Shown piece by piece: positions 1 to 64,000 of a stretch of DNA of 64,000 nt. Numbering within the stretch: the first letter of the stretch is position 1; each line of letters starts with the position of its first letter. The notes under the pieces were generated by a model. That model saw only the letters and a list, made by a program, of their open reading frames with translations, had not been told where the DNA came from and did no database searches. This stretch comes from Arthrobacter sp. QXT-31 (GTDB lineage Bacteria; Actinomycetota; Actinomycetes; Actinomycetales; Micrococcaceae), in contig NZ_CP019304.1 of the NCBI RefSeq assembly GCF_001969265.1, positions 2,790,001-2,854,000 of the forward strand, written 5' to 3'. The translations under genes and the position numbers were made by a program.

Positions 1-1416
1 AAGGAGCGATGACTTCCCGGCTCCGTTCGGCCCCACCAGGGCCACGACTTCCCCGCGGTGGAGGGTGAAGGATGCGTCGCGCACCAGCGGCTTGCCCTCG
101 CGCTGCACCTCGAGTTTCGTAGCCGTCAGCACGGGCGCGTGCTCCGCCGGGTTTTCCCCTGCTTCCCCGGGCGTTGGATGGGGAACGGCCGTGGCCGGAG
201 CGGAGGGTGCGACGCCGGGAACCAGGGTGCCGTCGTCGATGGTCCACCAGGAGTCGGCAATGGGCACGAGCGGCTTCGCCCGGTGCTCCGCCACGATGAC
301 GCAGACGCCCGCTTCGCGGGCCAGGGCGTTGAGCACGGCGATGACGCGGCCGCGTGCTGCGGAGTCAAGGTCGGCCAGGGGCTCGTCGACCAGGAGCAGG
401 GCCGGGTGCTCCACCACCGCAGCGGCGATGGCCACGAGCATCGCCTCACCCGCCGAAAGCGTGCTGATGTTCCGGTCCAGCAGGGCCGACACCCCGATAC
501 GCTCCGCGACCTCCGATACCCGTGCCTTGGCGGCGGCTGATGCCACGCCGCGCAGTTCGAGGGCGAGGGCGATTTCGTCGCGGACCCGGGTGGTGGCGAA
601 GGCGGCGCGCGGATTCTGCAGTACGACGCCGATGAGGCGGGCGGTGTCCCGCGGCGGCGTCGCGGCCCGGTCCGTTCCGGCGATGCACAGCGTGCCGGAA
701 ATGCCGCCGCCGTCAACGTGTGAGAGGAGGCCCGCGATGCCCCGCAGGATCGTGGACTTGCCGGAGCCGGTCGGCCCGGTTATGACCGTGATGGACCCGC
801 TCGACGGCGTGAACGTGGGGACGCGGACCTGCGCGTCACCAATGCTGAAGTGTGCGTCCCGGACGAGCAGCGGTGCTTCATCGCCGCGGCCGGACTGGAG
901 CGGCGACCGGCTCCCGAAGCCCCGCAGCTCCAGGGCTGCGGCGACCCGGCTGGCGTGCTCGAGGGTGCGCTCGAGCACGGGAACCAGCGCGCGGGGTCCG
1001 AAACGTTCGCCCCGCAGCCGGAAAGCCAGGCGCACGGAGCCCACGGCGTCGGAGAGCGCGGGCAGCGCTGCCCAGGCCACCACAAGCATCCGGGCCATGC
1101 CCTGCATGGGGCCGCCGCGGGCCAGGACGACGAAGCCACGGGCCACGTCCACGCAGGCGTTGAGGAGGCCGAAGCCGAAGATCAAGCCGGCAATCGGCAG
1201 GGCGGACAGGACCGCCTCCTCCAGGCCCTGGGCCGTTACCGGCCCGAAGAGGACCACATGGGCATACGGGGCAGGCAACGGGATCGCCGGTATGTCGAAC
1301 AGAACCGAATCACCAATGCCTGCCCCGTTGAAAAGGATGCGGTAGATGACCCGCGCCGCGATGAAAACGACGGCGAGAGCCGCCCCTGCCCGTAACGGCG
1401 CGGGTCGAAAGGTCAC
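1..1416 (-). CDS. ECF-type ABC transporter, T-component fused to two ATPase domains (3' end outside window)
   Basis: Energy-coupling module of a vitamin or metal-ion uptake system, acting at the inner face of the membrane. The first ~190 residues form a CbiQ-like T component: several hydrophobic segments, then the coupling motif ALELRGFG near residue 170. Two ABC ATPase domains follow. The first has Walker A GPTGSGKST, a Q-loop in VVLQNPRAA, signature LSAGE, Walker B LLLVDEPLADLD and H-loop VAEHR. The second begins with Walker A GPNGAGKSS and is cut by the window edge. The GTG start at 1416 overlaps the stop of the upstream lipoprotein gene (GTGA), so the two are translationally coupled. Substrate unknown; no S component is in view. 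The T-A-A order is what I see; the transport role is inferred from the family. Confidence 0.87.
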   Translation of the reverse strand, partial: MTFRPAPLRAGAALAVVFIAARVIYRILFNGAGIGDSVLFDIPAIPLPAPYAHVVLFGPVTAQGLEEAVLSALPIAGLIFGFGLLNACVDVARGFVVLARGGPMQGMARMLVVAWAALPALSDAVGSVRLAFRLRGERFGPRALVPVLERTLEHASRVAAALELRGFGSRSPLQSGRGDEAPLLVRDAHFSIGDAQVRVPTFTPSSGSITVITGPTGSGKSTILRGIAGLLSHVDGGGISGTLCIAGTDRAATPPRDTARLIGVVLQNPRAAFATTRVRDEIALALELRGVASAAAKARVSEVAERIGVSALLDRNISTLSAGEAMLVAIAAAVVEHPALLLVDEPLADLDSAARGRVIAVLNALAREAGVCVIVAEHRAKPLVPIADSWWTIDDGTLVPGVAPSAPATAVPHPTPGEAGENPAEHAPVLTATKLEVQREGKPLVRDASFTLHRGEVVALVGPNGAGKSSLL

Positions 1417-1988
1417 GCCGTCGGTGCGGCCGGTGCGCCGTCGACCGTGTAGAGCAGCTCCAGGCTCTGTCCCGGGCTGACCTTCAGGGTGGCGAGGCCT
1501 TCCTGCGCGTATGCCCAGGGGCCGGATTCCGGCTTAACCCACAGGGACCAGTAGGCGAAGGCGGCAGGCATCTTCTTGCATTCCTCGCGGTACGTGCCGC
1601 CCTTGTGGGTGATGTCCAAGTCCGCGGCTGGCACGCCGTTCACCCGGCACACCAGTTCCTTGGGGTATTGGTCGGTGCCCTCGGTCTTCACCTTTGCCTC
1701 ATCGAGCACCTTGGAAGCGAGAGTCGGCGCGTCCACGGGCACGCAGACGGATGTGTCGGCGGCAGCCTGCTTCAGGGCGCCCGAGTCGACGATCACCTTC
1801 ACCCCGGCGCAGGGCTCGGTGGCCGCGCTGGATTCAGAGGCGGCGCTGGTGGAAGCCGCTGCTGTGGAAGTCGTTTCAGAAGCGGTTGGCTGGGTGGCGG
1901 CCGGCGAGGAGCAGGCGGCGAGGCTAAACAGGAGACCTGCGGCGGCGAGGGAGCTCGCGGCGGCGGTGCGAATCTTAGTCAGTGTCAC
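1413..1988 (-). CDS. Secreted lipoprotein resembling the Streptomyces SCO2322 family
   Basis: 191-residue lipoprotein. The N-terminus has a signal peptide ending in the lipobox LAAC (Cys at about residue 26), then a Ser/Thr/Ala-rich linker to about residue 58. The folded part has paired cysteines (ACTEPC-type, VCVP, VCRVNG, EECKK) and a C-terminal YWSLW...WAYAQEG...PGQSLELLY segment. This YWS-W plus PG arrangement resembles SCO2322-type proteins, which in actinomycetes sit next to ECF transporter genes as here. It may present a ligand to the transporter encoded immediately downstream. The start is GTG at 1988 with only a weak ribosome site. Ligand unknown; the family assignment is by pattern recognition and moderate. 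Confidence 0.7.
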   Translation of the reverse strand: MTLTKIRTAAASSLAAAGLLFSLAACSSPAATQPTASETTSTAAASTSAASESSAATEPCAGVKVIVDSGALKQAAADTSVCVPVDAPTLASKVLDEAKVKTEGTDQYPKELVCRVNGVPAADLDITHKGGTYREECKKMPAAFAYWSLWVKPESGPWAYAQEGLATLKVSPGQSLELLYTVDGAPAAPTA

Positions 1989-2086
1989 TTGTTAAGGGTA
2001 GGACGTTGCCTGCCCGGAACCGGATGCCTTCGCGTTGTGTGACGTTACTTTGGCCCTCTTGACCGAAGTGAGCGCATGTGCCACAT

Positions 2087-2111
2087 TGAACACAATGTTC
2101 ATATTATGAAC
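2087..2111. promoter_or_regulatory. Two overlapping palindromes upstream of the cupin gene
   Basis: TGAACACAATGTTCA (2087-2101) and GTTCATATTATGAAC (2097-2111) are both inverted repeats and share five bases. They lie between the divergent lipoprotein and cupin genes, about 50 bp before the cupin start. A TTGACC hexamer at 2059-2064 with CACATT 17 bp on (2082-2087) could be the cupin promoter, which would place the palindromes over its start. Likely a repressor or activator site; no regulator gene is adjacent. Confidence 0.45.
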
Positions 2112-2157
2112 GCCCCCCGTGTGCATGATGACCGTCATGCATGATGAAAGGAAGCAC

Positions 2158-2520
2158 ATGACGAACGCACAAGTAAAAGTCCTCCGTTCGCTGGAGAACC
2201 TGTCCCTCGGCGACCTGGTCCTCAAGCCAACAGCCGTCAACGGCACCGAGCCGAAGGACGCGGCCGACAACGCCCTCACCGTCAACGCCAGCAGCGTGGA
2301 CCTCGGATTCTGGGAGTGCTCGCCGGGCAGCTTCAAAACCGCCCGCCAGGGCGTCAACGAGGTCATCCTGGTGCTGGAGGGCAAGGGAACCCTCGTCTCC
2401 GACGCCGGCGAGCGGGTGGACCACAAGGCGGGCGACATGGTCCTGATCCCGAACGGCTGGAGCGGGGTCTGGGAAATCCACGAGCACTTCAAGAAGCAGT
2501 ACGTCACCATCGCCGTCTAG
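2158..2520 (+). CDS. Small cupin-domain protein (Cupin_3 type)
   Basis: A single-domain cupin of 120 residues. The middle carries the double-stranded beta-helix signature: FWECSPGSF, then EVILVLEGKGTLVSD, then HKAGDMVLIPNGWSGVWEI. This resembles DUF861/Cupin_3 proteins, a family that includes EutQ- and ureidoglycine-aminohydrolase-like folds, but the length and few His residues do not settle a reaction. The start at 2158 is chosen because GAAAGGA sits about 7 bases upstream; an upstream in-frame ATG at 2119 has no such site. The stop codon TAG lies within the CTAG sequence where an IS481 element has inserted, so the protein stays intact. Function unknown. Confidence 0.8.
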   Translation: MTNAQVKVLRSLENLSLGDLVLKPTAVNGTEPKDAADNALTVNASSVDLGFWECSPGSFKTARQGVNEVILVLEGKGTLVSDAGERVDHKAGDMVLIPNGWSGVWEIHEHFKKQYVTIAV

Positions 2521-3595
2521 TTGTATTGACCACGGACGTTAGTGACGCTCGGCGTGGTTCGGTGACATGAAGAAGACCTCCGGGTGGAGTGGGGCTTGTC
2601 TAGAGTCCAATTCCACGCACGGAGGTCTTCATGTCCCACCCTAACGCTCTTCTGACGCCCCGTGGCCGGCTGCAGCTCGCGCAGTGTGTCGTTGACCAAT
2701 GTTGGAGTCTGCGCCGGGCCGCGGAACGGTTCCAGGTCTCGGTCCCGACCGCTGCGCGCTGGGCTGAGCGCTACCGCGAGCATGGACCGGAAGCAATGGA
2801 GGACCGCTCCAGCCGCCCGCACTCTTCGCCTCGGCGGACTGCCACGCGTACCGAGCGGCGGATCATCGCCCTCCGTGTGAACCGCCGGTGGGGCCCTGCC
2901 AGGATCGGTTATCTGCTGGGCATCCACCCCTCCACCGTCCATCGTGTGCTGTCCCGCTACCGGCTCGCGAAACTGGCCTGGCTCGATCGCGGCACCGGCA
3001 GGGTGATCCGCCGCTACGAACACGACAAGCCCGGGGACCTGGTCCACGTCGACATCAAAAAGCTCGGCCGTATCCCCAATGGCGGCGGACACCGGGTCCT
3101 GGGCAGGACCGCCGGGTGGAAGAACAAGACCGGCACCACGGCCAACCGCCGGCCCGGCTATCACTACCTCCACAACGCCGTCGATGACCACTCACGTCTT
3201 GCCTACAGCGAGATCCTCACCGACGAGAAAAAGGAAACAGCAGCAGCCTTCTGGTCCCGGGCCAATGCCTGGTTCAACGCCCACGGAATCACCGTCCAGC
3301 GCGTCCTGACCGATAACGGGAACTGCTACCGGTCCCGCGCTTTCGCTGAAGCCCTGGGCCCGGACATCAAGCACAAACGCACCCGCCCCTACCGGCCACA
3401 AACCAACGGCAAGGTCGAACGCTTCAACCGGACCATGCTCGAGGAATGGGCCTACATCCGCCCGTACCGCTCAGAGGCCGAGCGTGTCGCCGCTTTCCCC
3501 GACTGGCTCCATGCCTACAATCACCACCGATCCCACACCGCCCTCAAAGGTCAGACACCGGCCAGCCGCGTCACCAACCTCTCAGGTCAATACAT
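2521..3595 (+). mobile_element. IS481-family insertion sequence, intact, flanked by CTAG duplications
   Basis: 1075 bp. The ends are imperfect inverted repeats: left begins TTGTATTGACC and the right end, reversed, begins ATGTATTGACC; both continue to GTTxGTGACG about 26 bp in. CTAG is present on both sides (2517-2520 and 3596-3599), as expected for a 4-bp target duplication; the IS481 family is known to favour CTAG targets. Before insertion the single CTAG would have carried the stop codons of two convergent genes, the cupin on + and the DUF2231 gene on -. Each gene now has its own copy, so neither is damaged. One transposase gene fills the element. Confidence 0.9.
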
Positions 3596-3599
3596 CTAG
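2631..3599 (+). CDS. IS481-family DDE transposase
   Basis: 322 residues, full length for the family. The N-terminal ~75 residues are a helix-turn-helix of the Tc3/Mu type (ALTPRGRLQLAQCVV start, RRAAERFQVS recognition region). An integrase catalytic core follows with DDE residues in VHVDIKKLG (Asp), VLTDNGNCY (Asp) and NGKVERFNRTM (Glu), and the closing HRSHTALKGQTPASR motif. The stop codon TAG and the last base of the final codon come from the duplicated CTAG target, not from the element itself. No frameshift or internal stop, so the element could be active. Confidence 0.93.
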   Translation: MSHPNALLTPRGRLQLAQCVVDQCWSLRRAAERFQVSVPTAARWAERYREHGPEAMEDRSSRPHSSPRRTATRTERRIIALRVNRRWGPARIGYLLGIHPSTVHRVLSRYRLAKLAWLDRGTGRVIRRYEHDKPGDLVHVDIKKLGRIPNGGGHRVLGRTAGWKNKTGTTANRRPGYHYLHNAVDDHSRLAYSEILTDEKKETAAAFWSRANAWFNAHGITVQRVLTDNGNCYRSRAFAEALGPDIKHKRTRPYRPQTNGKVERFNRTMLEEWAYIRPYRSEAERVAAFPDWLHAYNHHRSHTALKGQTPASRVTNLSGQYI

Positions 3600-4156
3600 T
3601 TTGGGCCGGGGAGCCTCAGGTCGGCATCAGTGGTCCTTCGGGCCGTTCCCCGGTTGAGCGCCAAATGCCCGCCCAGGAAACCGGCGCCCGCCAGGACTGC
3701 ATTCCCCGCGAGTCCAAGCCCCGCACCGAGGCCATGCCGGCCGCGCAGCCGCGCGACCAGGGACCCGAGGAACAGGAAGATGGCGACGTCGGTCCCGAGA
3801 CCGTGTACTGCCCCGATCCGGCGCTCGGCGCCGGTCATCTCCGCCCAGTCCCCGGCACCCGCGAGAGAGGTTGGCCCGGACGCTACCAGGCCGGCCCCCA
3901 CCAGAAGCGTTGCCCCGGACCGGGCCTGGGTTCCTCCGGCCAGGTCGAGAATGGAGGCGGCGGTCCAGCACCCAATTGTCACGTCAGTCAGTGGGGGATG
4001 GGCTGAGTGGCCGAGGACGCCGGTGTGGAACAGGCTGCGCCGTGCCCAGGCCGGTATCGGGCCGTAGAGGAGCTCCTGGGCGGCAGCCAGCTTTTCCGAG
4101 ACAGGGCTCGAGCCCACCGCCCGGGCCACGCGCTGCGGCAACGACAACTCATTCAC
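3596..4156 (-). CDS. DUF2231-type integral membrane protein
   Basis: 186 residues with about four membrane segments. Landmarks of the DUF2231 family are present: GHSAHPPLTDVTIGCWTAA (family GHPLHP...LPIG.W), the GAGDWAEMTGAERRIGAVHG loop with a conserved Trp, and FLGGHLALNRG near the end. In many actinobacteria this domain is followed by a Rieske domain; here the protein stops soon after GGHL, so it is the short form. The start is GTG at 4156. Its TAG stop is read from the CTAG that an IS481 element duplicated, and the pre-insertion sequence would have given the same stop, so the insertion did not truncate it. Role unknown, probably redox- or membrane-associated. Confidence 0.75.
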   Translation of the reverse strand: MNELSLPQRVARAVGSSPVSEKLAAAQELLYGPIPAWARRSLFHTGVLGHSAHPPLTDVTIGCWTAASILDLAGGTQARSGATLLVGAGLVASGPTSLAGAGDWAEMTGAERRIGAVHGLGTDVAIFLFLGSLVARLRGRHGLGAGLGLAGNAVLAGAGFLGGHLALNRGTARRTTDADLRLPGPN

Positions 4157-4258
4157 GGGTCACACGCTACGCCCTCGGCTCAGCTCTGGACAGGGTGCCA
4201 CCTCTGGACAGGATCAGTGCCCGGCAACTGCCAGCCGTCCTGACCCTTTCTTAACCAA

Positions 4259-4303
4259 GAACGACGGCGACACGCCGGATCTACCGGTGTGTCGCCGTCG
4301 TTC
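4259..4303. terminator. Strong hairpin terminator
   Basis: Perfect 15-bp stem GAACGACGGCGACAC / GTGTCGCCGTCGTTC with a further CCGG/CCGG pairing in the loop. It lies downstream of the dimethylglycine oxidase paralogue (leftward) and upstream of the DUF2231 gene. Confidence 0.75.
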
Positions 4304-4396
4304 CCCAACCGCCCCCTAACCTCGCAAGCTCGGCCAGGGAACCCTGCGGTCGTGGGCCCAGCTTCAAAGAAGGTCAGGACGGCCCCGCAAAGCGGG

Positions 4397-6928
<2,532 letters not shown>

Positions 6929-6939
6929 TTAGCGGAAAA

Positions 6940-7908
6940 TTAACGGAAGACGACGGTGCGGGTGTTGTTGAGCAGGACGCGGTGCTGGCAGTGCCACTTC
7001 ACCGCGCGGGAGAGCGCCTGGGTCTCGGCGTCCCGGCCCACCGTCACCAGCGCGTCCGGGTCGAGGGCGTGGTCCACGCGGAAGACTTCCTGCTCGATGA
7101 TGGGACCTTCATCGAGGTCGGCGGTGACGTAGTGGGCCGTGGCGCCCACCATCTTCACGCCGCGGTCGTAGGCCTGGTGGTACGGCTTCGCACCCTTGAA
7201 GCCGGGCAGGAACGAGTGGTGGATGTTGATGGCCCGTCCGCGCAGCTTCTTGCACAGGTCGTCGGACAGCACCTGCATGTAGCGGGCCAGCACCACGAGG
7301 TCGGCGTCGTATTCGGCCACGAGGTCCAGCAGGCGGGCCTCGGCCTCGGGCTTGGTGGCGGCCGTTACGGGCACGTGGATGAAGGTCAGCCCGGCCGCTT
7401 CGGCCATGGGGCGCAGGTCCTCATGGTTGGAAACCACGACGGCGATCTCCGCACCCAGGCTGCCGGCCCGCCACCGGAAGATGAGGTCATTCAGGCAGTG
7501 GCCGAACTTCGACACCATGACCAGCAGCCGCTGCGGGCGTCCGTCGTGGATGCTGAAGTCCATGCCGAACTCGCCGGCGATGGCTGCGAACTCTGCGGTC
7601 AGGCTTTCGGCCGTCTGCTGGCCGGGCTCACCGAGCCTGGCGAAAGGACCCTGGTCGCCGTCGATGCCGCTGTGCGTGAAGGCGGTCCGCAGGTACAGGT
7701 TGCCGCTGACGTGGTCGTCGAACTGCTGGTGCTCCACGATGTCGAAGCCACGGTCCGCCAGGAAGGTGGTGATGGCGCGGACGATGCCCGGCCGTTCCGG
7801 GCAGGCCAGGGTGAGGACAAATTCCGCAGCGCGGGCTTTTGCCGGAGTGCCGCTGTTGGCGGCGGTGGTGGAGGCGACTGCGGGGGCGCCTTCAAGGACT
7901 GTGGACAA
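6940..7908 (-). CDS. purU: Formyltetrahydrofolate deformylase (first of three)
   Basis: Hydrolyses 10-formyl-THF to formate and THF, unloading folate carbon released by demethylation. 322 residues: an N-terminal ACT domain (~30-110, beginning FVLTLACPERPGIV) and a C-terminal formyltransferase fold with the catalytic segment INIHHSFLPGFKGAKPYHQAY and the aspartate in ADLDEGPII. The start is TTG at 7908, preceded by AGGAGAAAATC; the first ~25 residues are an Ala-rich extension. It lies between the BCCT carrier (9 bp upstream) and the dimethylglycine oxidase paralogue, so all are co-transcribed. Two more purU genes occur at 23973 and 57303. Confidence 0.95.
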   Translation of the reverse strand: MSTVLEGAPAVASTTAANSGTPAKARAAEFVLTLACPERPGIVRAITTFLADRGFDIVEHQQFDDHVSGNLYLRTAFTHSGIDGDQGPFARLGEPGQQTAESLTAEFAAIAGEFGMDFSIHDGRPQRLLVMVSKFGHCLNDLIFRWRAGSLGAEIAVVVSNHEDLRPMAEAAGLTFIHVPVTAATKPEAEARLLDLVAEYDADLVVLARYMQVLSDDLCKKLRGRAINIHHSFLPGFKGAKPYHQAYDRGVKMVGATAHYVTADLDEGPIIEQEVFRVDHALDPDALVTVGRDAETQALSRAVKWHCQHRVLLNNTRTVVFR

Positions 7909-7917
7909 GATTTTCTC

Positions 7918-9801
7918 CTAGGGTGTAGCAGACTGGGCTGCGGTTGGGGCGGTGGCAGGGGCATCGGTGGCCCGGCCACTGCAGGGGGCGTCATCTGGGC
8001 AATGCGGGGTGCATTCGTGTTTGGTGACGAGGTCGAAGTGGACACCGCCGTGTTGCTGGACGCCTGAACGGATGGCCCGTTCGACGACGCTTGTGGCCAG
8101 CCTGCTTCGCAAGGCCAGCGGATCACGCCGCAGGTCCCGGGCCAGGGCAAGGCACAGGAGCAGCATGACCAGGACAAAGGGCAGGGCGGCGACGATGGTG
8201 ATGCGCTGCAGCCCCGATAGTGCTTCGGACGGTTCATCTCCGCCGGCCAGCAGCATCACCGCGGCCACGCCGCCGGTCAGCAGGCCCCAGAAGATGACCA
8301 GTCCGCGGCGGGGTTCGCTGGATCCGTTGGAGCTCAGCGACGCCATGATGATGGAGGCCGAGTCGGCTCCGGTGACGAAGAAGATGGCCACCAGGACCAT
8401 GGCCAGGACGATGACGGCGGTGGTGGCCCAGGCCGGCATGCTCAGGTTCGAGACCAGGTCGAAGAGGGCGCCGTCAAAGTCGATCGACGGGGATCCGCCG
8501 GCCATGGACACCAGGCCGTCGGCGGGGTTCTCCGTCCGGTCGGCCTGCTGCTGGATTCCGAAGGCGGTGCCGCCGAAGATCCCAAACCAGATCACACTGA
8601 CGATGCTGGGAACCAGCAGCACGCCGGTGACGAACTGCCGGATGGTCCGTCCCCGGCTGATCCGGGCGATGAACATCCCTACGAACGGCGTCCAGGACAC
8701 CCACCAGGCCCAGTAGAAGATGGTCCAGCCGGACAGCCAGCTGCGCAGCGCCTCGTCGCCCACGGCTTCGGTACGGGAGGACATGACCGCCAGGTCCCTG
8801 GCGTAGTCACCCAGCGCGGCCGGAACCAGGTTGAGGATGAACAGTGTGGGGCCGGCAACGAAGACGACGACGGCCAGGACGACCGCGAGGACCATGTTGA
8901 TGTTGGACAGCCACTGGATGCCCCGGCTGATGCCGGAGACAGCGGAGGCCACAAAGCAGGACGTGAGTACGGCCACGATCACCACGAGCACCGGTGTGCC
9001 GATTTCCCCGACCCAGCCGTTGGAGGTGAAGCCGCTGCCGATCTGAAGCGCACCCAGGCCCAGCGACGCGGCCGTGCCGAACAGCGTGGCGAAGATCGCC
9101 AGGATGTTGATGAACTTGCCCACCGGCCCCTCGACCATGCGAATGCCGAAGAGCGAAGTGAACGCCGCGGAAATCAGCTGCTTGCGGCCCAACCGGTAGG
9201 TGCCGTAGGCCATCGCGATTCCCACCACGGCGTACATGGCCCAGGGGTGCAGCGTCCAGTGGAAGATGGATGTGGCCATGGCGGTCTGGACCGCTTCCGG
9301 GGTACGCCCGTCAACAGTCCCGGGCGGCGGCGCAATGTAGTGGTAGAGCGGCTCTGCCACGCCATAGAACATCAGCCCGATGCCCATGCCGGCGGCGAAC
9401 ATCATGGCCACCCAGGAAACGGTGCGGAACTCCGGCTTTTCACCGTCCTTGCCCAGCGGGATGTTGCCGAACTTGCCCAAGGCCAGCCACAGGACAAAGA
9501 CCACGAACAGCGAAGCCAGGACCATGAACAGCCAGCCGGTGTATTCCATCACCCAGCCGAGGACGCTTTGCGACGTGGCCGCAAGGCTGTCCCGGCCCAG
9601 GAAACCCCAGAGCACAAAGGCGACGGCGAACACCCCGGTAATCCCGAACGTCACCTTGTCGAGGGTGAGGTGGCGGTTACGGCGCGCCGACACCGCCTGC
9701 TCGGTTTTGCTCTGCCGGAGTTCCTGAAGGATCTGGACGTGCTCGTCCAGTTCCGGCAGGCGCGCGTCGCCGCTGCTCCGGGTGCCGCTGTTCAGGGCCA
9801 T
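7918..9801 (-). CDS. BCCT-family betaine/choline/carnitine transporter (first copy)
   Basis: 627-residue carrier with 12 predicted membrane helices, importing quaternary amines by Na+ or H+ coupling. Family hallmarks are the GMGIGLMFYGVAEPLYHY helix (about 150-170) and the Trp-rich GWTIFYWAWWVSWTPF segment, which forms the betaine-binding aromatic cage, followed by ARISRGRTIRQF. The cytosolic C-terminal tail ends in a Cys/His cluster (HECTPHC then PC), unusual for BCCT proteins. Second gene of the leftward betaine run, between Rieske ferredoxin and purU; AAAGGA precedes the ATG. A close paralogue lies at 31154-33052. Glycine betaine is the likely substrate from context. Confidence 0.93.
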   Translation of the reverse strand: MALNSGTRSSGDARLPELDEHVQILQELRQSKTEQAVSARRNRHLTLDKVTFGITGVFAVAFVLWGFLGRDSLAATSQSVLGWVMEYTGWLFMVLASLFVVFVLWLALGKFGNIPLGKDGEKPEFRTVSWVAMMFAAGMGIGLMFYGVAEPLYHYIAPPPGTVDGRTPEAVQTAMATSIFHWTLHPWAMYAVVGIAMAYGTYRLGRKQLISAAFTSLFGIRMVEGPVGKFINILAIFATLFGTAASLGLGALQIGSGFTSNGWVGEIGTPVLVVIVAVLTSCFVASAVSGISRGIQWLSNINMVLAVVLAVVVFVAGPTLFILNLVPAALGDYARDLAVMSSRTEAVGDEALRSWLSGWTIFYWAWWVSWTPFVGMFIARISRGRTIRQFVTGVLLVPSIVSVIWFGIFGGTAFGIQQQADRTENPADGLVSMAGGSPSIDFDGALFDLVSNLSMPAWATTAVIVLAMVLVAIFFVTGADSASIIMASLSSNGSSEPRRGLVIFWGLLTGGVAAVMLLAGGDEPSEALSGLQRITIVAALPFVLVMLLLCLALARDLRRDPLALRSRLATSVVERAIRSGVQQHGGVHFDLVTKHECTPHCPDDAPCSGRATDAPATAPTAAQSATP

Positions 9802-9832
9802 GAAAGTCCTTTGCTCCGATTAAAGGGCTCGC

Positions 9833-10183
9833 TTAGATGTGGCCGTTAACCGTCAGGCCCGGGGGAAGGTTGGGCTCGTCCTCGGACTCGATGACCATGA
9901 TGTCGCCGTCAACAACCTGGACTTCGTGCACGCGGACGGGGAGTTTGGCCGGCGGTGCGTCAACCTGTCCGGTCCGGAGATTGAACTTGGAGGCGTGCAG
10001 CGGGCACTCGACCTCGCAGCCTTCCACCCAGCCGTCGGTCAGCGACGCGTCCTGGTGGGTGCAGGTGTCGTCAATCGCGAAAAGCTCGCCCTCCTCGGTG
10101 TGGAAGACGGCGATGGGCGGCGCGGTGTTCAGGCGCAGGGCTTCCCCTGGTGCCAGTTCGCTGAGCGGGCATGCCTTGTGCAT
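9833..10183 (-). CDS. Rieske [2Fe-2S] ferredoxin of a three-component oxygenase
   Basis: 116 residues, one Rieske domain. Cluster ligands are clear: CTHQ (Cys and His near 42-44) and, about 17 residues on, CPLHASKF (Cys and His). It should carry electrons from the NAD(P)H-dependent reductase encoded divergently (10433) to the terminal oxygenase at 11731. First gene of the leftward run toward BCCT, purU and the dimethylglycine oxidase paralogue, just downstream of promoter module A. ATG at 10183 with AAGAGG upstream. DNA matching its 3' half survives as decayed remnants at about 33110-33200 and 27294-27323, so this is the only intact copy here. An NirD-like role is less likely given the neighbours. 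Confidence 0.9.
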   Translation of the reverse strand: MHKACPLSELAPGEALRLNTAPPIAVFHTEEGELFAIDDTCTHQDASLTDGWVEGCEVECPLHASKFNLRTGQVDAPPAKLPVRVHEVQVVDGDIMVIESEDEPNLPPGLTVNGHI

Positions 10184-10261
10184 TGGGGGGCCTCTTTTCT
10201 CGTGTGGAACGTATATATGTGGTGCTGACGGGTTGTTCCGTATAGTTCAACAGCCGTCGTA

Positions 10262-10300
10262 ATATGCAACAGAGTGCTTTCCGTCACAGCCTTTTGTCAA
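10262..10300 (-). promoter_or_regulatory. Promoter module A, leftward (ferredoxin-BCCT-purU-dmg paralogue)
   Basis: On the minus strand TTGACA (10300-10295), 18 bp, then CACTCTGTTGCATAT (10276-10262). The same arrangement recurs at 10350, 27588, 33281, 33313 and, diverged, 46262. TTGACA fits a -35 box; CACTCT would fall at -10 and GTTGCATAT just after it, suggesting an activator- or repressor-controlled promoter. It faces away from module B in the same 249-bp gap. Confidence 0.65.
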
Positions 10301-10349
10301 GGGCAGGGGGCCCGATTACGCGCCCGTTCTTTTATGAGTCATTTGCCCC

Positions 10350-10387
10350 TTGACAGTGACGGTGGCATGGATCACTCTGTTGCATAT
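10350..10387 (+). promoter_or_regulatory. Promoter module B, rightward (ferredoxin reductase and Rieske oxygenase)
   Basis: TTGACA (10350-10355), 17 bp, CACTCTGTTGCATAT (10373-10387), 45 bp before the reductase ATG. It is the mirror of module A. The two CACTCTGTTGCATAT boxes sit at the outer edges of the pair with the -35 boxes inside. Confidence 0.65.
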
Positions 10388-10432
10388 AGCGATTGTTGTT
10401 GCGCTAAAAGCAATAGAAAGAGGGGTGTACAT

Positions 10433-11674
10433 ATGCAGACGCTTGCGATCGTGGGAGCCTCCCTGGCCGGTCTTTCCGCCGCGCGGGCAGCCCGCGCCCA
10501 AGGCTTTACCGGACGGCTCGTCATCATCGGCGATGAAGAGCACCGTCCGTACGACAGGCCGCCGCTCTCCAAGGACTTCCTGCTCGGGTCCATCACGGCG
10601 GAGGACCTGTCCCTGGAGACCGAAACCGACGACCTCGATGCCGAGTGGCTGCTGGGCGTAGGAGCCGTGTCCCTGGACGCGTCGTCGAAGATCATTGGCC
10701 TGTCCAACGGCAAGGTGGTCCAGGCCGACGGCATCGTCATCGCCACCGGCGCACGCGCCCGTCAGCTGCCGGCCCTGGCCGGCCTGAGCAACGTCTTCTC
10801 ATTGCGCACCCTCGCCGATGCGCAGAGCCTGGCGCCTGAACTGGTGCCGGGCAGCAAGATGGCCGTCATCGGTGCCGGCTTCGTTGGCGCCGAGGTTGCC
10901 TCTTCCGCAGCTTCCCGCGGGATGGACGTCACCCTGGTCGACACCAAGCCCGTGCCGTTCGCCGCCCAGCTGGGCATGGAAATGGGCTCTGTGGTGGGCG
11001 GACTGCACACCACCAAGGGTGTCCGGCTCATCTCGTCGGCAGTCATTGAAGACTTCTACTCGGGTGAAGGGAACGTGACCGGCCTCCGGCTGGCCGACGG
11101 CACCTACATCGCCGCCGACGTTGTGGTGGTGGGCATTGGCGCGGAGCCGAATGTTGAATGGCTCGCCGGTTCCGGCGTGGAGGTCGACGGCGGGGTGCTG
11201 TGCGATGCGATGGGACGCACCAATGTTCCGGGCATCGTAGCGGTCGGTGACTGCGCCGCCTGGTTCGACGCCGCTGTTGACAGGCACCGCCGGGTGGAGC
11301 ACTGGACCGGCGCCCTGGAGCGGGCCGCACTTGCGGTGCAGGCCCTGTTCGACGACGACGCCCCGGCTCAGCCGCTGAAGCCGCCGTACTTCTGGTCGGA
11401 CCAGCACGGCGTGAAGATCCAGTTCGCCGGCCACTCCGCCGGCTACGACCGCCTCGAGGTCGAGGCGGGCGATGCTGCCGAGCACAGCCTGCTGGCCATC
11501 TACTACCGCGAAGACGTTCCCGTCGCCGTTCTGGGCATGAACCAGCCGCGGCTGTTCACCAAGTGGCGCAGGAGCCTCGCGCCGTCGGCACCCAGGCCGG
11601 CAGCCGCCGTCGTGCCCTCAGCTTTGGCGCCGGCGGGCGAACCCGCCCTTGCCGGTGCCGCCGCGGGGCTTTAG
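10433..11674 (+). CDS. NAD(P)H:ferredoxin reductase of the betaine oxygenase (first copy)
   Basis: FAD enzyme of the pyridine-nucleotide-disulphide reductase fold, 413 residues, reducing the Rieske ferredoxin. FAD motif IVGASLAGLSAARAA at the N-terminus, RPYDRPPLSKDFL (~36-48), NAD motif VIGAGFVGAEVASSA near 143-157, and the closing FAD segment GIVAVGDCAAWF. The C-terminal reductase domain contains PPYFWSDQHGVKIQ, typical of oxygenase-linked reductases. Start chosen at ATG 10433, where the family motif begins and GAAAGAGGGG lies upstream; the longer upstream reading covers the promoter. A ~350-bp stretch of the 3' half is almost identical in DNA to the copy at 33395. Co-transcribed with the oxygenase 56 bp downstream. 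Confidence 0.92.
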   Translation: MQTLAIVGASLAGLSAARAARAQGFTGRLVIIGDEEHRPYDRPPLSKDFLLGSITAEDLSLETETDDLDAEWLLGVGAVSLDASSKIIGLSNGKVVQADGIVIATGARARQLPALAGLSNVFSLRTLADAQSLAPELVPGSKMAVIGAGFVGAEVASSAASRGMDVTLVDTKPVPFAAQLGMEMGSVVGGLHTTKGVRLISSAVIEDFYSGEGNVTGLRLADGTYIAADVVVVGIGAEPNVEWLAGSGVEVDGGVLCDAMGRTNVPGIVAVGDCAAWFDAAVDRHRRVEHWTGALERAALAVQALFDDDAPAQPLKPPYFWSDQHGVKIQFAGHSAGYDRLEVEAGDAAEHSLLAIYYREDVPVAVLGMNQPRLFTKWRRSLAPSAPRPAAAVVPSALAPAGEPALAGAAAGL

Positions 11675-11730
11675 CCCCAACCCTTTCTTTGTAATTCGTG
11701 TTGTTTGTGCTGTTTTGTTAGGAGAACAAA

Positions 11731-12957
11731 TTGTCTGTTGAGGTATCCACCCCGAGCCTGATCCCCACGCTGGGCGGCCACCTGTACACGGATCCGGCGA
11801 TCTTCCGGGCCGAGCAGGAGCGTATTTTCGAGCAGATGTGGTTCTGCGCGATCCGGTCCTCGGACCTGGGGAAGCCCGGGGCATGGCAGACGGTGCAGAT
11901 TGGCCGCGAAAGCGTGCTGATCTCGCGCACCCGCAAGGGCGAGATCCGCGCCTTCTACAACGTCTGCCGGCACCGCGGCGTGAAGCTGTGCATGGAGGAA
12001 AAGGGCGAAGCTGCCCGCAACTTCCAGTGCCCGTACCACGCCTGGACCTATGACTTCGAGGGCAAGCTCATCGCGGCCCCGAACCTGACCAAGATGCCGG
12101 ACATCGACCGCGACGAGTACGGCCTGTCCAAGGTCCACATCCGCGAATACCTGGGCTACGTGTGGGTCTGCCTGGCCGAGGAGCCGCCGTCCTTCGAAGA
12201 GGAAGTCATGGGCGCAATCGAGGAGCGCCTCGGCAACGTCCACGCCATCGACGGCTACGATGTGGCCAACCTGTCCGTGGGCCGCCGCATCCGCTACGAC
12301 GTGAAGGCCAACTGGAAGCTCATCATCGAGAACTTCATGGAGTGCTACCACTGCGCCACCATCCACCCGGAGCTGACCGAGGTCCTGCCCGAGTTCGCCG
12401 ACGGCCTGGCCGCGCAGTACTTCGTGGGCCACGGCGCCGAGTTCGGTGAGGACATCAAGGGCTTCACCGTGGACGGCTCCGAGGGCCTGGACGTCATCCC
12501 GGGCGTGGCCGAGGACCAGGACCGCCGCTACTACGCGATCACGATCAAGCCGACCGTGTTCGTGAACCTGGTTCCGGACCACGTCATCATCCACCGCATG
12601 TTCCCGATGTCCGCAGACCACACCATCGTCGAATGCGACTGGCTGTACCTGCCCTCCGTGGTGGAGTCCGGCAAGGACGTCAGCGCCTCCGTTGAGCTGT
12701 TCCACCGCGTGAACATGCAAGACTTCGACGCCTGCGAGCGTTGCCAGCCGGGCATGGCCTCCAAGTCCTACGCCAAGGGCGGCGTGCTCGTCCCCAGCGA
12801 ACACCACATCGGCGCTTTCCACGACTGGGTCCAGGAAAAGGTCGGCGACGTCCCGCTGTCCGGAGAAGCCCTGCTGGGCCTCACCCCGGACACCCCGCCG
12901 CTGGAAGAGCGTGCAGAAACCATGCAGCAGAAAGAGACCGCAACCCCGGCCTCCTAA
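11731..12957 (+). CDS. Rieske non-haem iron oxygenase, glycine betaine monooxygenase-like
   Basis: Terminal oxygenase, 408 residues, predicted to hydroxylate an N-methyl group so that it leaves as formaldehyde, giving dimethylglycine from betaine. Rieske ligands Cys79/His81 (NVCRHRG) and Cys100/His103 (CPYHAW). Mononuclear iron site in NFMECYHCATIHPEL with His207 and His212; the third ligand is probably the Asp of NMQDFDACERC. The ECYHC...HPEL pattern resembles GbcA of Pseudomonas. TTG start at 11731, with AGGAGA 5 bases upstream. Unlike Pseudomonas GbcA/GbcB, the partners here are a separate Rieske ferredoxin and a disulphide-reductase-type flavoprotein. Stachydrine- or carnitine-type substrates cannot be excluded, but the flanking dimethylglycine oxidase and BCCT genes favour betaine. 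Confidence 0.88.
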   Translation: MSVEVSTPSLIPTLGGHLYTDPAIFRAEQERIFEQMWFCAIRSSDLGKPGAWQTVQIGRESVLISRTRKGEIRAFYNVCRHRGVKLCMEEKGEAARNFQCPYHAWTYDFEGKLIAAPNLTKMPDIDRDEYGLSKVHIREYLGYVWVCLAEEPPSFEEEVMGAIEERLGNVHAIDGYDVANLSVGRRIRYDVKANWKLIIENFMECYHCATIHPELTEVLPEFADGLAAQYFVGHGAEFGEDIKGFTVDGSEGLDVIPGVAEDQDRRYYAITIKPTVFVNLVPDHVIIHRMFPMSADHTIVECDWLYLPSVVESGKDVSASVELFHRVNMQDFDACERCQPGMASKSYAKGGVLVPSEHHIGAFHDWVQEKVGDVPLSGEALLGLTPDTPPLEERAETMQQKETATPAS

Positions 12958-12971
12958 AGCTCTAGCCCACT

Positions 12972-13012
12972 GACTGAGCCTGCCGAAACCACAAGTTTCG
13001 GCAGGCTCAGTC
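12972..13012. terminator. Bidirectional hairpin terminator
   Basis: Perfect 18-bp stem GACTGAGCCTGCCGAAAC / GTTTCGGCAGGCTCAGTC with a 5-base loop. It sits between the convergent oxygenase (+) and IclR gene (-). Confidence 0.85.
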
Positions 13013-13029
13013 GTTTAAGCCGGCGGGTT

Positions 13030-13836
13030 CTACCGGTGCGTGTAGCCCATCTTTCCGCTGATGACCAGGCCGGCATCCTTCAGGCCCTGGATCAGTCCCG
13101 GAGTGTTTTCCGGGTCGAAGCGGAAGGCAGGGCCGGAGATGCTGACGGACCCGATAACTGTCCCGAAGTGGTTGTAGATGGGCACGGCAACGGCGGTCAG
13201 GCCTATCTCGAACTCCTCGTGGACAATGGCATAGCCGTCGCGCGACACGTCGAGGAGCTGTTTTTCCAGGGTGTCCCGGTCCGTGATGGTCCGCGGGGTA
13301 CGTGCAGGCAGGCCCGTCTTCTGGAGGATGCGTGAGCGTTCTTCGACCGGCAAGGCCGCCAGCATTACCTTGCCGCTGGAGGTGGCGTGGAGGGGCGTGA
13401 GGCTGCCCACCCAGTCGGAGGTCGCCAGCGTCGACGGGCCCATGGCCTGGTCCACGTTTACCGCGTAGTTGGAGCGCAGCACGGCGAGGTTGACGGTCTC
13501 CTTGTACTGGTCCGCGAGGCTCTCCAGAACGGGGCGTGCCTCGTGGACCAGGCTCAGCCTGCCGGGAATGGAGCTGGCCAGGCGCAGGATGCCAAAGCCC
13601 AGCTGGTACTTGCCGCGGTCGCTGTTCTGCCGCACGATCTCCCGGGACACCAGCGAGCCGATCAGCCGCGAGACGGTGGACTTGTGGACCCCCATCTCTT
13701 CGGCGATTTCACTGACGCCTGCATGCCCGTCCCGGGCCAGGATTTCCAGGATCTGGAGGGCGCGGTCGACGGACTGGACGCCTCCGCCCTGGGCGTCCGG
13801 ACCCCGTTCGGTCCACTGTTCGTCTCTTGCAGCCAT
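13030..13836 (-). CDS. IclR-family regulator (paralogue 1)
   Basis: 268 residues. N-terminal winged helix (~20-80): VQSVDRALQILEIL, then GVSEIAEEMGVHKSTVSRLIGSL as the recognition helix. The C-terminal GAF-like effector domain carries the IclR signature LHATSSGKVMLAAL and SISGPAFRFDP. Close relatives lie at 34692 (about 80% identical by eye) and 46428 (more distant). All three sit beside genes driven by the TTGACA-N17-CACTCTGTTGCATAT module, so this protein is the obvious candidate regulator of modules A and B. The ligand is probably betaine or a demethylated product; this is inference. Confidence 0.93.
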   Translation of the reverse strand: MAARDEQWTERGPDAQGGGVQSVDRALQILEILARDGHAGVSEIAEEMGVHKSTVSRLIGSLVSREIVRQNSDRGKYQLGFGILRLASSIPGRLSLVHEARPVLESLADQYKETVNLAVLRSNYAVNVDQAMGPSTLATSDWVGSLTPLHATSSGKVMLAALPVEERSRILQKTGLPARTPRTITDRDTLEKQLLDVSRDGYAIVHEEFEIGLTAVAVPIYNHFGTVIGSVSISGPAFRFDPENTPGLIQGLKDAGLVISGKMGYTHR

Positions 13837-13988
13837 CAGAAGGTGCTCCCGGTTCGTCGCCGTAACCAGCGGTCAGGCGCTCCGCCTTTCCGCCTGGTTC
13901 ACACTTCCGATCCTAGACTGAGACGGATCGCCGGCGTCATTTTCCCCACAAGACGCTGATGGCCCGGCTCCACCGGCTCTTAACGCAG

Positions 13989-14037
13989 GGAACCCCGCCG
14001 CGGTGGTGAGCGGGTCACTGTGCCGTGGCGGGGTTCC
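13989..14037. terminator. Hairpin terminator after the catalase gene
   Basis: GGAACCCCGCC ... GGCGGGGTTCC, an 11-bp stem with a 27-base loop that can pair further, about 20 bp beyond the catalase stop codon. Confidence 0.6.
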
Positions 14038-14057
14038 GTGGTGTTTAGCCGTGGTGG

Positions 14058-15556
14058 TTAGCCGATTTTGTTGGCGGCTTCGGCGTCGGAGAGGGGTGCT
14101 GCGCCGAGGTTGGCGCGGAGTTTGGCGCCGAGTTCGGCGTCGACGTTGGTCCAGTACTGGATGGCGCGTTCCTTGATGCCGGGGCTCTTCACGCCGCCCA
14201 CGGCGCCGGTGATGGTGTCCAGGAAGCGGGCCTTTTCGGCGTCGTTGTAGACCTCGCGGTAGAGGGTGCCGGCCTGGCCGAAGTCGCTGTCCTGGGCGTG
14301 CAGGGAGTGCGCGGCGTGGGTGAGTTCGCCGTCGTTTTCCCAGCCGCCGGCCGGGGACTGCGGTTCCACGGCGGCCGGGCCGCCGAGGGTGTTCGGGGCG
14401 TAGACCGGCACGGTGGGGGCGTTGAACAGGTAGCGTCCGGCGCCGTCCTGGCTGTAGTTGTTGACCGGGCTCTTGGGCTGGTTCACCGGGATCTGGGCGT
14501 GGTTGGTGCCCACCCGGTAGCGGTGGGCGTCGGCGTAGGAGAAGATCCGGGCCTGGAGCATCTTGTCCGGGGACGCGGCGATGCCGGGCACGAAGTTCGA
14601 CGGGGCGAAGGTGGCCTGTTCGATCTGCGCGAAGTAGTTTTCCGGGTTCCGGTTCAGTTCCATGGTGCCGACCTTGATCAGCGGGTAGTCCGCGTGCGGC
14701 CAGACCTTGGTCAGGTCGAACGGGTTGAACCGGTAGGTCTTGGCGTCCTCGTAGGGCATGACCTGCACGTGCAGGTCCCAGGAGGGAGGTTCCCGGCTTC
14801 GATGTTTTCGTGCAGGTCGCGGATGTAGAAGTCCGCGTCCGAGCCGGCCAGCGCCTCGGCTTCCTCGCCGGTGATGTTCTTCACGCCCTGGTTGGAGTGG
14901 AAGTGGTACTTGACCCAGAACCGTTCGCCTTCGGCGTTGATCCACTGGTAGGTGTGCGAGCCGTAGCCCTGCATTTCGCGCCAGGACGCGGGCAGGCCGC
15001 GGTCACCCATCAGCCAGGTGACCTGGTGGGCGGATTCGGGGGACAGGGTCCAGAAGTCCCACTGCATGTCCGCGTCGCGCAGGTGCGTGCCGGGCAGGCG
15101 CTTCTGGGAGTGGATGAAGTCCGGGAACTTGATCCCGTCGCGGATGAAGAACACCGGGGTGTTGTTGCCCACGAGGTCGTAGTTGCCCTCGGTGGTGTAG
15201 AACTTCACCGCGAAACCGCGCGGGTCCCGCCAGGTGTCGGGGGAGCCGTTCTCGCCGGCGACGGAGGAGAAACGGATCAGCATCTCGGTCTCGACACCGG
15301 GCTGCAGGAACGCGGCCTTGGTGTACTTGGAGATGTCCTCGGTGGTCCTGAACGTGCCGAACGCGCCGCCGCCCTTGGCGTGCACCACGCGCTCCGGGAC
15401 CCGCTCACGGTTGAACTGCGCGAGCTTTTCCACCAGGTAGTGGTCCGTGAGGATGATCGCGCCGTCAGCACCGACAGACTTCGAATGCGAATCCGAACTG
15501 ACAGGCGCACCCGACTGCGTGGTCGACACAGCAGGCGCAGAGATGTTCAAAGTCAT
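14058..15556 (-). pseudogene. katA: Haem catalase with a one-base frameshift
   Basis: Small-subunit (clade 3-like) catalase that would break down H2O2. The first part, from ATG 15556 (AGGAGAAAG upstream), reads through [15 protein letters not shown] (catalytic His) and [22 protein letters not shown] to ENIEAGNLP near 14790. The frame then changes: the expected continuation [15 protein letters not shown] is in another frame and runs intact to the stop at 14058, including ARIFSYADAHRYRVGTNH with the haem-ligand Tyr. One base is missing in the CTCCCTCCTGG stretch (about 14781-14790). Joined, the two parts give a normal ~500-residue catalase. It is either a recent inactivation or a sequencing error. 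It starts 30 bp after fdhD and may be co-transcribed with it. Confidence 0.85.
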
Positions 15557-15586
15557 CTTTCTCCTAATTACTTGATTACTTGCCAT

Positions 15587-16328
15587 CTACGTTTGCAGGT
15601 TTTGGGCCGGGTGCGGACCCGTCAGCGCAGGTGCCAGGCGTTCCTGGCCCACATACGCGTTCAGGCTCTTGCCCCGACTGAAGCCCACGAGGGTTACGCC
15701 GGTATCGGCGGCGAGGTCGGCTGCCAGGCTCGAGGGCGCACTGACCGCTGCCAGGACCGGGATGCCGGCGAGGGCGGCCTTCTGGACGAGCTCGAACGAC
15801 GCCCGGCCCGAGACCTGCAGGACCGTGCCGCGCAACGGGAGGAGCCCTTCGCGCAGCGCCCATCCGATCACCTTGTCCACGGCGTTGTGCCGGCCCACAT
15901 CCTCACGGAGGCACAGCAGCTCAGCTGAACCGCCGTCGTCGATCCTGAACAGCCCTGCCGCGTGGACGCCGCCGGTCTTGTCGAACAGCGCCTGGGCTTC
16001 GCGCAGCTGTTCTGGCAGGCGCGCAAGCACGTCGACCGGCACGCGCAGCCGGTCCTGGTGCACGTCATGGTTGAGGGTCTTGCGGACGGCCTCGATGGAC
16101 GTGCTGCCACAGATCCCGCAGGAGCTGGAGGTGTAAACGTGCCGCCCGGTGTCCGGAAGGATAAGGCCGGGACGGAACTGCGCTTCCACCACGTTGAAGG
16201 TCTGCCGGCCGGTTTCGTCCTCGCCGGCGCAGAAGCGGAGCGACACAAGGTCCTCCTGGCTGCGGATGATGCCTTCGGAGACGAGGAACCCGGCCACGAG
16301 GTCAAAGTCGTCGCCGGGGGTCCGCATG
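15587..16328 (-). pseudogene. fdhD: 3' part of fdhD (formate dehydrogenase sulfurtransferase), split by an IS
   Basis: FdhD moves sulfur from a cysteine desulfurase to the molybdenum cofactor of formate dehydrogenase. This part encodes about 245 residues from MRTPGDDFDLVAGFL to the stop at 15587, including the catalytic Cys pair in SSSCGICG, REDVGRHNAVDKV and QVSGRASFELVQKAALAGIP. The first ~50 codons are 1.4 kb away at 17712-17863 beyond an IS481-type element. Because the transposase is itself frameshifted, its reading frame now runs straight into this segment, giving one open frame of 686 codons (15587-17647). An ATG at 16327 could also restart translation. Activity is doubtful, since the N-terminal part contributes to the fold. 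Confidence 0.88.
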
Positions 16329-16343
16329 GTCACGGCAAAGGAG

Positions 16344-17711
16344 TGTGATGTCTCGGGACATTGACTACAGATGTCCCGAGACATCGACGACACCCCCGGT
16401 CTTCGGACCGGGGGTGTTTTGTTTTTTCGGCTGGTAGCCGCGGGCGGGGTTGATGGTGAACTCGGCGAGGATTTCGCCGGTGCCGTGTTCGACGGCGGTG
16501 GCGTCGGTGTCTCTGACGAGCAGGATGATGCGTTTGTGCTTGTGGGCGCGGCCGATGCCGAGGTGCCGGAGGCGTCCGGCGTGGCGGAGGGTGACCTTTC
16601 CGTCGGCATCGACGCGGTCGGTGCGGATCCGCCAGTGTTCCCCTTGGGCGGCGATGGCCGGTGCAGCCTTGGGGGTCGCTGCGTAGGCCCGGAAGGTGTG
16701 CGGCGTTTGAGGGCCCGGTGTGGCCGTTCGTGGTTGTAGACGTGGCGGAACTTGGCCAGGAGCTCGTTCAGGTCGGCGATGGTGTGGGCCTCGGGCTGGT
16801 TTTTGAGCCATTTTTTGAGGGTCTGGTGGAAACGTTCGATCTTGCCCTGGGTCTGGGGGTGACTGGGGCGGCCGTTCTTCTGCGTGATGCCCAGGGACGC
16901 GATGAGGGTTTCGAAGGCGTTGCGTCCGCCGCGCCCGCCGGCGAGGCGGGTGGTGTAGACCAGGCCGTTGTCGGTGAGCGTGGAGGCGGGCAGGCCGTGC
17001 TCTTGTGCGGTGTCCAGGAAGGCATCGGTTACGACGGTTCCGGTGACTTTGGGGTGGGCGGTGAGGTGGAGCAGGTAGCGGGAGTGGTCGTCGATGAAGT
17101 CCAGGATCTCCACCTCGGTGCGGTCGGCCAGGGTCCAGTAGGTGAAGTCGGATTGCCACATCTCATTGGGTTGGGCGGCGGTGAAGCGGCGCAGTGAGGA
17201 ACGGGGCCGCTTGCGCGGTTCCGGGGCCACGGTGCCTGCGGCGCGCAGGATGCGGTGGATCGTAGATCTGGCCGGCGGGGTTCGGCCTTCGCGTTCGAGG
17301 TGCGCGGCGATGGTCTCGGCGCCGGCGTCGAGCCCTTTTTTGGTCAGCTCGGCGCGCAGCGCGAGGATGCGGGCGCGTACGTCCGGGTCCGTGGCCTGTG
17401 GGTTGGTGCGGGGTCTGCGGGAACGGGGCGCCAGGCCCGCGTCGCCCTCGGCCGCGTACCTGGCAAGGAGTTCGTGGACCCATTGGCGGCCGACGCCATA
17501 GCGTCGGGCAGCCTCTGATTTGGACATTCCGCCCTCAAGTACGGCCAGGACGATGACCTTGTTCTTCGACATGGCCCATCGTCGACGGCCGGGGTGTCGC
17601 CGATGTCCCGGGACACGCCAAAGACCGTCGCCGATCTCCGAGGACATGTGTCGCGTATCAGCTGTCGTGCATGTCCCGAGACATGTGTCGCCTATGTCCT
17701 GAGATCACACA
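16344..17711 (-). mobile_element. IS481-like element inserted in fdhD, 15-bp target duplication
   Basis: 1368 bp, bounded by direct repeats GTCACGGCAAAGGAG at 16329-16343 and 17712-17726; joining the outer flanks at one copy restores an unbroken fdhD frame (FGNLSFAVTMR). The ends begin TGTG and carry repeated copies of ATGTCYCGRGACAT near both termini (about 16349-16384 at the left; about 17602-17695 at the right), probably transposase-binding sites. The single transposase gene is frameshifted, so the copy looks disabled unless the missing base is a sequencing error. Confidence 0.88.
16365..17572 (-). pseudogene. IS481-type transposase with a C-terminal frameshift
   Basis: Begins at ATG 17572 (MSKNKVIVLAVLEGG). 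N-terminal HTH with KSEAARRYGVGRQWVHELLARY, catalytic core with DFTYWTLAD (Asp), TLTDNGLVY (Asp) and QGKIERFHQTLKK (Glu), then RPHRALKRRTP. There the frame shifts by one base (about 16692-16698). The normal end FRAYAATPKAAP ... RAGRLRHLGIGRAH-like sequence to the stop at 16365 is in another frame. All catalytic residues precede the shift. The broken frame continues out of the element into fdhD. Confidence 0.85.
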
Positions 17712-17863
17712 GTCACGGCAAAGGAGAGGTTTCCGAAGCGGATCTCCAGCGGTTCCTCGGCCGCCAGCACGTCCTCGCGCACCCGGACAGGGAATTCCAT
17801 GGCGGCTTCCGAGCCGTCGAGCAGGTAGCGGTGCACCTTGCGGCGCTGGGTCAGGCGTGCCAC
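17712..17863 (-). pseudogene. fdhD: 5' part of fdhD, cut off by the IS
   Basis: GTG start at 17863, three bases after the moeA stop with GGGAG before it. Encodes about 50 residues: ARLTQRRKVHRYLLDGSE, then VRVREDVLAAEEPLEIRFG and NLSFAVTV, then a stop inside the IS end. With the IS and one 15-bp repeat removed it joins the 3' part in frame. The layout moeA-fdhD matches an operon for molybdenum formate dehydrogenase maturation. Confidence 0.85.
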
Positions 17864-17866
17864 TCC

Positions 17867-19195
17867 CTAGTCCCCCCAGACCAGATCGCCGGGCAGCCGG
17901 GGCTGCAGCGGCGGGCACCAGGGGAGGGAAAAGGCCGGAACCGGCTCCCCCAGCTGGGCGCCCCGGGACGGAACCGCCATGACGCCGTCGGCGCTGGCGA
18001 GTCCGCGCATCATGCCGGGGCCCGTGAAGTCGGCGGGAACCGCCAGGCCGTTGACCCAGCGGAACGGCAGAAGCCGGGTGGATGCCCGGTGGGCGTCAAT
18101 GGTTGTGCCGCACAGCACCCGGCTGACGCCGGGCAGTGGCTGGTGGCCGAGGGCGGCCAGCAGGGGACCGCCAATGGTGAAGAGGGCCATCAGTGCGGCG
18201 AGCGGGTTGCCGGGAAGTCCGACGACGAAGCGGCCGTTGGGCAGTTTGCCCAGGGCCGCGGGATGGCCGGGCCGCATGGCGATGCCGTCGATGAGGAGCC
18301 GGCCGCCGAGCGCTGCCACGGCATTGCGGAAATGGTCCGCGCCTGAGCGTCCTGTGCCGCCTGTGGTCACGACGACGTCAGGCCACTGGCCCATCGGCGC
18401 TTCGGACGCACCCAGGGCCGTGAGCCATTCCTCGTACGAGTCCCCGATCCTGACCAGCGGCCCAGGGACACCTCCGAGCATCTGGATGACAGTGCGGAGC
18501 TGCGGTCCGAAGGCGTCCCTGACCTGTCCCGGCTCCGGGATGCTGGCCGTGACCACCTCTGAGCCGGTGACCAGCATTTTGACCAGCGGCTTGCGGCGCA
18601 CCACCAGCTGGTCGAAGCCGGAGACGGCGGCCAGGGCGATATGCGCAGGGTTCAGGGCCGTCCCGGCAGGGATCAGGACCTCGCCGGCTGCCGCTTCCTC
18701 GCCTGATTTGCGTATGTGCTGGCCCGGGCGGGGTTCGCCGGGGGATGCGCCGTCGCCGAGCATCAGCAGGGCCCGGCCGGCTGGGGAGGTGGTGAGCCGT
18801 CCGCTCTCGACGCGGAGCACCGACTGGGTGCCCGGAGGGATGACGCCGCCTGTGACCACCGGGCTGGCCTCCCCGTTGCGGAGCGGCCGTCCCGGTTCCG
18901 TCAGTGTCCAGGGGCCCTCACCGCTGACCGTCCAGCCGTCCATGGCGGACGATGCGTAGTGGGGCAGTTCCTGAAGTGCGACGACGTCGGCCGCCAGCGT
19001 CCTTCCGCTCGCCTCGGCGAGCGGGACACGTTCCGGGCCCAGGGGGCCGGCACACTCGAAAGCCACACTGCGTGCCTCGGCCCAGGTGTGCTCTCGGTGA
19101 GTGGTGTGGTTCCTGTGAGCGATCTGCTCCGTGTGAGTGGCCCGCCCGGTGGCCCTGTCCGGCCTCTCGATGGCTTGAAGGGCTGGAGCTGTCAC
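17867..19195 (-). CDS. moeA: Molybdopterin molybdotransferase
   Basis: Inserts molybdate into adenylylated molybdopterin. 442 residues, longer than usual because of a ~35-residue His/Arg/Thr-rich N-terminal tail. Core landmarks: LAADVVALQELPHYASSAMDGW, then the MoaB/Mog-like domain with VVVTTGGTGRSGADHFRNA and MRPGHPAALGKL...VGLPGNPLAALMAL. GTG start at 19195. fdhD followed it directly, then catalase. With moaA/moaD at 29.6-31 kb it supports a molybdenum enzyme, probably formate dehydrogenase, in the cell. A GATATATC inverted repeat lies ~245 bp upstream. Confidence 0.93.
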   Translation of the reverse strand: MTAPALQAIERPDRATGRATHTEQIAHRNHTTHREHTWAEARSVAFECAGPLGPERVPLAEASGRTLAADVVALQELPHYASSAMDGWTVSGEGPWTLTEPGRPLRNGEASPVVTGGVIPPGTQSVLRVESGRLTTSPAGRALLMLGDGASPGEPRPGQHIRKSGEEAAAGEVLIPAGTALNPAHIALAAVSGFDQLVVRRKPLVKMLVTGSEVVTASIPEPGQVRDAFGPQLRTVIQMLGGVPGPLVRIGDSYEEWLTALGASEAPMGQWPDVVVTTGGTGRSGADHFRNAVAALGGRLLIDGIAMRPGHPAALGKLPNGRFVVGLPGNPLAALMALFTIGGPLLAALGHQPLPGVSRVLCGTTIDAHRASTRLLPFRWVNGLAVPADFTGPGMMRGLASADGVMAVPSRGAQLGEPVPAFSLPWCPPLQPRLPGDLVWGD

Positions 19196-19440
19196 TGGTC
19201 GTTCCCTCGTTGGTGAAAATGCTAGCTGAAACGGGCGGCCGCCTGGCGGCGCGGCGCGGGCCAGGTTTGCGCAACGGGAAAGCCCGCCGCTGCTGTTCGT
19301 TTCCCGAAAGCGGTGCTTCGGCGCTTACCTCCCCAGGTATTTCAGGCCTCCGAAACACCGTTCACGGGAAACGAAACTGATTTATGCCCTCGACGCGGGC
19401 CCGGGCTCTGCGCCCTTGGCGGCCGCCCTGATATTCCAAA

Positions 19441-19461
19441 TATATCTCACAGATATATCAG
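19441..19461. promoter_or_regulatory. Inverted repeat upstream of moeA matching the GntR-locus palindrome
   Basis: TATATCT-cac-AGATATA (19441-19457) followed by TCAG, so that CAGATATATCAG reads at 19450-19461. At the two GntR loci the corresponding 12-mers are TTGATATATCAG (24922-24933) and CTGATATATCAG (49358-49369). It lies in the 358-bp gap 19196-19553, in which I find no gene. moeA is the only gene it could precede. Confidence 0.45.
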
Positions 19462-19553
19462 AGGGAAGGGGTAGAAGCCCCTGGTTTTCCGCTGATTCAA
19501 TTTGTGCCGGTTCCCGCCTTCTGGGGCTGGCTCTCTGGCGAGGTGTTTGGTGC

Positions 19554-19802
19554 CTAGGGAGCCTCGACCATGACGACGTCGCCGTTCTCCCGGCAGAACA
19601 TGCGGCGGCCGCCCCCGTAGGTGCGGACCAGCCACAGGATGCCGCCGTCCTTGGTCAGATCATCGATCCAGCCGCTGTGGTGGTACCCGTACGACTCCAA
19701 AACGGTGACGAAATCGCCTCGCGTGAGCGTGGTCCAGTCCGCCACGACCTCGGCACCGGTGGACGGCGCCGAGGTACTGGGTGCCATGACTGCCGCGGTC
19801 AT
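19554..19802 (-). CDS. Small protein of unknown function at the end of the folD operon
   Basis: 82 residues, not recognised. Its start overlaps the folD stop by four bases (ATGA), so it is translated with folD. The first ~20 residues are Ala/Ser/Thr-rich; the rest looks folded, with WTTLTRGDFVTVLES, YGYHHSGWIDDLT, GILWLVRTYGGGRRMFCREN and a VVMVEA end. The aromatic and Gly content suggests a small beta-rich fold. It sits in a dmg-fchA-folD run, so a role in folate or methylglycine metabolism is possible but unproven. Confidence 0.7.
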   Translation of the reverse strand: MTAAVMAPSTSAPSTGAEVVADWTTLTRGDFVTVLESYGYHHSGWIDDLTKDGGILWLVRTYGGGRRMFCRENGDVVMVEAP

Positions 19803-20674
19803 GGCGTGAGGACCGGCGTCCGGGCGCGGAGCTGGTCGCGCGCCGCCTCGGCGGTGTGGAGGAGCAGCAGCGCCGTGGTGACTGAGCCGACACCGCCGGG
19901 GACCGGCGTCAGTGCGGCGGCGACCGTACGGACGCTGGCTTCGTCGACGTCGCCGACGAGTGAGCCATCGGAAAGCACGTTCGTTCCCACGTCGATGACC
20001 ACTGAATGTTCCGAAACGTCAGTTCCGGTGAGCAGCCCGGTGCGGCCGGCAGCCACAACCACCACGTCGGCAGCTTTGGTGTACTTCCCGAGGGGGCCGG
20101 ACTTCGAGTGGCAGACGGTTGTGGTGGCGTCCTTCTGCAGCAGCAGCAGGGACAGCGGCTTGCCAACCACTGTGGAACGCCCGACCACCACCACGTTGCG
20201 GCCAGCCACCGGAATTTCGAAGTGGTCCAGGATTTCCACCACGGCGCGCGCCGTGGCCGGAGCGAAGGCACGTTCCCCGACGGCGAGAAGCCCCAGGCTC
20301 TGCGGGTTGGCGCCGTCGATGTCCTTTTCCGGGGAAATGTACTTGACCAGTTCCTGGGTCCTGACGCCCGGGGGCAGGGGAGTCTGCAGGATGATGCCGT
20401 TGACGGAAGGCTCGGCGCTGAGGTCCTTCAGAACTGTGATGAGCACCTGCTCGGTCGCGTCATGTCCGACGTCGATAATCCTGCAGTTGATGCCGGCCGC
20501 TTCCGCAGCGCGCTCGATGGAGCGCACGTACCAGTGCGTGGAGCTGTCCTCCGTCGCAACCACGACGGCCAGGGTTGGGCAGGAGCCCTCTTCGGCCAGT
20601 GCTTTGGCTTCAGTCTGGGCCTGCTGCTGGATCAGTTTGGCGAGAGGCTTGCCGGAGAGCAGTGAGGCCGTCAT
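19799..20674 (-). CDS. folD: Methylenetetrahydrofolate dehydrogenase/methenyl-THF cyclohydrolase
   Basis: Converts the 5,10-methylene-THF made by dimethylglycine oxidase and sarcosine oxidase into 10-formyl-THF, with NADP reduction. 291 residues. Active-site region DSSTHWYVRSIERAA (family YxxxK region partly altered, see the Tyr), INGIILQTPLPPG, the PPDKDVDG counterpart SPEKDIDGANPQSLGLL and the nucleotide motif VVVGRSTVVGKPLSLLL. The start overlaps the fchA stop by four bases. Next steps are the purU products. Some substitutions in the classical motifs suggest a specialised copy beside a housekeeping folD elsewhere. Confidence 0.93.
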   Translation of the reverse strand: MTASLLSGKPLAKLIQQQAQTEAKALAEEGSCPTLAVVVATEDSSTHWYVRSIERAAEAAGINCRIIDVGHDATEQVLITVLKDLSAEPSVNGIILQTPLPPGVRTQELVKYISPEKDIDGANPQSLGLLAVGERAFAPATARAVVEILDHFEIPVAGRNVVVVGRSTVVGKPLSLLLLQKDATTTVCHSKSGPLGKYTKAADVVVVAAGRTGLLTGTDVSEHSVVIDVGTNVLSDGSLVGDVDEASVRTVAAALTPVPGGVGSVTTALLLLHTAEAARDQLRARTPVLTP

Positions 20675-21297
20675 CGGAGGATCCTTTCCCGTACCTGGCG
20701 TGAGAGCGAGTCAGCTGCCAGCACAACTTTTTCTTCGAGTCCGTCAGTTTGTTCAGCCAGTGCGGCGCGCGCCTGGGCATCCTTGATGGCGACGACGTTG
20801 ATGTCGATGTTGACCCGGGCCGTGGTCGCGGCTGCCCTGGCCGCGTCGGCTGCCGCGGCAATGTCGCTGATGACATTGGGGTTCGCAATATCCAGAAGTT
20901 CTGCTGCGAGATCCACGACGGCGGCCGACAGCCTGATCAGCTGTGCCGGCGGCTGGGCAGCCTGGCCCAGCGCGGCGTCGATGGCGGCTGCCCGCGCAGC
21001 ACGCTCGGAGTCGCTTTCGGCGGGCAGCCTGTAGGAGGCGATCACGCCCTTGAAGGCGGCCTCGTCGGCGTCGGCAAGGCCGAGCGTTTCCCCGACGAGC
21101 TGGTCGGCGGCGGCAATGATCCTGGACGTCGTCTCGGCATGCTGCTCATATTTGCCGCCGGTGCTGAACCTTGCCACCATCGCCACCAGGGCCGCACCCT
21201 GCGCCGCGTGGAGCGCCGCGGCCGCGCCGCCGCCGGGGGTGGGCTGCCGGGCGGCAAGCCGGGCCAGGTAGTCATTAATTGTTTCTGAACCGATCAT
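20671..21297 (-). CDS. fchA: Cyclodeaminase/cyclohydrolase family protein (methenyl-THF cyclohydrolase-like)
   Basis: 208 residues, all-helical family shared by formimidoyl-THF cyclodeaminase and FchA methenyl-THF cyclohydrolase. Landmarks: RLAARQPTPGGGAAAALHAAQGAALVAMV at 12-40, the DADEAAFKGV helix, and PNVISDIAAAADAARAAA near 140-157. It lies between dmg and folD with a 4-base overlap into folD. No histidine-degradation genes are near, so methenyl-THF hydrolysis in one-carbon oxidation is more likely than formimino-group removal. Confidence 0.85.
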   Translation of the reverse strand: MIGSETINDYLARLAARQPTPGGGAAAALHAAQGAALVAMVARFSTGGKYEQHAETTSRIIAAADQLVGETLGLADADEAAFKGVIASYRLPAESDSERAARAAAIDAALGQAAQPPAQLIRLSAAVVDLAAELLDIANPNVISDIAAAADAARAAATTARVNIDINVVAIKDAQARAALAEQTDGLEEKVVLAADSLSRQVRERILR

Positions 21298-21329
21298 TTG
21301 TTCATTCCTGGTAGAAGCTAAAACGGAAA

Positions 21330-21385
21330 GGGGGCTGCACGCAGCCCGGCTCCCGTTGCGAGGATGAGCCGGGCTGCGTGCCCCC
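21330..21385. terminator. Long hairpin between dmg and fchA
   Basis: GGGGG-ct-GCACGCAGCCCGGCTC pairs with GAGCCGGGCTGCGTGC-CCCCC; the loop is 13 bases. It follows the dmg stop and precedes fchA on the same strand, so it may partly end the dmg transcript or protect its 3' end. Confidence 0.65.
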
Positions 21386-21405
21386 CAGTGGGCCCTGCGG
21401 GCTGG

Positions 21406-24887
<3,482 letters not shown>

Positions 24888-24922
24888 CTCTAATCCTTTA
24901 GATATATGGTTGATCACCTTAT

Positions 24923-24932
24923 TGATATATCA
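24923..24932. promoter_or_regulatory. TGATATATCA operator between purU/dmg and the GntR gene
   Basis: Perfect 10-bp palindrome TGATATATCA; a related half (TAGATATATGG) lies at 24899-24909. The same palindrome lies between the second GntR gene and glyA (49359-49368). Probably the binding site of the adjacent GntR/FCD regulator. Confidence 0.6.
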
Positions 24933-25007
24933 GGGCTGATGGCCAGCGTATACTGGTGTGCGGATGAGGTCAATAGTCGAATGTTGGCCCATAGGAGAGG
25001 CGGAGCG

Positions 25008-25688
25008 GTGGCGTTTGAAGCTTTGGCGACGGCGGAGGCCGGAGGCTCGAGGTCGCTGGCCGATGTGGCCTATGAACGGATACGTGACAGGCTGCTGACC
25101 CTGGAGATCCGGCCCGGAGATCCGCTCTATGACGAGGGGATCGCCAAGGAGCTCGGCGTGGGGCGCACCCCCGTCCGGGAGGCGCTGAAACGGCTTGAAG
25201 TGGACCGGCTCGTGGTGACGTATCCACGGCGCGGCACGTTCGCAACGCGCGTGGAGGTCACCGACCTCGCCTTTATCTCGGAAATCCGTGCGCAGCTCGA
25301 GCCCCTGGCGGCTGCCCGGGCTGCGCGTGTGGCCACCCCGGCCGTGCGGGACCGCCTCCGCCTCATCGTGGAGGAAGTGAAAGCCTTTGATGTTGACAGC
25401 GCATCCGTCGTGGAGACCCTGCGCCTGGATGCCAGGGTGCACCAGGGAATCTACGCCGCCGCGGCAAACCCGCACCTGGAAGACGCCCTGATCCGCTATG
25501 ACAACCTGGCAACGCGCATCTGGTGCATGGTGCTCGACCGCCTGCCGAACCTTTCCGGGCACGTGCACGAGCACGTTGACCTGCTGGAAGCGGTGATCGA
25601 CGGCGACGAGGCCCGGGCGGCAGAGATGGCCCGCGCCCACGTGGACGGCTTTGAAAAGGCCGTGCGCACCGCCCTGTTTGCTGCCTGA
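25008..25688 (+). CDS. GntR-family (FCD/FadR subgroup) regulator
   Basis: 226 residues. Winged helix with VAYERIRDRLLTLEIRPGDPL, then GVGRTPVREALKRLEVDRLV as the recognition helix (25-80). The C-terminal FCD domain has the usual metal ligands: Asp and His in LDARVHQGIY and His in SGHVHEHVDLL and RAHVDGF. The GTG start at 25008 is preceded by AGGAGAGGCGGAG and gives the same length as its close paralogue at 48589-49260. Divergent from purU-dmg-fchA-folD. Likely represses both operons through TGATATATCA until a C1 or methylglycine metabolite binds; the ligand is unknown. Confidence 0.9.
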   Translation: MAFEALATAEAGGSRSLADVAYERIRDRLLTLEIRPGDPLYDEGIAKELGVGRTPVREALKRLEVDRLVVTYPRRGTFATRVEVTDLAFISEIRAQLEPLAAARAARVATPAVRDRLRLIVEEVKAFDVDSASVVETLRLDARVHQGIYAAAANPHLEDALIRYDNLATRIWCMVLDRLPNLSGHVHEHVDLLEAVIDGDEARAAEMARAHVDGFEKAVRTALFAA

Positions 25689-25720
25689 CCAGCCAGCCCT
25701 GGCCGCACCTGAATACCGCC

Positions 25721-25768
25721 CATAAAGCAGTGTCCCCGTCGTTCTCACGACGGGGACACTGCTTTATG
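25721..25768. terminator. Bidirectional hairpin terminator
   Basis: Perfect 22-bp stem beginning CATAAAGCAGTGTCCCCGTC with loop TTCT or similar, between the convergent GntR and MFS genes. A-rich and T-rich edges of the stem serve both directions. Confidence 0.85.
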
Positions 25769-25779
25769 CTCGCGTGGGC

Positions 25780-27237
25780 CTAGCGCCACGCCTGCTGGGA
25801 AGCGACGAGCTCGTGCGCCTCCTCTACCGTGTCCACGCTCGGCATGGAGCCCGGCAGCGGCCGGCGGGCGGATTCACGCAGGAAGTAGATGGCAATCGCC
25901 CCAATGACCGACGTCGCCATCAGGTAGTATGCGGGGGCCATGTCGTCGCCCGTGGCCTCGATCAGGGCCTGGATGAGGAACGGCGTTGTTCCGCCGAAAA
26001 TGGCCACCGAGAAGTTGTAGGCGATGCCCATGCTGCTGTAGCGGACGGAAGTGGGGAACAGTGCGGGCAGTGCCGAGGCGAGGTTGGCCACGTAGAACGT
26101 CACGGGAAAGGCGACCAGGGCGAGGCCGGCCAGCGTTGACCAGGTCTCGCCGATGCCGATCAGGGTGAAGGCAGGGACGGCGAACAGGACGGTGCTTCCG
26201 GCGCCGATCCACAGCACGGGACGCCTTCCGATGCGGTCCGAAAGCTTGCCGGTGAGCGGGATGCACAGCGCCATGACCACCAGCACCGGAATGGTCAGCA
26301 GGGTTCCGTGCACGGGGTCGTAGCCCTTGGATTCCGTCAGGTAGGTCGGCATGTAGGACGTCAGCGCATATCCGACGGTGTTGGCGGCGCCGGCGAGGAT
26401 CATCGCCAGCACGATCGGGCGCCAGTATGCAGCGATGATGCCCACGGGGCCCTTGGCAACAGCCGCATCGCCGGAGGCGGCTTCGACGGCGGCCGACTCC
26501 TGCGCGTTCAGGGCTGCCTGGAACTGGGGGGACTCTTCGATCCTGTTCCGGAAATAGATGGCCACCAGGCCCAGCGGCCCGGCCACCAGGAACGGCAGCC
26601 GCCAGCCCCATTCCTCCATCGCGGCTTCGCCGAGGGTGATCTGCAGGACTGAGACGGTGGCAGCGCCCAGGGCGAAGCCGATGTAGGAACCCATGTCCAG
26701 GAAGCTGGCAAAGTACCCGCGCCGCTTGTCGGGCGCGTATTCACACAGGAACGTGGTGGCGCCGGCGTATTCCCCGCCGGTGGAGAAGCCCTGCACGAGC
26801 TTCAGGAGCACCAGCAGCGCGGCGGCCCAGACGCCGATCTGTGCGTAGCCGGGCAGCAGGCCGACGGCGAAGGTGCTGGCCGCCATCAGCATCAGTGTGG
26901 CCGCGAGGACTTTCTGCCGCCCCACCTTGTCGCCAAGCCAGCCAAACACGACGCCGCCGATCGGGCGGGCGATGAAGGTGGCCGCGAACGTGCCGAGCAG
27001 GAACAGCGTCTGGACGGTCCTGTCTGCCTCCGGCAGGAACACCGGGCCCATGGTGGTGATCAGGTAGCCGAACACGCCGACGTCGTACCACTCCATGGTG
27101 TTGCCCACCACTGTGCCGCCGAGGGCCTTCTTGAGCATCCGCTGGTCCACGACGTTTACGTCGGACGCCGTGAGTCGGCGGGAGGCCTGTCTATCCTTAC
27201 TGCTTGGCTCGGTTGTGACATCACCTTTGATTGTCAT
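25780..27237 (-). CDS. MFS metabolite:H+ symporter, ProP-like
   Basis: 485 residues, 12 membrane helices. Typical MHS-family sequence: GNTMEWYDVGVFGYL in helix 1, FGWLGDKVGRQKVL in the 2-3 loop, QGFSTGGEYAGATTFLCEYAP after helix 4, and GKLSDRIGRRPVL in the second half. Likely imports proline, betaine or another compatible solute. The first ~20 residues and the 5' leader resemble those of the BCCT carrier at 33052, not of MHS relatives (MTIKGDVT versus MTINSDVT), as if a BCCT promoter and start region had been joined to this gene. Promoter module C lies ~320 bp upstream. Confidence 0.9.
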   Translation of the reverse strand: MTIKGDVTTEPSSKDRQASRRLTASDVNVVDQRMLKKALGGTVVGNTMEWYDVGVFGYLITTMGPVFLPEADRTVQTLFLLGTFAATFIARPIGGVVFGWLGDKVGRQKVLAATLMLMAASTFAVGLLPGYAQIGVWAAALLVLLKLVQGFSTGGEYAGATTFLCEYAPDKRRGYFASFLDMGSYIGFALGAATVSVLQITLGEAAMEEWGWRLPFLVAGPLGLVAIYFRNRIEESPQFQAALNAQESAAVEAASGDAAVAKGPVGIIAAYWRPIVLAMILAGAANTVGYALTSYMPTYLTESKGYDPVHGTLLTIPVLVVMALCIPLTGKLSDRIGRRPVLWIGAGSTVLFAVPAFTLIGIGETWSTLAGLALVAFPVTFYVANLASALPALFPTSVRYSSMGIAYNFSVAIFGGTTPFLIQALIEATGDDMAPAYYLMATSVIGAIAIYFLRESARRPLPGSMPSVDTVEEAHELVASQQAWR

Positions 27238-27293
27238 AAGGGGTTCCTTACTGGGTATTGACGGGACGGACGTGCAGCGAGCTGCGGCCCCGC

Positions 27294-27323
27294 GGACAGG
27301 TTCGGCTGGTCCTCGGACTCCAG
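27294..27323 (-). pseudogene. Short remnant of a Rieske ferredoxin 3' end
   Basis: Minus-strand reading gives ESEDQPNLSAG, against ESEDEPNLPPG near the end of the intact ferredoxin at 9833. Only ~30 bp is recognisable. It lies in a 606-bp gap (27238-27843) that otherwise holds promoter module C and the leader of the inositol-phosphate synthase gene; I see no other gene there. Confidence 0.5.
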
Positions 27324-27556
27324 GGTTGGGGAAGCCGCCGTCCGGGACTATGACTTTCTATATGGGACCGGCACTGCGGCCGGGGGCGGGTCAAGGGATC
27401 CAGTGCGAAGAATGGGCCCGCCTGCTTGCAGCTAACGCCGCCGGGGGAGCGGACTCGTAGGCTGGCAGGGCGTGGGCAAGAAGCACCTTGTTCGTCAGGA
27501 GGTGCGTGAGCACGTGTGATCCTCTCGTGTTCCGCATGAATCAACAGGGTTCGGTT

Positions 27557-27593
27557 TATGCAACAGAGTGCGTCAGCTCACAGTCATTGTCAA
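27557..27593 (-). promoter_or_regulatory. Promoter module C, leftward (MFS carrier)
   Basis: Minus strand TTGACA (27593-27588), 17 bp, CACTCTGTTGCATA (27570-27557). Same spacing and sequence as modules A, B, D and E. It drives towards the ferredoxin remnant and the ProP-like gene. Confidence 0.6.
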
Positions 27594-27843
27594 GAACATG
27601 ACTTTCGACGGCGCGGCCTTCTGAAGGGTGAATTTCGCACCACCTGCCCGTTTGGGTAGGCGCTACCGCCCGATCGTGACATTGCGCGCGTCCGGGACCG
27701 CGGGGGACGATGGAAGGCAGCATGTTCGGATGAGATCGGCACCGCAGGGGGCGGTGCTTCGGGTGGTCCGAGATCGCTTCTGCCCCTGCCGGCCGGTGCC
27801 CTCAGTCCCGGCCCGGCAACAGCTTTTCCCCCAAAGGAGTTCC

Positions 27844-28929
27844 GTGTCTTCGAATCCGATTCGTGTAGCTATTGTCGGTGTGGGTAACTGTGCCGCTTCG
27901 CTGGTTCAGGGTGTCCATTACTACCGGGATGCTGACCCGCGGGCCACGATTCCGGGTCTGATGCATGTGGAGTTCGGCAGGTACCACGTCCGTGATGTGC
28001 AGTTCGTGGCCGCGTTTGATGTGGACGGCAAGAAGGTCGGCCATGATCTGGCGGATGCGATCCTGGCCAGTGAGAACAACACGATCAAGCTGGCCGAGGT
28101 CCCGCCGACCGGTGTGACGGTGCAGCGCGGCCACACCCTGGACGGGTTGGGCCGGTACTACCTGGAGACGATTGAGCAGTCCACCGAGGAGCCTGTTGAC
28201 GTGGTCCAGGCGCTCAAGGACGCGCAGGTGGATGTCATGGTGTGCTACCTGCCGGTGGGGTCGCAGGAGGCTGCGGAGTTCTACGCGCAGTGCGCGATCG
28301 ATGCCGGGGTGGCGTTCGTGAACGCTTTGCCGGTGTTCATCGCCGGCACCAAAGAGTGGGCTGACAAGTTCACCGCAGCCGGTGTCCCGATCGTGGGCGA
28401 TGACATCAAGAGCCAGATCGGTGCCACCATCACGCACCGCGTCATGGCGAAGCTGTTCGAGGACCGGGGTGTGACGCTGGACCGGACGTACCAGCTGAAC
28501 GTGGGCGGGAACATGGACTTCAAGAACATGCTGGAGCGTGACCGGCTGGAGTCAAAGAAGATTTCCAAGACCCAGGCCGTGACCTCGAACGTCGAGGCCG
28601 AGCTGTCGGCCAAGGATGTGCACATCGGTCCGTCCGATTATGTGCAGTGGCTTGATGACCGGAAGTGGGCGTTTGTGCGCCTGGAGGGCCGGAACTTCGG
28701 TGACGCGCCGGTGTCTTTGGAGTACAAGCTGGAGGTGTGGGACTCGCCGAACTCGGCCGGTGTGATCATTGATGCGATCCGTGCGGCGAAGATCGGCCTG
28801 GACCGGGGCATCGGCGGTCCGCTGGTCTCGGCGTCGAGCTACTTCATGAAGTCCCCGCCGGAGCAGTTCAACGACGACCTCGCCCGCGAAAAGGTCGAGG
28901 CCTTCATCCGCGGCGACCTCGACCGCTAA
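27844..28929 (+). CDS. ino1: Inositol-3-phosphate synthase (actinobacterial type)
   Basis: NAD-dependent conversion of glucose-6-phosphate to inositol-3-phosphate, for mycothiol and phosphatidylinositol. 361 residues. NAD motif [16 protein letters not shown] at the N-terminus, [35 protein letters not shown] and [22 protein letters not shown] in the centre. The GTG start at 27844 has AAAGGAG six bases upstream; longer readings lack support. Not functionally linked to the methylamine genes. Followed by three 32-bp repeat units. Confidence 0.95.
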
Positions 28930-28938
28930 ACCCCCACC

Positions 28939-29026
28939 CGACGCTCTATCACTTCCTGCAGGTTTCGGGCCGACGCCCTATCACTCCCTGCAGGTTTTGA
29001 CACGATGCCCTCTCACCTCCGGGCGG
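28939..29026 (+). repeat. Three 32-bp-spaced intergenic repeat units (ACGCTCT family)
   Basis: Units start at 28939, 28971 and 29003, exactly 32 bp apart: CGACGCTCTATCACTTCCTG, CGACGCCCTATCACTCCCTG and CGATGCCCTCTCACCTCCGG, each followed by a variable tail. They begin 10 bases after the inositol-phosphate synthase stop and read in its direction. More units flank the hairpin at 58.2-58.4 kb. Confidence 0.8.
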
Positions 29027-29124
29027 GGGAGCATCTACCGGTGACTTACGCCGCCACGCCTTGTAAGGTCGGGGCACCAGCTTCGAGATGAAGCCTCAAC
29101 GGGTACCCAGCAAGGAGAGAGATC

Positions 29125-29436
29125 ATGGCCGGCGACGATGAAATGCAGATCCTGAGTGCGTGGTACGAGCAGCTGGCGAGGGCGTTGCAGATCCCGTCCC
29201 TCGACGTCGATCAGGAGCTGTTGCTGGATCTGGCGAGGAAGTCCGCCGATTCAGTGATTCATGCTGCGGCACCGGTGACAGCGTTCATGGTGGGATACGT
29301 GGCGGGGCAGGAAACCGCACCCGAGAAGGCCGGTTCTGAGGCCTCCAGGAACGCGACAGCCCGGGCCGCAGAAATCGCATTCGAGCTGTGCCGGAACTGG
29401 ACGGACGGCAGGACCGGCGGGGCGGCGTCGCAATAG
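29125..29436 (+). CDS. DUF6457-like protein linked to molybdenum cofactor genes
   Basis: 103 residues, mostly helical: ILSAWYEQLARALQIP, then LLLDLARKSADSVIHAAAPVTAFMVGYVAG and a final helix ending FELCRNW. This pattern resembles the DUF6457 domain, which I recall fused or adjacent to MobA-like nucleotidyltransferases in actinobacteria. Here moaA and moaD lie convergently next door, which agrees. AAGGAGAGAG precedes the ATG. Biochemical role unknown. Confidence 0.7.
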   Translation: MAGDDEMQILSAWYEQLARALQIPSLDVDQELLLDLARKSADSVIHAAAPVTAFMVGYVAGQETAPEKAGSEASRNATARAAEIAFELCRNWTDGRTGGAASQ

Positions 29437-29470
29437 TCGGTCGGTCCCGTCAGTCAGTGGGTCGCATTAG

Positions 29471-29587
29471 TCAGTCGGTCTCAGGGCCGGAACAGAAAAA
29501 GCACCCGTGGTAGTCGCAGTCATCCAGTGCGCGGTCTTCGCCACGTTCGATTTCTACATCCGCCATTGTGGACGCTGTTAGGGCCAT
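29471..29587 (-). CDS. 38-residue Cys-rich small protein after moaD
   Basis: Sequence runs MALTASTMADVEIERGED then RALDDCDYHGCFFCSGPETD. Three cysteines in a C-x4-C-x2-C pattern with one His look like a small metal site. GAAAGG stands 7 bases before the ATG. It begins 55 bp after the moaD stop on the same strand, so it is probably the last gene of moaA-moaD. Not recognised; too short for most gene finders, and coding status rests on the start signal and composition. Confidence 0.5.
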   Translation of the reverse strand: MALTASTMADVEIERGEDRALDDCDYHGCFFCSGPETD

Positions 29588-29642
29588 GTGGGTGCCTTTC
29601 TAATTAAGACGCGTTGGGACGCGCCCGTCGGTAGGGAGAGGG

Positions 29643-29915
29643 TCAGCCGCCCGCGAAGGGCGGGAGGACGTCCAGTACGTCTTCCGGGCCGAGTGCTATC
29701 GAACGGTCGCGGACGGCGACTTCGTTCCGGAGAAAGCTGCTCCTGGTCAGGAGCCTGTTCAGCTCCGGCGTGCCGGCCGGTGGCCGGGGCCGGTTTGCCG
29801 CGACGATTTCGGACAGCAGGTTGTCCAGTGTTGAGCCGGGGGCGAGGCGGTAATGTTCCTCCGTGGTGCCGGCAGCGGCTGCCGCAGCGGCAAAGTAACG
29901 TACCAGTACTGCCAA
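29643..29915 (-). CDS. moaD: Molybdopterin synthase small subunit
   Basis: Ubiquitin-like sulfur carrier of molybdopterin synthase, 90 residues, ending in the required Gly-Gly (LPPFAGG). Begins VLVRYFAAAAAAAG, as usual for MoaD. TTG start, one base after the moaA stop (TGACTTG), so translation is coupled. No moaE is in view. Confidence 0.9.
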   Translation of the reverse strand: MAVLVRYFAAAAAAAGTTEEHYRLAPGSTLDNLLSEIVAANRPRPPAGTPELNRLLTRSSFLRNEVAVRDRSIALGPEDVLDVLPPFAGG

Positions 29916-29916
29916 G

Positions 29917-31047
29917 TCAGCCTCCGATGGCGCTCATAGTGCGGTCCGGCTGGACGAAGTCGTCTGCATCCAGCCCTGTCTGTTCCCTGCCGTGCGCCTT
30001 CGGTTTGGCCCACATGGCATCCTCCCAGCGGCGCGCCAGTTCGTCGTCGGACGCACCTGCCCGCAGGAGGCCCAGAAGGTCGAACTCCTGGCGGGAGAAG
30101 AGGCAGCTCATGATCGTGCCCTCGGCCGTGATTCGGGTTCGCCGGCAGTCCGAGCAGAACGGCTCCGTGACGGAGGCGATGATTCCCACCGTGCCCAGCA
30201 CGGGGCCGGCGGTTCCTTCGGTGAGCGGGTTCCGGCGCTGAACGCGGAAGCGTTCGGCGGGCGCGCCGTCGCGCTCCCCGGGATCGCGGGAGAGCACGAA
30301 CTCGGTGGCCAGAAGCTCCCGGATTTCCGCTGCGGTGATCATCTCTCGCCGGGACCAGCCGTGGTCGGCGTCGAGCGGCATTTGTTCGATGAACCGCAGC
30401 TCATGGCCGCTCCCCAGGGCCCATGCCAGCAGCCCCGCTGCTTCGCCGTCGTTGATGCCCCGCATGAGCACGGCGTTGATCTTGACCGGGCCGAGGCCCG
30501 CGGCCGAGGCTGCCTGGACGCCGGCCAGCACGCGGTTCAGGTAGGGGCGCCGGGTGATCTTGGCGAAGGTTTCTTCGTGCAGGGAATCAAGGGAGACATT
30601 GATCCGCGTGAGGCCCGCGTCCTTCAGTGCCTGCGCTTTCCTGTCCAGCCCCACCGCATTGGTTGTCATGGAAATGGGAAGATCCGGATGGCGGTGACGG
30701 AGTGCCCTGACGATGTCCACGAGGTCGCCCCGGACCAGCGGTTCACCGCCTGTCAGGCGAAGTTCCCTGACGCCCAGATGCCCGACGCCGATCCCCACGA
30801 TCCGTACGATCTCTGCAGCCGTCATTACGGCCGGCTGGGGGAGCCACTCCAGGCCTTCGGCAGGCATGCAGTACGTGCAGCGCAGGTTGCATTTGTCCGT
30901 CACCGACAGCCGCATGTCAGTGGCACGCCGGCCGAAACGGTCGAACAGTCCCGAGGGCTGTCCGGCCGGCCGCTGCGGCGGTGCCTGCAGAAGGCTGGTT
31001 CTGGGGACTTCCTTGCGCAGGACAGGCAAGCCCAGCTGGACGGTCAT
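29917..31047 (-). CDS. moaA: GTP 3',8-cyclase
   Basis: Radical-SAM enzyme for the first step of molybdopterin synthesis. 376 residues. First iron-sulfur cluster motif CNLRCTYC near residue 53, second-cluster cysteines in FCSDCRRTRITAEGTIMSC, LTGGEPLVR for SAM binding, and the C-terminal SAIGG tail essential in the family. ATG at 31047, with moaD immediately downstream. Together with moeA and fdhD it supports a molybdenum-dependent formate dehydrogenase. Confidence 0.95.
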   Translation of the reverse strand: MTVQLGLPVLRKEVPRTSLLQAPPQRPAGQPSGLFDRFGRRATDMRLSVTDKCNLRCTYCMPAEGLEWLPQPAVMTAAEIVRIVGIGVGHLGVRELRLTGGEPLVRGDLVDIVRALRHRHPDLPISMTTNAVGLDRKAQALKDAGLTRINVSLDSLHEETFAKITRRPYLNRVLAGVQAASAAGLGPVKINAVLMRGINDGEAAGLLAWALGSGHELRFIEQMPLDADHGWSRREMITAAEIRELLATEFVLSRDPGERDGAPAERFRVQRRNPLTEGTAGPVLGTVGIIASVTEPFCSDCRRTRITAEGTIMSCLFSRQEFDLLGLLRAGASDDELARRWEDAMWAKPKAHGREQTGLDADDFVQPDRTMSAIGG

Positions 31048-31095
31048 GAGTTTGAGGTTCCCTTTCCGGGTTGGCGTTTTTGGATGAGTGTGAAA

Positions 31096-31130
31096 GCGGC
31101 CGGATCCCGGTGATACCGGGCTCCGGCCGC
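31096..31130. terminator. Hairpin terminator after the second BCCT gene
   Basis: GCGGCCGGA-t-CCCGG / CCGGG-c-TCCGGCCGC around a 5-base loop, 24 bp beyond the BCCT stop and 50 bp before the moaA start. Confidence 0.65.
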
Positions 31131-31153
31131 TCTGTCTTTAGTGTTCTCGGTGC

Positions 31154-33052
31154 CTAGTGGTGCTTGTCCCCGCTCGGATCAAGCTCACCCTTGGCGCACC
31201 GTTCATCGCATTCGTGCTTGGTCACAAGATCGAACTGGACGCCTCCGTGCTTTTCCACCCCGCTCCGGATGGAGCGCTCGACGACGGATGTAACCAGCCG
31301 GCTCCGCAGTGACAGCGGGTCCCTGCGCAGGTCCCTCGTGAGGGCAAAGCACATCAGGAACATCACGATGACGAAGGGCAGCGCGGACACGATGGTTATC
31401 CGCTGCAGTCCGGAGAGCGCCTCGGCGGGCTTGTCACCGCCGGCGAGCAGCATCACTGCGGCGACGGCGCCGGTGAGGGTGCCCCAGAAGATAACGACGC
31501 CGCGGCGCGGTTCTTCAGCACCGTCGGAGCTGAGCGAACCCATCACGATGGAGGCTGCGTCGGCGCCCGTGACGAAGAAGATGGCCACCAGGACCATCGC
31601 CAGGACGGACACCGCGGCGGCGATGACCGTGGGCAGGGACAGGTTGTGCAGCAGGTCGAACAGGGCACCGTCGAAGGAAATCGAGGGAGTCCCGTCCACG
31701 ATCGTGGCCAGGCCGTCGCCGGCATCCGGGGTGGCATCTGCCGCGGACTGGATGTTGACGGCAGCACCGCCGAAGACGCCGAACCAGATCACGCTGACGA
31801 TGCTGGGGACCAGCAGGACGCCGGTGACGAACTGGCGGATGGTGCGGCCGCGGCTGATGCGGGCGATGAACAGGCCTACGAAGGGGGTCCAGGAAACCCA
31901 CCAGGCCCAGTAGAAGATGGTCCAGCCGGACATCCACGTGCGCAAGGCGTCGTCGCCGACGGCCTCGGTCCGGGAAGCCATCTCGGCCAGGTCCCGAGCA
32001 TAGTCGCCGACTGCAGCCGGGATCAGGTTCAGGATGAAGAGCGTTGGCCCGGCAACGAACACGATAACTGCCAGGACTGCAGCCAGGACCATGTTGATGT
32101 TGGACAGCCACTGGATGCCGCGGCTGATTCCGGAGACCGCCGAGGCCACGAAGCAGGCTGTGAGCACGGCAACGATCACCACGAGCACGGGGGTGGCGAG
32201 CTGGCCGCCGATCCAGCCGTTGGAGGCCATGCCGCTGCCGATCTGCAGGGCTCCGAGTCCGAGCGATGCTGCCGTTCCGAACAGCGTGGCGAAGATGGCC
32301 AGCATGTTGATGAGCTTGCCGAGGGGGCCGTCCACGCGCTTGATGCCGAACAGGGACGTGAAGATGCTGGAAACGAGCTGCTTCCGGCCCAGTCGGTAGG
32401 TGCCGTAGGCCATGGCAACGCCCACCACCGCATACATGGCCCACGGGTGCAGGGTCCAGTGGAAGATTGAGGTTGCCATTGCAGTCTGGATGGCCGCGGG
32501 AGTCTGGCCGTCAACCGTGCCCGGCGGCGGGGAGATGTAGTGGTAAAGCGGTTCGGCCACGCCGTAGAACATCAGGCCGATGCCCATGCCTGCGGCGAAC
32601 ATCATGGAGACCCACGAGACCATGGAGTACTCGGGCTTTTCCGCGTCTTTGCCCAGCGGAATGTTTCCGAAGCGGCTCAGCGCCAGCCACAGCACGTAGA
32701 CCACGAACAGGGAGGAGAGGGCGACGAACAGCCAGCCGGTGTTTTTCATGACCCAGTCCAGGACCACCTGGGACGTGGAGGCCAGGTTCTCCCTGCCGGC
32801 AAATCCCCAGATAACAAAGGCGAGCGTGAGCAGTCCGGCGACGCCGAAGACTACCTTGTCGATGCCTCCCTTGCGGAACAGCTGGCTGCTGCGGCGTGCT
32901 TCTTCATGCTCTGATTCGGTTTCCCGGAGGGCCTGAAGGATTTGCAGGTCTTCCTGGGGAGGAACAGGTTCCCGTTCCAAGGTCGGTTCCACCCCCGAGG
33001 CCCGACCGTCTTCACTGCTTTCATCGATAGTGACGTCACTATTGATTGTCAT
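31154..33052 (-). CDS. BCCT-family betaine/choline/carnitine transporter (second copy)
   Basis: 632 residues, roughly four in five residues the same as the copy at 7918 by eye across the membrane part. Same landmarks: GMGIGLMFYGVAEPLYHY, GWTIFYWAWWVSWTPF, ARISRGRTIRQF. The N-terminus differs (MTINSDVTIDESSED) and resembles that of the ProP-like gene. The cytosolic tail again carries a Cys/His group (KHECDERC ... DKHH). It stands alone on the minus strand behind promoter module D, with a decayed ferredoxin remnant between promoter and start. Likely imports betaine or a relative. Confidence 0.93.
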   Translation of the reverse strand: MTINSDVTIDESSEDGRASGVEPTLEREPVPPQEDLQILQALRETESEHEEARRSSQLFRKGGIDKVVFGVAGLLTLAFVIWGFAGRENLASTSQVVLDWVMKNTGWLFVALSSLFVVYVLWLALSRFGNIPLGKDAEKPEYSMVSWVSMMFAAGMGIGLMFYGVAEPLYHYISPPPGTVDGQTPAAIQTAMATSIFHWTLHPWAMYAVVGVAMAYGTYRLGRKQLVSSIFTSLFGIKRVDGPLGKLINMLAIFATLFGTAASLGLGALQIGSGMASNGWIGGQLATPVLVVIVAVLTACFVASAVSGISRGIQWLSNINMVLAAVLAVIVFVAGPTLFILNLIPAAVGDYARDLAEMASRTEAVGDDALRTWMSGWTIFYWAWWVSWTPFVGLFIARISRGRTIRQFVTGVLLVPSIVSVIWFGVFGGAAVNIQSAADATPDAGDGLATIVDGTPSISFDGALFDLLHNLSLPTVIAAAVSVLAMVLVAIFFVTGADAASIVMGSLSSDGAEEPRRGVVIFWGTLTGAVAAVMLLAGGDKPAEALSGLQRITIVSALPFVIVMFLMCFALTRDLRRDPLSLRSRLVTSVVERSIRSGVEKHGGVQFDLVTKHECDERCAKGELDPSGDKHH

Positions 33053-33109
33053 AAGGGGTTTCCTTATCTGGATTTGGGGCGGCTCAGCTGCTGCCGGCTG
33101 TTACGCCGG

Positions 33110-33200
33110 CGGCAGGTTGGCTCATCCTCGGATTCGATTGTCGCCATCGACAATCTTGGTTACGTGTATGCGGAGCGGCAGTTCCGTCGGGGGAGGAGCG
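33110..33200 (-). pseudogene. Decayed Rieske ferredoxin 3' half
   Basis: DNA here aligns with 9870-9960 of the intact ferredoxin gene, e.g. GGCTCATCCTCGGATTCGAT against GGCTCGTCCTCGGACTCGAT, then GCCATCGACAATCTTGG against GCCGTCAACAACCTGGA, with a ~9-bp deletion. The Rieske ligand region is gone. It lies between module D and the BCCT start, where the ferredoxin gene would stand in the intact cluster. The gap 33053-33394 otherwise holds only modules D and E. Confidence 0.75.
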
Positions 33201-33251
33201 ACGGATCCTCTTATTTAACCGTTCCGCGATAATCAACGCGTTTCGTCCACA

Positions 33252-33286
33252 GCAACAGAGTGCTTTACGTCACAACGCTATGTCAA
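33252..33286 (-). promoter_or_regulatory. Promoter module D, leftward (second BCCT)
   Basis: Minus strand TTGACA (33286-33281), 18 bp, CACTCTGTTGC (33262-33252); the final CATAT is changed. Mirror partner of module E, as A is of B. Confidence 0.6.
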
Positions 33287-33312
33287 GACCCTGCTGTTGC
33301 TCCCGTCACTTA

Positions 33313-33350
33313 TTGACACTACATATGAGATGGGCCACGCTGTTGCATAT
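33313..33350 (+). promoter_or_regulatory. Promoter module E, rightward (second ferredoxin reductase)
   Basis: TTGACA (33313-33318), 17 bp, CACGCTGTTGCATAT (33336-33350), one mismatch to the common box, 44 bp before the reductase ATG. Confidence 0.6.
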
Positions 33351-33394
33351 CGTGACTTTCGTTGCGCATCAAGCAATTAAGGAAGAAGTGATTT

Positions 33395-34600
33395 ATGCAG
33401 ACGCTTGCGGTTGTGGGAGCCTCGCTGGCCGGTCTTTCGGCGGCCAGGGCGGCCCGCGCTCAAGGCTTCTCCGGACGGCTGGTCATCATTGGCGATGAGC
33501 ATCACCGTCCCTACGACAGGCCCCCGCTCTCCAAGGATTTCCTGCTCGGCACCATTACGGCAGAGGACCTGTTCCTTGAGACCGATGATGACGGATTGCA
33601 CGCGGAGTGGATTCTGGGCGGCGGTGCCGTTGGACTGGATGCAGCCGAGCGGACCATCCGCCTGCACGACGGCGGCACCGTCACTGCCGACGGCATCGTC
33701 ATAGCCACCGGTGCACGCGCGCGCCAGATCCCCGCCCTCGCCGGCCTGGAGAATGTCTCCTACCTGCGGACCATGGCCGATGCCCAGGCGCTGACGCCCA
33801 GGTTGGTGGCCGGTGGCCGCATGATCGTGATCGGTGCCGGCTTCATCGGCGCCGAGGTTGCCTCCTCCGCCGCCTCACGGGGGATGGAGGTGACCATGAT
33901 CAACAACGGCCCGGTCCCGTTCACTGCGCAGCTCGGCGAGGACATGGGTTCCGTGGTGGCCAGGCTCCATGCGGCCAACGGGGTGAACCTGGTCTGTGGC
34001 ACCGGCATCGAGGAGTTCCACCGCGCGGGCAACAGCGTGACGGGGCTCCGTTTGGCGGACGGCCGGGAGCTCGCCGCCGACGTTGTGGTGGTGGGCATCG
34101 GTGCGGAGCCGAATGTTGAATGGCTCGCCGGTTCCGGCGTGGAGGTCGACGGCGGTGTGCTGTGCGATGCGATGGGACGCACCAATGTTCCGGGCATCGT
34201 CGCCGTGGGCGACTGCGCCGCCTGGTTCGACGCCGCTGTTGACAGGCACCGCCGGGTGGAGCACTGGACCGGCGCCCTGGAGCGGGCCGCCCTGGCGGTG
34301 CAGGCCCTGCTCGACGACGACGCCCCGGCTCAGCCGCTGAAGCCGCCGTACTTCTGGTCGGACCAGCACGGCGTGAAGATCCAGTTCGCCGGCCACTCCG
34401 CCGGCTACGACCGCCTGGAGATTGAGGCGGGCGATCCGCAGGAGCACAATTTCCTCGCCATCTACTACCGCGAAGACGTTCCCGTCGCGGTCCTGGGCAT
34501 GAACCAGCCACGGCTGTTCACGAAGTGGCGCAGGAGCCTGGCCGTTCCGGCGCCGCGGGCGGACACGCCGCAGGGCCTGGCGGCGGCAACCAAACCGTAG
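33395..34600 (+). CDS. NAD(P)H:ferredoxin reductase (second copy)
   Basis: 401 residues, paralogue of the reductase at 10433. FAD motif VVGASLAGLSAARAA, DRPPLSKDFLL, NAD motif VIGAGFIGAEVASSA, and GIVAVGDCAAWF. The N-terminal half differs at many codons from copy 1, but about 34080-34430 is nearly identical at DNA level, which suggests recent gene conversion. No oxygenase or intact ferredoxin accompanies it, so it may serve the cluster-1 oxygenase or another. ATG at 33395 with AAGGAAGAAG upstream; IclR paralogue 2 lies convergently downstream. Confidence 0.9.
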   Translation: MQTLAVVGASLAGLSAARAARAQGFSGRLVIIGDEHHRPYDRPPLSKDFLLGTITAEDLFLETDDDGLHAEWILGGGAVGLDAAERTIRLHDGGTVTADGIVIATGARARQIPALAGLENVSYLRTMADAQALTPRLVAGGRMIVIGAGFIGAEVASSAASRGMEVTMINNGPVPFTAQLGEDMGSVVARLHAANGVNLVCGTGIEEFHRAGNSVTGLRLADGRELAADVVVVGIGAEPNVEWLAGSGVEVDGGVLCDAMGRTNVPGIVAVGDCAAWFDAAVDRHRRVEHWTGALERAALAVQALLDDDAPAQPLKPPYFWSDQHGVKIQFAGHSAGYDRLEIEAGDPQEHNFLAIYYREDVPVAVLGMNQPRLFTKWRRSLAVPAPRADTPQGLAAATKP

Positions 34601-34642
34601 CCGCCTTCCTGCTGATTGAGCAGCAACTGCTGGTTGACCTGT

Positions 34643-34693
34643 AACCGCTGGTTGAGCCTGTCGAAACCCCGACAAGCTCAACCAGCGGTTTTT
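34643..34693. terminator. Bidirectional hairpin terminator
   Basis: AACCGCTGGTTGAGC...TGTCG / CGACA...GCTCAACCAGCGGTT followed by TTTT, between the convergent reductase 2 and IclR 2 genes; its edge touches the IclR stop. Confidence 0.8.
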
Positions 34694-35501
34694 AACGCCG
34701 GGTGTAGCCCATGTTCGAACTGATCTTCATGCCGGCCTGGCTCAGGCCATCGATCAGGCCGGGTGTTTTCTCCGGGTCAAAGCGGAAGGCCGGGCCGGAG
34801 ATGCTGACCGCGCCGATCACGGTTCCCAGGTGGTTGTAGACCGGCACCGCCATGGAGTTCAGCCCAATTTCAAACTCTTCAAGGACCACTGCGTAACCGT
34901 CGTGGGCGACGTCGATAAGCTGCTTTTCGAGCTTGTCGCGGTCGGTGATGGTCCGCTGGGTCCGGGCCGGAAGCCCTGTCTCCTCCAGGATGCGTTCCCG
35001 TTCATCTGCCGCCAGCGCTGCCAGCAGAACCTTCCCGCTCGACGTCGCGTGCAAGGGCGTCAGGCTGCCCACCCAGTCGTAGGTGGCCAGGGTTGACGGC
35101 CCCATGGCCTGGTCCACGTTGACGGCGTAGTTGGAGCGGAGAACGGCGAGGTTGACGGTTTCCTTGAACTCCTCCGCCAGGCTTTCGAGCACAGGGCGCG
35201 CCTCCCGGACCAGGCTCAGCCGGCCGGGAATGGAACTGGCCAGGCGAAGGATGCCAAAGCCGAGCTGGTATTTTCCCCGTTCGCTGTTCTGGTGAACAAT
35301 CTCCCTGGTCACCAGGGAACCGAGCAGCCTGGATACGGTGGATTTGTGGATTCCCATTTCCTCGGCGATTTCGCTCACGCCTGCATCGCCGTCGCGGGCC
35401 AGGATCTCCAGGACAGCGAGGGCTCGATCGACGGACTGGACGCCGCCCTGCTGGCTGCCTTCACCGTCGGCATCGGATTCAAGGACAATGTTCGAAGCCA
35501 T
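34692..35501 (-). CDS. IclR-family regulator (paralogue 2)
   Basis: 269 residues. HTH GVSEIAEEMGIHKSTVSRLLGSL and effector domain LHATSSGKVLLAALAADE, SISGPAFRFDPEKTPG. Nearly the same protein as paralogue 1 (13030), differing mainly at the N-terminus and in scattered effector-domain residues, so both may recognise the same DNA box with different or overlapping ligands. Sits convergent to reductase 2, the same position paralogue 1 has relative to the oxygenase. Confidence 0.93.
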   Translation of the reverse strand: MASNIVLESDADGEGSQQGGVQSVDRALAVLEILARDGDAGVSEIAEEMGIHKSTVSRLLGSLVTREIVHQNSERGKYQLGFGILRLASSIPGRLSLVREARPVLESLAEEFKETVNLAVLRSNYAVNVDQAMGPSTLATYDWVGSLTPLHATSSGKVLLAALAADERERILEETGLPARTQRTITDRDKLEKQLIDVAHDGYAVVLEEFEIGLNSMAVPVYNHLGTVIGAVSISGPAFRFDPEKTPGLIDGLSQAGMKISSNMGYTRR

Positions 35502-35669
35502 GACCCATACTCTCAGTTAGTTTCTTCGGCTGCTTTGCCGGGAATGGATCGGCCCCGTGGCCGATCCCACACTCCTGATCCTACGGGGAAAGTGTGACTT
35601 AGCTGACATTACGTTAAGCCGATTACCGACGTCGTGCATTCCGGTTCCTGGATCCAACGGCCGGCCGGC

Positions 35670-36242
35670 TCAGCGGAGACCAAGGCGCATGAGCACCCGC
35701 GGGAAGCCGTTGAGGACGGAATCGGTATCGGCGGCCTTGGTGAAGCCTGCCGCCTCAAAGAGCCTGCGGGTGCCGACGTAGGCCATGGTCAGGTCCACCT
35801 TCCTGCCCTGGTTGTCCACCGGATAGCCCTCAATGGCGGGCGCGCCGTAGGAGCGCGCAAAGTCGACGGCGCCCTGCAGCAGCCGGTGGGAAATTCCCCG
35901 GCCCCGGTACCCCGGGCGGACCCGGATGCACCACACGGACCACACCTCCAGATCGTCCACGTGGGGGATCCGGCGGTTGCGGGCGAAGCTGGTATCGGCG
36001 CGCGGATGGACACCCGCCCACCCGACTGGTTCCCCGCCGTCGTACGCCAGCACGCCGGGCGGCGGATCCTGCGTCAGCAGATCCCGGACCAGGTCCCCGC
36101 GGGCAGTGCCCCGCAGCTCCAGGTTCTGTTTGGAGGGGATGCGGTAGCTCAGGCACCAGCAGACGGTCGCGTCAGGCCGTTTGGGCCCCACCACCGCTTT
36201 CACGTCCTCAAACTGCGTCGCGGGACGGACTTCGATCGCCAT
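35670..36242 (-). CDS. GNAT-family N-acetyltransferase
   Basis: 190 residues. The acetyl-CoA motif is RPGYRGRGISHRLLQGAV (about 115-132), preceded by the beta-strand WSVWCIRV. C-terminal YVGTRRLFEAAGFTKA is the usual GNAT end. Its N-terminal part has a CWCLSYR cysteine pair. Substrate unknown; no operon partner. Confidence 0.85.
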   Translation of the reverse strand: MAIEVRPATQFEDVKAVVGPKRPDATVCWCLSYRIPSKQNLELRGTARGDLVRDLLTQDPPPGVLAYDGGEPVGWAGVHPRADTSFARNRRIPHVDDLEVWSVWCIRVRPGYRGRGISHRLLQGAVDFARSYGAPAIEGYPVDNQGRKVDLTMAYVGTRRLFEAAGFTKAADTDSVLNGFPRVLMRLGLR

Positions 36243-36283
36243 GCCGCCACCCTGTCACCGGTTTCGGGCGGGGGCAAGGGCCG

Positions 36284-37648
36284 CTAGTGCAGCCCGCTGC
36301 TGTGCGCCATCGCGATGGCCTCGGTGCGCGACGTGGCGCCGAGCTTGCGGTAGATGTTGCGGAGATGGAACTTCACGGTGTTCTCGCTCAGGTGCAGCTT
36401 CGCGGCAATCGTCCGGTTCCGCTGCCCGGCGGCGAGCTGTTGGAGCACCTCCAGTTCCCGCTCGCCCAGGTCCCAGGCGGCGGCGTCGGGCAGTTTGCGC
36501 CCCGGCGGGTCCAGCGGCAGGGTGACGGCGATGTCGGCGCCCCAGCCCTGCATCAGGTCCATCGTCATGCGCCCGTCCAGGACCTCCACCCGTTGCGCCA
36601 GCCGGGCGATGCTGGGGGCATCGGTGGAAAGATTGCCCATGCCGTCGTCGCGGACGTTGATGAGGAGGTTCTCGCCGTCGCAGTCCCACTGGGTGCGGAT
36701 GCGCCGTACTTCCGGCTGTTCAACCATGGCGAGCACCAGGCCGCGGACGATGGCCCGGGCAGCATGTGCCACTTCCCCGGGAAGTGCCCGGCCGTTGACC
36801 GGCGGCTCGATGAACTGGACATCGATGCCGCTGAAGTGCGTGAGCGGGCGGAGATCCTCGCGGAGGCGCTGGAAGGCCGTGGCAACAGGCTCTTCGACAA
36901 GTTCGGTGGTCCGGTCGTTGAGCGTGCGCAGTTCCACCAGGGCCTTGGCGGCGACGTCGGTGGCGGACTTCCGCGCCGCGTCGTCGGCCAGCGCGGGGGA
37001 GCGCAGTGCGGCCAGCAGGGTCTCCAGCGTCGTTGAGTGCCGGTCCACCAGCTCCGCCGTCACCCTGACCCGTTCGGCGGACGCCGCCCGGGACTCGATG
37101 AGGTACGACGGCGGTGCATCCGCCACCTTTTCCCGGATACGCTCCGCCGCGAGGTTCCACAGGTAGCGGACCAGCCACGGCACGTCTTGTCCCGTCAGGT
37201 CCGCAAGTTGTCCGGGTACGTCTTGTCCGGGTGCGTCCTGTCCGGGTGCGTCCTGTCCCGCCGCCGGCCGCGGATCGACCAGAACCAGCAACGCATTCGT
37301 CGGTGAGGGGAGGGCAAGGACCGGGTGCTCCTGCCCGCCGATAGGTGCCCGGCCCTGCCAGGTTTCATGCCCGTCCAGGAACGATCTGACGGCGTCCAGC
37401 TCCGCAATGGAAACCTGGCTGATGACGGACTCCGCGCCGGACTTCTTCTGCGGCCGGCCTGTGCAATCCTCGGTAAAAATCACCATGGCGGTACTGTCCA
37501 GGTACGGCCGGGTGGCCTGGTGCAGCCGCTGGGCAATCTCGGTGAGCGGAGCCGTGGACAGTTGCGCGATGGCCTCCAGCAGCGGACCTGCGCTCTCCGG
37601 CATCTCCGGCACGGGGAAAGGCATGGTGGCTTGGGGAGTGGCGGGCAC
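36284..37648 (-). CDS. HATPase-like/LuxR-HTH regulator divergent from hxlA
   Basis: 454 residues. N-terminal ~150: sensor-like region with FTEDCTGRPQKKSG. Then a helical stretch (VRVTAELVDRHSTTLETLLAAL) and a degenerate HATPase region with NLLINVRDDGMGN. The C-terminal LuxR helix-turn-helix is GERELEVLQQLAAGQ ... SENTVKFHLRNIYRKLG. No receiver or clear phosphoacceptor His, so one-component. A GTG at 37648 is preferred: a TACAAT -10 box ends 6 bases before it, implying a leaderless transcript; the longer in-frame start would reach into hxlA's promoter. A short GQDAPGQDAPGQD repeat lies near residues 140-155. Likely controls hxlA. Confidence 0.75.
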   Translation of the reverse strand: MPATPQATMPFPVPEMPESAGPLLEAIAQLSTAPLTEIAQRLHQATRPYLDSTAMVIFTEDCTGRPQKKSGAESVISQVSIAELDAVRSFLDGHETWQGRAPIGGQEHPVLALPSPTNALLVLVDPRPAAGQDAPGQDAPGQDVPGQLADLTGQDVPWLVRYLWNLAAERIREKVADAPPSYLIESRAASAERVRVTAELVDRHSTTLETLLAALRSPALADDAARKSATDVAAKALVELRTLNDRTTELVEEPVATAFQRLREDLRPLTHFSGIDVQFIEPPVNGRALPGEVAHAARAIVRGLVLAMVEQPEVRRIRTQWDCDGENLLINVRDDGMGNLSTDAPSIARLAQRVEVLDGRMTMDLMQGWGADIAVTLPLDPPGRKLPDAAAWDLGERELEVLQQLAAGQRNRTIAAKLHLSENTVKFHLRNIYRKLGATSRTEAIAMAHSSGLH

Positions 37649-37800
37649 CTGTCCATTGTATCGAAATCCGGCATGGCACCTATCCCTTTGGGTGGGAAAG
37701 ACCGTCCGATAATGTCGTGGCGCCCACCCGCCTGGCATTCGAGGATGGAACCAGGGAGAAACCAATCCTGAAAGATCTCACCAGCAAAGGAATAAACACC

Positions 37801-38424
37801 ATGAAGCTCCAAGTTGCCATCGACCTCCTGACCACCGAAGCTGCCCTCGAGCTGGCCGGCAAGGTTGCCGAGCACGTTGACATCATCGAACTGGGCACCC
37901 CGCTGATCAAGGCCGAAGGCCTCTCGGTCATCACCGCCGTGAAGAACGCCCACCCGGAGAAGATCGTCTTCGCCGACCTGAAGACCATGGACGCCGGTGA
38001 GCTCGAAGCCGACATCGCCTTCAAGGCCGGCGCGGACCTGGTCACCGTTCTCGGCTCCGCCGACGACTCCACCATCGCCGGTGCGGTCAAGGCAGCCCAG
38101 GCCCACAACAAGGGCGTTGTCGTTGACCTCATCGGCATCGAGGACAAGGTCACCCGTGCCAAGGAAGTCCGCGCCCTGGGTGCGAAGTTCGTTGAGATGC
38201 ACGCCGGCCTGGACGAGCAGGCCAAGCCCGGCTTCGACCTGAACGGTCTGCTCCGCGCCGGTGCCGAGGCCCGTGTTCCGTTCTCCGTGGCAGGCGGCGT
38301 GAAGCTGGCCACCATCGGTGACGTCCAGAAGGCCGGCGCCGACGTCGCCGTCGCCGGCGGCGCCATCTACGGTGCCGAGGACCCCGCACAGGCCGCAAAG
38401 GAACTCCGCGCCGCCATCGTCTAG
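37801..38424 (+). CDS. hxlA: 3-Hexulose-6-phosphate synthase
   Basis: Condenses formaldehyde with ribulose-5-phosphate, the entry step of the RuMP pathway. 207 residues, orotidine-decarboxylase fold: LQVAIDLLTTEAALEL, IVFADLKTMDAGELEAD (catalytic Asp-Lys-x-x-Asp), VVVDLIG, KFVEMHAGLDEQ and FSVAGGVKL. ATG at 37801 with AAAGGA upstream. It would trap formaldehyde that escapes the oxygenase and oxidases of this region. The isomerase partner hxlB, usually adjacent, is not in this window. Confidence 0.93.
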   Translation: MKLQVAIDLLTTEAALELAGKVAEHVDIIELGTPLIKAEGLSVITAVKNAHPEKIVFADLKTMDAGELEADIAFKAGADLVTVLGSADDSTIAGAVKAAQAHNKGVVVDLIGIEDKVTRAKEVRALGAKFVEMHAGLDEQAKPGFDLNGLLRAGAEARVPFSVAGGVKLATIGDVQKAGADVAVAGGAIYGAEDPAQAAKELRAAIV

Positions 38425-38477
38425 GGGCCTTTCCGCAACAAAGGGCTCTTCGCAACATGGGGCTGACTTCAGTCCCC

Positions 38478-38522
38478 GCCGCACGGCGGTCCTCACCAAA
38501 AGGTGGGGGCCGCCGTCGGCGT
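38478..38522. terminator. Hairpin terminator after hxlA
   Basis: GCCG..CGGCGG..CACC / GGTG..CCGCCG..CGGC with loop AAAA, followed by GTTTAA. Confidence 0.6.
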
Positions 38523-38568
38523 TTAATGCTGCTGAAGAGCGGGCTGGCGCTGGGTCATCCGGGGCCGG

Positions 38569-38988
38569 CTAGGAGCACGATTCTTCGGCTGAATCCCCGC
38601 CGGTGGCATCGACGCCGGGCAGGGATTTGAGCACCACTTCCACGCCAGCGCTGACGGATGGCTGACGGCTGGCCTGGCCCCACACCCTGGTTTCAGCGGC
38701 TGCCTCCACCCCGACCTCCGCCGACCAGTTCTGCCCTGTCCTGCTCTTGCCGGTCCTGCCGTGGGAACTCCCGTTCCGCTCCGACCAGTCGGCGCGGTGG
38801 ATATGGGTGCTGCGGCGGTGTTCCCCGTGGTCCTGGTGATCCCGGGAAACAGCAGATATGAGGATCACAACCTCCTCCGTCACCTGCTGCTGGCCCTGTC
38901 CCTGTGCGGAGAGAGTTCCGCTGCCTGCCGCGCCCACGAGGATGGCGATGCCGGCCACGGCGGCGGCCCTGCGTGTCAGTATCTTCAT
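38569..38988 (-). CDS. Small secreted protein of unknown function
   Basis: 139 residues from ATG 38988 (MKILTRRAAAVAGIAI), with a clear signal peptide ending near LSAQGQ. GAAGAGG precedes the start. The mature part is polar, His/Arg/Ser-rich in the middle (DHQDHGEHRRSTHIHRADW), then EVGVEAAAETRVWGQ and a lone Cys near the end (ESCS). No family recognised. Codon composition is compatible with coding, but support is mostly the signal peptide. Confidence 0.55.
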   Translation of the reverse strand: MKILTRRAAAVAGIAILVGAAGSGTLSAQGQGQQQVTEEVVILISAVSRDHQDHGEHRRSTHIHRADWSERNGSSHGRTGKSRTGQNWSAEVGVEAAAETRVWGQASRQPSVSAGVEVVLKSLPGVDATGGDSAEESCS

Positions 38989-39154
38989 GTTGGCCTCTTC
39001 CGGACCCGGCGGCCGAGATCTCCAGCGCGGGTGCAGCGGAGAGAAGGCCCTTTCTCGAAAGTTACGCCCGCTTGGCTGCGACAAAAAGCCCGCAGGGCAG
39101 ATTAAGAGGGAATTCCCAGCTTCACAGGTTGCGGGCATCCAGGGTCCGCGTGCT

Positions 39155-40150
39155 TTATTCGCGGTCTTCCACCGGCTCAGGATCGCCGGTCCAGGCTGCC
39201 CAGTCCCGCGGGTCCACCGAGGGCCTGCCCAGCAGGTAGCCCTGGCCCCTCGAGATTCCCAGTTCCGTGATGGCGTTGAGTTGCTCGCGGGTTTCGATTC
39301 CTTCCGCGGAAAGCGTTGCGCCGGTCTGCTCGGCCAGGGCTAAAACGAAGGGGCTCGTGGCCGGGCGGCCGCCCGAGGCGGCGGGGCCACAGAGAAAATC
39401 GCGGTCGACCTTGATGATGTCGGGGAGCAGATGGAGGATCTGCTTCGCGGAGGTGGCGCCCGGCCCGGATCCGTCCACGGCGAGGCGCACACCATGCTGG
39501 CGCAGCGGGCTCAGGACCTCGGCGAGGGCCGCGAGTTCCCGGTCCGCAATGTCGCCCATGATTTCGATGACCAGCCTGTCCGGGGCGACGGCCCCTCCCA
39601 GCATCAGCGCCTGAACGCGGGGGTCGGCGCAGGCGGTGGGGCTCAGGTTGACGGACGCGAAGAGGTGCGCCGGAATCTCTCCTGCTGCAGCCAGGGCGAG
39701 ATGCAGGGCGGCGATTTCCAGGTCCGGCCCCAGTCCCATGGCCGCTGCCCCCCGGAACCAGACGTCTGCGCTGGTCCCTTCATGGCTCACGAACCGTGAC
39801 AGCGCCTCAACCCCGATCACTTCTCCGCCGGCCAGCAGCCTGATGGGCTGGAACGCCGTCATCAGCATCCTCGGGACGTCCCCGGAAGAGTCTTCCGGCT
39901 GATTCTCGTGGGACGAGGCAGGGACGTTCCTGGTGCTGATCAGATGGTGCAGGAGGGCCTGTTCGGGGTCATCCATGTGGGCCGCCAGGAGGTCAAGCAG
40001 CTGCTCCCTGGCCCAGGCCTTTTGCGGATCCGAGTCTGCGAGGACGTCGCTGATGATCTCCAACACCTGGCGCCGAAGGGTTGCGCGGTCCACGTTGGAG
40101 AACAGCTCCGGTGTCAGTTCACCGTTTGCGGGCGACTCGTCCATGGCCAT
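39155..40150 (-). CDS. EAL-domain protein, probably catalytically inactive
   Basis: 331 residues. About 90 helical N-terminal residues, then an EAL-like fold: GVEALSRF (the EAL triplet), ASVNLSP, IIKVDRDFL, SAEGIETREQL and GISRGQGYLLGRP. Two catalytic-type motifs are changed: the usual E-x-T-E strand is VIEIMGDI, and the DDFG loop reads AVDGSGPG, so metal ligands are missing. It may bind rather than cleave cyclic di-GMP, or act through protein contact. GAGGGG stands 7 bases before ATG 40150. No GGDEF partner nearby. Confidence 0.85.
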   Translation of the reverse strand: MAMDESPANGELTPELFSNVDRATLRRQVLEIISDVLADSDPQKAWAREQLLDLLAAHMDDPEQALLHHLISTRNVPASSHENQPEDSSGDVPRMLMTAFQPIRLLAGGEVIGVEALSRFVSHEGTSADVWFRGAAAMGLGPDLEIAALHLALAAAGEIPAHLFASVNLSPTACADPRVQALMLGGAVAPDRLVIEIMGDIADRELAALAEVLSPLRQHGVRLAVDGSGPGATSAKQILHLLPDIIKVDRDFLCGPAASGGRPATSPFVLALAEQTGATLSAEGIETREQLNAITELGISRGQGYLLGRPSVDPRDWAAWTGDPEPVEDRE

Positions 40151-40216
40151 CACACTACCCCTCGGTAGCGAATGCCGCGATTTGGGGGACTGCGGGATTG
40201 TGGCCCGCCATGCTGG

Positions 40217-40564
40217 TCACGGCACCAAGGGAAGGAACACGACCGTGTAGATTCCGAGCAGGGCAAGGATGATCACGCTGGCCGCCACGGCTGCCGTGGA
40301 AGCGGTGTCCGGAGGCATTTGTCCTTGCTGAATGCCCCGGATGGCGCCGTGGAGCCGTCGCTTTCGGGTGACTTGGATAGCGGCGGCGGTGACCACGGCG
40401 GCTGCGACGAGGGTGCCTGCGAACCAGCCGTGATGGGGCAACCAGCGCAGGAAGACGGCCGCGGCCATGACCATCGACAATGTGGTGCGTCCCCATGCCA
40501 GGTCGGTGCGTTCTGGCTGCAGGCCGTCGTCGCCGTGGGTGGGGATGTGCTGTTGCAGGGGCAT
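40217..40564 (-). CDS. DUF202 membrane protein (small)
   Basis: 115 residues with three membrane helices. Begins with an ERTDLAWGRTTLSMVMAAAVF segment, the DUF202 signature ahead of helix 1. Two bases separate it from the preceding YidH-like gene, so the pair is co-expressed, probably with the formylglycine-generating enzyme upstream. Role unknown. Confidence 0.8.
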   Translation of the reverse strand: MPLQQHIPTHGDDGLQPERTDLAWGRTTLSMVMAAAVFLRWLPHHGWFAGTLVAAAVVTAAAIQVTRKRRLHGAIRGIQQGQMPPDTASTAAVAASVIILALLGIYTVVFLPLVP

Positions 40565-40566
40565 GG

Positions 40567-40962
40567 TCAGGCGCCCGTGGCGAGGACGAATGCGGCCACA
40601 ATGACGGCCACGACGGCGGCGCCCGTGGCGAGGACCGGTGCAATCCAGGGCAGGGGCAGGGGCGCCTTGTGGCGCATGGAGCGTTCGACGTTGAGCCAGC
40701 GGAAGAAGGATCCGCCGCCGATCACGAGTGCCAGAAGCAGCAGGAGTGCCGCGACGGTTTTGCGTAGTTCCGGGCTAAAGAGGTCTCCCATGAAAGCCTC
40801 AACCGCGACACCGCCGGCGAGCAGGGCCAGGGACGTACGGATCCAGGCGAGGAAGGTGCGTTCATTCGCAAGGGTGAAACGGGGGTCGGGTTCGCTGCCT
40901 CCGCGCAGGATCCGGGCGGAAAGTCCGCTGCGCCGTCGGCTGGACGGTGCTGTTTGCGTCAC
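40567..40962 (-). CDS. YidH/DUF202 membrane protein
   Basis: 131 residues. DUF202 signature ANERTFLAWIRTSLALLAGGVAVE followed by three membrane segments and the FFRWLNVERSMR loop. Starts 12 bp after the formylglycine-generating enzyme gene. Paired membrane proteins of this family are common, of unknown function. Confidence 0.85.
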   Translation of the reverse strand: MTQTAPSSRRRSGLSARILRGGSEPDPRFTLANERTFLAWIRTSLALLAGGVAVEAFMGDLFSPELRKTVAALLLLLALVIGGGSFFRWLNVERSMRHKAPLPLPWIAPVLATGAAVVAVIVAAFVLATGA

Positions 40963-40974
40963 GTCGTGTTCTTC

Positions 40975-42006
40975 CTAGTTGGTGGCGACGGTGCGGAAGC
41001 CGCAGTTGCCGGAGGAGGATTCAGGGGTGTTGAAGGTGCGGGCGGCGACGCGGTAGCGGTTGCAGTACGAGTCATGGCAGAGGTAGGAGCCGCCTCGCAT
41101 AACGCGCCCCTTGCCGATGGTGGGCCCTTGAGGATTGTCGGTGGGGGAGTTCCAGTAGTACTTGGGCAGGAACCAGTCGCTGCACCATTCCCAAATGTTG
41201 CCTGCCATTTCGTAAAGCCCGTAGCCGTTAGGAGGAAAAGACATAACGGGGGCGGTACCCAGGTGGCCGTCCTCTTGGATGTTCACTGCGGGGAACGCGC
41301 CCTGCCAGATGTTGCAGCGGTGTTCCCCGCCGGGGGTGAGGTCGTCGCCCCACGCGTAGCGCATGCCGTTCAGTCCGCCGCGGGCGGCGTATTCCCATTC
41401 GGCTTCGGTGGGCAGGCGGCGTCCGGCCCAGGCACAGTAAGCCAGTGCATCGTGGTGCGAGACGTGCACCACCGGGTGGTCCGGGACATCCCGCCAGTTC
41501 GATGACGGTCCCGTCGGGTGTGCCCAATAGGCGCCGCGGATCTCAAGCCACCAGGGGGCCCCCGCGGCGGCACCGAGGACATCGCTGCCGGTCGCCGTGC
41601 ACAGCAGATGGAACACGGCGGAGGACCCGTACTGCTCCGCCTCTGTCCGGTAGCCCGTGGCGTCTACGAACGCCGCGAACATTGAGTTGGTCACTGCCGT
41701 CGCGTCGATACGGAAGCCATCCACGCGCACCTCGTGCACCGGTGTCTCGCCGTCGGACGGATAGCCTTCGCCAAAAGCATCACCCATCTGGAAGGGCCCA
41801 CCGGGAATCTCGATGTCACGGTGCATGTCCGGCCCGGGACCAGGTGTGGAGTGCGCCTTAGGCCTGGCGGCGTCTTCCGTTGGCCGGGGTTCACGGGATG
41901 GTGTGCAGCAGCCCTTGCCAGGGGCGCCCGTGTGAAGGCCACGGGGTTCAGCGTAGTTCGTGGAGCTGAGGGGCAGCAGGTTCATGATCGTGGGTTTCCC
42001 AAGCAT
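40975..42006 (-). CDS. Formylglycine-generating enzyme (sulfatase-activating)
   Basis: Oxidises the active-site Cys of sulfatases to formylglycine, using O2 and copper. Up to 343 residues; the first ~60 are low-complexity and the conserved part begins IEIPGGPFQMGDAFGEGYP. Close to Streptomyces coelicolor FGE: LPTEAEWEYAARGG, RYAWGDDLTPGG, AGNIWEWCSDWF, and the copper-binding pair in GGSYLCHDSYCNRYR (Cys310, Cys315). Its substrate is surely the arylsulfatase just upstream. The true start is unclear: ATG 42006 has a weak ribosome site, with alternatives at 41985 and 41826. A 13-bp hairpin lies just ahead. Confidence 0.93.
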   Translation of the reverse strand: MLGKPTIMNLLPLSSTNYAEPRGLHTGAPGKGCCTPSREPRPTEDAARPKAHSTPGPGPDMHRDIEIPGGPFQMGDAFGEGYPSDGETPVHEVRVDGFRIDATAVTNSMFAAFVDATGYRTEAEQYGSSAVFHLLCTATGSDVLGAAAGAPWWLEIRGAYWAHPTGPSSNWRDVPDHPVVHVSHHDALAYCAWAGRRLPTEAEWEYAARGGLNGMRYAWGDDLTPGGEHRCNIWQGAFPAVNIQEDGHLGTAPVMSFPPNGYGLYEMAGNIWEWCSDWFLPKYYWNSPTDNPQGPTIGKGRVMRGGSYLCHDSYCNRYRVAARTFNTPESSSGNCGFRTVATN

Positions 42007-42017
42007 TGGTTCGATTC

Positions 42018-42060
42018 TTCTGTGTCCGCCGATGCGGTGAGGCCGACGGCGGACACAGAA
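42018..42060. promoter_or_regulatory. Intercistronic hairpin between sulfatase and FGE genes
   Basis: TTCTGTGTCCGCC / GGCGGACACAGAA, a perfect 13-bp stem with a 17-base loop. It starts 12 bases before the FGE ATG and follows the sulfatase stop by about 60. It could lower FGE output relative to sulfatase, or be a terminator with FGE separately expressed. Confidence 0.5.
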
Positions 42061-42121
42061 GGGGCAGCTTTGCGGGTGTGCTTCCTGTCAGAAGATGTCC
42101 GGTACTGGCTGGTTGTGCCGG

Positions 42122-44473
42122 CTACTGGTGGGCCAGGGCAATGCGCTGCCGGTCGGTTGCCGTGAGGTGCTGCTCTGTTCCGTCGTCGTGCAGGTCGATG
42201 CGCACGGTTTCGATTGTTCCGGTGAACGCGTTGTGCACCGGGAGATAGTCGTCGGTGACTGGCGTGCCGCGGTCGACCCCGACGTTGAGCGTTTCATCGA
42301 AGGAGAAGTAATAGGCGGTCGTCTGCTCCACACGGCCCTTGCCGACGACCTTGCCGCCGGCGGCGAGCCGGACCTCCCCGCCCCTGCCGATGCCGCCGCC
42401 GTCGTACTGGAACTCAAAGGTAAGTTCCTGGGGACCAGCTTCCAGCCGCTCATCCGAGCGCACAGTGTAAAGATCCCGGCCGTAGCAGTTGTGGGCATAG
42501 CTGAGGTGGCCGTCCACCACATACAGGGACCAGCCTCCAAAACGCCCGCCCTGCGCAATGAGGACCCCGTCGCCGCCGCCTTCCGGGATGTCCACCCGTG
42601 CAGTGACGCTGTGCGACCTGTTCTTCACGTTAAGGGTTGTCTCCTCGGTAAAGCGCCCCATTCCGCCCCGATAGGTCACTGAGGTCCTGCCACTGAACAG
42701 GTCGATCCGGCCGGCCACTTCCGGGTTCTCCCGTTCGGTGACACGGTCATCGAGGGGGAACACGTTGTACTTGCTGGCTTCAATCAGGAAAAGGTGCTGA
42801 AGTTCCCGCAGTTTGTCCGGGTACTTTTCTGCCAAGTCGTGCGCTTGGCTCCAGTCGGTCCGGGTGTCGTAGAGCTCCCACACATCCTTGTCGAAGGCCG
42901 GGAGTCCTTCGGGCACCATTTGCCAGGGAGTGCCATGGCGGGTGACTGCAGTCCATCCCTCGTGGTAGATGCTGCGGTTTCCGCACATCTCAAAGTACTG
43001 GGTCCGCCGGCGGTCCTCAGCGTCGGGAGCGTTGAAGGTATAGACCATGCTGGTGCCCTCGATGGGCTGCTGACTGACGCCGTTGACCAGAACAGGGTGG
43101 GGGACTCCTGCTGCTTCGAAGACCGTGGGGGCGATGTCGATGACGTGGTGCCACTGGTGCCGGATCCCGCCACCGGCTTCGATACCTTGGGGCCAGCTCA
43201 TGATCATGCCGTCCCGGGTGCCGCCGTAGTGCGAGGCGACCTGTTTTGTCCATTGGTATGGGGTGTTCATGGCCAGCGCCCACCCGACAGGGTAGATGGC
43301 GTAGGTAGTTGCGTCCCCCAGGGCATCGATCTCGTTGGCCATTGTTTCGGTGCTGTCCTGAAAACCGTGGCCGACCAGGTGCTCACGCATCGTGCCTTCG
43401 ATGCCGCCTTCGCCCGAAGCACCGTTGTCACCGAGCATGTAGATGAACAGGGTGTTGTCCAGTTGGTCGATGTCCCTTAGAGCGTCCACGAAGCGCCCCA
43501 CCTGCCGGTCCGTGTGCTCGGCGAAACCTGCGTAGGTTTCCATGAAGGCTGCGGCGACGCGGCGTTCTGTGCCGTTCAGTTCGTCCCAGTGCGGCACGAC
43601 ATCGGCCCAGGGCCCGAGTTCGGCAGATTCCGGGACAATGCCAAGTTCCTTCTGCCGGGCCAAGGTCGCTTCGCGCTGGGCGTCCCAGCCGCCGTTGAAG
43701 CGGTCGCGGTACTTGTCCTTCCATTCCTTGCCGACATGGAAGGGACCGTGCGTGGCGCCGAAAGCGATGTAGCTGAAGAACGGCTTCTCCGGCGTGAGTG
43801 TCTTCTGCGTGCGGACCCAGTCGATGGCGTGATCGACGAGGTCTTCGGAGAGGTGATAGCCATCTTCTGGCAGCCGGTCCGGTTCCACAGGAGTGGTTCC
43901 GTCAAACAGTTGGGGGTACCAGTGGTTCATCTCGGCGCCCATGAAGCCGTAAAACTTGTCGAAACCCTCACCAATGGGCCAACGGTCAAAGGGACCTGAA
44001 GCGCTGACTTCCCGCGGAGGGGTCTGGTGCCACTTTCCGAATGCGGCCGTGCTGTAGCCGTTCTGGCCAAGCGTCTGCGCAATCGTGGCGGCACTGGCCG
44101 GGCGGAAACCGGTGTAACCGGGGGCGGACGTGCTCATCTCGGTGGTCACTCCCATGGCGACGGAGAGGTGGTTCCGGCCAGTCATGAGCGCCTGGCGGGT
44201 AGGGGAGCACAACGCCGTGACGTGGAAGCGGCTGTACCGGAGGCCATCGTCGGACAGCCTGTCCGCCGTCGGCATCTCACAGGGGCCACCGAAGGCGCTC
44301 GAGGCACCAAATCCCATGTCATCGATCAGGACGATCACCACGTTGGGAGCACCTTCGGGTGCCCTGAGCGGAGCCACCGGGGTGAACGCGCTCTCCTGAT
44401 TGTGGATGCCCATTGCCGTGGTCACGGTCCGGTTCCGCTCCGGGATCGGGAGGATCTCGCGAATCTCGGTCAT
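42122..44473 (-). CDS. Type I (formylglycine) arylsulfatase, long form
   Basis: 783 residues, cytoplasmic by absence of a signal peptide. Metal-binding VVIVLIDDMGFG with Asp51/Asp52; Cys89 in LCSPTRQALMTGR is the C-x-P-x-R site converted to formylglycine; further landmarks FGKWHQTPP, LGDNGASGEGG and KPFFSYIAFGATHGPF. A long C-terminal beta-rich part (~560-783) is typical of the ~780-residue arylsulfatase group. It lacks the hallmarks I know for choline sulfatase (BetC, ~500 residues), so choline-O-sulfate is not assured. AAAAGGAG precedes the ATG. Lies between an MFS carrier and FGE on one strand; sulfate scavenging or sulfate-ester use is likely. Confidence 0.93.
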   Translation of the reverse strand: MTEIREILPIPERNRTVTTAMGIHNQESAFTPVAPLRAPEGAPNVVIVLIDDMGFGASSAFGGPCEMPTADRLSDDGLRYSRFHVTALCSPTRQALMTGRNHLSVAMGVTTEMSTSAPGYTGFRPASAATIAQTLGQNGYSTAAFGKWHQTPPREVSASGPFDRWPIGEGFDKFYGFMGAEMNHWYPQLFDGTTPVEPDRLPEDGYHLSEDLVDHAIDWVRTQKTLTPEKPFFSYIAFGATHGPFHVGKEWKDKYRDRFNGGWDAQREATLARQKELGIVPESAELGPWADVVPHWDELNGTERRVAAAFMETYAGFAEHTDRQVGRFVDALRDIDQLDNTLFIYMLGDNGASGEGGIEGTMREHLVGHGFQDSTETMANEIDALGDATTYAIYPVGWALAMNTPYQWTKQVASHYGGTRDGMIMSWPQGIEAGGGIRHQWHHVIDIAPTVFEAAGVPHPVLVNGVSQQPIEGTSMVYTFNAPDAEDRRRTQYFEMCGNRSIYHEGWTAVTRHGTPWQMVPEGLPAFDKDVWELYDTRTDWSQAHDLAEKYPDKLRELQHLFLIEASKYNVFPLDDRVTERENPEVAGRIDLFSGRTSVTYRGGMGRFTEETTLNVKNRSHSVTARVDIPEGGGDGVLIAQGGRFGGWSLYVVDGHLSYAHNCYGRDLYTVRSDERLEAGPQELTFEFQYDGGGIGRGGEVRLAAGGKVVGKGRVEQTTAYYFSFDETLNVGVDRGTPVTDDYLPVHNAFTGTIETVRIDLHDDGTEQHLTATDRQRIALAHQ

Positions 44474-44560
44474 TGTCTTGCTGCTCCTTTTGGTCTGTGG
44501 GTGAGTGATTCGCGCCTGTGGGACGCGGCTGGGGAGGTAGCCAATGGCCTGCTTGCTTCG

Positions 44561-45970
44561 CTACGTGATGTCAGCGCCCTGCCTGGGGTTACTGCCGGCG
44601 GTGGAGATGGGCGCAGGCTGAGGGGACGTCGCCATCACCTCAATCGCACCGGTCTCTTCCAGCGAGCGGTTCCGGGTTTCTTCAGCCCAGGCGATGCAGG
44701 CGAGAAAGCCGATGAACGTGATGCCCGCGCCGATGTACATCGTCGTCGACGTGCCCAGGGTTGATAGGGAGAGCGGGACCAGGAAGGTTCCGATAGCGGC
44801 ACCGAAGCGGGTCAGTGCAACGGCCATCCCCACAGCGGCGGCGCGAATGCGGGTTGGGAAGAGCTCGTTGGGATAGGCCCACTCAAGGATGCTCGGGCCT
44901 CCGGAGAACAGCGCGTACAGGCAGAAGAAGCCTACGACGAACGGACCCGGGGCATTAGTCCACGCCCCCAGTGCGAGCAGCGGGAGCACCATCAGGCCAA
45001 AGGACCAGATGATGGTCTTGCGTCGGCCAATGTTGTCGAGCATGCGCATGGCCGGCAGGCAGCCGATCGCGAACACGAGGTTGATGAGGGCTGTTCCGAG
45101 GTTCGCCTCGTTGCCTGATTCCATGCCCAGCGATCCCAGCAATTGCGGACCGAAGGTGAGCAATGCAAACAGCGGTACGATCGCGCAGGTGAAGAAGACG
45201 ACGATGAAGACCATGCGGCGCAGGTAAATCCCGCGGAAGAGGTCGGCGATATTGCCCCGCCCTTCGTTCGAGAGGGGCATGGAGCCTGCCAGTTCAGCGG
45301 GTGTCACCTTGGTGTCAAGGGTGGACTCGATGACCTTGCAGGCCTCGTCGATGCGTCCGGCGCCGACCAGCCACCGCGGTGATTCCGGCGTGCCCACACG
45401 AAGCAGGAAGACGATCGTGGCAAGCACCGCGGCGGTTGCGAGCATCCAGCGCCAGCCGTCGTCGCCCATCACTTCGTTGATGAGATACCCCACCAGGTAG
45501 GCCAGGGACGCGCCGATGTACCAGATGATGATTACTGCGCTGAACATGCGGGCTCGCCGTTTGGTCGGGAGCCACTCAGAAAGCAGCGCGGTGGCAATGG
45601 GATAGTCGGCAGCGATAGCGGCGCCAATGACAAAGCGCAGGATGATCAAATGCCAGGCTTCGGTGGCAAAGATTGAAAGCACCGAGGTGACGATCAGGAC
45701 AAGCAGATCGAGGGTGTACATGGGTTTTCGGCCAATGCGGTCCGTCAGCGGGCCGCAGATCAGGCCGCCGAAGAACATGCCAATCAGTGAGGCGACGCCG
45801 ATCATCGCTTCAGTGCTCGTTGGCAAATGCATTTCTCTAGTGATGCCGGGAAGTGCGATGCCGACAATCGCGAGCAGGTAACCGTCAAGCAGGGGGCCTC
45901 CTGAACACGCAACTATGAGCTTGCGATGGAAGCCCCGGATGGGGGCCTCGTCTACTGATCTGAAACTCAT
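44561..45970 (-). CDS. MFS transporter linked to the sulfatase
   Basis: 469 residues, 12 membrane helices. Start at ATG 45970 (MSFRSVDEAP) because GAGGAGACCC lies just ahead. Motifs: GGPLLDGYLLAIVGIALPG in helix 1, GPLTDRIGRKPMYTLDLL in loop 2-3, AADYPIATALLSEWLPTKRRA, and YPNELFPTRIRAAAVGMAVA in helix 10-11, typical of the sugar-porter/organic-ion group. First gene of the leftward sulfatase operon; probably imports the sulfate ester or exports its product. Promoter module F lies ~260 bp upstream. Confidence 0.88.
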   Translation of the reverse strand: MSFRSVDEAPIRGFHRKLIVACSGGPLLDGYLLAIVGIALPGITREMHLPTSTEAMIGVASLIGMFFGGLICGPLTDRIGRKPMYTLDLLVLIVTSVLSIFATEAWHLIILRFVIGAAIAADYPIATALLSEWLPTKRRARMFSAVIIIWYIGASLAYLVGYLINEVMGDDGWRWMLATAAVLATIVFLLRVGTPESPRWLVGAGRIDEACKVIESTLDTKVTPAELAGSMPLSNEGRGNIADLFRGIYLRRMVFIVVFFTCAIVPLFALLTFGPQLLGSLGMESGNEANLGTALINLVFAIGCLPAMRMLDNIGRRKTIIWSFGLMVLPLLALGAWTNAPGPFVVGFFCLYALFSGGPSILEWAYPNELFPTRIRAAAVGMAVALTRFGAAIGTFLVPLSLSTLGTSTTMYIGAGITFIGFLACIAWAEETRNRSLEETGAIEVMATSPQPAPISTAGSNPRQGADIT

Positions 45971-46228
45971 GGGTCTCCTCACAATCACTTTCGGTGGAGT
46001 AGGAATGGCAGGGCGCGGGCGAAGGCCGGAATTGAAGGCACGCGTCTTCGTCGTGACGTTCAACGGCTTCTACGGGTTGCGCCACTTTTGGAAGAAAAGG
46101 GCGAATGGTCGATCAGGGGGTCGGGACGCAGAGCAGGGGATGTGTTGCTCCCTTCAAATCCCGCTGGTCCGCATTGGGGTGACGCAGACCCTCTAGGGCG
46201 TGGTTGCGGTAGAAGCAACAACATTTCC

Positions 46229-46267
46229 TATGTGAAACAGTCTGAACGGCAGTGTTCGCGCTGTCAA
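46229..46267 (-). promoter_or_regulatory. Promoter module F, leftward, diverged (MFS-sulfatase-FGE)
   Basis: Minus strand TTGACA (46267-46262), 17 bp, CAGACTGTTTCACATA (46244-46229). Spacing is the same as in modules A-E and the box keeps CA..CTGTT and CATA-like ends. The 457-bp gap 45971-46427 holds this and a GGTTGC..GCAAC inverted repeat near 46203-46220; no gene seen. Confidence 0.45.
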
Positions 46268-46427
46268 TAGGATTTGTCGTATAAATCACAGTCAGCCTTG
46301 TTGCGCTGTGCGCACACTCACTGTTTGCGCCGTCGCCCTTTGGTAGTAGACCGCATTTCAGGAAAGCGGTCAGCCGATCGAAACCGGTTGCGTTTCTTGG
46401 CCGCTGATTCGTCTGAGAAAATGGGGC

Positions 46428-47237
46428 ATGCTGTCTCACAAAACGCAGGGACCGGATTACGCGGCGGACGGGGAGCCGCAGGCAAGTCTGCAGTCTGTTG
46501 AGCGGGCCATTACAGTGCTGAAAATTCTCGCCCGGACGGGCGGTGCAGGAGTCAGCGAAGTCGCAGAAGAAATGGGTGTACACAGGTCCACCATTTCCCG
46601 ATTGCTGCGCGTGCTCGAAGCCCGGGGAATGGCACAACAAAACAGCGGCCGCGGCAAGTACCAGCTGGGGCTTGGGATCCTGCAACTCGCAAATTCCATA
46701 CCGGTGCGCCTCAATCTCGTACGGGAAGCCCGGCCCGTCCTCGAAGCCCTTGCCGCGCAAACTGGCGAAACCGTGAACCTCGCCGTCCTGAGCTCCAATT
46801 ACGTCGTGAATGTCGACGAGGTAATGGGCCCATCGACCCTGGCCACCCAGGACTGGATCGGCAGGCTAACCCCGATCCATGCCACGTCCAGCGGCAAGGT
46901 TTTCCTTGCGGCGATGGACGCTGCCGAACGTAGCCGCGTGCTTGGCGAGACGGGCATGCCTCCTACAACTCCGAGGACGATTACATCGAGGCAGGATCTG
47001 GAAGCGCAACTCGTTGAGGTTGCGGAGGCGGGTTACGCAACTGTCTATGGAGAACTTGAGTTGGGGCTTAACGGGATCGCCACCCCGGTGTTCGGCCATT
47101 CCGGGACGGTCCTGGGAGCCATCAGTGTTTCGGGGCCAGAATTCCGCTTCGACCCCCGCAAATCACGCACCCTGGTCCGGGAACTCAAACATTCCGCCCG
47201 GGAGGTCAGCAGGAGGATGGGGCACGCTGAGGCGTAG
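46428..47237 (+). CDS. IclR-family regulator (paralogue 3)
   Basis: 269 residues. HTH GVSEVAEEMGVHRSTISRLLRVL and effector domain IHATSSGKVFLAAMDAAE, SVSGPEFRFDPRKS. More diverged than paralogues 1 and 2, yet clearly of the same subgroup (LQSVERAITVLKILAR; GRGKYQLGLGILQLANSIP). Divergent from the MFS-sulfatase-FGE operon, which it likely controls through module F. Confidence 0.92.
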   Translation: MLSHKTQGPDYAADGEPQASLQSVERAITVLKILARTGGAGVSEVAEEMGVHRSTISRLLRVLEARGMAQQNSGRGKYQLGLGILQLANSIPVRLNLVREARPVLEALAAQTGETVNLAVLSSNYVVNVDEVMGPSTLATQDWIGRLTPIHATSSGKVFLAAMDAAERSRVLGETGMPPTTPRTITSRQDLEAQLVEVAEAGYATVYGELELGLNGIATPVFGHSGTVLGAISVSGPEFRFDPRKSRTLVRELKHSAREVSRRMGHAEA

Positions 47238-47390
47238 CTGTCCATCTAAACCTCCGCCCGTTAGGTTCACAGCCTCCTGACAGTTTCCGAACAGCGGCGC
47301 CCTAACCTGTTCCCCGATCTTTGAGGAAGGGGGCTAGGACAGATGCCCTTCCGCTCAAAGCCGTAGTGCACGGCCGATCAAGGAGACACC

Positions 47391-47930
47391 ATGTCACGAA
47401 CCAAGAGAATCACCCTCGGCATCACCGCTGGCGCCCTGGCGCTGGGTGCAGGAATGGGAGTTACCGGGATGGCCTCCGCAGCCACTACCCCCAGCCCCAG
47501 CGCCACCTCGGGCACATCGACGGACAGCAGCGCCCCGACTGACGGCTTCCGGGACCACAAGGGGGGCCACGGCCAGATCGCTGCAGACCTTGCCACCAAG
47601 CTGGGCGTTGACGAAGCGAAGGTCACCGAGGCGATGCAGGCGTTCCGCGAGGCCAACAAGCCGACGACGCCGCCGACCGAGGGCACCAAGCCTGACCGCA
47701 CCGCCCAGGACGCGGCGATGGCCAAGTCCCTTGCCGCGGCGCTCGGCGTCGAGGAGTCCAAGGTCACCGCGGCCCTGACGGAAATCCGCGAGGCGAAGCA
47801 GGCCGAACGCGCGGCCGCGCTGAAGACCAGGCTGGACACGGCGGTCAAGGACGGCACGCTTACCCAGGCCGAGGCCGACGCCGTCACGAAGGCCGTCGAG
47901 AAAGGCGTGATCGGAGGGGGTGGCCGCTAA
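47391..47930 (+). CDS. Secreted protein with two LGV-helix repeats
   Basis: 179 residues with an N-terminal signal peptide (LGITAGALALGAGMGVTG...ASA) and a Ser/Thr/Pro linker. Two related helical repeats follow: LATKLGVDEAKVTEAMQAFRE and LAAALGVEESKVTAALTEIRE, then DTAVKDGTLTQAEADAVTKAVE, a pattern seen in secreted actinobacterial proteins of unknown function. GGAG upstream of ATG 47391. No link to the neighbouring metabolism is evident. Confidence 0.8.
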   Translation: MSRTKRITLGITAGALALGAGMGVTGMASAATTPSPSATSGTSTDSSAPTDGFRDHKGGHGQIAADLATKLGVDEAKVTEAMQAFREANKPTTPPTEGTKPDRTAQDAAMAKSLAAALGVEESKVTAALTEIREAKQAERAAALKTRLDTAVKDGTLTQAEADAVTKAVEKGVIGGGGR

Positions 47931-47954
47931 CGCCTGCTGAAACACATGAAAGGA

Positions 47955-47987
47955 GAGGAGCCCCCGGGAAAGTCCCGGGGGTTCCTC
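47955..47987. terminator. Bidirectional hairpin terminator
   Basis: GAGGAGCCCCCGGGA-aag-TCCCGGGGGTTCCTC with one mismatch near the base, between convergent genes at 47391 and 48003. Confidence 0.85.
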
Positions 47988-48002
47988 TCACCTCGCGGGA
48001 AA

Positions 48003-48443
48003 CTAGCCCCGCTGCAGGGTCACGGTCCAGCTGCCGCCGGCATTCAGAGACGAGCACCGGAACTCCGTGGGTGAAGCCTTGCCGGCGGTCGGGTCAGTGT
48101 AGGAGCCGGAGGTTTCGAAGGTTCCGCTCTTCGCCTTGGCGGATGACTTGGTGCCGGGCTGGACCTCGGCGGTGGGGTACTTCTCCGTCACCTGCATTTC
48201 GCACACAGAACTGGCCTCGTCCAGGAGCTCCGCGTCCGCCGGCTGCGCGGCTTCCTCACTAGGGGAGGCAGGGCCCGGTGCGGCGGTGGTGGAAGCGGGA
48301 GCGGTGGCGGCCTGCTGGTCCGCGGACGGACCCGGCGCCGAAAGGGCAATGACGGTGCCCACCAGAACCACCGCCACGGCAGCAAGGAGGATGAGAAGCA
48401 GACGACGGCGGGACGCGCCATTGGGGGTGGGTGCAACGGACAC
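48003..48443 (-). CDS. Membrane-anchored protein of unknown function
   Basis: 146 residues. One N-terminal membrane helix (LLLILLAAVAVVLVGTVIAL) after a short Arg-rich start, then an Ala/Pro/Ser linker (~35-70) and a small extracytoplasmic domain with two cysteines (SSVCEMQV, FRCSSLNAGG) that could form a disulphide, ending in WTVTLQ. Not recognised. Isolated on the minus strand. Confidence 0.75.
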   Translation of the reverse strand: MSVAPTPNGASRRRLLLILLAAVAVVLVGTVIALSAPGPSADQQAATAPASTTAAPGPASPSEEAAQPADAELLDEASSVCEMQVTEKYPTAEVQPGTKSSAKAKSGTFETSGSYTDPTAGKASPTEFRCSSLNAGGSWTVTLQRG

Positions 48444-48588
48444 GGCGTGCCTCTTTCGAAACGCTGGTCAGGGCCTGGAAGTGGCAGGTACCTGGCCCTG
48501 CAGTCACCCTCATTGGCGGCGGACGTTTCTGGCAGAATAACCGGCCGCGTTTCGGTCAACAAGGCATAGGGCGACCCGGCGCCGAAGC

Positions 48589-49260
48589 CTACAGCACCTT
48601 GCGGATGGTCTCCTCGAAGCTGGTGACGTGGTGCAGCGCCAGTTCCCCGGCCTTGTCCGCGTCCCCCTCGGCCACGGCCTTGAGCAGATCCACGTGCTCG
48701 TTGATGTGGCCGCTCACCGACGGGACCTTGTCCAGTACCAGGCACCAGATGCGGGTGGCCAGGTTGTCGTACCGGATCAGGGTGTCCTCAAGGTGCGGGT
48801 TGGCCGCGGCGCGGTAGATCAGGCGGTGCACGGTCAGGTCGTAGCGCATCAGCTCCCGGGACTGGGCGGGGGTGGGCGCCAGCTCCGAGATGGCCTTGGC
48901 GACGTCCAGCAGCTCCTCGCGCATGGCGGTGTTGGCCCTCTTGGCGGCCCGGCGTGCCGCGAGCGGTTCAAGCAGTTCACGGATTTCCGAGACATCGGCC
49001 AGTTCCGTGAAGTCCACGGTGGTGGCAAAGGTTCCCCGGCGGGGGTAGGACACCACCAGGTGGTCCACCTCCAGCCGCTTGATGGCTTCGCGCACGGGCG
49101 TGCGCCCAAAGCCGAGCTCAGTCGCCAGCTGGCCGTCATTGATCGGCTCACCGGGGCGGATGTCCAGCATGATCAGCTTGTCGCGCAGCTGCCGGTAGGC
49201 AGCCTCGGCCTGGGACAGCGATTCATCCTCGGCAGGCAGCACGGCGGGAAGGGCATTCAC
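48589..49260 (-). CDS. GntR-family (FCD) regulator of the glyA-sox operon
   Basis: 223 residues. HTH YRQLRDKLIMLDIRPGEPI ... GFGRTPVREAIKRLEVDHLV and FCD domain with YDLTVHRLIYRAAANPHLEDTLIRYD, SGHINEHVDLL and ALHHVTSF holding the metal ligands. It is close to the regulator at 25008 (GRTPVREA-KRLEVD-LVV-YPRRGTFAT shared), and both loci carry TGATATATCA. Divergent from glyA. Likely represses sarcosine use until a methylglycine or C1 signal appears; ligand not shown. Confidence 0.92.
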   Translation of the reverse strand: MNALPAVLPAEDESLSQAEAAYRQLRDKLIMLDIRPGEPINDGQLATELGFGRTPVREAIKRLEVDHLVVSYPRRGTFATTVDFTELADVSEIRELLEPLAARRAAKRANTAMREELLDVAKAISELAPTPAQSRELMRYDLTVHRLIYRAAANPHLEDTLIRYDNLATRIWCLVLDKVPSVSGHINEHVDLLKAVAEGDADKAGELALHHVTSFEETIRKVL

Positions 49261-49317
49261 AGCGAGGCTCCGTTCATGGGCTCCAAGCGGAAGCGGATAG
49301 TCATTTTGCTTCGGCTA

Positions 49318-49369
49318 TTGACTCTGTTGTGAGCTCAATCATACCATTGTCGTCATACTGATATATCAG
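49318..49369 (+). promoter_or_regulatory. glyA-sox promoter with CTGATATATCAG operator
   Basis: TTGACT (49318-49323) and TACCAT (49342-49347) with 18 bp between make a plausible -35/-10 pair. The perfect 12-bp palindrome CTGATATATCAG (49358-49369) covers the expected transcript start, 35 bp before glyA, a natural place for repression by the divergent GntR protein. Confidence 0.6.
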
Positions 49370-49403
49370 TCCCAAGCTAAGTGGTATTTCATAAGGAGTA
49401 TTC

Positions 49404-50744
49404 GTGGTTGAGCAGTTGAACGACCGACTTTCCGTAGTCGATCCCGAGATCCAGCAAGCAGTAGCCCGTGAGCTGGACCGCCAGCAGTCCACGCTGGAAA
49501 TGATCGCCTCGGAGAACTTCGCTCCTGCGGCCGTTATGGAGGCACAGGGCTCGGTCCTCACCAACAAGTACGCCGAGGGCTACCCGGGTAAGCGCTACTA
49601 CGGTGGCTGCGAGCACGTCGACGTCGTCGAGCAGCTGGCCATCGACCGCATCAAGGCACTCTTCGGCGCCGAGTTCGCCAACGTCCAGCCGCACTCCGGT
49701 GCGCAGGCCAACGCTGCCGCCATGTTCGCGCTGCTGAACCCGGGCGACACCATCCTCGGCCTGGACCTGGCCCACGGCGGCCACCTCACCCACGGCATGC
49801 GCATCAACTTCTCCGGCAAGCTCTACAACGTGGTCCCGTACCACGTCCGCGAATCCGACTTCCGCGTGGACATGGCCGAGGTTGAGGCCCTTGCCCTGGA
49901 GCACAAGCCGAAGCTCATCGTGGCCGGCTGGTCCGCCTACTCCCGCCAGCTCGACTTCGCCGAGTTCCGCCGCATCGCCGACCTCGTCGGTGCCTACCTG
50001 ATGGTGGACATGGCACACTTCGCCGGCCTCGTCGCCGCAGGCCTTCACCCCAACCCGGTGCCGTACGCCGACGTCGTCACCACCACCACGCACAAGACCC
50101 TGGGCGGCCCCCGCGGCGGCGTCATCCTGGCCAAGGAGCAGTACGCCAAGAAGATCAACAGCGCAGTCTTCCCCGGACAGCAGGGCGGCCCGCTGGAGCA
50201 CGTCATCGCCGCCAAGGCCGTGGCCTTCAAGCTCGCAGCATCCGAGGGCTTCAAGGAGCGCCAGCAGCGCGTCCTCGAAGGCGCCAAGCTGCTGGCCGAG
50301 CGTTTCCTGCAGTCCGACGTCGAAGCTGCCGGCATCACGGTGGTCAACGGCGGCACGGACGTCCACCTGGTCCTCGTTGACCTGCGCAACTCGGAGCTGG
50401 ACGGCCAGCAGGCCGAGGACACGCTGCACCGGATCGGCATCACCGTCAACCGCAACGCCGTGCCGTTCGACCCCCGCCCGCCGATGGTCTCCTCCGGCCT
50501 CCGGATCGGTACCCCGGCCCTGGCCACCCGTGGCTTCGGCGCTGCCGAATTCACCGAGGTCGCCGACATCATCGCCAAGGCCCTGATCGGCGCCGCCGGC
50601 ACCGGAACGCTCGACGACGACACCGCCGTCGAACTCCGCGCACGCGTCACTGCGCTCGCCGAGCAGTTCCCCCTGTACCCCCAGCTCAGCGGTGCCAATG
50701 ACATCGCCGCATTCGAGAATGACATGATCGGAGCAGCCCAGTGA
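49404..50744 (+). CDS. glyA: Serine hydroxymethyltransferase
   Basis: Interconverts glycine plus 5,10-methylene-THF with serine, using both products of sarcosine oxidation. 446 residues. [20 protein letters not shown] near the N-terminus, [29 protein letters not shown], and the PLP lysine in [19 protein letters not shown] start with AAGGAG upstream. First gene of the operon; its stop overlaps soxB by four bases. Probably a second copy dedicated to this pathway. Confidence 0.97.
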
Positions 50745-51961
50745 GCACGCACCACCTCCCGGAGCACCCGGAATTCCTGTGGCACAACCCGGACCCCAAG
50801 CCCTCCTATGACGCCGTGATCGTCGGCGGCGGCGGGCACGGCCTGGCCACCGCCTACTACCTGGCCAAGAACCACGGCATGACCAACATCGCCGTCCTGG
50901 AAAAGGGCTGGCTGGCCGGCGGCAACATGGCCCGCAACACCACGATCATCCGTTCCAACTACCTCTGGGACGAGTCGGCCGCCATCTACGAGCACGCCCT
51001 GAAGCTGTGGGAGATCCTGCCCGAGGAGCTGGACTACGACTTCCTCTTCAGCCAGCGCGGCGTGATGAACCTGGCCCACACCCTGGGCGACGTGCGCGAG
51101 AGCATGCGCCGCGTGGGCGCCAACAAGCTCAACGGCGTGGACGCGGAATGGCTGGACCCGCAGCAGGTCAAGGAACTCTGCCCGATCCTGAACATCCGCG
51201 ATGACATCCGCTACCCGGTCATGGGCGCCACCTACCAGCCGCGCGCCGGCATCGCCAAGCACGACCACGTCGCCTGGGCCTTCGCCCGCAAGTGCGACGA
51301 GATGGGCGTGGACATCATCCAGAACTGCGAAGTCACCGGCTTCATCAAGGACGGCGAGCGCGTGGTGGGCGTCAAGACCAACCGCGGCACCATCAACACC
51401 GAAAAGGTGGGCCTCTGCGCCGCCGGCCACAGCTCGGTCCTGGCGGAGATGGCAGGCTTCCGGCTCCCCATCCAGTCCCACCCGCTGCAAGCACTGGTGT
51501 CCGAGCTCCACGAGCCCGTCCACCCCACTGTCGTCATGTCCAACCACGTCCACGTGTACGTCTCCCAGGCGCACAAGGGCGAACTGGTCATGGGCGCCGG
51601 CGTCGACTCCTACAACGGCTACGGCCAGCGCGGCTCCTTCCACGTGATCGAGCACCAGATGGCTGCCGCCGTCGAGCTGTTCCCGATCTTCGCCCGGGCA
51701 CACGTCCTCCGGACCTGGGGCGGCATCGTGGACACCACGCTGGATGCCTCACCGATCGTGGGCACCACCCCGGTGGAGAACATGTTCGTCAACTGCGGCT
51801 GGGGAACCGGCGGCTTCAAGGGCACGCCGGCTGCCGGCCTGACCTTCGCGCACACCATCGCCACCGGCGCACCGCACAAGCTCAACAAGCCGTTCGCCCT
51901 GGAGCGCTTCGAAACCGGCGCCCTGATCGACGAACACGGCGCTGCCGCCGTCGCCCACTAG
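50741..51961 (+). CDS. soxB: Heterotetrameric sarcosine oxidase, beta subunit
   Basis: Holds the sarcosine site, FAD and covalent FMN. 406 residues. FAD motif [35 protein letters not shown], and [12 protein letters not shown] where His174 (173 without Met) corresponds to the FMN-linked His of studied enzymes. [17 protein letters not shown] closes the FAD site. GTG start overlapping glyA. With soxD, A and G it oxidises sarcosine to glycine, making H2O2 and methylene-THF. Confidence 0.97.
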
Positions 51962-51988
51962 CCACGGTCCTTAAGAAAGAAGACGCAC

Positions 51989-52360
51989 ATGCTGCTTATC
52001 TCCTGCCCCAACTGCGGCCAGCGGGACGAAACCGAGTTCCACTACGGCGGCCAGGCCCACGTGCCCTACCCCGAGAACCCCAACGACCTCACGGACCGGG
52101 AATGGGCCGAGTACCTGTTCTACCGTGAGAACACCAAGGGCACCTTCGCCGAACGGTGGGTGCACAGCACCGGCTGCCGGCAGTGGTTCAACATGCTCCG
52201 CGACACGGTCACCTACGACATCCAGGCCGTCTACCCGATGGGGACGCCGCGGCCCGCCGCGCCCGTCCCCCCGGCAGCTGACACCGGCACCGCAAGCACG
52301 GGCCCCGCCAGCACCACCCCCCTCAGCCCCAGCACCGCCCCGGAAGGAGCGACCAAGTGA
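51989..52360 (+). CDS. soxD: Sarcosine oxidase, delta subunit
   Basis: Small zinc-binding subunit, 123 residues. Zinc ligands Cys6 and Cys9 (CPNCGQRDE), His59 and Cys63 ([11 protein letters not shown]) sit at the positions known from the enzyme structure. The Pro/Ala/Thr-rich tail after ~95 is longer than usual and probably disordered. AAGAAAG precedes the ATG; the stop overlaps soxA. Confidence 0.95.
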
Positions 52361-55299
52361 CCTCCCAGAACGCGCGCCTCAGCACCGGCGGCCGTATCGA
52401 CCGCAGCATCTCCTGGCGCTTCACCGTGGACGGCGAGGAATTCACCGGTCACCCGGGCGACACCCTGGCCTCCGCACTGCTGGCCAACGGCCGCATCGCC
52501 GCCGGCAACTCGCTGTACGAGGACCGCGCCCGCGGCATTCTGGCCGCCGGCGTGGAAGAACCCAACGCGCTGGTCCGGATCGAGGCCCGGTTCCCCGGTG
52601 ACGTGGCCGAGTCCATGCTCCCCGCCACCACCGTTTCCCTCGTGGACGGTCTGCAGGCCGGCTTCCTGAACGGCCTTGGCAAGCTTGACCCGGCCGATGA
52701 CCGCGCCGAGTACGACAAGAAGTACGTCCACACCGACGTCCTGGTGATCGGCGGCGGCCCCGCCGGCCTCGCCGCTGCCCGCGAAGCAGTCCGCAGCGGT
52801 GCCCGCGTCATCCTCATGGATGACCAGCCGGAACTGGGCGGTTCGCTGCTGTCCGGATCCACCGCTCCCGAACTGGCCGAGACCATCGAGGGCAAGCCCG
52901 CGCTGGAGTGGGTTGCCGACGTCGAGGCCGAGCTCGTCTCCGGCGCCGAAAGCACCGTGCTGAACCGCACCACCGCCTTCGGCGCGTACGACGCCAACTA
53001 CGTCATCGCGGTCCAGAACCGCACCGACCACCTCACCAGCCCGGCCGCCGCCGGCGTCTCCCGCCAGCGGATTTGGCACATCCGTGCCAGCCAGGTTGTG
53101 CTGGCCCCCGGCGCCCACGAGCGTCCGCTGGTGTTCGAGAACAACGACCGCCCGGGCATCATGCTCGCCTCGGCCGTGCGCACTTACCTGAACCGCTACG
53201 CCGTGGCTGCGGGTTCGCGCGTGGTGGTCAGCACCACTAACGACAGCGCCTACGCCCTCGTCGCGGACCTGCGCGCTGCCGGCATCAAGGTCGCCGCCGT
53301 GGTCGACGCCCGCTCCAGCCTCACCCCGGTGGCTTCCGCCGCCGTCGAGGCCGGCACCCGCGTCCTCATCGGCAGCGCCGTGGCCAATACCGCCGCTGAT
53401 TCCGACGGCCGGCTGAACAGCGTCACCGTCCGCAGCATTAACGACGACGGCGAACTCACCTCGGGCGTCGAAGAGATCGCCGCCGACCTGCTGGCAGTAT
53501 CCGGCGGCTGGAGCCCGCTGGTGCACCTGCACTCACAGCGCCAGGGCAAGCTGCGCTGGGACGAGGACCTCGCTGCCTTCGTGCCATCCACCCTGGTCGC
53601 CAACCAGCAGACCATCGGCTCCGGCCGCGGCAGCTTCGACCTCGCCGACTGCCTGGCCGAGGGCATCTCGGCCGGCGCCGCCGCCGTGATTGCCGCCGGC
53701 TTCGAGTCCTCCGTCGAACCGTCTGTCCTGGCCGAGCCGAAGGCATCCGCCCCGACCCGCCAGCTGTGGGTTGTCCCCGGCCAGACCGGTACCCCCGACG
53801 ACTGGCACAACCACTTCGTCGACTTCCAGCGTGACCAGTCCGTGGCCGACGTCCTGCGCTCCACCGGCGCCGGCATGCGCTCGGTTGAGCACGTCAAGCG
53901 CTACACCTCCATCAGCACCGCCAACGACCAGGGCAAGACGTCCGGCGTGAACGCCATCGGCGTCATCGCCGCGGCCCTCCGCCAGGCCGGCGAGGCTTCC
54001 CGTGGCATCGGCGACATCGGCACCACCACCTACCGTGCACCGTTCACCCCGGTGGCCTTCGCGGCACTGGCCGGACGCCAGCGCGGCGAGCTGTTCGACC
54101 CCGCCCGCGTCACCTCGATCCACCCGTGGCACGTCGCCCAGGGCGCCCTCTTCGAGGACGTCGGACAGTGGAAGCGGCCGTGGTACTACCCGCAGAACGG
54201 CGAGGACATGGACGAGGCCGTACTGCGCGAGTGCGCCGCCGTCCGCGACTCCGTGGGCTTCATGGACGCCACCACCCTCGGCAAGATCGAGATCCGTGGC
54301 AAGGACGCCGGTGAATTCCTGAACCGCATCTACACCAACGCATTCAAGAAGCTCGCCCCGGGGTCCGCCCGCTACGGCGTCATGTGCCTCGCTGACGGCA
54401 TGATCTTCGACGACGGCGTGACCCTGCGCCTGGACGAGGAAACGTACTTCATGACCACCACCACCGGCGGTGCCGCCAAGGTGCTGGACTGGCTCGAGGA
54501 ATGGCTGCAGACCGAATGGCCGGAACTCGACGTGCACTGCACCTCGGTGACCGAACAGTGGAGCACGATCGCCGTCGTCGGACCCAAGTCCCGCGACGTC
54601 ATCGCCAAGGTCGCCCCGGAACTGGCAGCCAACGGCGGCCTGTCCGCCGAGGCCTTCCCGTTCATGACCTTCCGTGAAACCACCCTCGCATCCGGCGTGC
54701 AGGCCCGCGTTTGCCGGATCTCGTTCTCCGGTGAACTGGCCTACGAAATCAACGTGCCGTCCTGGTACGGGCTGAACACCTGGGAATCCGTTGCCGCGGC
54801 CGGTGCCGAGTTCAACATCACCCCCTACGGCACCGAGACCATGCACGTGCTGCGCGCCGAGAAGGGCTACCCGATCGTCGGTCAGGACACCGACGGCACG
54901 GTCACCCCGCAGGATGCCGGCATGGAATGGATCGTCTCCAAGGCCAAGGACTTCATTGGCAAGCGCTCCTACAACCGCATCGACCAGCACCGCGACGACC
55001 GCAAGCACCTGGTCAGCGTCCTGCCCGTGGACGGCTCGCTGAGGCTTCCGGAAGGAACCCAGCTGGTGGAGAAGGGCATCCCGGCGAACCCCGCCTACGG
55101 CCCGGTCCCGATGCAGGGCTTCGTGACCTCCAGCTACCACAGCGCCGCCCTGGGCCGCTCGTTCGGCCTCGCGCTGATCAAGAACGGCCGCAACCGGATC
55201 GGCGAGACCCTGGTGGCTGCCGCCGGCAACCAGCTCGTCGACGTAGTCGTGGCAGAAACCGTACTGTTTGACCCCGAAGGGACCCGCAAAGATGGCTAA
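52357..55299 (+). CDS. soxA: Sarcosine oxidase, alpha subunit
   Basis: 980 residues. The N-terminal part has a 2Fe-2S-type fold remnant, [21 protein letters not shown], then a nucleotide-binding domain with [18 protein letters not shown] (NAD site). The C-terminal ~400 residues are a GcvT-like folate domain ([40 protein letters not shown]), where the imine carbon is loaded on THF. GTG start overlapping soxD; its stop overlaps soxG by 8 bases. Confidence 0.96.
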
Positions 55300-55927
55300 C
55301 ACCGCAGCCTTCACAGGCATCAATGGACTCCGGGAAATCCGCCGCAGCCCAGCCTCCCACCTGGCCGAAGCATTCGAGACCGGGTCCGTGCAGGGAACCG
55401 TCACCCTCAAAGAGGGCCCGTTCCAGACCATGGCCGGCGTCCGGGTTGACCCGAACTCCGAGGCCGGCGCCCGGATCGGCTCCGTCACCGGCGGCCTGCC
55501 GGTGCGCTGCGGCGAGGTCCGCGGCACCGACCGGGTGAGCGCCCTTTGGCTCGGCCCGCAGGAGTTCCTGGTCGTGGCCCCGGAGGACGCCCACGACTCC
55601 CTGGGCGGGGACCTGATCGGCTCCCTCAAGTCCGCCCTGGGCGACGGCGCCGGGCAGGTGGTGGACCTGTCTGCCAACCGCACCACGTTCGAGCTGTCCG
55701 GCCCGCGGGCCCGCGCGGTGCTGGAAAAGGGCTGCGCCCTGGACCTGCACCCGCGCACCCTCAAGGCGGGCACCGCCCTGAACACCGAAGTGGGCAACAT
55801 CCCTGTGGTCCTGTTCAAGGACGGGGAGGAAAGCTTCCGGCTGTTCCCCCGCGCCTCGTTCGCTGACTACCTGGGCCGCTGGCTCCTGGACGCAATGAGG
55901 GAGTTCGCTTCCCCCGAGGTGCCTTAA
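55292..55927 (+). CDS. soxG: Sarcosine oxidase, gamma subunit
   Basis: 211 residues, the structural subunit of the tetramer. Landmarks: LRRIRRSP-like start [60 protein letters not shown], and [16 protein letters not shown] at 55292 lies inside the soxA stop region, and the stop overlaps the sdaA start (TAATG). Confidence 0.95.
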
Positions 55928-57300
55928 TGGCGCTTAGCGCACTGGACCTGTTTTCCGTTGGCATCGGGCCGTCGTCGTCACACACGGTCGGCCCGATGCG
56001 GGCGGCAAAGCAGTTCGCCGACGGACTCAAGGGCGGCGGGCTGCTGAGCTCGACCACGCGGGTCCAGGCAGAGCTCTTCGGATCCCTGGGCGCCACCGGC
56101 CGGGGCCACGGCTCCGACAAGGCCGTGGTCCTGGGGTTGCAGGGCCTGGAGCCGGAAACCGTGGACACGTCCACCGCGGATGACCAGGTGGCCGCGGCCG
56201 CGCTCGACGCCGAACTCCGGATCGGCGGGGACCACCGGGTTGACTTCAACTGGGACGAGGACGTGGTGCTGCACCGGCGCAAGTCGCTGCCGGCCCACCC
56301 CAACGGCATGACGTTCCGCGCCCTGGACCACGCCGGCAGGGTGCTGAGCGAACGGAGCTTCTACTCCATCGGCGGCGGTTTCGTTGTTGACGGCGATGCC
56401 GACGCCGGCGCCAAGGTGGTGGCGGACGAGACCCCGCTGGCATATCCCTTCAGCACGGCCAACGAGCTCCTGGAGATCTGCCGCCGCGAAAACATGTCGA
56501 TCTCCGACGTCATGCTCGCCAATGAGCTGGCATGGCGCAGCGAGGCGGAGCTCCGCGAGGAACTGCTGAAGCTGTGGGCCGTCATGCGCGAATGCGTGGA
56601 GAACGGCTGCTCCGCGGAGGGCATCCTGCCCGGCGGGCTGCAGGTGAAGCGGCGCGCGCCGCAGCTCTTCCAGACCCTGTCCAAGGACTCGGCCAGCACG
56701 GACCCGCTCCGCGCGATGGAGTGGGTGAACCTCTTCGCGCTGGCCGTCAACGAGGAGAACGCGGCCGGCGGCCGCATCGTCACCGCCCCCACCAACGGGG
56801 CAGCCGGCATCGTGCCGGCGGTCCTGCACTACTACGTGAAGTTTGTTCCTGGAGCGAACGACGACGGTGTGGTGCGGTTCCTTCTGGCGGCGGCCGCCGT
56901 CGGAATTCTGTTCAAGATCAACGCCTCCATCTCCGGCGCCGAGGTGGGCTGCCAGGGCGAGGTCGGCTCGGCCTGCTCCATGGCCGCCGCCGGGCTCTGC
57001 GAGGTGCTGGGTGGCACCCCCGCGCAGGTGGAGAACGCCGCCGAGGTGGGGATCGAGCACAACCTCGGCCTGACCTGCGACCCCGTGGGCGGCCTGGTGC
57101 AGATCCCGTGCATCGAACGGAACGCCATCGCCAGCGTCAAGGCCATCAACGCGGCCCGGCTCGCCCTGCACGGGGATGGCAGCCACAAGGTGTCGCTGGA
57201 CAAGGCCATCAAGACCATGCGCGAGACCGGCGCCGACATGAAAACCAAGTACAAGGAAACCTCTCGAGGAGGCCTCGCTGTGAATGTAATTGAGTGCTGA
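55927..57300 (+). CDS. sdaA: L-serine dehydratase (iron-sulfur type)
   Basis: Turns serine into pyruvate and ammonia, completing sarcosine-to-pyruvate conversion. 457 residues, single chain joining the beta ([23 protein letters not shown]) and alpha ([18 protein letters not shown]) domains. Cluster cysteines in [17 protein letters not shown] and [18 protein letters not shown]. Coupled to soxG by a one-base overlap. Confidence 0.96.
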
Positions 57301-57302
57301 CC

Positions 57303-58202
57303 ATGACTGCTATTCAGACTGAGTCGCGTGCCGCCGGGCAGTCCGCCAACAGCGTCGAGCACGTGCTGACCCTGGACTGCCCCGAAGGCCCGGGCATCGT
57401 GCACGCCGTCTCCGGCTTCCTGCTGGAATACGGCTGCGACATCATCGACAACAAGCAGTTCGGCGACCGCGCCGAAGGGCACTTTTTCATGCGGGTGCAC
57501 TTCGCATCGGACGGCAACGAGTCCACCCTGGAGCAGCTTCGCGCCGGTTTCGCCCCGGTGGCGGAGAAGTACAACATGAAGTGGCGGCTGGAACGCAACG
57601 GCTCCCGCCGCAAGGTCCTGATCATGGTCTCCAAGTTCGGCCACTGCCTCAACGACCTGCTCTTCCGTGCCCGCGTGGGGGAACTGCCCATCGAGGTTGT
57701 GGGCGTCGTTTCCAACCACACGGACCACCAGGCCCTCGTGGACTGGCACGGCATCCCGTTCTTCCACATTCCCGTCACCGCGGACACCAAGCCGCAGGCC
57801 GAGGCGCGGCTGCTGGAAATCGTGGACGAGCTCGATGTTGAGCTGGTGGTGCTGGCCCGCTACATGCAGGTCCTCAGCGACGACCTGGCCCGGAAGCTGG
57901 ACGGCCGCGCGATCAACATCCACCACTCGTTCCTGCCGTCCTTCAAGGGTGCCAAGCCGTACCACCAGGCCTACGCCCGCGGTGTGAAGACCGTGGGCGC
58001 CACCGCGCACTACGTGAACGCCGAGCTTGACGAGGGCCCGATCATCGCGCAGCAGGTCGTCGAGGTGGACCACACCTTCGGCCCCGAGGACCTGGTTGCC
58101 GCCGGCCGGGACACGGAGTGCAAGGCGCTCAGCAACGCCGTCCGCTGGCACTGCGAAGGCCGGATCATCCTGAACGGCAACCGGACCGTGGTCCTCAAGT
58201 AA
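57303..58202 (+). CDS. purU: Formyltetrahydrofolate deformylase (third copy)
   Basis: 299 residues, ACT domain (LTLDCPEGPGIVHAV) and catalytic domain (INIHHSFLPSFKGAKPYHQAY; NAELDEGPII). Last gene of glyA-soxBDAG-sdaA-purU. ATG 57303 stands just after the sdaA stop; a GTG at 57294 would overlap sdaA and add three residues. Less like copies 1 and 2 than they are like each other. No folD accompanies it here. Confidence 0.95.
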   Translation: MTAIQTESRAAGQSANSVEHVLTLDCPEGPGIVHAVSGFLLEYGCDIIDNKQFGDRAEGHFFMRVHFASDGNESTLEQLRAGFAPVAEKYNMKWRLERNGSRRKVLIMVSKFGHCLNDLLFRARVGELPIEVVGVVSNHTDHQALVDWHGIPFFHIPVTADTKPQAEARLLEIVDELDVELVVLARYMQVLSDDLARKLDGRAINIHHSFLPSFKGAKPYHQAYARGVKTVGATAHYVNAELDEGPIIAQQVVEVDHTFGPEDLVAAGRDTECKALSNAVRWHCEGRIILNGNRTVVLK

Positions 58203-58219
58203 CAATGGTCCTGAAGTAG

Positions 58220-58410
58220 GGACGCTCTATCACTTCCTGCCGGGTATTACAGGACGCTCTTTCAGCTCCTGCCGCTTAACCGGAACCCTCCTGCAGTTTG
58301 ATGCAGGAGGGTTCCGGTTAAGCGGTGAAAGGGTGAGAGAGCGTTTGAGGTTAAGCGGTGAAAGCTGAGAGAGCGTCGGTCAGAACGCTGCGGAAAGTGA
58401 GAGAGCGTTT
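58220..58410. repeat. ACGCTCT repeat units around a 24-bp hairpin
   Basis: Two sense units after purU start at 58220 and 58252 (32 bp apart). Three inverted units, in sense for the peroxiredoxin gene, have their AGCGT core at 58340, 58372 and 58404, again 32 bp apart. Between the arms is a perfect 24-bp stem, 58272-58295 with 58302-58325, beginning CCGCTTAACCGGAACCC, loop GTTTGA. The hairpin is the likely terminator for both convergent genes. Same family as 28939-29026. Confidence 0.85.
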
Positions 58411-58888
58411 AGACGCCGAGCTGTTCGCGGAGCGCCTGGACGTGGCCCTGCGCCTTGACCTGGTACTGGGCCAGCGTGACCTTGCCTTCGGGATCCAGGA
58501 CCACGGTGGAGCGGACGATGCCCTCGTGCACCTCGCCGTCGATGAGCTTCTCGCCCCAGGCGCCGTAGGCCAGGGCAACGGCGTGGTCCTCGTCGGCCAG
58601 CAGCGGGAAGGTGAGATCGAAGTCGCCCGTGAAGGTGGCCAGCTTCTCCGGCGCGTCGGGGGAAATGCCCAGCACTGCGTAGCCCGAGCCCTGGAAGGAG
58701 GCCAGGTTGTCCCGGAAGTCGCACGCCTCGGTGGTGCAGCCGGGGGTGGCAGCCTCGGGGTAGAAGTACACGATGACGTTCTTGCCGCGGTAGTCGGCCA
58801 GCGCGGTCTGCTTGCCTTCTGCGTCCCGCAGGGTGAAGTCCGGCGCCTGGGTTCCGGGCTGGAGCTTGGTGGTCAGTTTGGGGCTCAT
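58409..58888 (-). CDS. bcp: Peroxiredoxin (BCP/thioredoxin-dependent peroxidase type)
   Basis: 159 residues, reduces peroxides, including H2O2 from the neighbouring oxidases. LQPGTQAPDFTLRDAEGKQ start, peroxidatic Cys in YFYPEAATPGCTTEACDFRD (the last Cys is the usual peroxidatic one, the first a resolving candidate five residues before), and FDLTFPLLADEDHAVALAYGAW. GAAGGA before ATG 58888. Its stop abuts a repeat unit. Confidence 0.94.
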   Translation of the reverse strand: MSPKLTTKLQPGTQAPDFTLRDAEGKQTALADYRGKNVIVYFYPEAATPGCTTEACDFRDNLASFQGSGYAVLGISPDAPEKLATFTGDFDLTFPLLADEDHAVALAYGAWGEKLIDGEVHEGIVRSTVVLDPEGKVTLAQYQVKAQGHVQALREQLGV

Positions 58889-58987
58889 GGCATTCCTTCT
58901 GATGGATCTGGGTCGAGCGAAAATCTGGTCAAGCAAAATCACTGATCTGCAAAATCACTGATCGGACTGAGATGGATAACAGCAGCC

Positions 58988-59713
58988 CTAGATGCTGTAT
59001 TCCGCAGGGCCGCGCACGGTGGCTGCGGGCCCGCAGATGAAGCGGTAGCCGCCGCCGCGGACGGTGGCGATCGCGTGCCGGCCGCCGCACAGCTTCCGCC
59101 GCACCCGGCCCACGTACACGTCGATGGAGCGGGCGGCGGCACCGGGGCTGTCGCACGACTCCAGGAACAGCCGCAGCTCCTCCCGGTCAACGGTCCGCGA
59201 GCAGTGTTCCACCAGGTAGCGCAGCAGCTTGAACTCGACGCCGGTCAGCGGCACCCGCTCGCCGTCCAGCAGCACCTCGGACCGGGCCAGGTCCACAGCC
59301 ACTTGGCTGACGTGCCCGGCCGACGGCGGGAGGTGGGCGGCGCCGCCGTCGTCCGTCTCCCGGGACTCCGCGTCCATTGGATCCTGTTGCGAGGGGTCCG
59401 GCTGCGGGGAATCGGGGGAGGACGACGGCGGCACTGTCGTTCCGCCGTCGGGCGCACCGTTGGGCGCCCCCTCCCCAGGGGGCGGGCCCGGGCGCGTCCC
59501 GGCGGCGGAAGTTGCAGCTCCGGCGGCGGGCCAGTGGACTTCCGCCTCCGGAGCAAACTGAAGGGCCCGTGCCAGCACCAGCTCCGCGGCCCGGGCCAGG
59601 ACGTCGGGATCGATGTCCTGGCCCTCGGGGGGAGCTACCCAGACGGCCAGGCCGTGGGCCTTGGCGCCCCAGGGGGCCGAAGTGCCGCGCGGTGAATGGG
59701 CATGCACAGCCAC
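58988..59713 (-). CDS. OmpR-type winged-helix protein without a receiver domain
   Basis: 241 residues. N-terminal ~50: a small domain with GLAVWVAPPEGQDIDPDVLARAAELVL; then a long Pro/Gly/Ser-rich linker (~60-130). The C-terminal ~100 is a trans_reg_C DNA-binding domain: LTGVEFKLLRYLVEH, RSIDVYVGRVRRKL, IATVRGGGYRFI. No phosphoacceptor domain, so it is a one-component regulator. It starts 10 bp after allB and is probably part of the gcl-glxK-allB operon. Confidence 0.85.
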   Translation of the reverse strand: MAVHAHSPRGTSAPWGAKAHGLAVWVAPPEGQDIDPDVLARAAELVLARALQFAPEAEVHWPAAGAATSAAGTRPGPPPGEGAPNGAPDGGTTVPPSSSPDSPQPDPSQQDPMDAESRETDDGGAAHLPPSAGHVSQVAVDLARSEVLLDGERVPLTGVEFKLLRYLVEHCSRTVDREELRLFLESCDSPGAAARSIDVYVGRVRRKLCGGRHAIATVRGGGYRFICGPAATVRGPAEYSI

Positions 59714-59723
59714 CGCGCGGCCC

Positions 59724-61067
59724 TCAGATGCCGCCGCGGCGGATCAGCTTGCCACCGGGGGTCCTGCCGTCCACCACGCTGCCGCGCAGGTAGGTGCGGC
59801 GGACCACGCCGGAGAGAGCCTTGCCGTCGTACGGGGTGATGGGGTTCTTGTGCTTGAGCTTGGACACGTCCACCACGAAGGCCTCGTCCTGGGCGAAGAC
59901 GGCGAAGTCGGCGTCGTACCCCAGCGCCAGCTGGCCCTTGTTGGAGAGCCGGGCCAGGGACGCGGGCTTCTCGGCCATCCACGACACCACCTGCTCCAGC
60001 GGAATGCCGCGGTGCCGGGCCTCGGACCAGATCAGGGACAGGCCCAGCTGCAGCGAGGAGACGCCGCCCCAGGCCACGGCGAAGTCACCGTTTTCCAGAT
60101 CCTTCAGATCCAGCGTGCTGGGGGAGTGGTCGGAGACGATGCAGTCGATGGTGCCGTCCTGCAGGCCCTGCCAGAGGAGCTCGCGGTTGGAGGCCTCCCG
60201 GATGGGCGGGCAGCACTTGTACGCCGTGGCGCCGTCGGGGATCTCCTCGGCCATGAGCGTGAGGTAGTGCGGGCAGGTCTCCACGGTGAGGTGCACGCCG
60301 TCGCGCTTTGCCGAGGCGATCATCGGCAGCGCGTCGGAGGACGAGAGGTGCAGGATGTGGGCGCGGGCGCCGGTCCAGCGGGCGCGCTCGATCACCTCCG
60401 CGATGGCCTTGTTCTCGGCGCCGCGGGGGCGGGAGGCCAGGAACGTGGAGTAATGGGCGCCGCCGGGGTGGGGCGCGTGGTCGATGGCGTGGGAGTCCTC
60501 GGCGTGGACGATCATGAGCGAGTCGAAGGACTTCAGCTCGCGCATGTCCTCCTCCATCTCGTCCGCGTCCAGGTGCGGGAACTCGTCCACCCCGGAGTGC
60601 AGCAGGAAGCACTTGAAGCCGAAGACGCCCTCATCGTGCAGCGGGCGAAGGTCGGACTTGTTGCCGGGGATGGCGCCGCCCCAGAACCCGACGTCCACGA
60701 ACGCCTGGTCCTCGGCCACCTCGCGCTTGAGCTTGAGGCCGTCGACGTTGGTGGTGGGCGGGATGGAGTTCAGCGGCATGTCGATGATAGTGGTGACGCC
60801 GCCGGCGGCCGCGGCGCGGGTGGCGGACGCGAAGCCCTCCCACTCGGTGCGGCCGGGCTCGTTGACGTGGACGTGGGTGTCCACCAGGCCGGGGATCAGG
60901 GTTTCGTCGTCGGCGAGTTCCACCACCTCGTCCCCCTGCAGGCCATTGCCGAGCGGCTCGAGGGCGACGATCTTGCCGCCGCGCACACCCACTTCACGGG
61001 CGGCGATTCCGGCGGTGGTGAGGACGCGCCGGCCCCGGATGACCAGGTCAAAGCGTTCTTCAGACAT
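59724..61067 (-). CDS. allB: Allantoinase
   Basis: Opens the allantoin ring to allantoate. 447 residues, cyclic amidohydrolase fold: metal His pair in [19 protein letters not shown], carbamylated Lys in [16 protein letters not shown], His in [13 protein letters not shown] and [12 protein letters not shown], and the metal Asp in [13 protein letters not shown]. Its start overlaps the glycerate kinase stop by 8 bases. Dihydropyrimidinase is less likely given the gcl-glxK context. Confidence 0.93.
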
Positions 61068-62262
61068 TCAGGGGCTCCTTCGTGTTCGCAGTGTCGGTCA
61101 CGTGCACGCCAATGTGCTGACCCAATTCCTCAAGCAGGCGTCCTGCTTCGGCTATACATATCTCTACATTGCTCTCCAGCGCCGTCAGGGGATAGACCTG
61201 CCGGAAGCCGGAGTTCTGCTGCTGTTCGGGCGAGAGCGTGGTGCGGCCGCAGACGGCAACCACCGGTACGGCGGCGGCAGCTGCCGCGCGGGCAACGCCC
61301 ATGGGCGTCTTGCCCAGCAGGCTCTGTTCGTCGAGGCTGCCTTCGCCGGTGATCACCAGGTCCGCGCCGGCCAGGCGGTCGGCGAGCCGGGTGAATTCAA
61401 GTACGACGTCGATGCCCGGCCGCCGTGATGCCGCCAGTGCCGCGATGGCGGCGTAGCCGACGCCGCCGGCTGCCCCGGCGCCCGGCGCGCTGGCGGCCTT
61501 GACCGCCCGCGGCCCGATCTCCGCGGCGAGGACCTGGACGAAGTTGGCCAGGGCGGCGTCCAGTTCGCCGACGTCGGCGGCGGTGGCGCCCTTCTGTGGT
61601 CCGAAGATCGCGGCTGCGCCTTCCGCTCCGAGCAGCGGGTTGTCCACGTCGCTCGCCAGGATGAAGCGGGATTCCTCCAGCCGGGTGTCGAAGCCGGAGA
61701 AGTCGATTTCCGCCAGGTCCGCGAGGGCGGCGCCGCCGAGGGGCAGTTCGTTGCCGGCGGCGTCGAGCAGCTTCGCGCCGAGCCCCTGCAGCACCCCCGC
61801 ACCGCCGTCGGTGTTGGCGCTGCCGCCGACGCCGAGGATGATCTGCCGGCAGCCGGCGTCGAGCGCCGCGCGGATCAGTTCGCCGGTGCCCAGGCTGCTG
61901 GCAGTCCGGGCCGTTACGGAATCCGGCCGCCCGCCGTCGTAGTTGGGAAGCACCGCCAAACCGGAAGCCGCGGCCATTTCGATCACGGCCTCCCGGCCGC
62001 GGACCGCGAACTCGGCCGTCAGCGGCTGTCCGGTGGGGCCGCTGACCACGGCACGGCGGCGGGTGAAGCCGGAGCCGACGGCGGCGTCGAGGGTGCCCTC
62101 GCCGCCGTCGGCCACGGGAATCCGCAGTACCTCAAGTGAGCGCCGTCCCTCATGGCTGACGCCGTCCGCTGTGGCGGAACGCAGCCCGGTTTCAAGGTGC
62201 CGGGCCACGTCAGGGGCGGAGAGTGAGCCCTTGAACTTGTCCGGCGCGATCACGATGCGCAT
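61060..62262 (-). CDS. glxK: Glycerate kinase
   Basis: Phosphorylates glycerate formed from tartronate semialdehyde. 400 residues of the GarK/GlxK family: [23 protein letters not shown] start, [20 protein letters not shown], and [27 protein letters not shown]. Lies 3 bases after gcl and overlaps allB, so it is firmly in the glyoxylate operon. Confidence 0.94.
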
Positions 62263-62265
62263 TGC

Positions 62266-64000
<1,735 letters not shown>

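Follow-up and report, generated by a model that had tools for sequence, protein, structure and literature searches.

The 64,000-nucleotide stretch of Arthrobacter sp. QXT-31 DNA analyzed here (the window) contains six copies, A to F, of a module that, on sequence grounds, is a promoter: a strong promoter signal is followed by two adjoining sites of the IclR-regulator type. It seems to flag a limited set of genes that take up and break down betaine-like nutrients. The copies would define a new regulon, which is a well-defined fresh case of a known IclR principle and not a new principle.

In all copies the -35 hexamer TTGACA is followed, after 17-18 bp, by the candidate -10 CANNCT, and the distance from TTGACA to a conserved box (18 bp in A and D; 17 bp in B, C, E, and F) is as constant as an earlier, sequence-only reading had claimed. 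That reading described the 15-bp box as a single unit that overlaps the -10 and the start; the overlap is supported, and the box itself is a compound of the -10 and the left part of a 17-bp IclR-type site (site 1), whose beginning is GTTGCATAT. The module unit extends past the box to +37 from the CTG. A second IclR-type site, missed earlier, starts exactly 19 bp beyond the first in all six copies. A CRP-like palindrome lies over the spacer and the -10, which doubles as its right half (CACT); it is clear in A, C, and D, imperfect in B and E, and absent from F.

Copy A (10235..10300, minus strand) precedes the genes for Rieske ferredoxin, BCCT1, PurU, and DMGO1; its -35 lies at 10300-10295, the CRP-like TGTGACGGAAAGCACT at 10288-10273, the -10 CACTCT at 10276-10271, and sites 1 and 2 at 10270-10254 and 10251-10235. 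Copy B (10350..10414, plus strand), before reductase 1 and the Rieske oxygenase, has its -35 at 10350-10355, a CRP-like element with a weak left half at 10361-10376, the -10 at 10373-10378, and sites at 10379-10395 and 10398-10414. Copy C (27529..27593, minus strand) stands before the ProP-like carrier, with its CTG 329 nt 5' of the ORF start; its elements are the -35 (27593-27588), the CRP-like TGTGAGCTGACGCACT (27582-27567), the -10 (27570-27565), and sites 1 and 2 (27564-27548 and 27545-27529). Copy D (33221..33286, minus strand), before BCCT2, comprises the -35 at 33286-33281, the CRP-like TGTGACGTAAAGCACT at 33274-33259, the -10 at 33262-33257, a diverged site 1 at 33256-33240, and site 2 at 33237-33221. 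Before reductase 2, copy E (33313..33377, plus strand) has its -35 at 33313-33318, the imperfect CRP-like element at 33324-33339, the -10 CACGCT at 33336-33341, and sites at 33342-33358 and 33361-33377. Copy F (46203..46267, minus strand), before MFS-sulfatase-FGE, consists of the -35 (46267-46262), the -10 CAGACT (46244-46239), site 1 GTTTCACATAGGAAATG (46238-46222), and site 2 GTTGCTTCTACCGCAAC (46219-46203). The divergent pairs A/B and D/E, previously said to share the same geometry, share their orientation but not the gap between the two TTGACA hexamers, which is 49 bp in A/B and 26 bp in D/E. The genes beside the two pairs are paralogues (BCCT 77%, reductase 79%, IclR1/2 82%), and duplication of A/B is accordingly the best account of D/E.

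The gene list first drawn up for these promoters stands. Behind A, all on the minus strand, are the Rieske ferredoxin (9833..10183; PF00355, HcaC-like), the BCCT1 transporter (7918..9801; PF02028, 568 bits), the formyltetrahydrofolate deformylase PurU (6940..7908; TIGR00655, 319 bits against a cut-off of 286), and the dimethylglycine-oxidase-like DMGO1 (4397..6904; DAO and GCV_T, 68% to DMGO2). Behind B, on the plus strand, are ferredoxin reductase 1 (10433..11674; PF07992/PF14759, start chosen at MQTLAIVG) and a Rieske oxygenase alpha subunit (11731..12957; PF00848/PF00355, provisionally from the first start of the ORF). The best NCBIfam match of the oxygenase is the GbcA model NF058607, at 226 bits and below the cut-off of 670; the neighboring BCCT, DMGO, and PurU genes are the basis for regarding it as glycine betaine monooxygenase-like. 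The ProP-like carrier behind C (25780..27237, minus strand) scores 475 bits with the ProP model NF007927 (cut-off 544). BCCT2 (31154..33052, minus strand; PF02028) follows D, and ferredoxin reductase 2 (33395..34600, plus strand; 79% to reductase 1) follows E. DMGO2 (21406..23898, minus strand) matches the crystallized N,N-dimethylglycine oxidase 1pj5 over its full length (residues 1-830 of 830, 1824 bits), and the genome pattern scan found no module copy upstream of it.

The box CACTCTGTTGCATAT has exact matches in A (10276-10262) and in B (10373-10387), and single-mismatch ones in C (27570-27556) and E (33336-33350). With up to three mismatches it has four matches in the window against 0.53 expected by chance, a number reached in 0 of 100 shuffles; copy D retains only CACTCTGTTGC, and F is diverged at the box (CAGACTGTTTCACAT). 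An extended pattern that includes the downstream element, at up to three mismatches, finds A to F and nothing else in the 5.04-Mb genome (no mismatches in A, B, C, and E; three in D and F), and its reversed control finds nothing. The pattern TTGACNN{17,18}CANNCTGNTNC (-35, -10, and start of the box), with no mismatches, likewise finds only A to F (two reversed-control matches). A scoring matrix trained on relatives' sites alone (71 after dereplication, with no window site included) gives the six copies the top six scores in the window (B 61, C 57, A 54, E 49, D 40, and F 20 bits); the seventh match, at -17, is 38 bits lower, and the best score in six first-order Markov versions of the window is -7. 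The matrix test is not blind, because the relatives' sites were picked by a pattern drawn from the window's copies. The six copies, including the diverged F that both genome-wide patterns recover, are real.

Among 80 named relatives' loci, 92 matches occur at up to three mismatches, and the reversed control gives none. Random placement had been named as the observation that would count against the module; the matches are not random. None of the 92 falls inside an ORF homologous to any of the 20 window proteins that were compared, and for 84 of them a BCCT, Rieske ferredoxin, reductase, or ProP homologue lies no more than 700 nt downstream. In these loci the module precedes all 24 ferredoxin genes, 20 of 24 reductase genes, 46 of 55 BCCT genes, and all three ProP genes, in agreement with the proposal of a local regulon for quaternary-amine use. 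It precedes none of the DMGO (0/47), oxygenase (0/24), IclR (0/78), or FolD (0/23) genes, a single PurU gene (1/25), and no LuxR gene. The exceptions are nine BCCT genes without a site and four reductase genes whose only site has 4-5 mismatches; 17 of the 80 loci have no match at all. Outside the family, matches at up to two mismatches occur in only 4 of 229 genomes (reversed controls 0/248); all four sites adjoin a Rieske ferredoxin gene, and three, from one genus, also adjoin an IclR gene.

IclR regulators are known to use paired sites in tandem, at a distance of 18-22 nt (PMC8222616). When the published group-1 consensus, GTTYCRYW3RYGRAAC (PMC8222616), is slid over the 71 promoters, it peaks at +2 (12.4 of 17) and +21 (12.6); the next offset reaches 9.5 and the mean is 6.4. 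Both sites include letters of the search pattern; that pattern had been derived from the window before PMC8222616 was consulted. The sites are 19 nt apart from center to center, within the published range, in all six window copies and, by the pattern, in the relatives. The weak right half of site 1 makes it an imperfect palindrome.

The window encodes three IclR proteins: IclR1 (13030..13836, minus strand; PF01614/PF09339), IclR2 (34692..35501, minus strand; 82% to IclR1), and IclR3 (46428..47237, plus strand; 60% to IclR1), which is divergent from F. Their earlier nomination as likely regulators is strengthened by co-occurrence, on which the proposal of IclR1 for A to E rests. In the genus, a close IclR1 relative (E up to 1e-95) is present in 18 of 24 genomes, and precisely these 18 have a pattern match; the six without one have none. 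In the family, 53 of 68 IclR-positive genomes have a match, leaving 15 without, against 36 of 227 IclR-negative genomes (Fisher p 3e-21); part of the 89 matching genomes reflects chance, as 14 genomes show reversed-control matches by our reading of the table, and in one genus member (G268) the sole match has three mismatches and lacks TTGACA. The recognition-helix core HKST is present in IclR1, IclR2, and 66 of 69 relatives among those listed, and also in both outgroup proteins examined (46-47% identical). IclR3, which adjoins F, probably controls this diverged copy; the assignment is weak, given that the IclR proteins of the two F-like clusters seen in relatives are nearer to IclR2 (68-71%) than to IclR3 (60-62%).

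The arrangement is likely to represent an inducible quaternary-amine regulon in which IclR1 and IclR2 would repress A to E and IclR3 probably F, with an added CRP/GlxR-like input. A to F would be promoters of the sigma-70 type, in which the -35 (TTGACA) matches the consensus and the -10 (CANNCT) is weak. The two 17-bp operators directly 3' of the -10, whose centers are separated by 19 bp or about two helical turns, would accommodate a pair of neighboring IclR dimers, or a single tetramer, covering the start site and roughly the first 30 transcribed bases. Without inducer, bound IclR would block RNA polymerase by covering the start region. A quaternary amine or breakdown product (glycine betaine, dimethylglycine, or similar) would bind IclR and release it, permitting transcription of the BCCT and ProP carriers, the Rieske ferredoxin, reductase, and oxygenase, PurU, and DMGO. 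The CRP/GlxR-like palindrome may add a global carbon (cAMP) input, also through its overlap with the polymerase site.

The promoter itself could be placed differently. CACTCT, the hexamer of 46 of the 71 sites (CACGCT in 19), is a poor -10, and TATAAT scores best at +8 instead (3.1 of 6 overall, 3.8 in the reductase class), 17 bp from a secondary peak of the -35 consensus at -15 (3.25 of 6). A shifted promoter, with TATNGC at +8 (CTG register) as -10 and GTGACG/GTGGCA at -15 as -35, is nonetheless improbable, as is its corollary that the IclR sites lie on the -10 and that TTGACA is the site of a different factor or part of a second promoter: the sixth letter of the shifted hexamer is C in 84% of sites and T in just 14%, and TTGACA scores higher, 4.2 of 6 at -27, despite being split across two spacings. 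With up to one mismatch, TTGACA occurs at a spacer of 14-21 bp in 90 of the 92 relatives' matches and at 17 or 18 bp from CANNCT in 88, which upholds its original designation as the -35; it lies outside the search pattern, so its presence is not built in. The final T of the -10 is conserved in 98% of the 71 sites, partly built in because it falls within the pattern, and the A in 97%, which is not. The poor -10 would also suit an activator-dependent promoter, with IclR proteins at the tandem sites recruiting or remodeling RNA polymerase when the inducer turns them on. The IclR family includes activators, and the best NCBIfam model for all three proteins is BhcR of Paracoccus, an activator (PMC11323563). 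Activation is unlikely in view of the consensus, strictly spaced -35 and of sites that lie 3' of the -10 and extend across and past the proposed start; the site predicted for BhcR (PMC11323563) is 5' of the -35.

The palindrome in the spacer leaves more room for doubt. TGTGAN6TCACA slid over the 71 promoters peaks at the palindrome position (7.0 of 10 at offset -16; next best 4.9, mean 2.5), GTG at -15 with CAC at -4 gives the exact CRP geometry in 58 of the 71 sites even though most letters flanking GTG drift, and single relatives have near-perfect CRP-like sites (e.g., TGTGATATAGCTCACT in L029). Among the genome's proteins is one of clear CRP/GlxR type (L116 protein; E 5e-75 to the GlxR structures 4byy/4cyd and 5e-81 to 3mzh). 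It is nevertheless quite conceivable that the palindrome is mere promoter or IclR context and that IclR alone controls the genes: the element is missing from F, from 13 of the 71 relatives' sites (no GTG-N8-CAC), and from the outgroup copies, its right half CAC coincides with the -10, and in reductase-type copies the left half is weak and on its own not the best-scoring offset. That the copies are functionless leftovers of gene duplication is very improbable. A/B and D/E do border paralogous genes, but C and F lie outside that duplication, and in the 71 dereplicated sites the elements are fixed while the letters outside them drift. In one relative (L140), the 12 kb around BCCT2 yielded no reductase, and the corresponding promoter has five mismatches, as expected if selection maintains the sites.

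The closest known systems are the group-1 tandem operators (GTT-11-AAC) of Suvorova and Gelfand 2021 (PMC8222616), which share with the module 17-bp sites, a center spacing of 18-22 nt, and a nearby IclR gene. The module differs in the placing of its two sites, which immediately follow a fixed -35/-10 and adjoin a CRP-like palindrome, and in that the IclR gene itself lacks a copy upstream; betaine, choline, Rieske, and Arthrobacter are absent from the main text of PMC8222616. The TphR operator TTTTTGCGCATAGCGCAAAAA (Table 1, PMC8222616) has a core resembling the reductase-type site 2 (GTTGCGCATCAAGCAAT in E), although TphR serves terephthalate genes of Comamonas, a different gene set and lineage. 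BhcR (IclR family, glyoxylate) differs in being an activator with a predicted site upstream of the -35, and against its model, NF045644, IclR1-3 score far below the cut-off of 350 bits (178, 184, and 183 bits). The spacer element has the geometry and most letters of the GlxR/CRP sites TGTGA-N6-TCACA given in PMC7999487, whereas its right half is mostly NCACT/NCACG. The earlier claim of an undescribed regulon is consistent with a literature search that found no description, the PMC8222616 supplement and RegPrecise being outside its scope. GbdR of Pseudomonas shares the metabolic task, glycine betaine breakdown, and differs in regulator family; GbdR belongs to the AraC family, and Pseudomonas GbcAB is a two-part enzyme, compared with three separate Rieske-system genes here. 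The 2012 genome paper on Arthrobacter Rue61a (PMC3534580) reports growth on glycine betaine, but the pathway is given there as incomplete. The operons behind A and B, with their three-part Rieske oxygenase, BCCT, PurU, and DMGO, could supply the missing first step. For common soil actinobacteria, the module gives a probable control logic of betaine use and, by association, the set of genes involved, and the operator is usable as a search tool to find more regulon members.

The F branch comprises an MFS carrier (44561..46063; PF00083), a 783-aa sulfatase (42122..44473; PF00884), and a formylglycine-generating enzyme (40975..42006; PF03781), all on the minus strand. The best solved-structure matches of the sulfatase are arylsulfatases, and no NCBIfam model matched it at 1e-20, which would place it outside the known choline sulfatase BetC, for which NCBIfam presumably has a model. 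A tentative, rather doubtful extension of the regulon would have the F branch release a quaternary amine from a sulfate ester, as part of a family-wide 65-bp cassette that duplicated IclR paralogues have brought to new quaternary-amine branches, with three inputs: the consensus -35, the CRP/GlxR palindrome over the spacer and -10, and the tandem IclR operators over the start. In one related genome (L135), an orthologous sulfatase, FGE, IclR, and a glycine-betaine-type ABC carrier lie behind an F-like operator, and a second genome (L136), judged from its ORFs, has the same layout.

The six copies of the promoter module (A-F) lie where the sequence-only reading had placed them, and its distance of 17 or 18 bp from TTGACA (-35) to a 15-bp element, the box, holds in all six. 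Its description of the divergent pairs A/B and D/E as having the same geometry stands for orientation but not for spacing, the two TTGACA motifs being 49 bp apart in A/B and 26 bp apart in D/E. By itself, the box matches four times in the window at up to 3 mismatches (0.53 expected). When the sequence is read beyond the box, a second element is found downstream of it at a constant distance, the diverged copy F included. At up to 3 mismatches the pattern CTGTTGCATA-N4-GA-N5-GTTG-N8-GNAAY identifies exactly A-F in the 5,041,568-bp genome, and the reversed pattern has no match; a pattern of the -35, the -10 and the initial box letters only again returns exactly A-F from the whole genome (two matches in the reversed control).

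Related sites were collected from 80 named loci (79 bear the name Arthrobacter, Paenarthrobacter or Pseudarthrobacter, one is named Micrococcaceae bacterium, and 7 are metagenome-assembled), which were gathered with at most 10 kb per side by similarity to three IclR proteins (IclR1 and IclR2, the proposed regulators of A-E, and IclR3, beside F), so that site and gene tallies from them do not represent a random genome sample; both A-F patterns and the family, order-outside-family and class scans were whole-genome searches. These loci contain 92 matches at up to 3 mismatches, spread over 63 of the 80, and the reversed control has none at up to 4. Conservation was counted on the 71 sites left after removal of 21 near-duplicates; 14 extra matches with 4 mismatches were excluded from all counts. 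Relative to the CTG of the module, TTGAC is located at -27 in 47 of the 71 sites and at -28 in 19, and the hexamer 17-18 bp after it is CACTCT (46/71) or CACGCT (19/71). GTG at -15 (58/71) and CAC at -4 (66/71) have the geometry of a CRP/GlxR palindrome, and the third group of fixed letters comprises GTTGC at +2 and GTTG...GNAAY at +21. The conservation of TTGACA, GTG and CAC is not built in, because they are outside the search pattern, unlike GTTGC and GTTG...GNAAY, which lie inside it. Transporter-type promoters (48/71) also carry an A-run directly upstream of the -35 (positions -34 to -32, A 77-89%), which is weak in reductase-type promoters and may be UP-element-like or another site.

The box had been read as one 15-bp promoter element; conservation splits it into a -10/CRP half and a first IclR site, after which the second site follows. 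Along the 71 promoters the published IclR group-1 consensus (PMC8222616) has its top two offsets at +2 and +21, 19 nt apart, and the box is therefore not a single unit but the place where the -10/CRP half meets the first IclR site of a pair. In the same study, 94 of 181 IclR groups are reported to have tandem sites with a spacing of 18-22 nt (PMC8222616). The palindrome GTG-N8-CAC, centred about 18.5 nt from site 1, was considered as a third IclR site and rejected on its spacing, that of the IclR consensus being GTT-N11-AAC. An arrangement with the -10 beyond site 2 and CRP as a class I or class II activator was also rejected; there is no conserved -10 there, and conservation in the transporter class is 0-0.2 bits from +40 onward.

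A matrix of the 71 relatives' sites (-5 to +37, window sequence excluded) places A-F at ranks 1-6 in the window, from 61.4 bits (B) down to 20.3 bits (F), with rank 7 at -17.4 bits, and six Markov versions of the window reach -7.4 bits at most; the test is strong but not blind, the pattern that chose the relatives' sites having been derived from the window. Together with both whole-genome patterns, the matrix rules out F as a chance copy.

In the 80 loci, the first window-homologous gene within 700 nt of the site is a BCCT carrier (33), Rieske ferredoxin (26), reductase (21) or ProP-like carrier (4) gene for 84 of the 92 matches; the other 8 have no such gene within that distance. The possibility that matches fall at random, raised as a check by the sequence-only reading, does not hold: 84 of the 92 are upstream of genes, and none falls within an ORF that shows homology to any of the 20 window proteins used. 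The converse count took genes of at least 55% identity with at least 300 nt available upstream (three, too near a contig end, were dropped) and a module at up to 3 mismatches within 550 nt upstream, in the same 80 loci. The module precedes all 24 ferredoxin genes, 46 of 55 BCCT genes, all three ProP genes and 20 of 24 reductase genes, the remaining four reductase genes having it at 4-5 mismatches. It was found upstream of 1 of 25 PurU genes and of none of the dimethylglycine oxidase (DMGO; 0/47, one at 4-5 mismatches), oxygenase (0/24), FolD (0/23), LuxR (0/12) or MoaA (0/2) genes. Thus the module marks the operon heads of one pathway, not the whole locus. Autoregulation of IclR through the module was rejected, as none of the 78 IclR genes in the 80 loci has it upstream.

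Several individual copies have distinctive surroundings. Copy C is separated from the ProP-like gene by a long leader (window 27238-27528, minus strand; 329 nt from the CTG), and the corresponding leaders in four relatives are 101, 189, 191 and 214 nt. In a close relative, the reductase-side promoter (L140 7383, minus strand) retains TTGACA but matches the module with 5 mismatches, and no reductase was found in the 12 kb that surround BCCT2. This relative also has an extra copy (L141 5254, plus strand) before a different MFS carrier, 36% identical to that of the window, so the regulon extends to other loci in some species.

Among 295 genomes of the family, 89 have a pattern match, 68 have a close IclR1 relative and 53 have both (Fisher's p 3e-21). 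Within the genus the two agree fully (18 genomes with both, 6 with neither); the sole match in one of the 18 (G268) has 3 mismatches without TTGACA and is probably due to chance. In the order outside the family, 4 of 229 genomes have a match at up to 2 mismatches, three of them of one genus, and all four matches adjoin a Rieske ferredoxin gene. At the three same-genus sites, TTGACG stands 18 bp before the -10 and the accompanying IclR gene product shares 47% identity with IclR1; the fourth site is accompanied by a BCCT gene and lacks TTGACA. A strict pattern with the -35 and no mismatches, which recovers four of the six window copies and misses D and F, is found in 3 of 296 genomes of the class, the sole three genus members in the draw. 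The recognition-helix core is HKST in IclR1 and IclR2, in 66 of the 69 listed relatives and also in the L150 and L152 outgroup proteins. In IclR3 it is HRST, in step with the diverged copy F.

If transcription starts at the A of +9 (present in 71/71 relatives' sites, though inside the search pattern; T in copy D), the IclR sites would span about -7 to +29 relative to the start. Such coverage of the start region would suit repression that is lifted by an inducer, and the CRP-like element would likewise work by overlap. Activation by IclR instead of repression stays a live rival, because the nearest named regulator, BhcR, is described as an activator with a predicted site upstream of the -35 (PMC11323563). 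The A-F set is filed here as a regulon of the known IclR tandem-operator type with an unusually rigid composite promoter, its IclR sites being predicted. A literature search on IclR regulators, betaine use and Arthrobacter listed no description of this regulon; betaine, choline, Rieske and Arthrobacter are absent from the main text of PMC8222616, and its tables of 181 groups may hold this group.

The cluster at copy F consists of MFS carrier, sulfatase, FGE and IclR3 genes (window 40975-47237). Sulfatases 80-81% identical to that of the window occur in two genomes of another genus (L135 734-8790; L136 494-8665), each followed by FGE and then an IclR gene, and about 3.8 kb upstream of the sulfatase both have TTGACA together with a tandem site that has diverged to 5 mismatches. 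The IclR proteins of these clusters are nearer IclR2 (68-71%) than IclR3 (60-62%). Two further orthologues (L137, L138; 77-79%) have FGE and neither an IclR gene nor a site in the 11-12 kb taken. Between site and sulfatase, L135 encodes an ABC carrier whose binding protein is OpuAC by Pfam (above cut-off) and whose ATPase is ProV-like (309 bits, under the cut-off of 327); L136 resembles this layout by its ORFs, Pfam having been run on L135 only. The window's sulfatase has no NCBIfam match at 1e-20, and its nearest structures are arylsulfatases. The L135 and L136 clusters, with their glycine-betaine-type ABC carrier, favour a quaternary-amine sulfate (e.g., choline sulfate) as its candidate substrate.

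The operons behind A and B contain the genes of a three-part Rieske oxygenase system, together with those for a BCCT carrier, PurU and a DMGO paralogue; the second DMGO of the window matches the crystallised enzyme across its full 830 residues. With 226 bits against the NCBIfam cut-off of 670, the oxygenase does not count as GbcA, and its best solved relatives include, by name, carnitine monooxygenase, as well as a stachydrine demethylase (3vca). We therefore infer betaine as the substrate from the neighbouring genes. Elsewhere in the window, a catalase gene (14058-15586, minus strand) is frameshifted into two overlapping ORFs, covering PF00199 positions 1-249 and 245-381, and is either a broken gene or a sequencing error. 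Next to it (15587-17647, minus strand), a single open frame fuses an IS481-type transposase to the formate dehydrogenase accessory protein FdhD; apparently an insertion element has entered the 5' portion of the FdhD gene or the DNA ahead of it.
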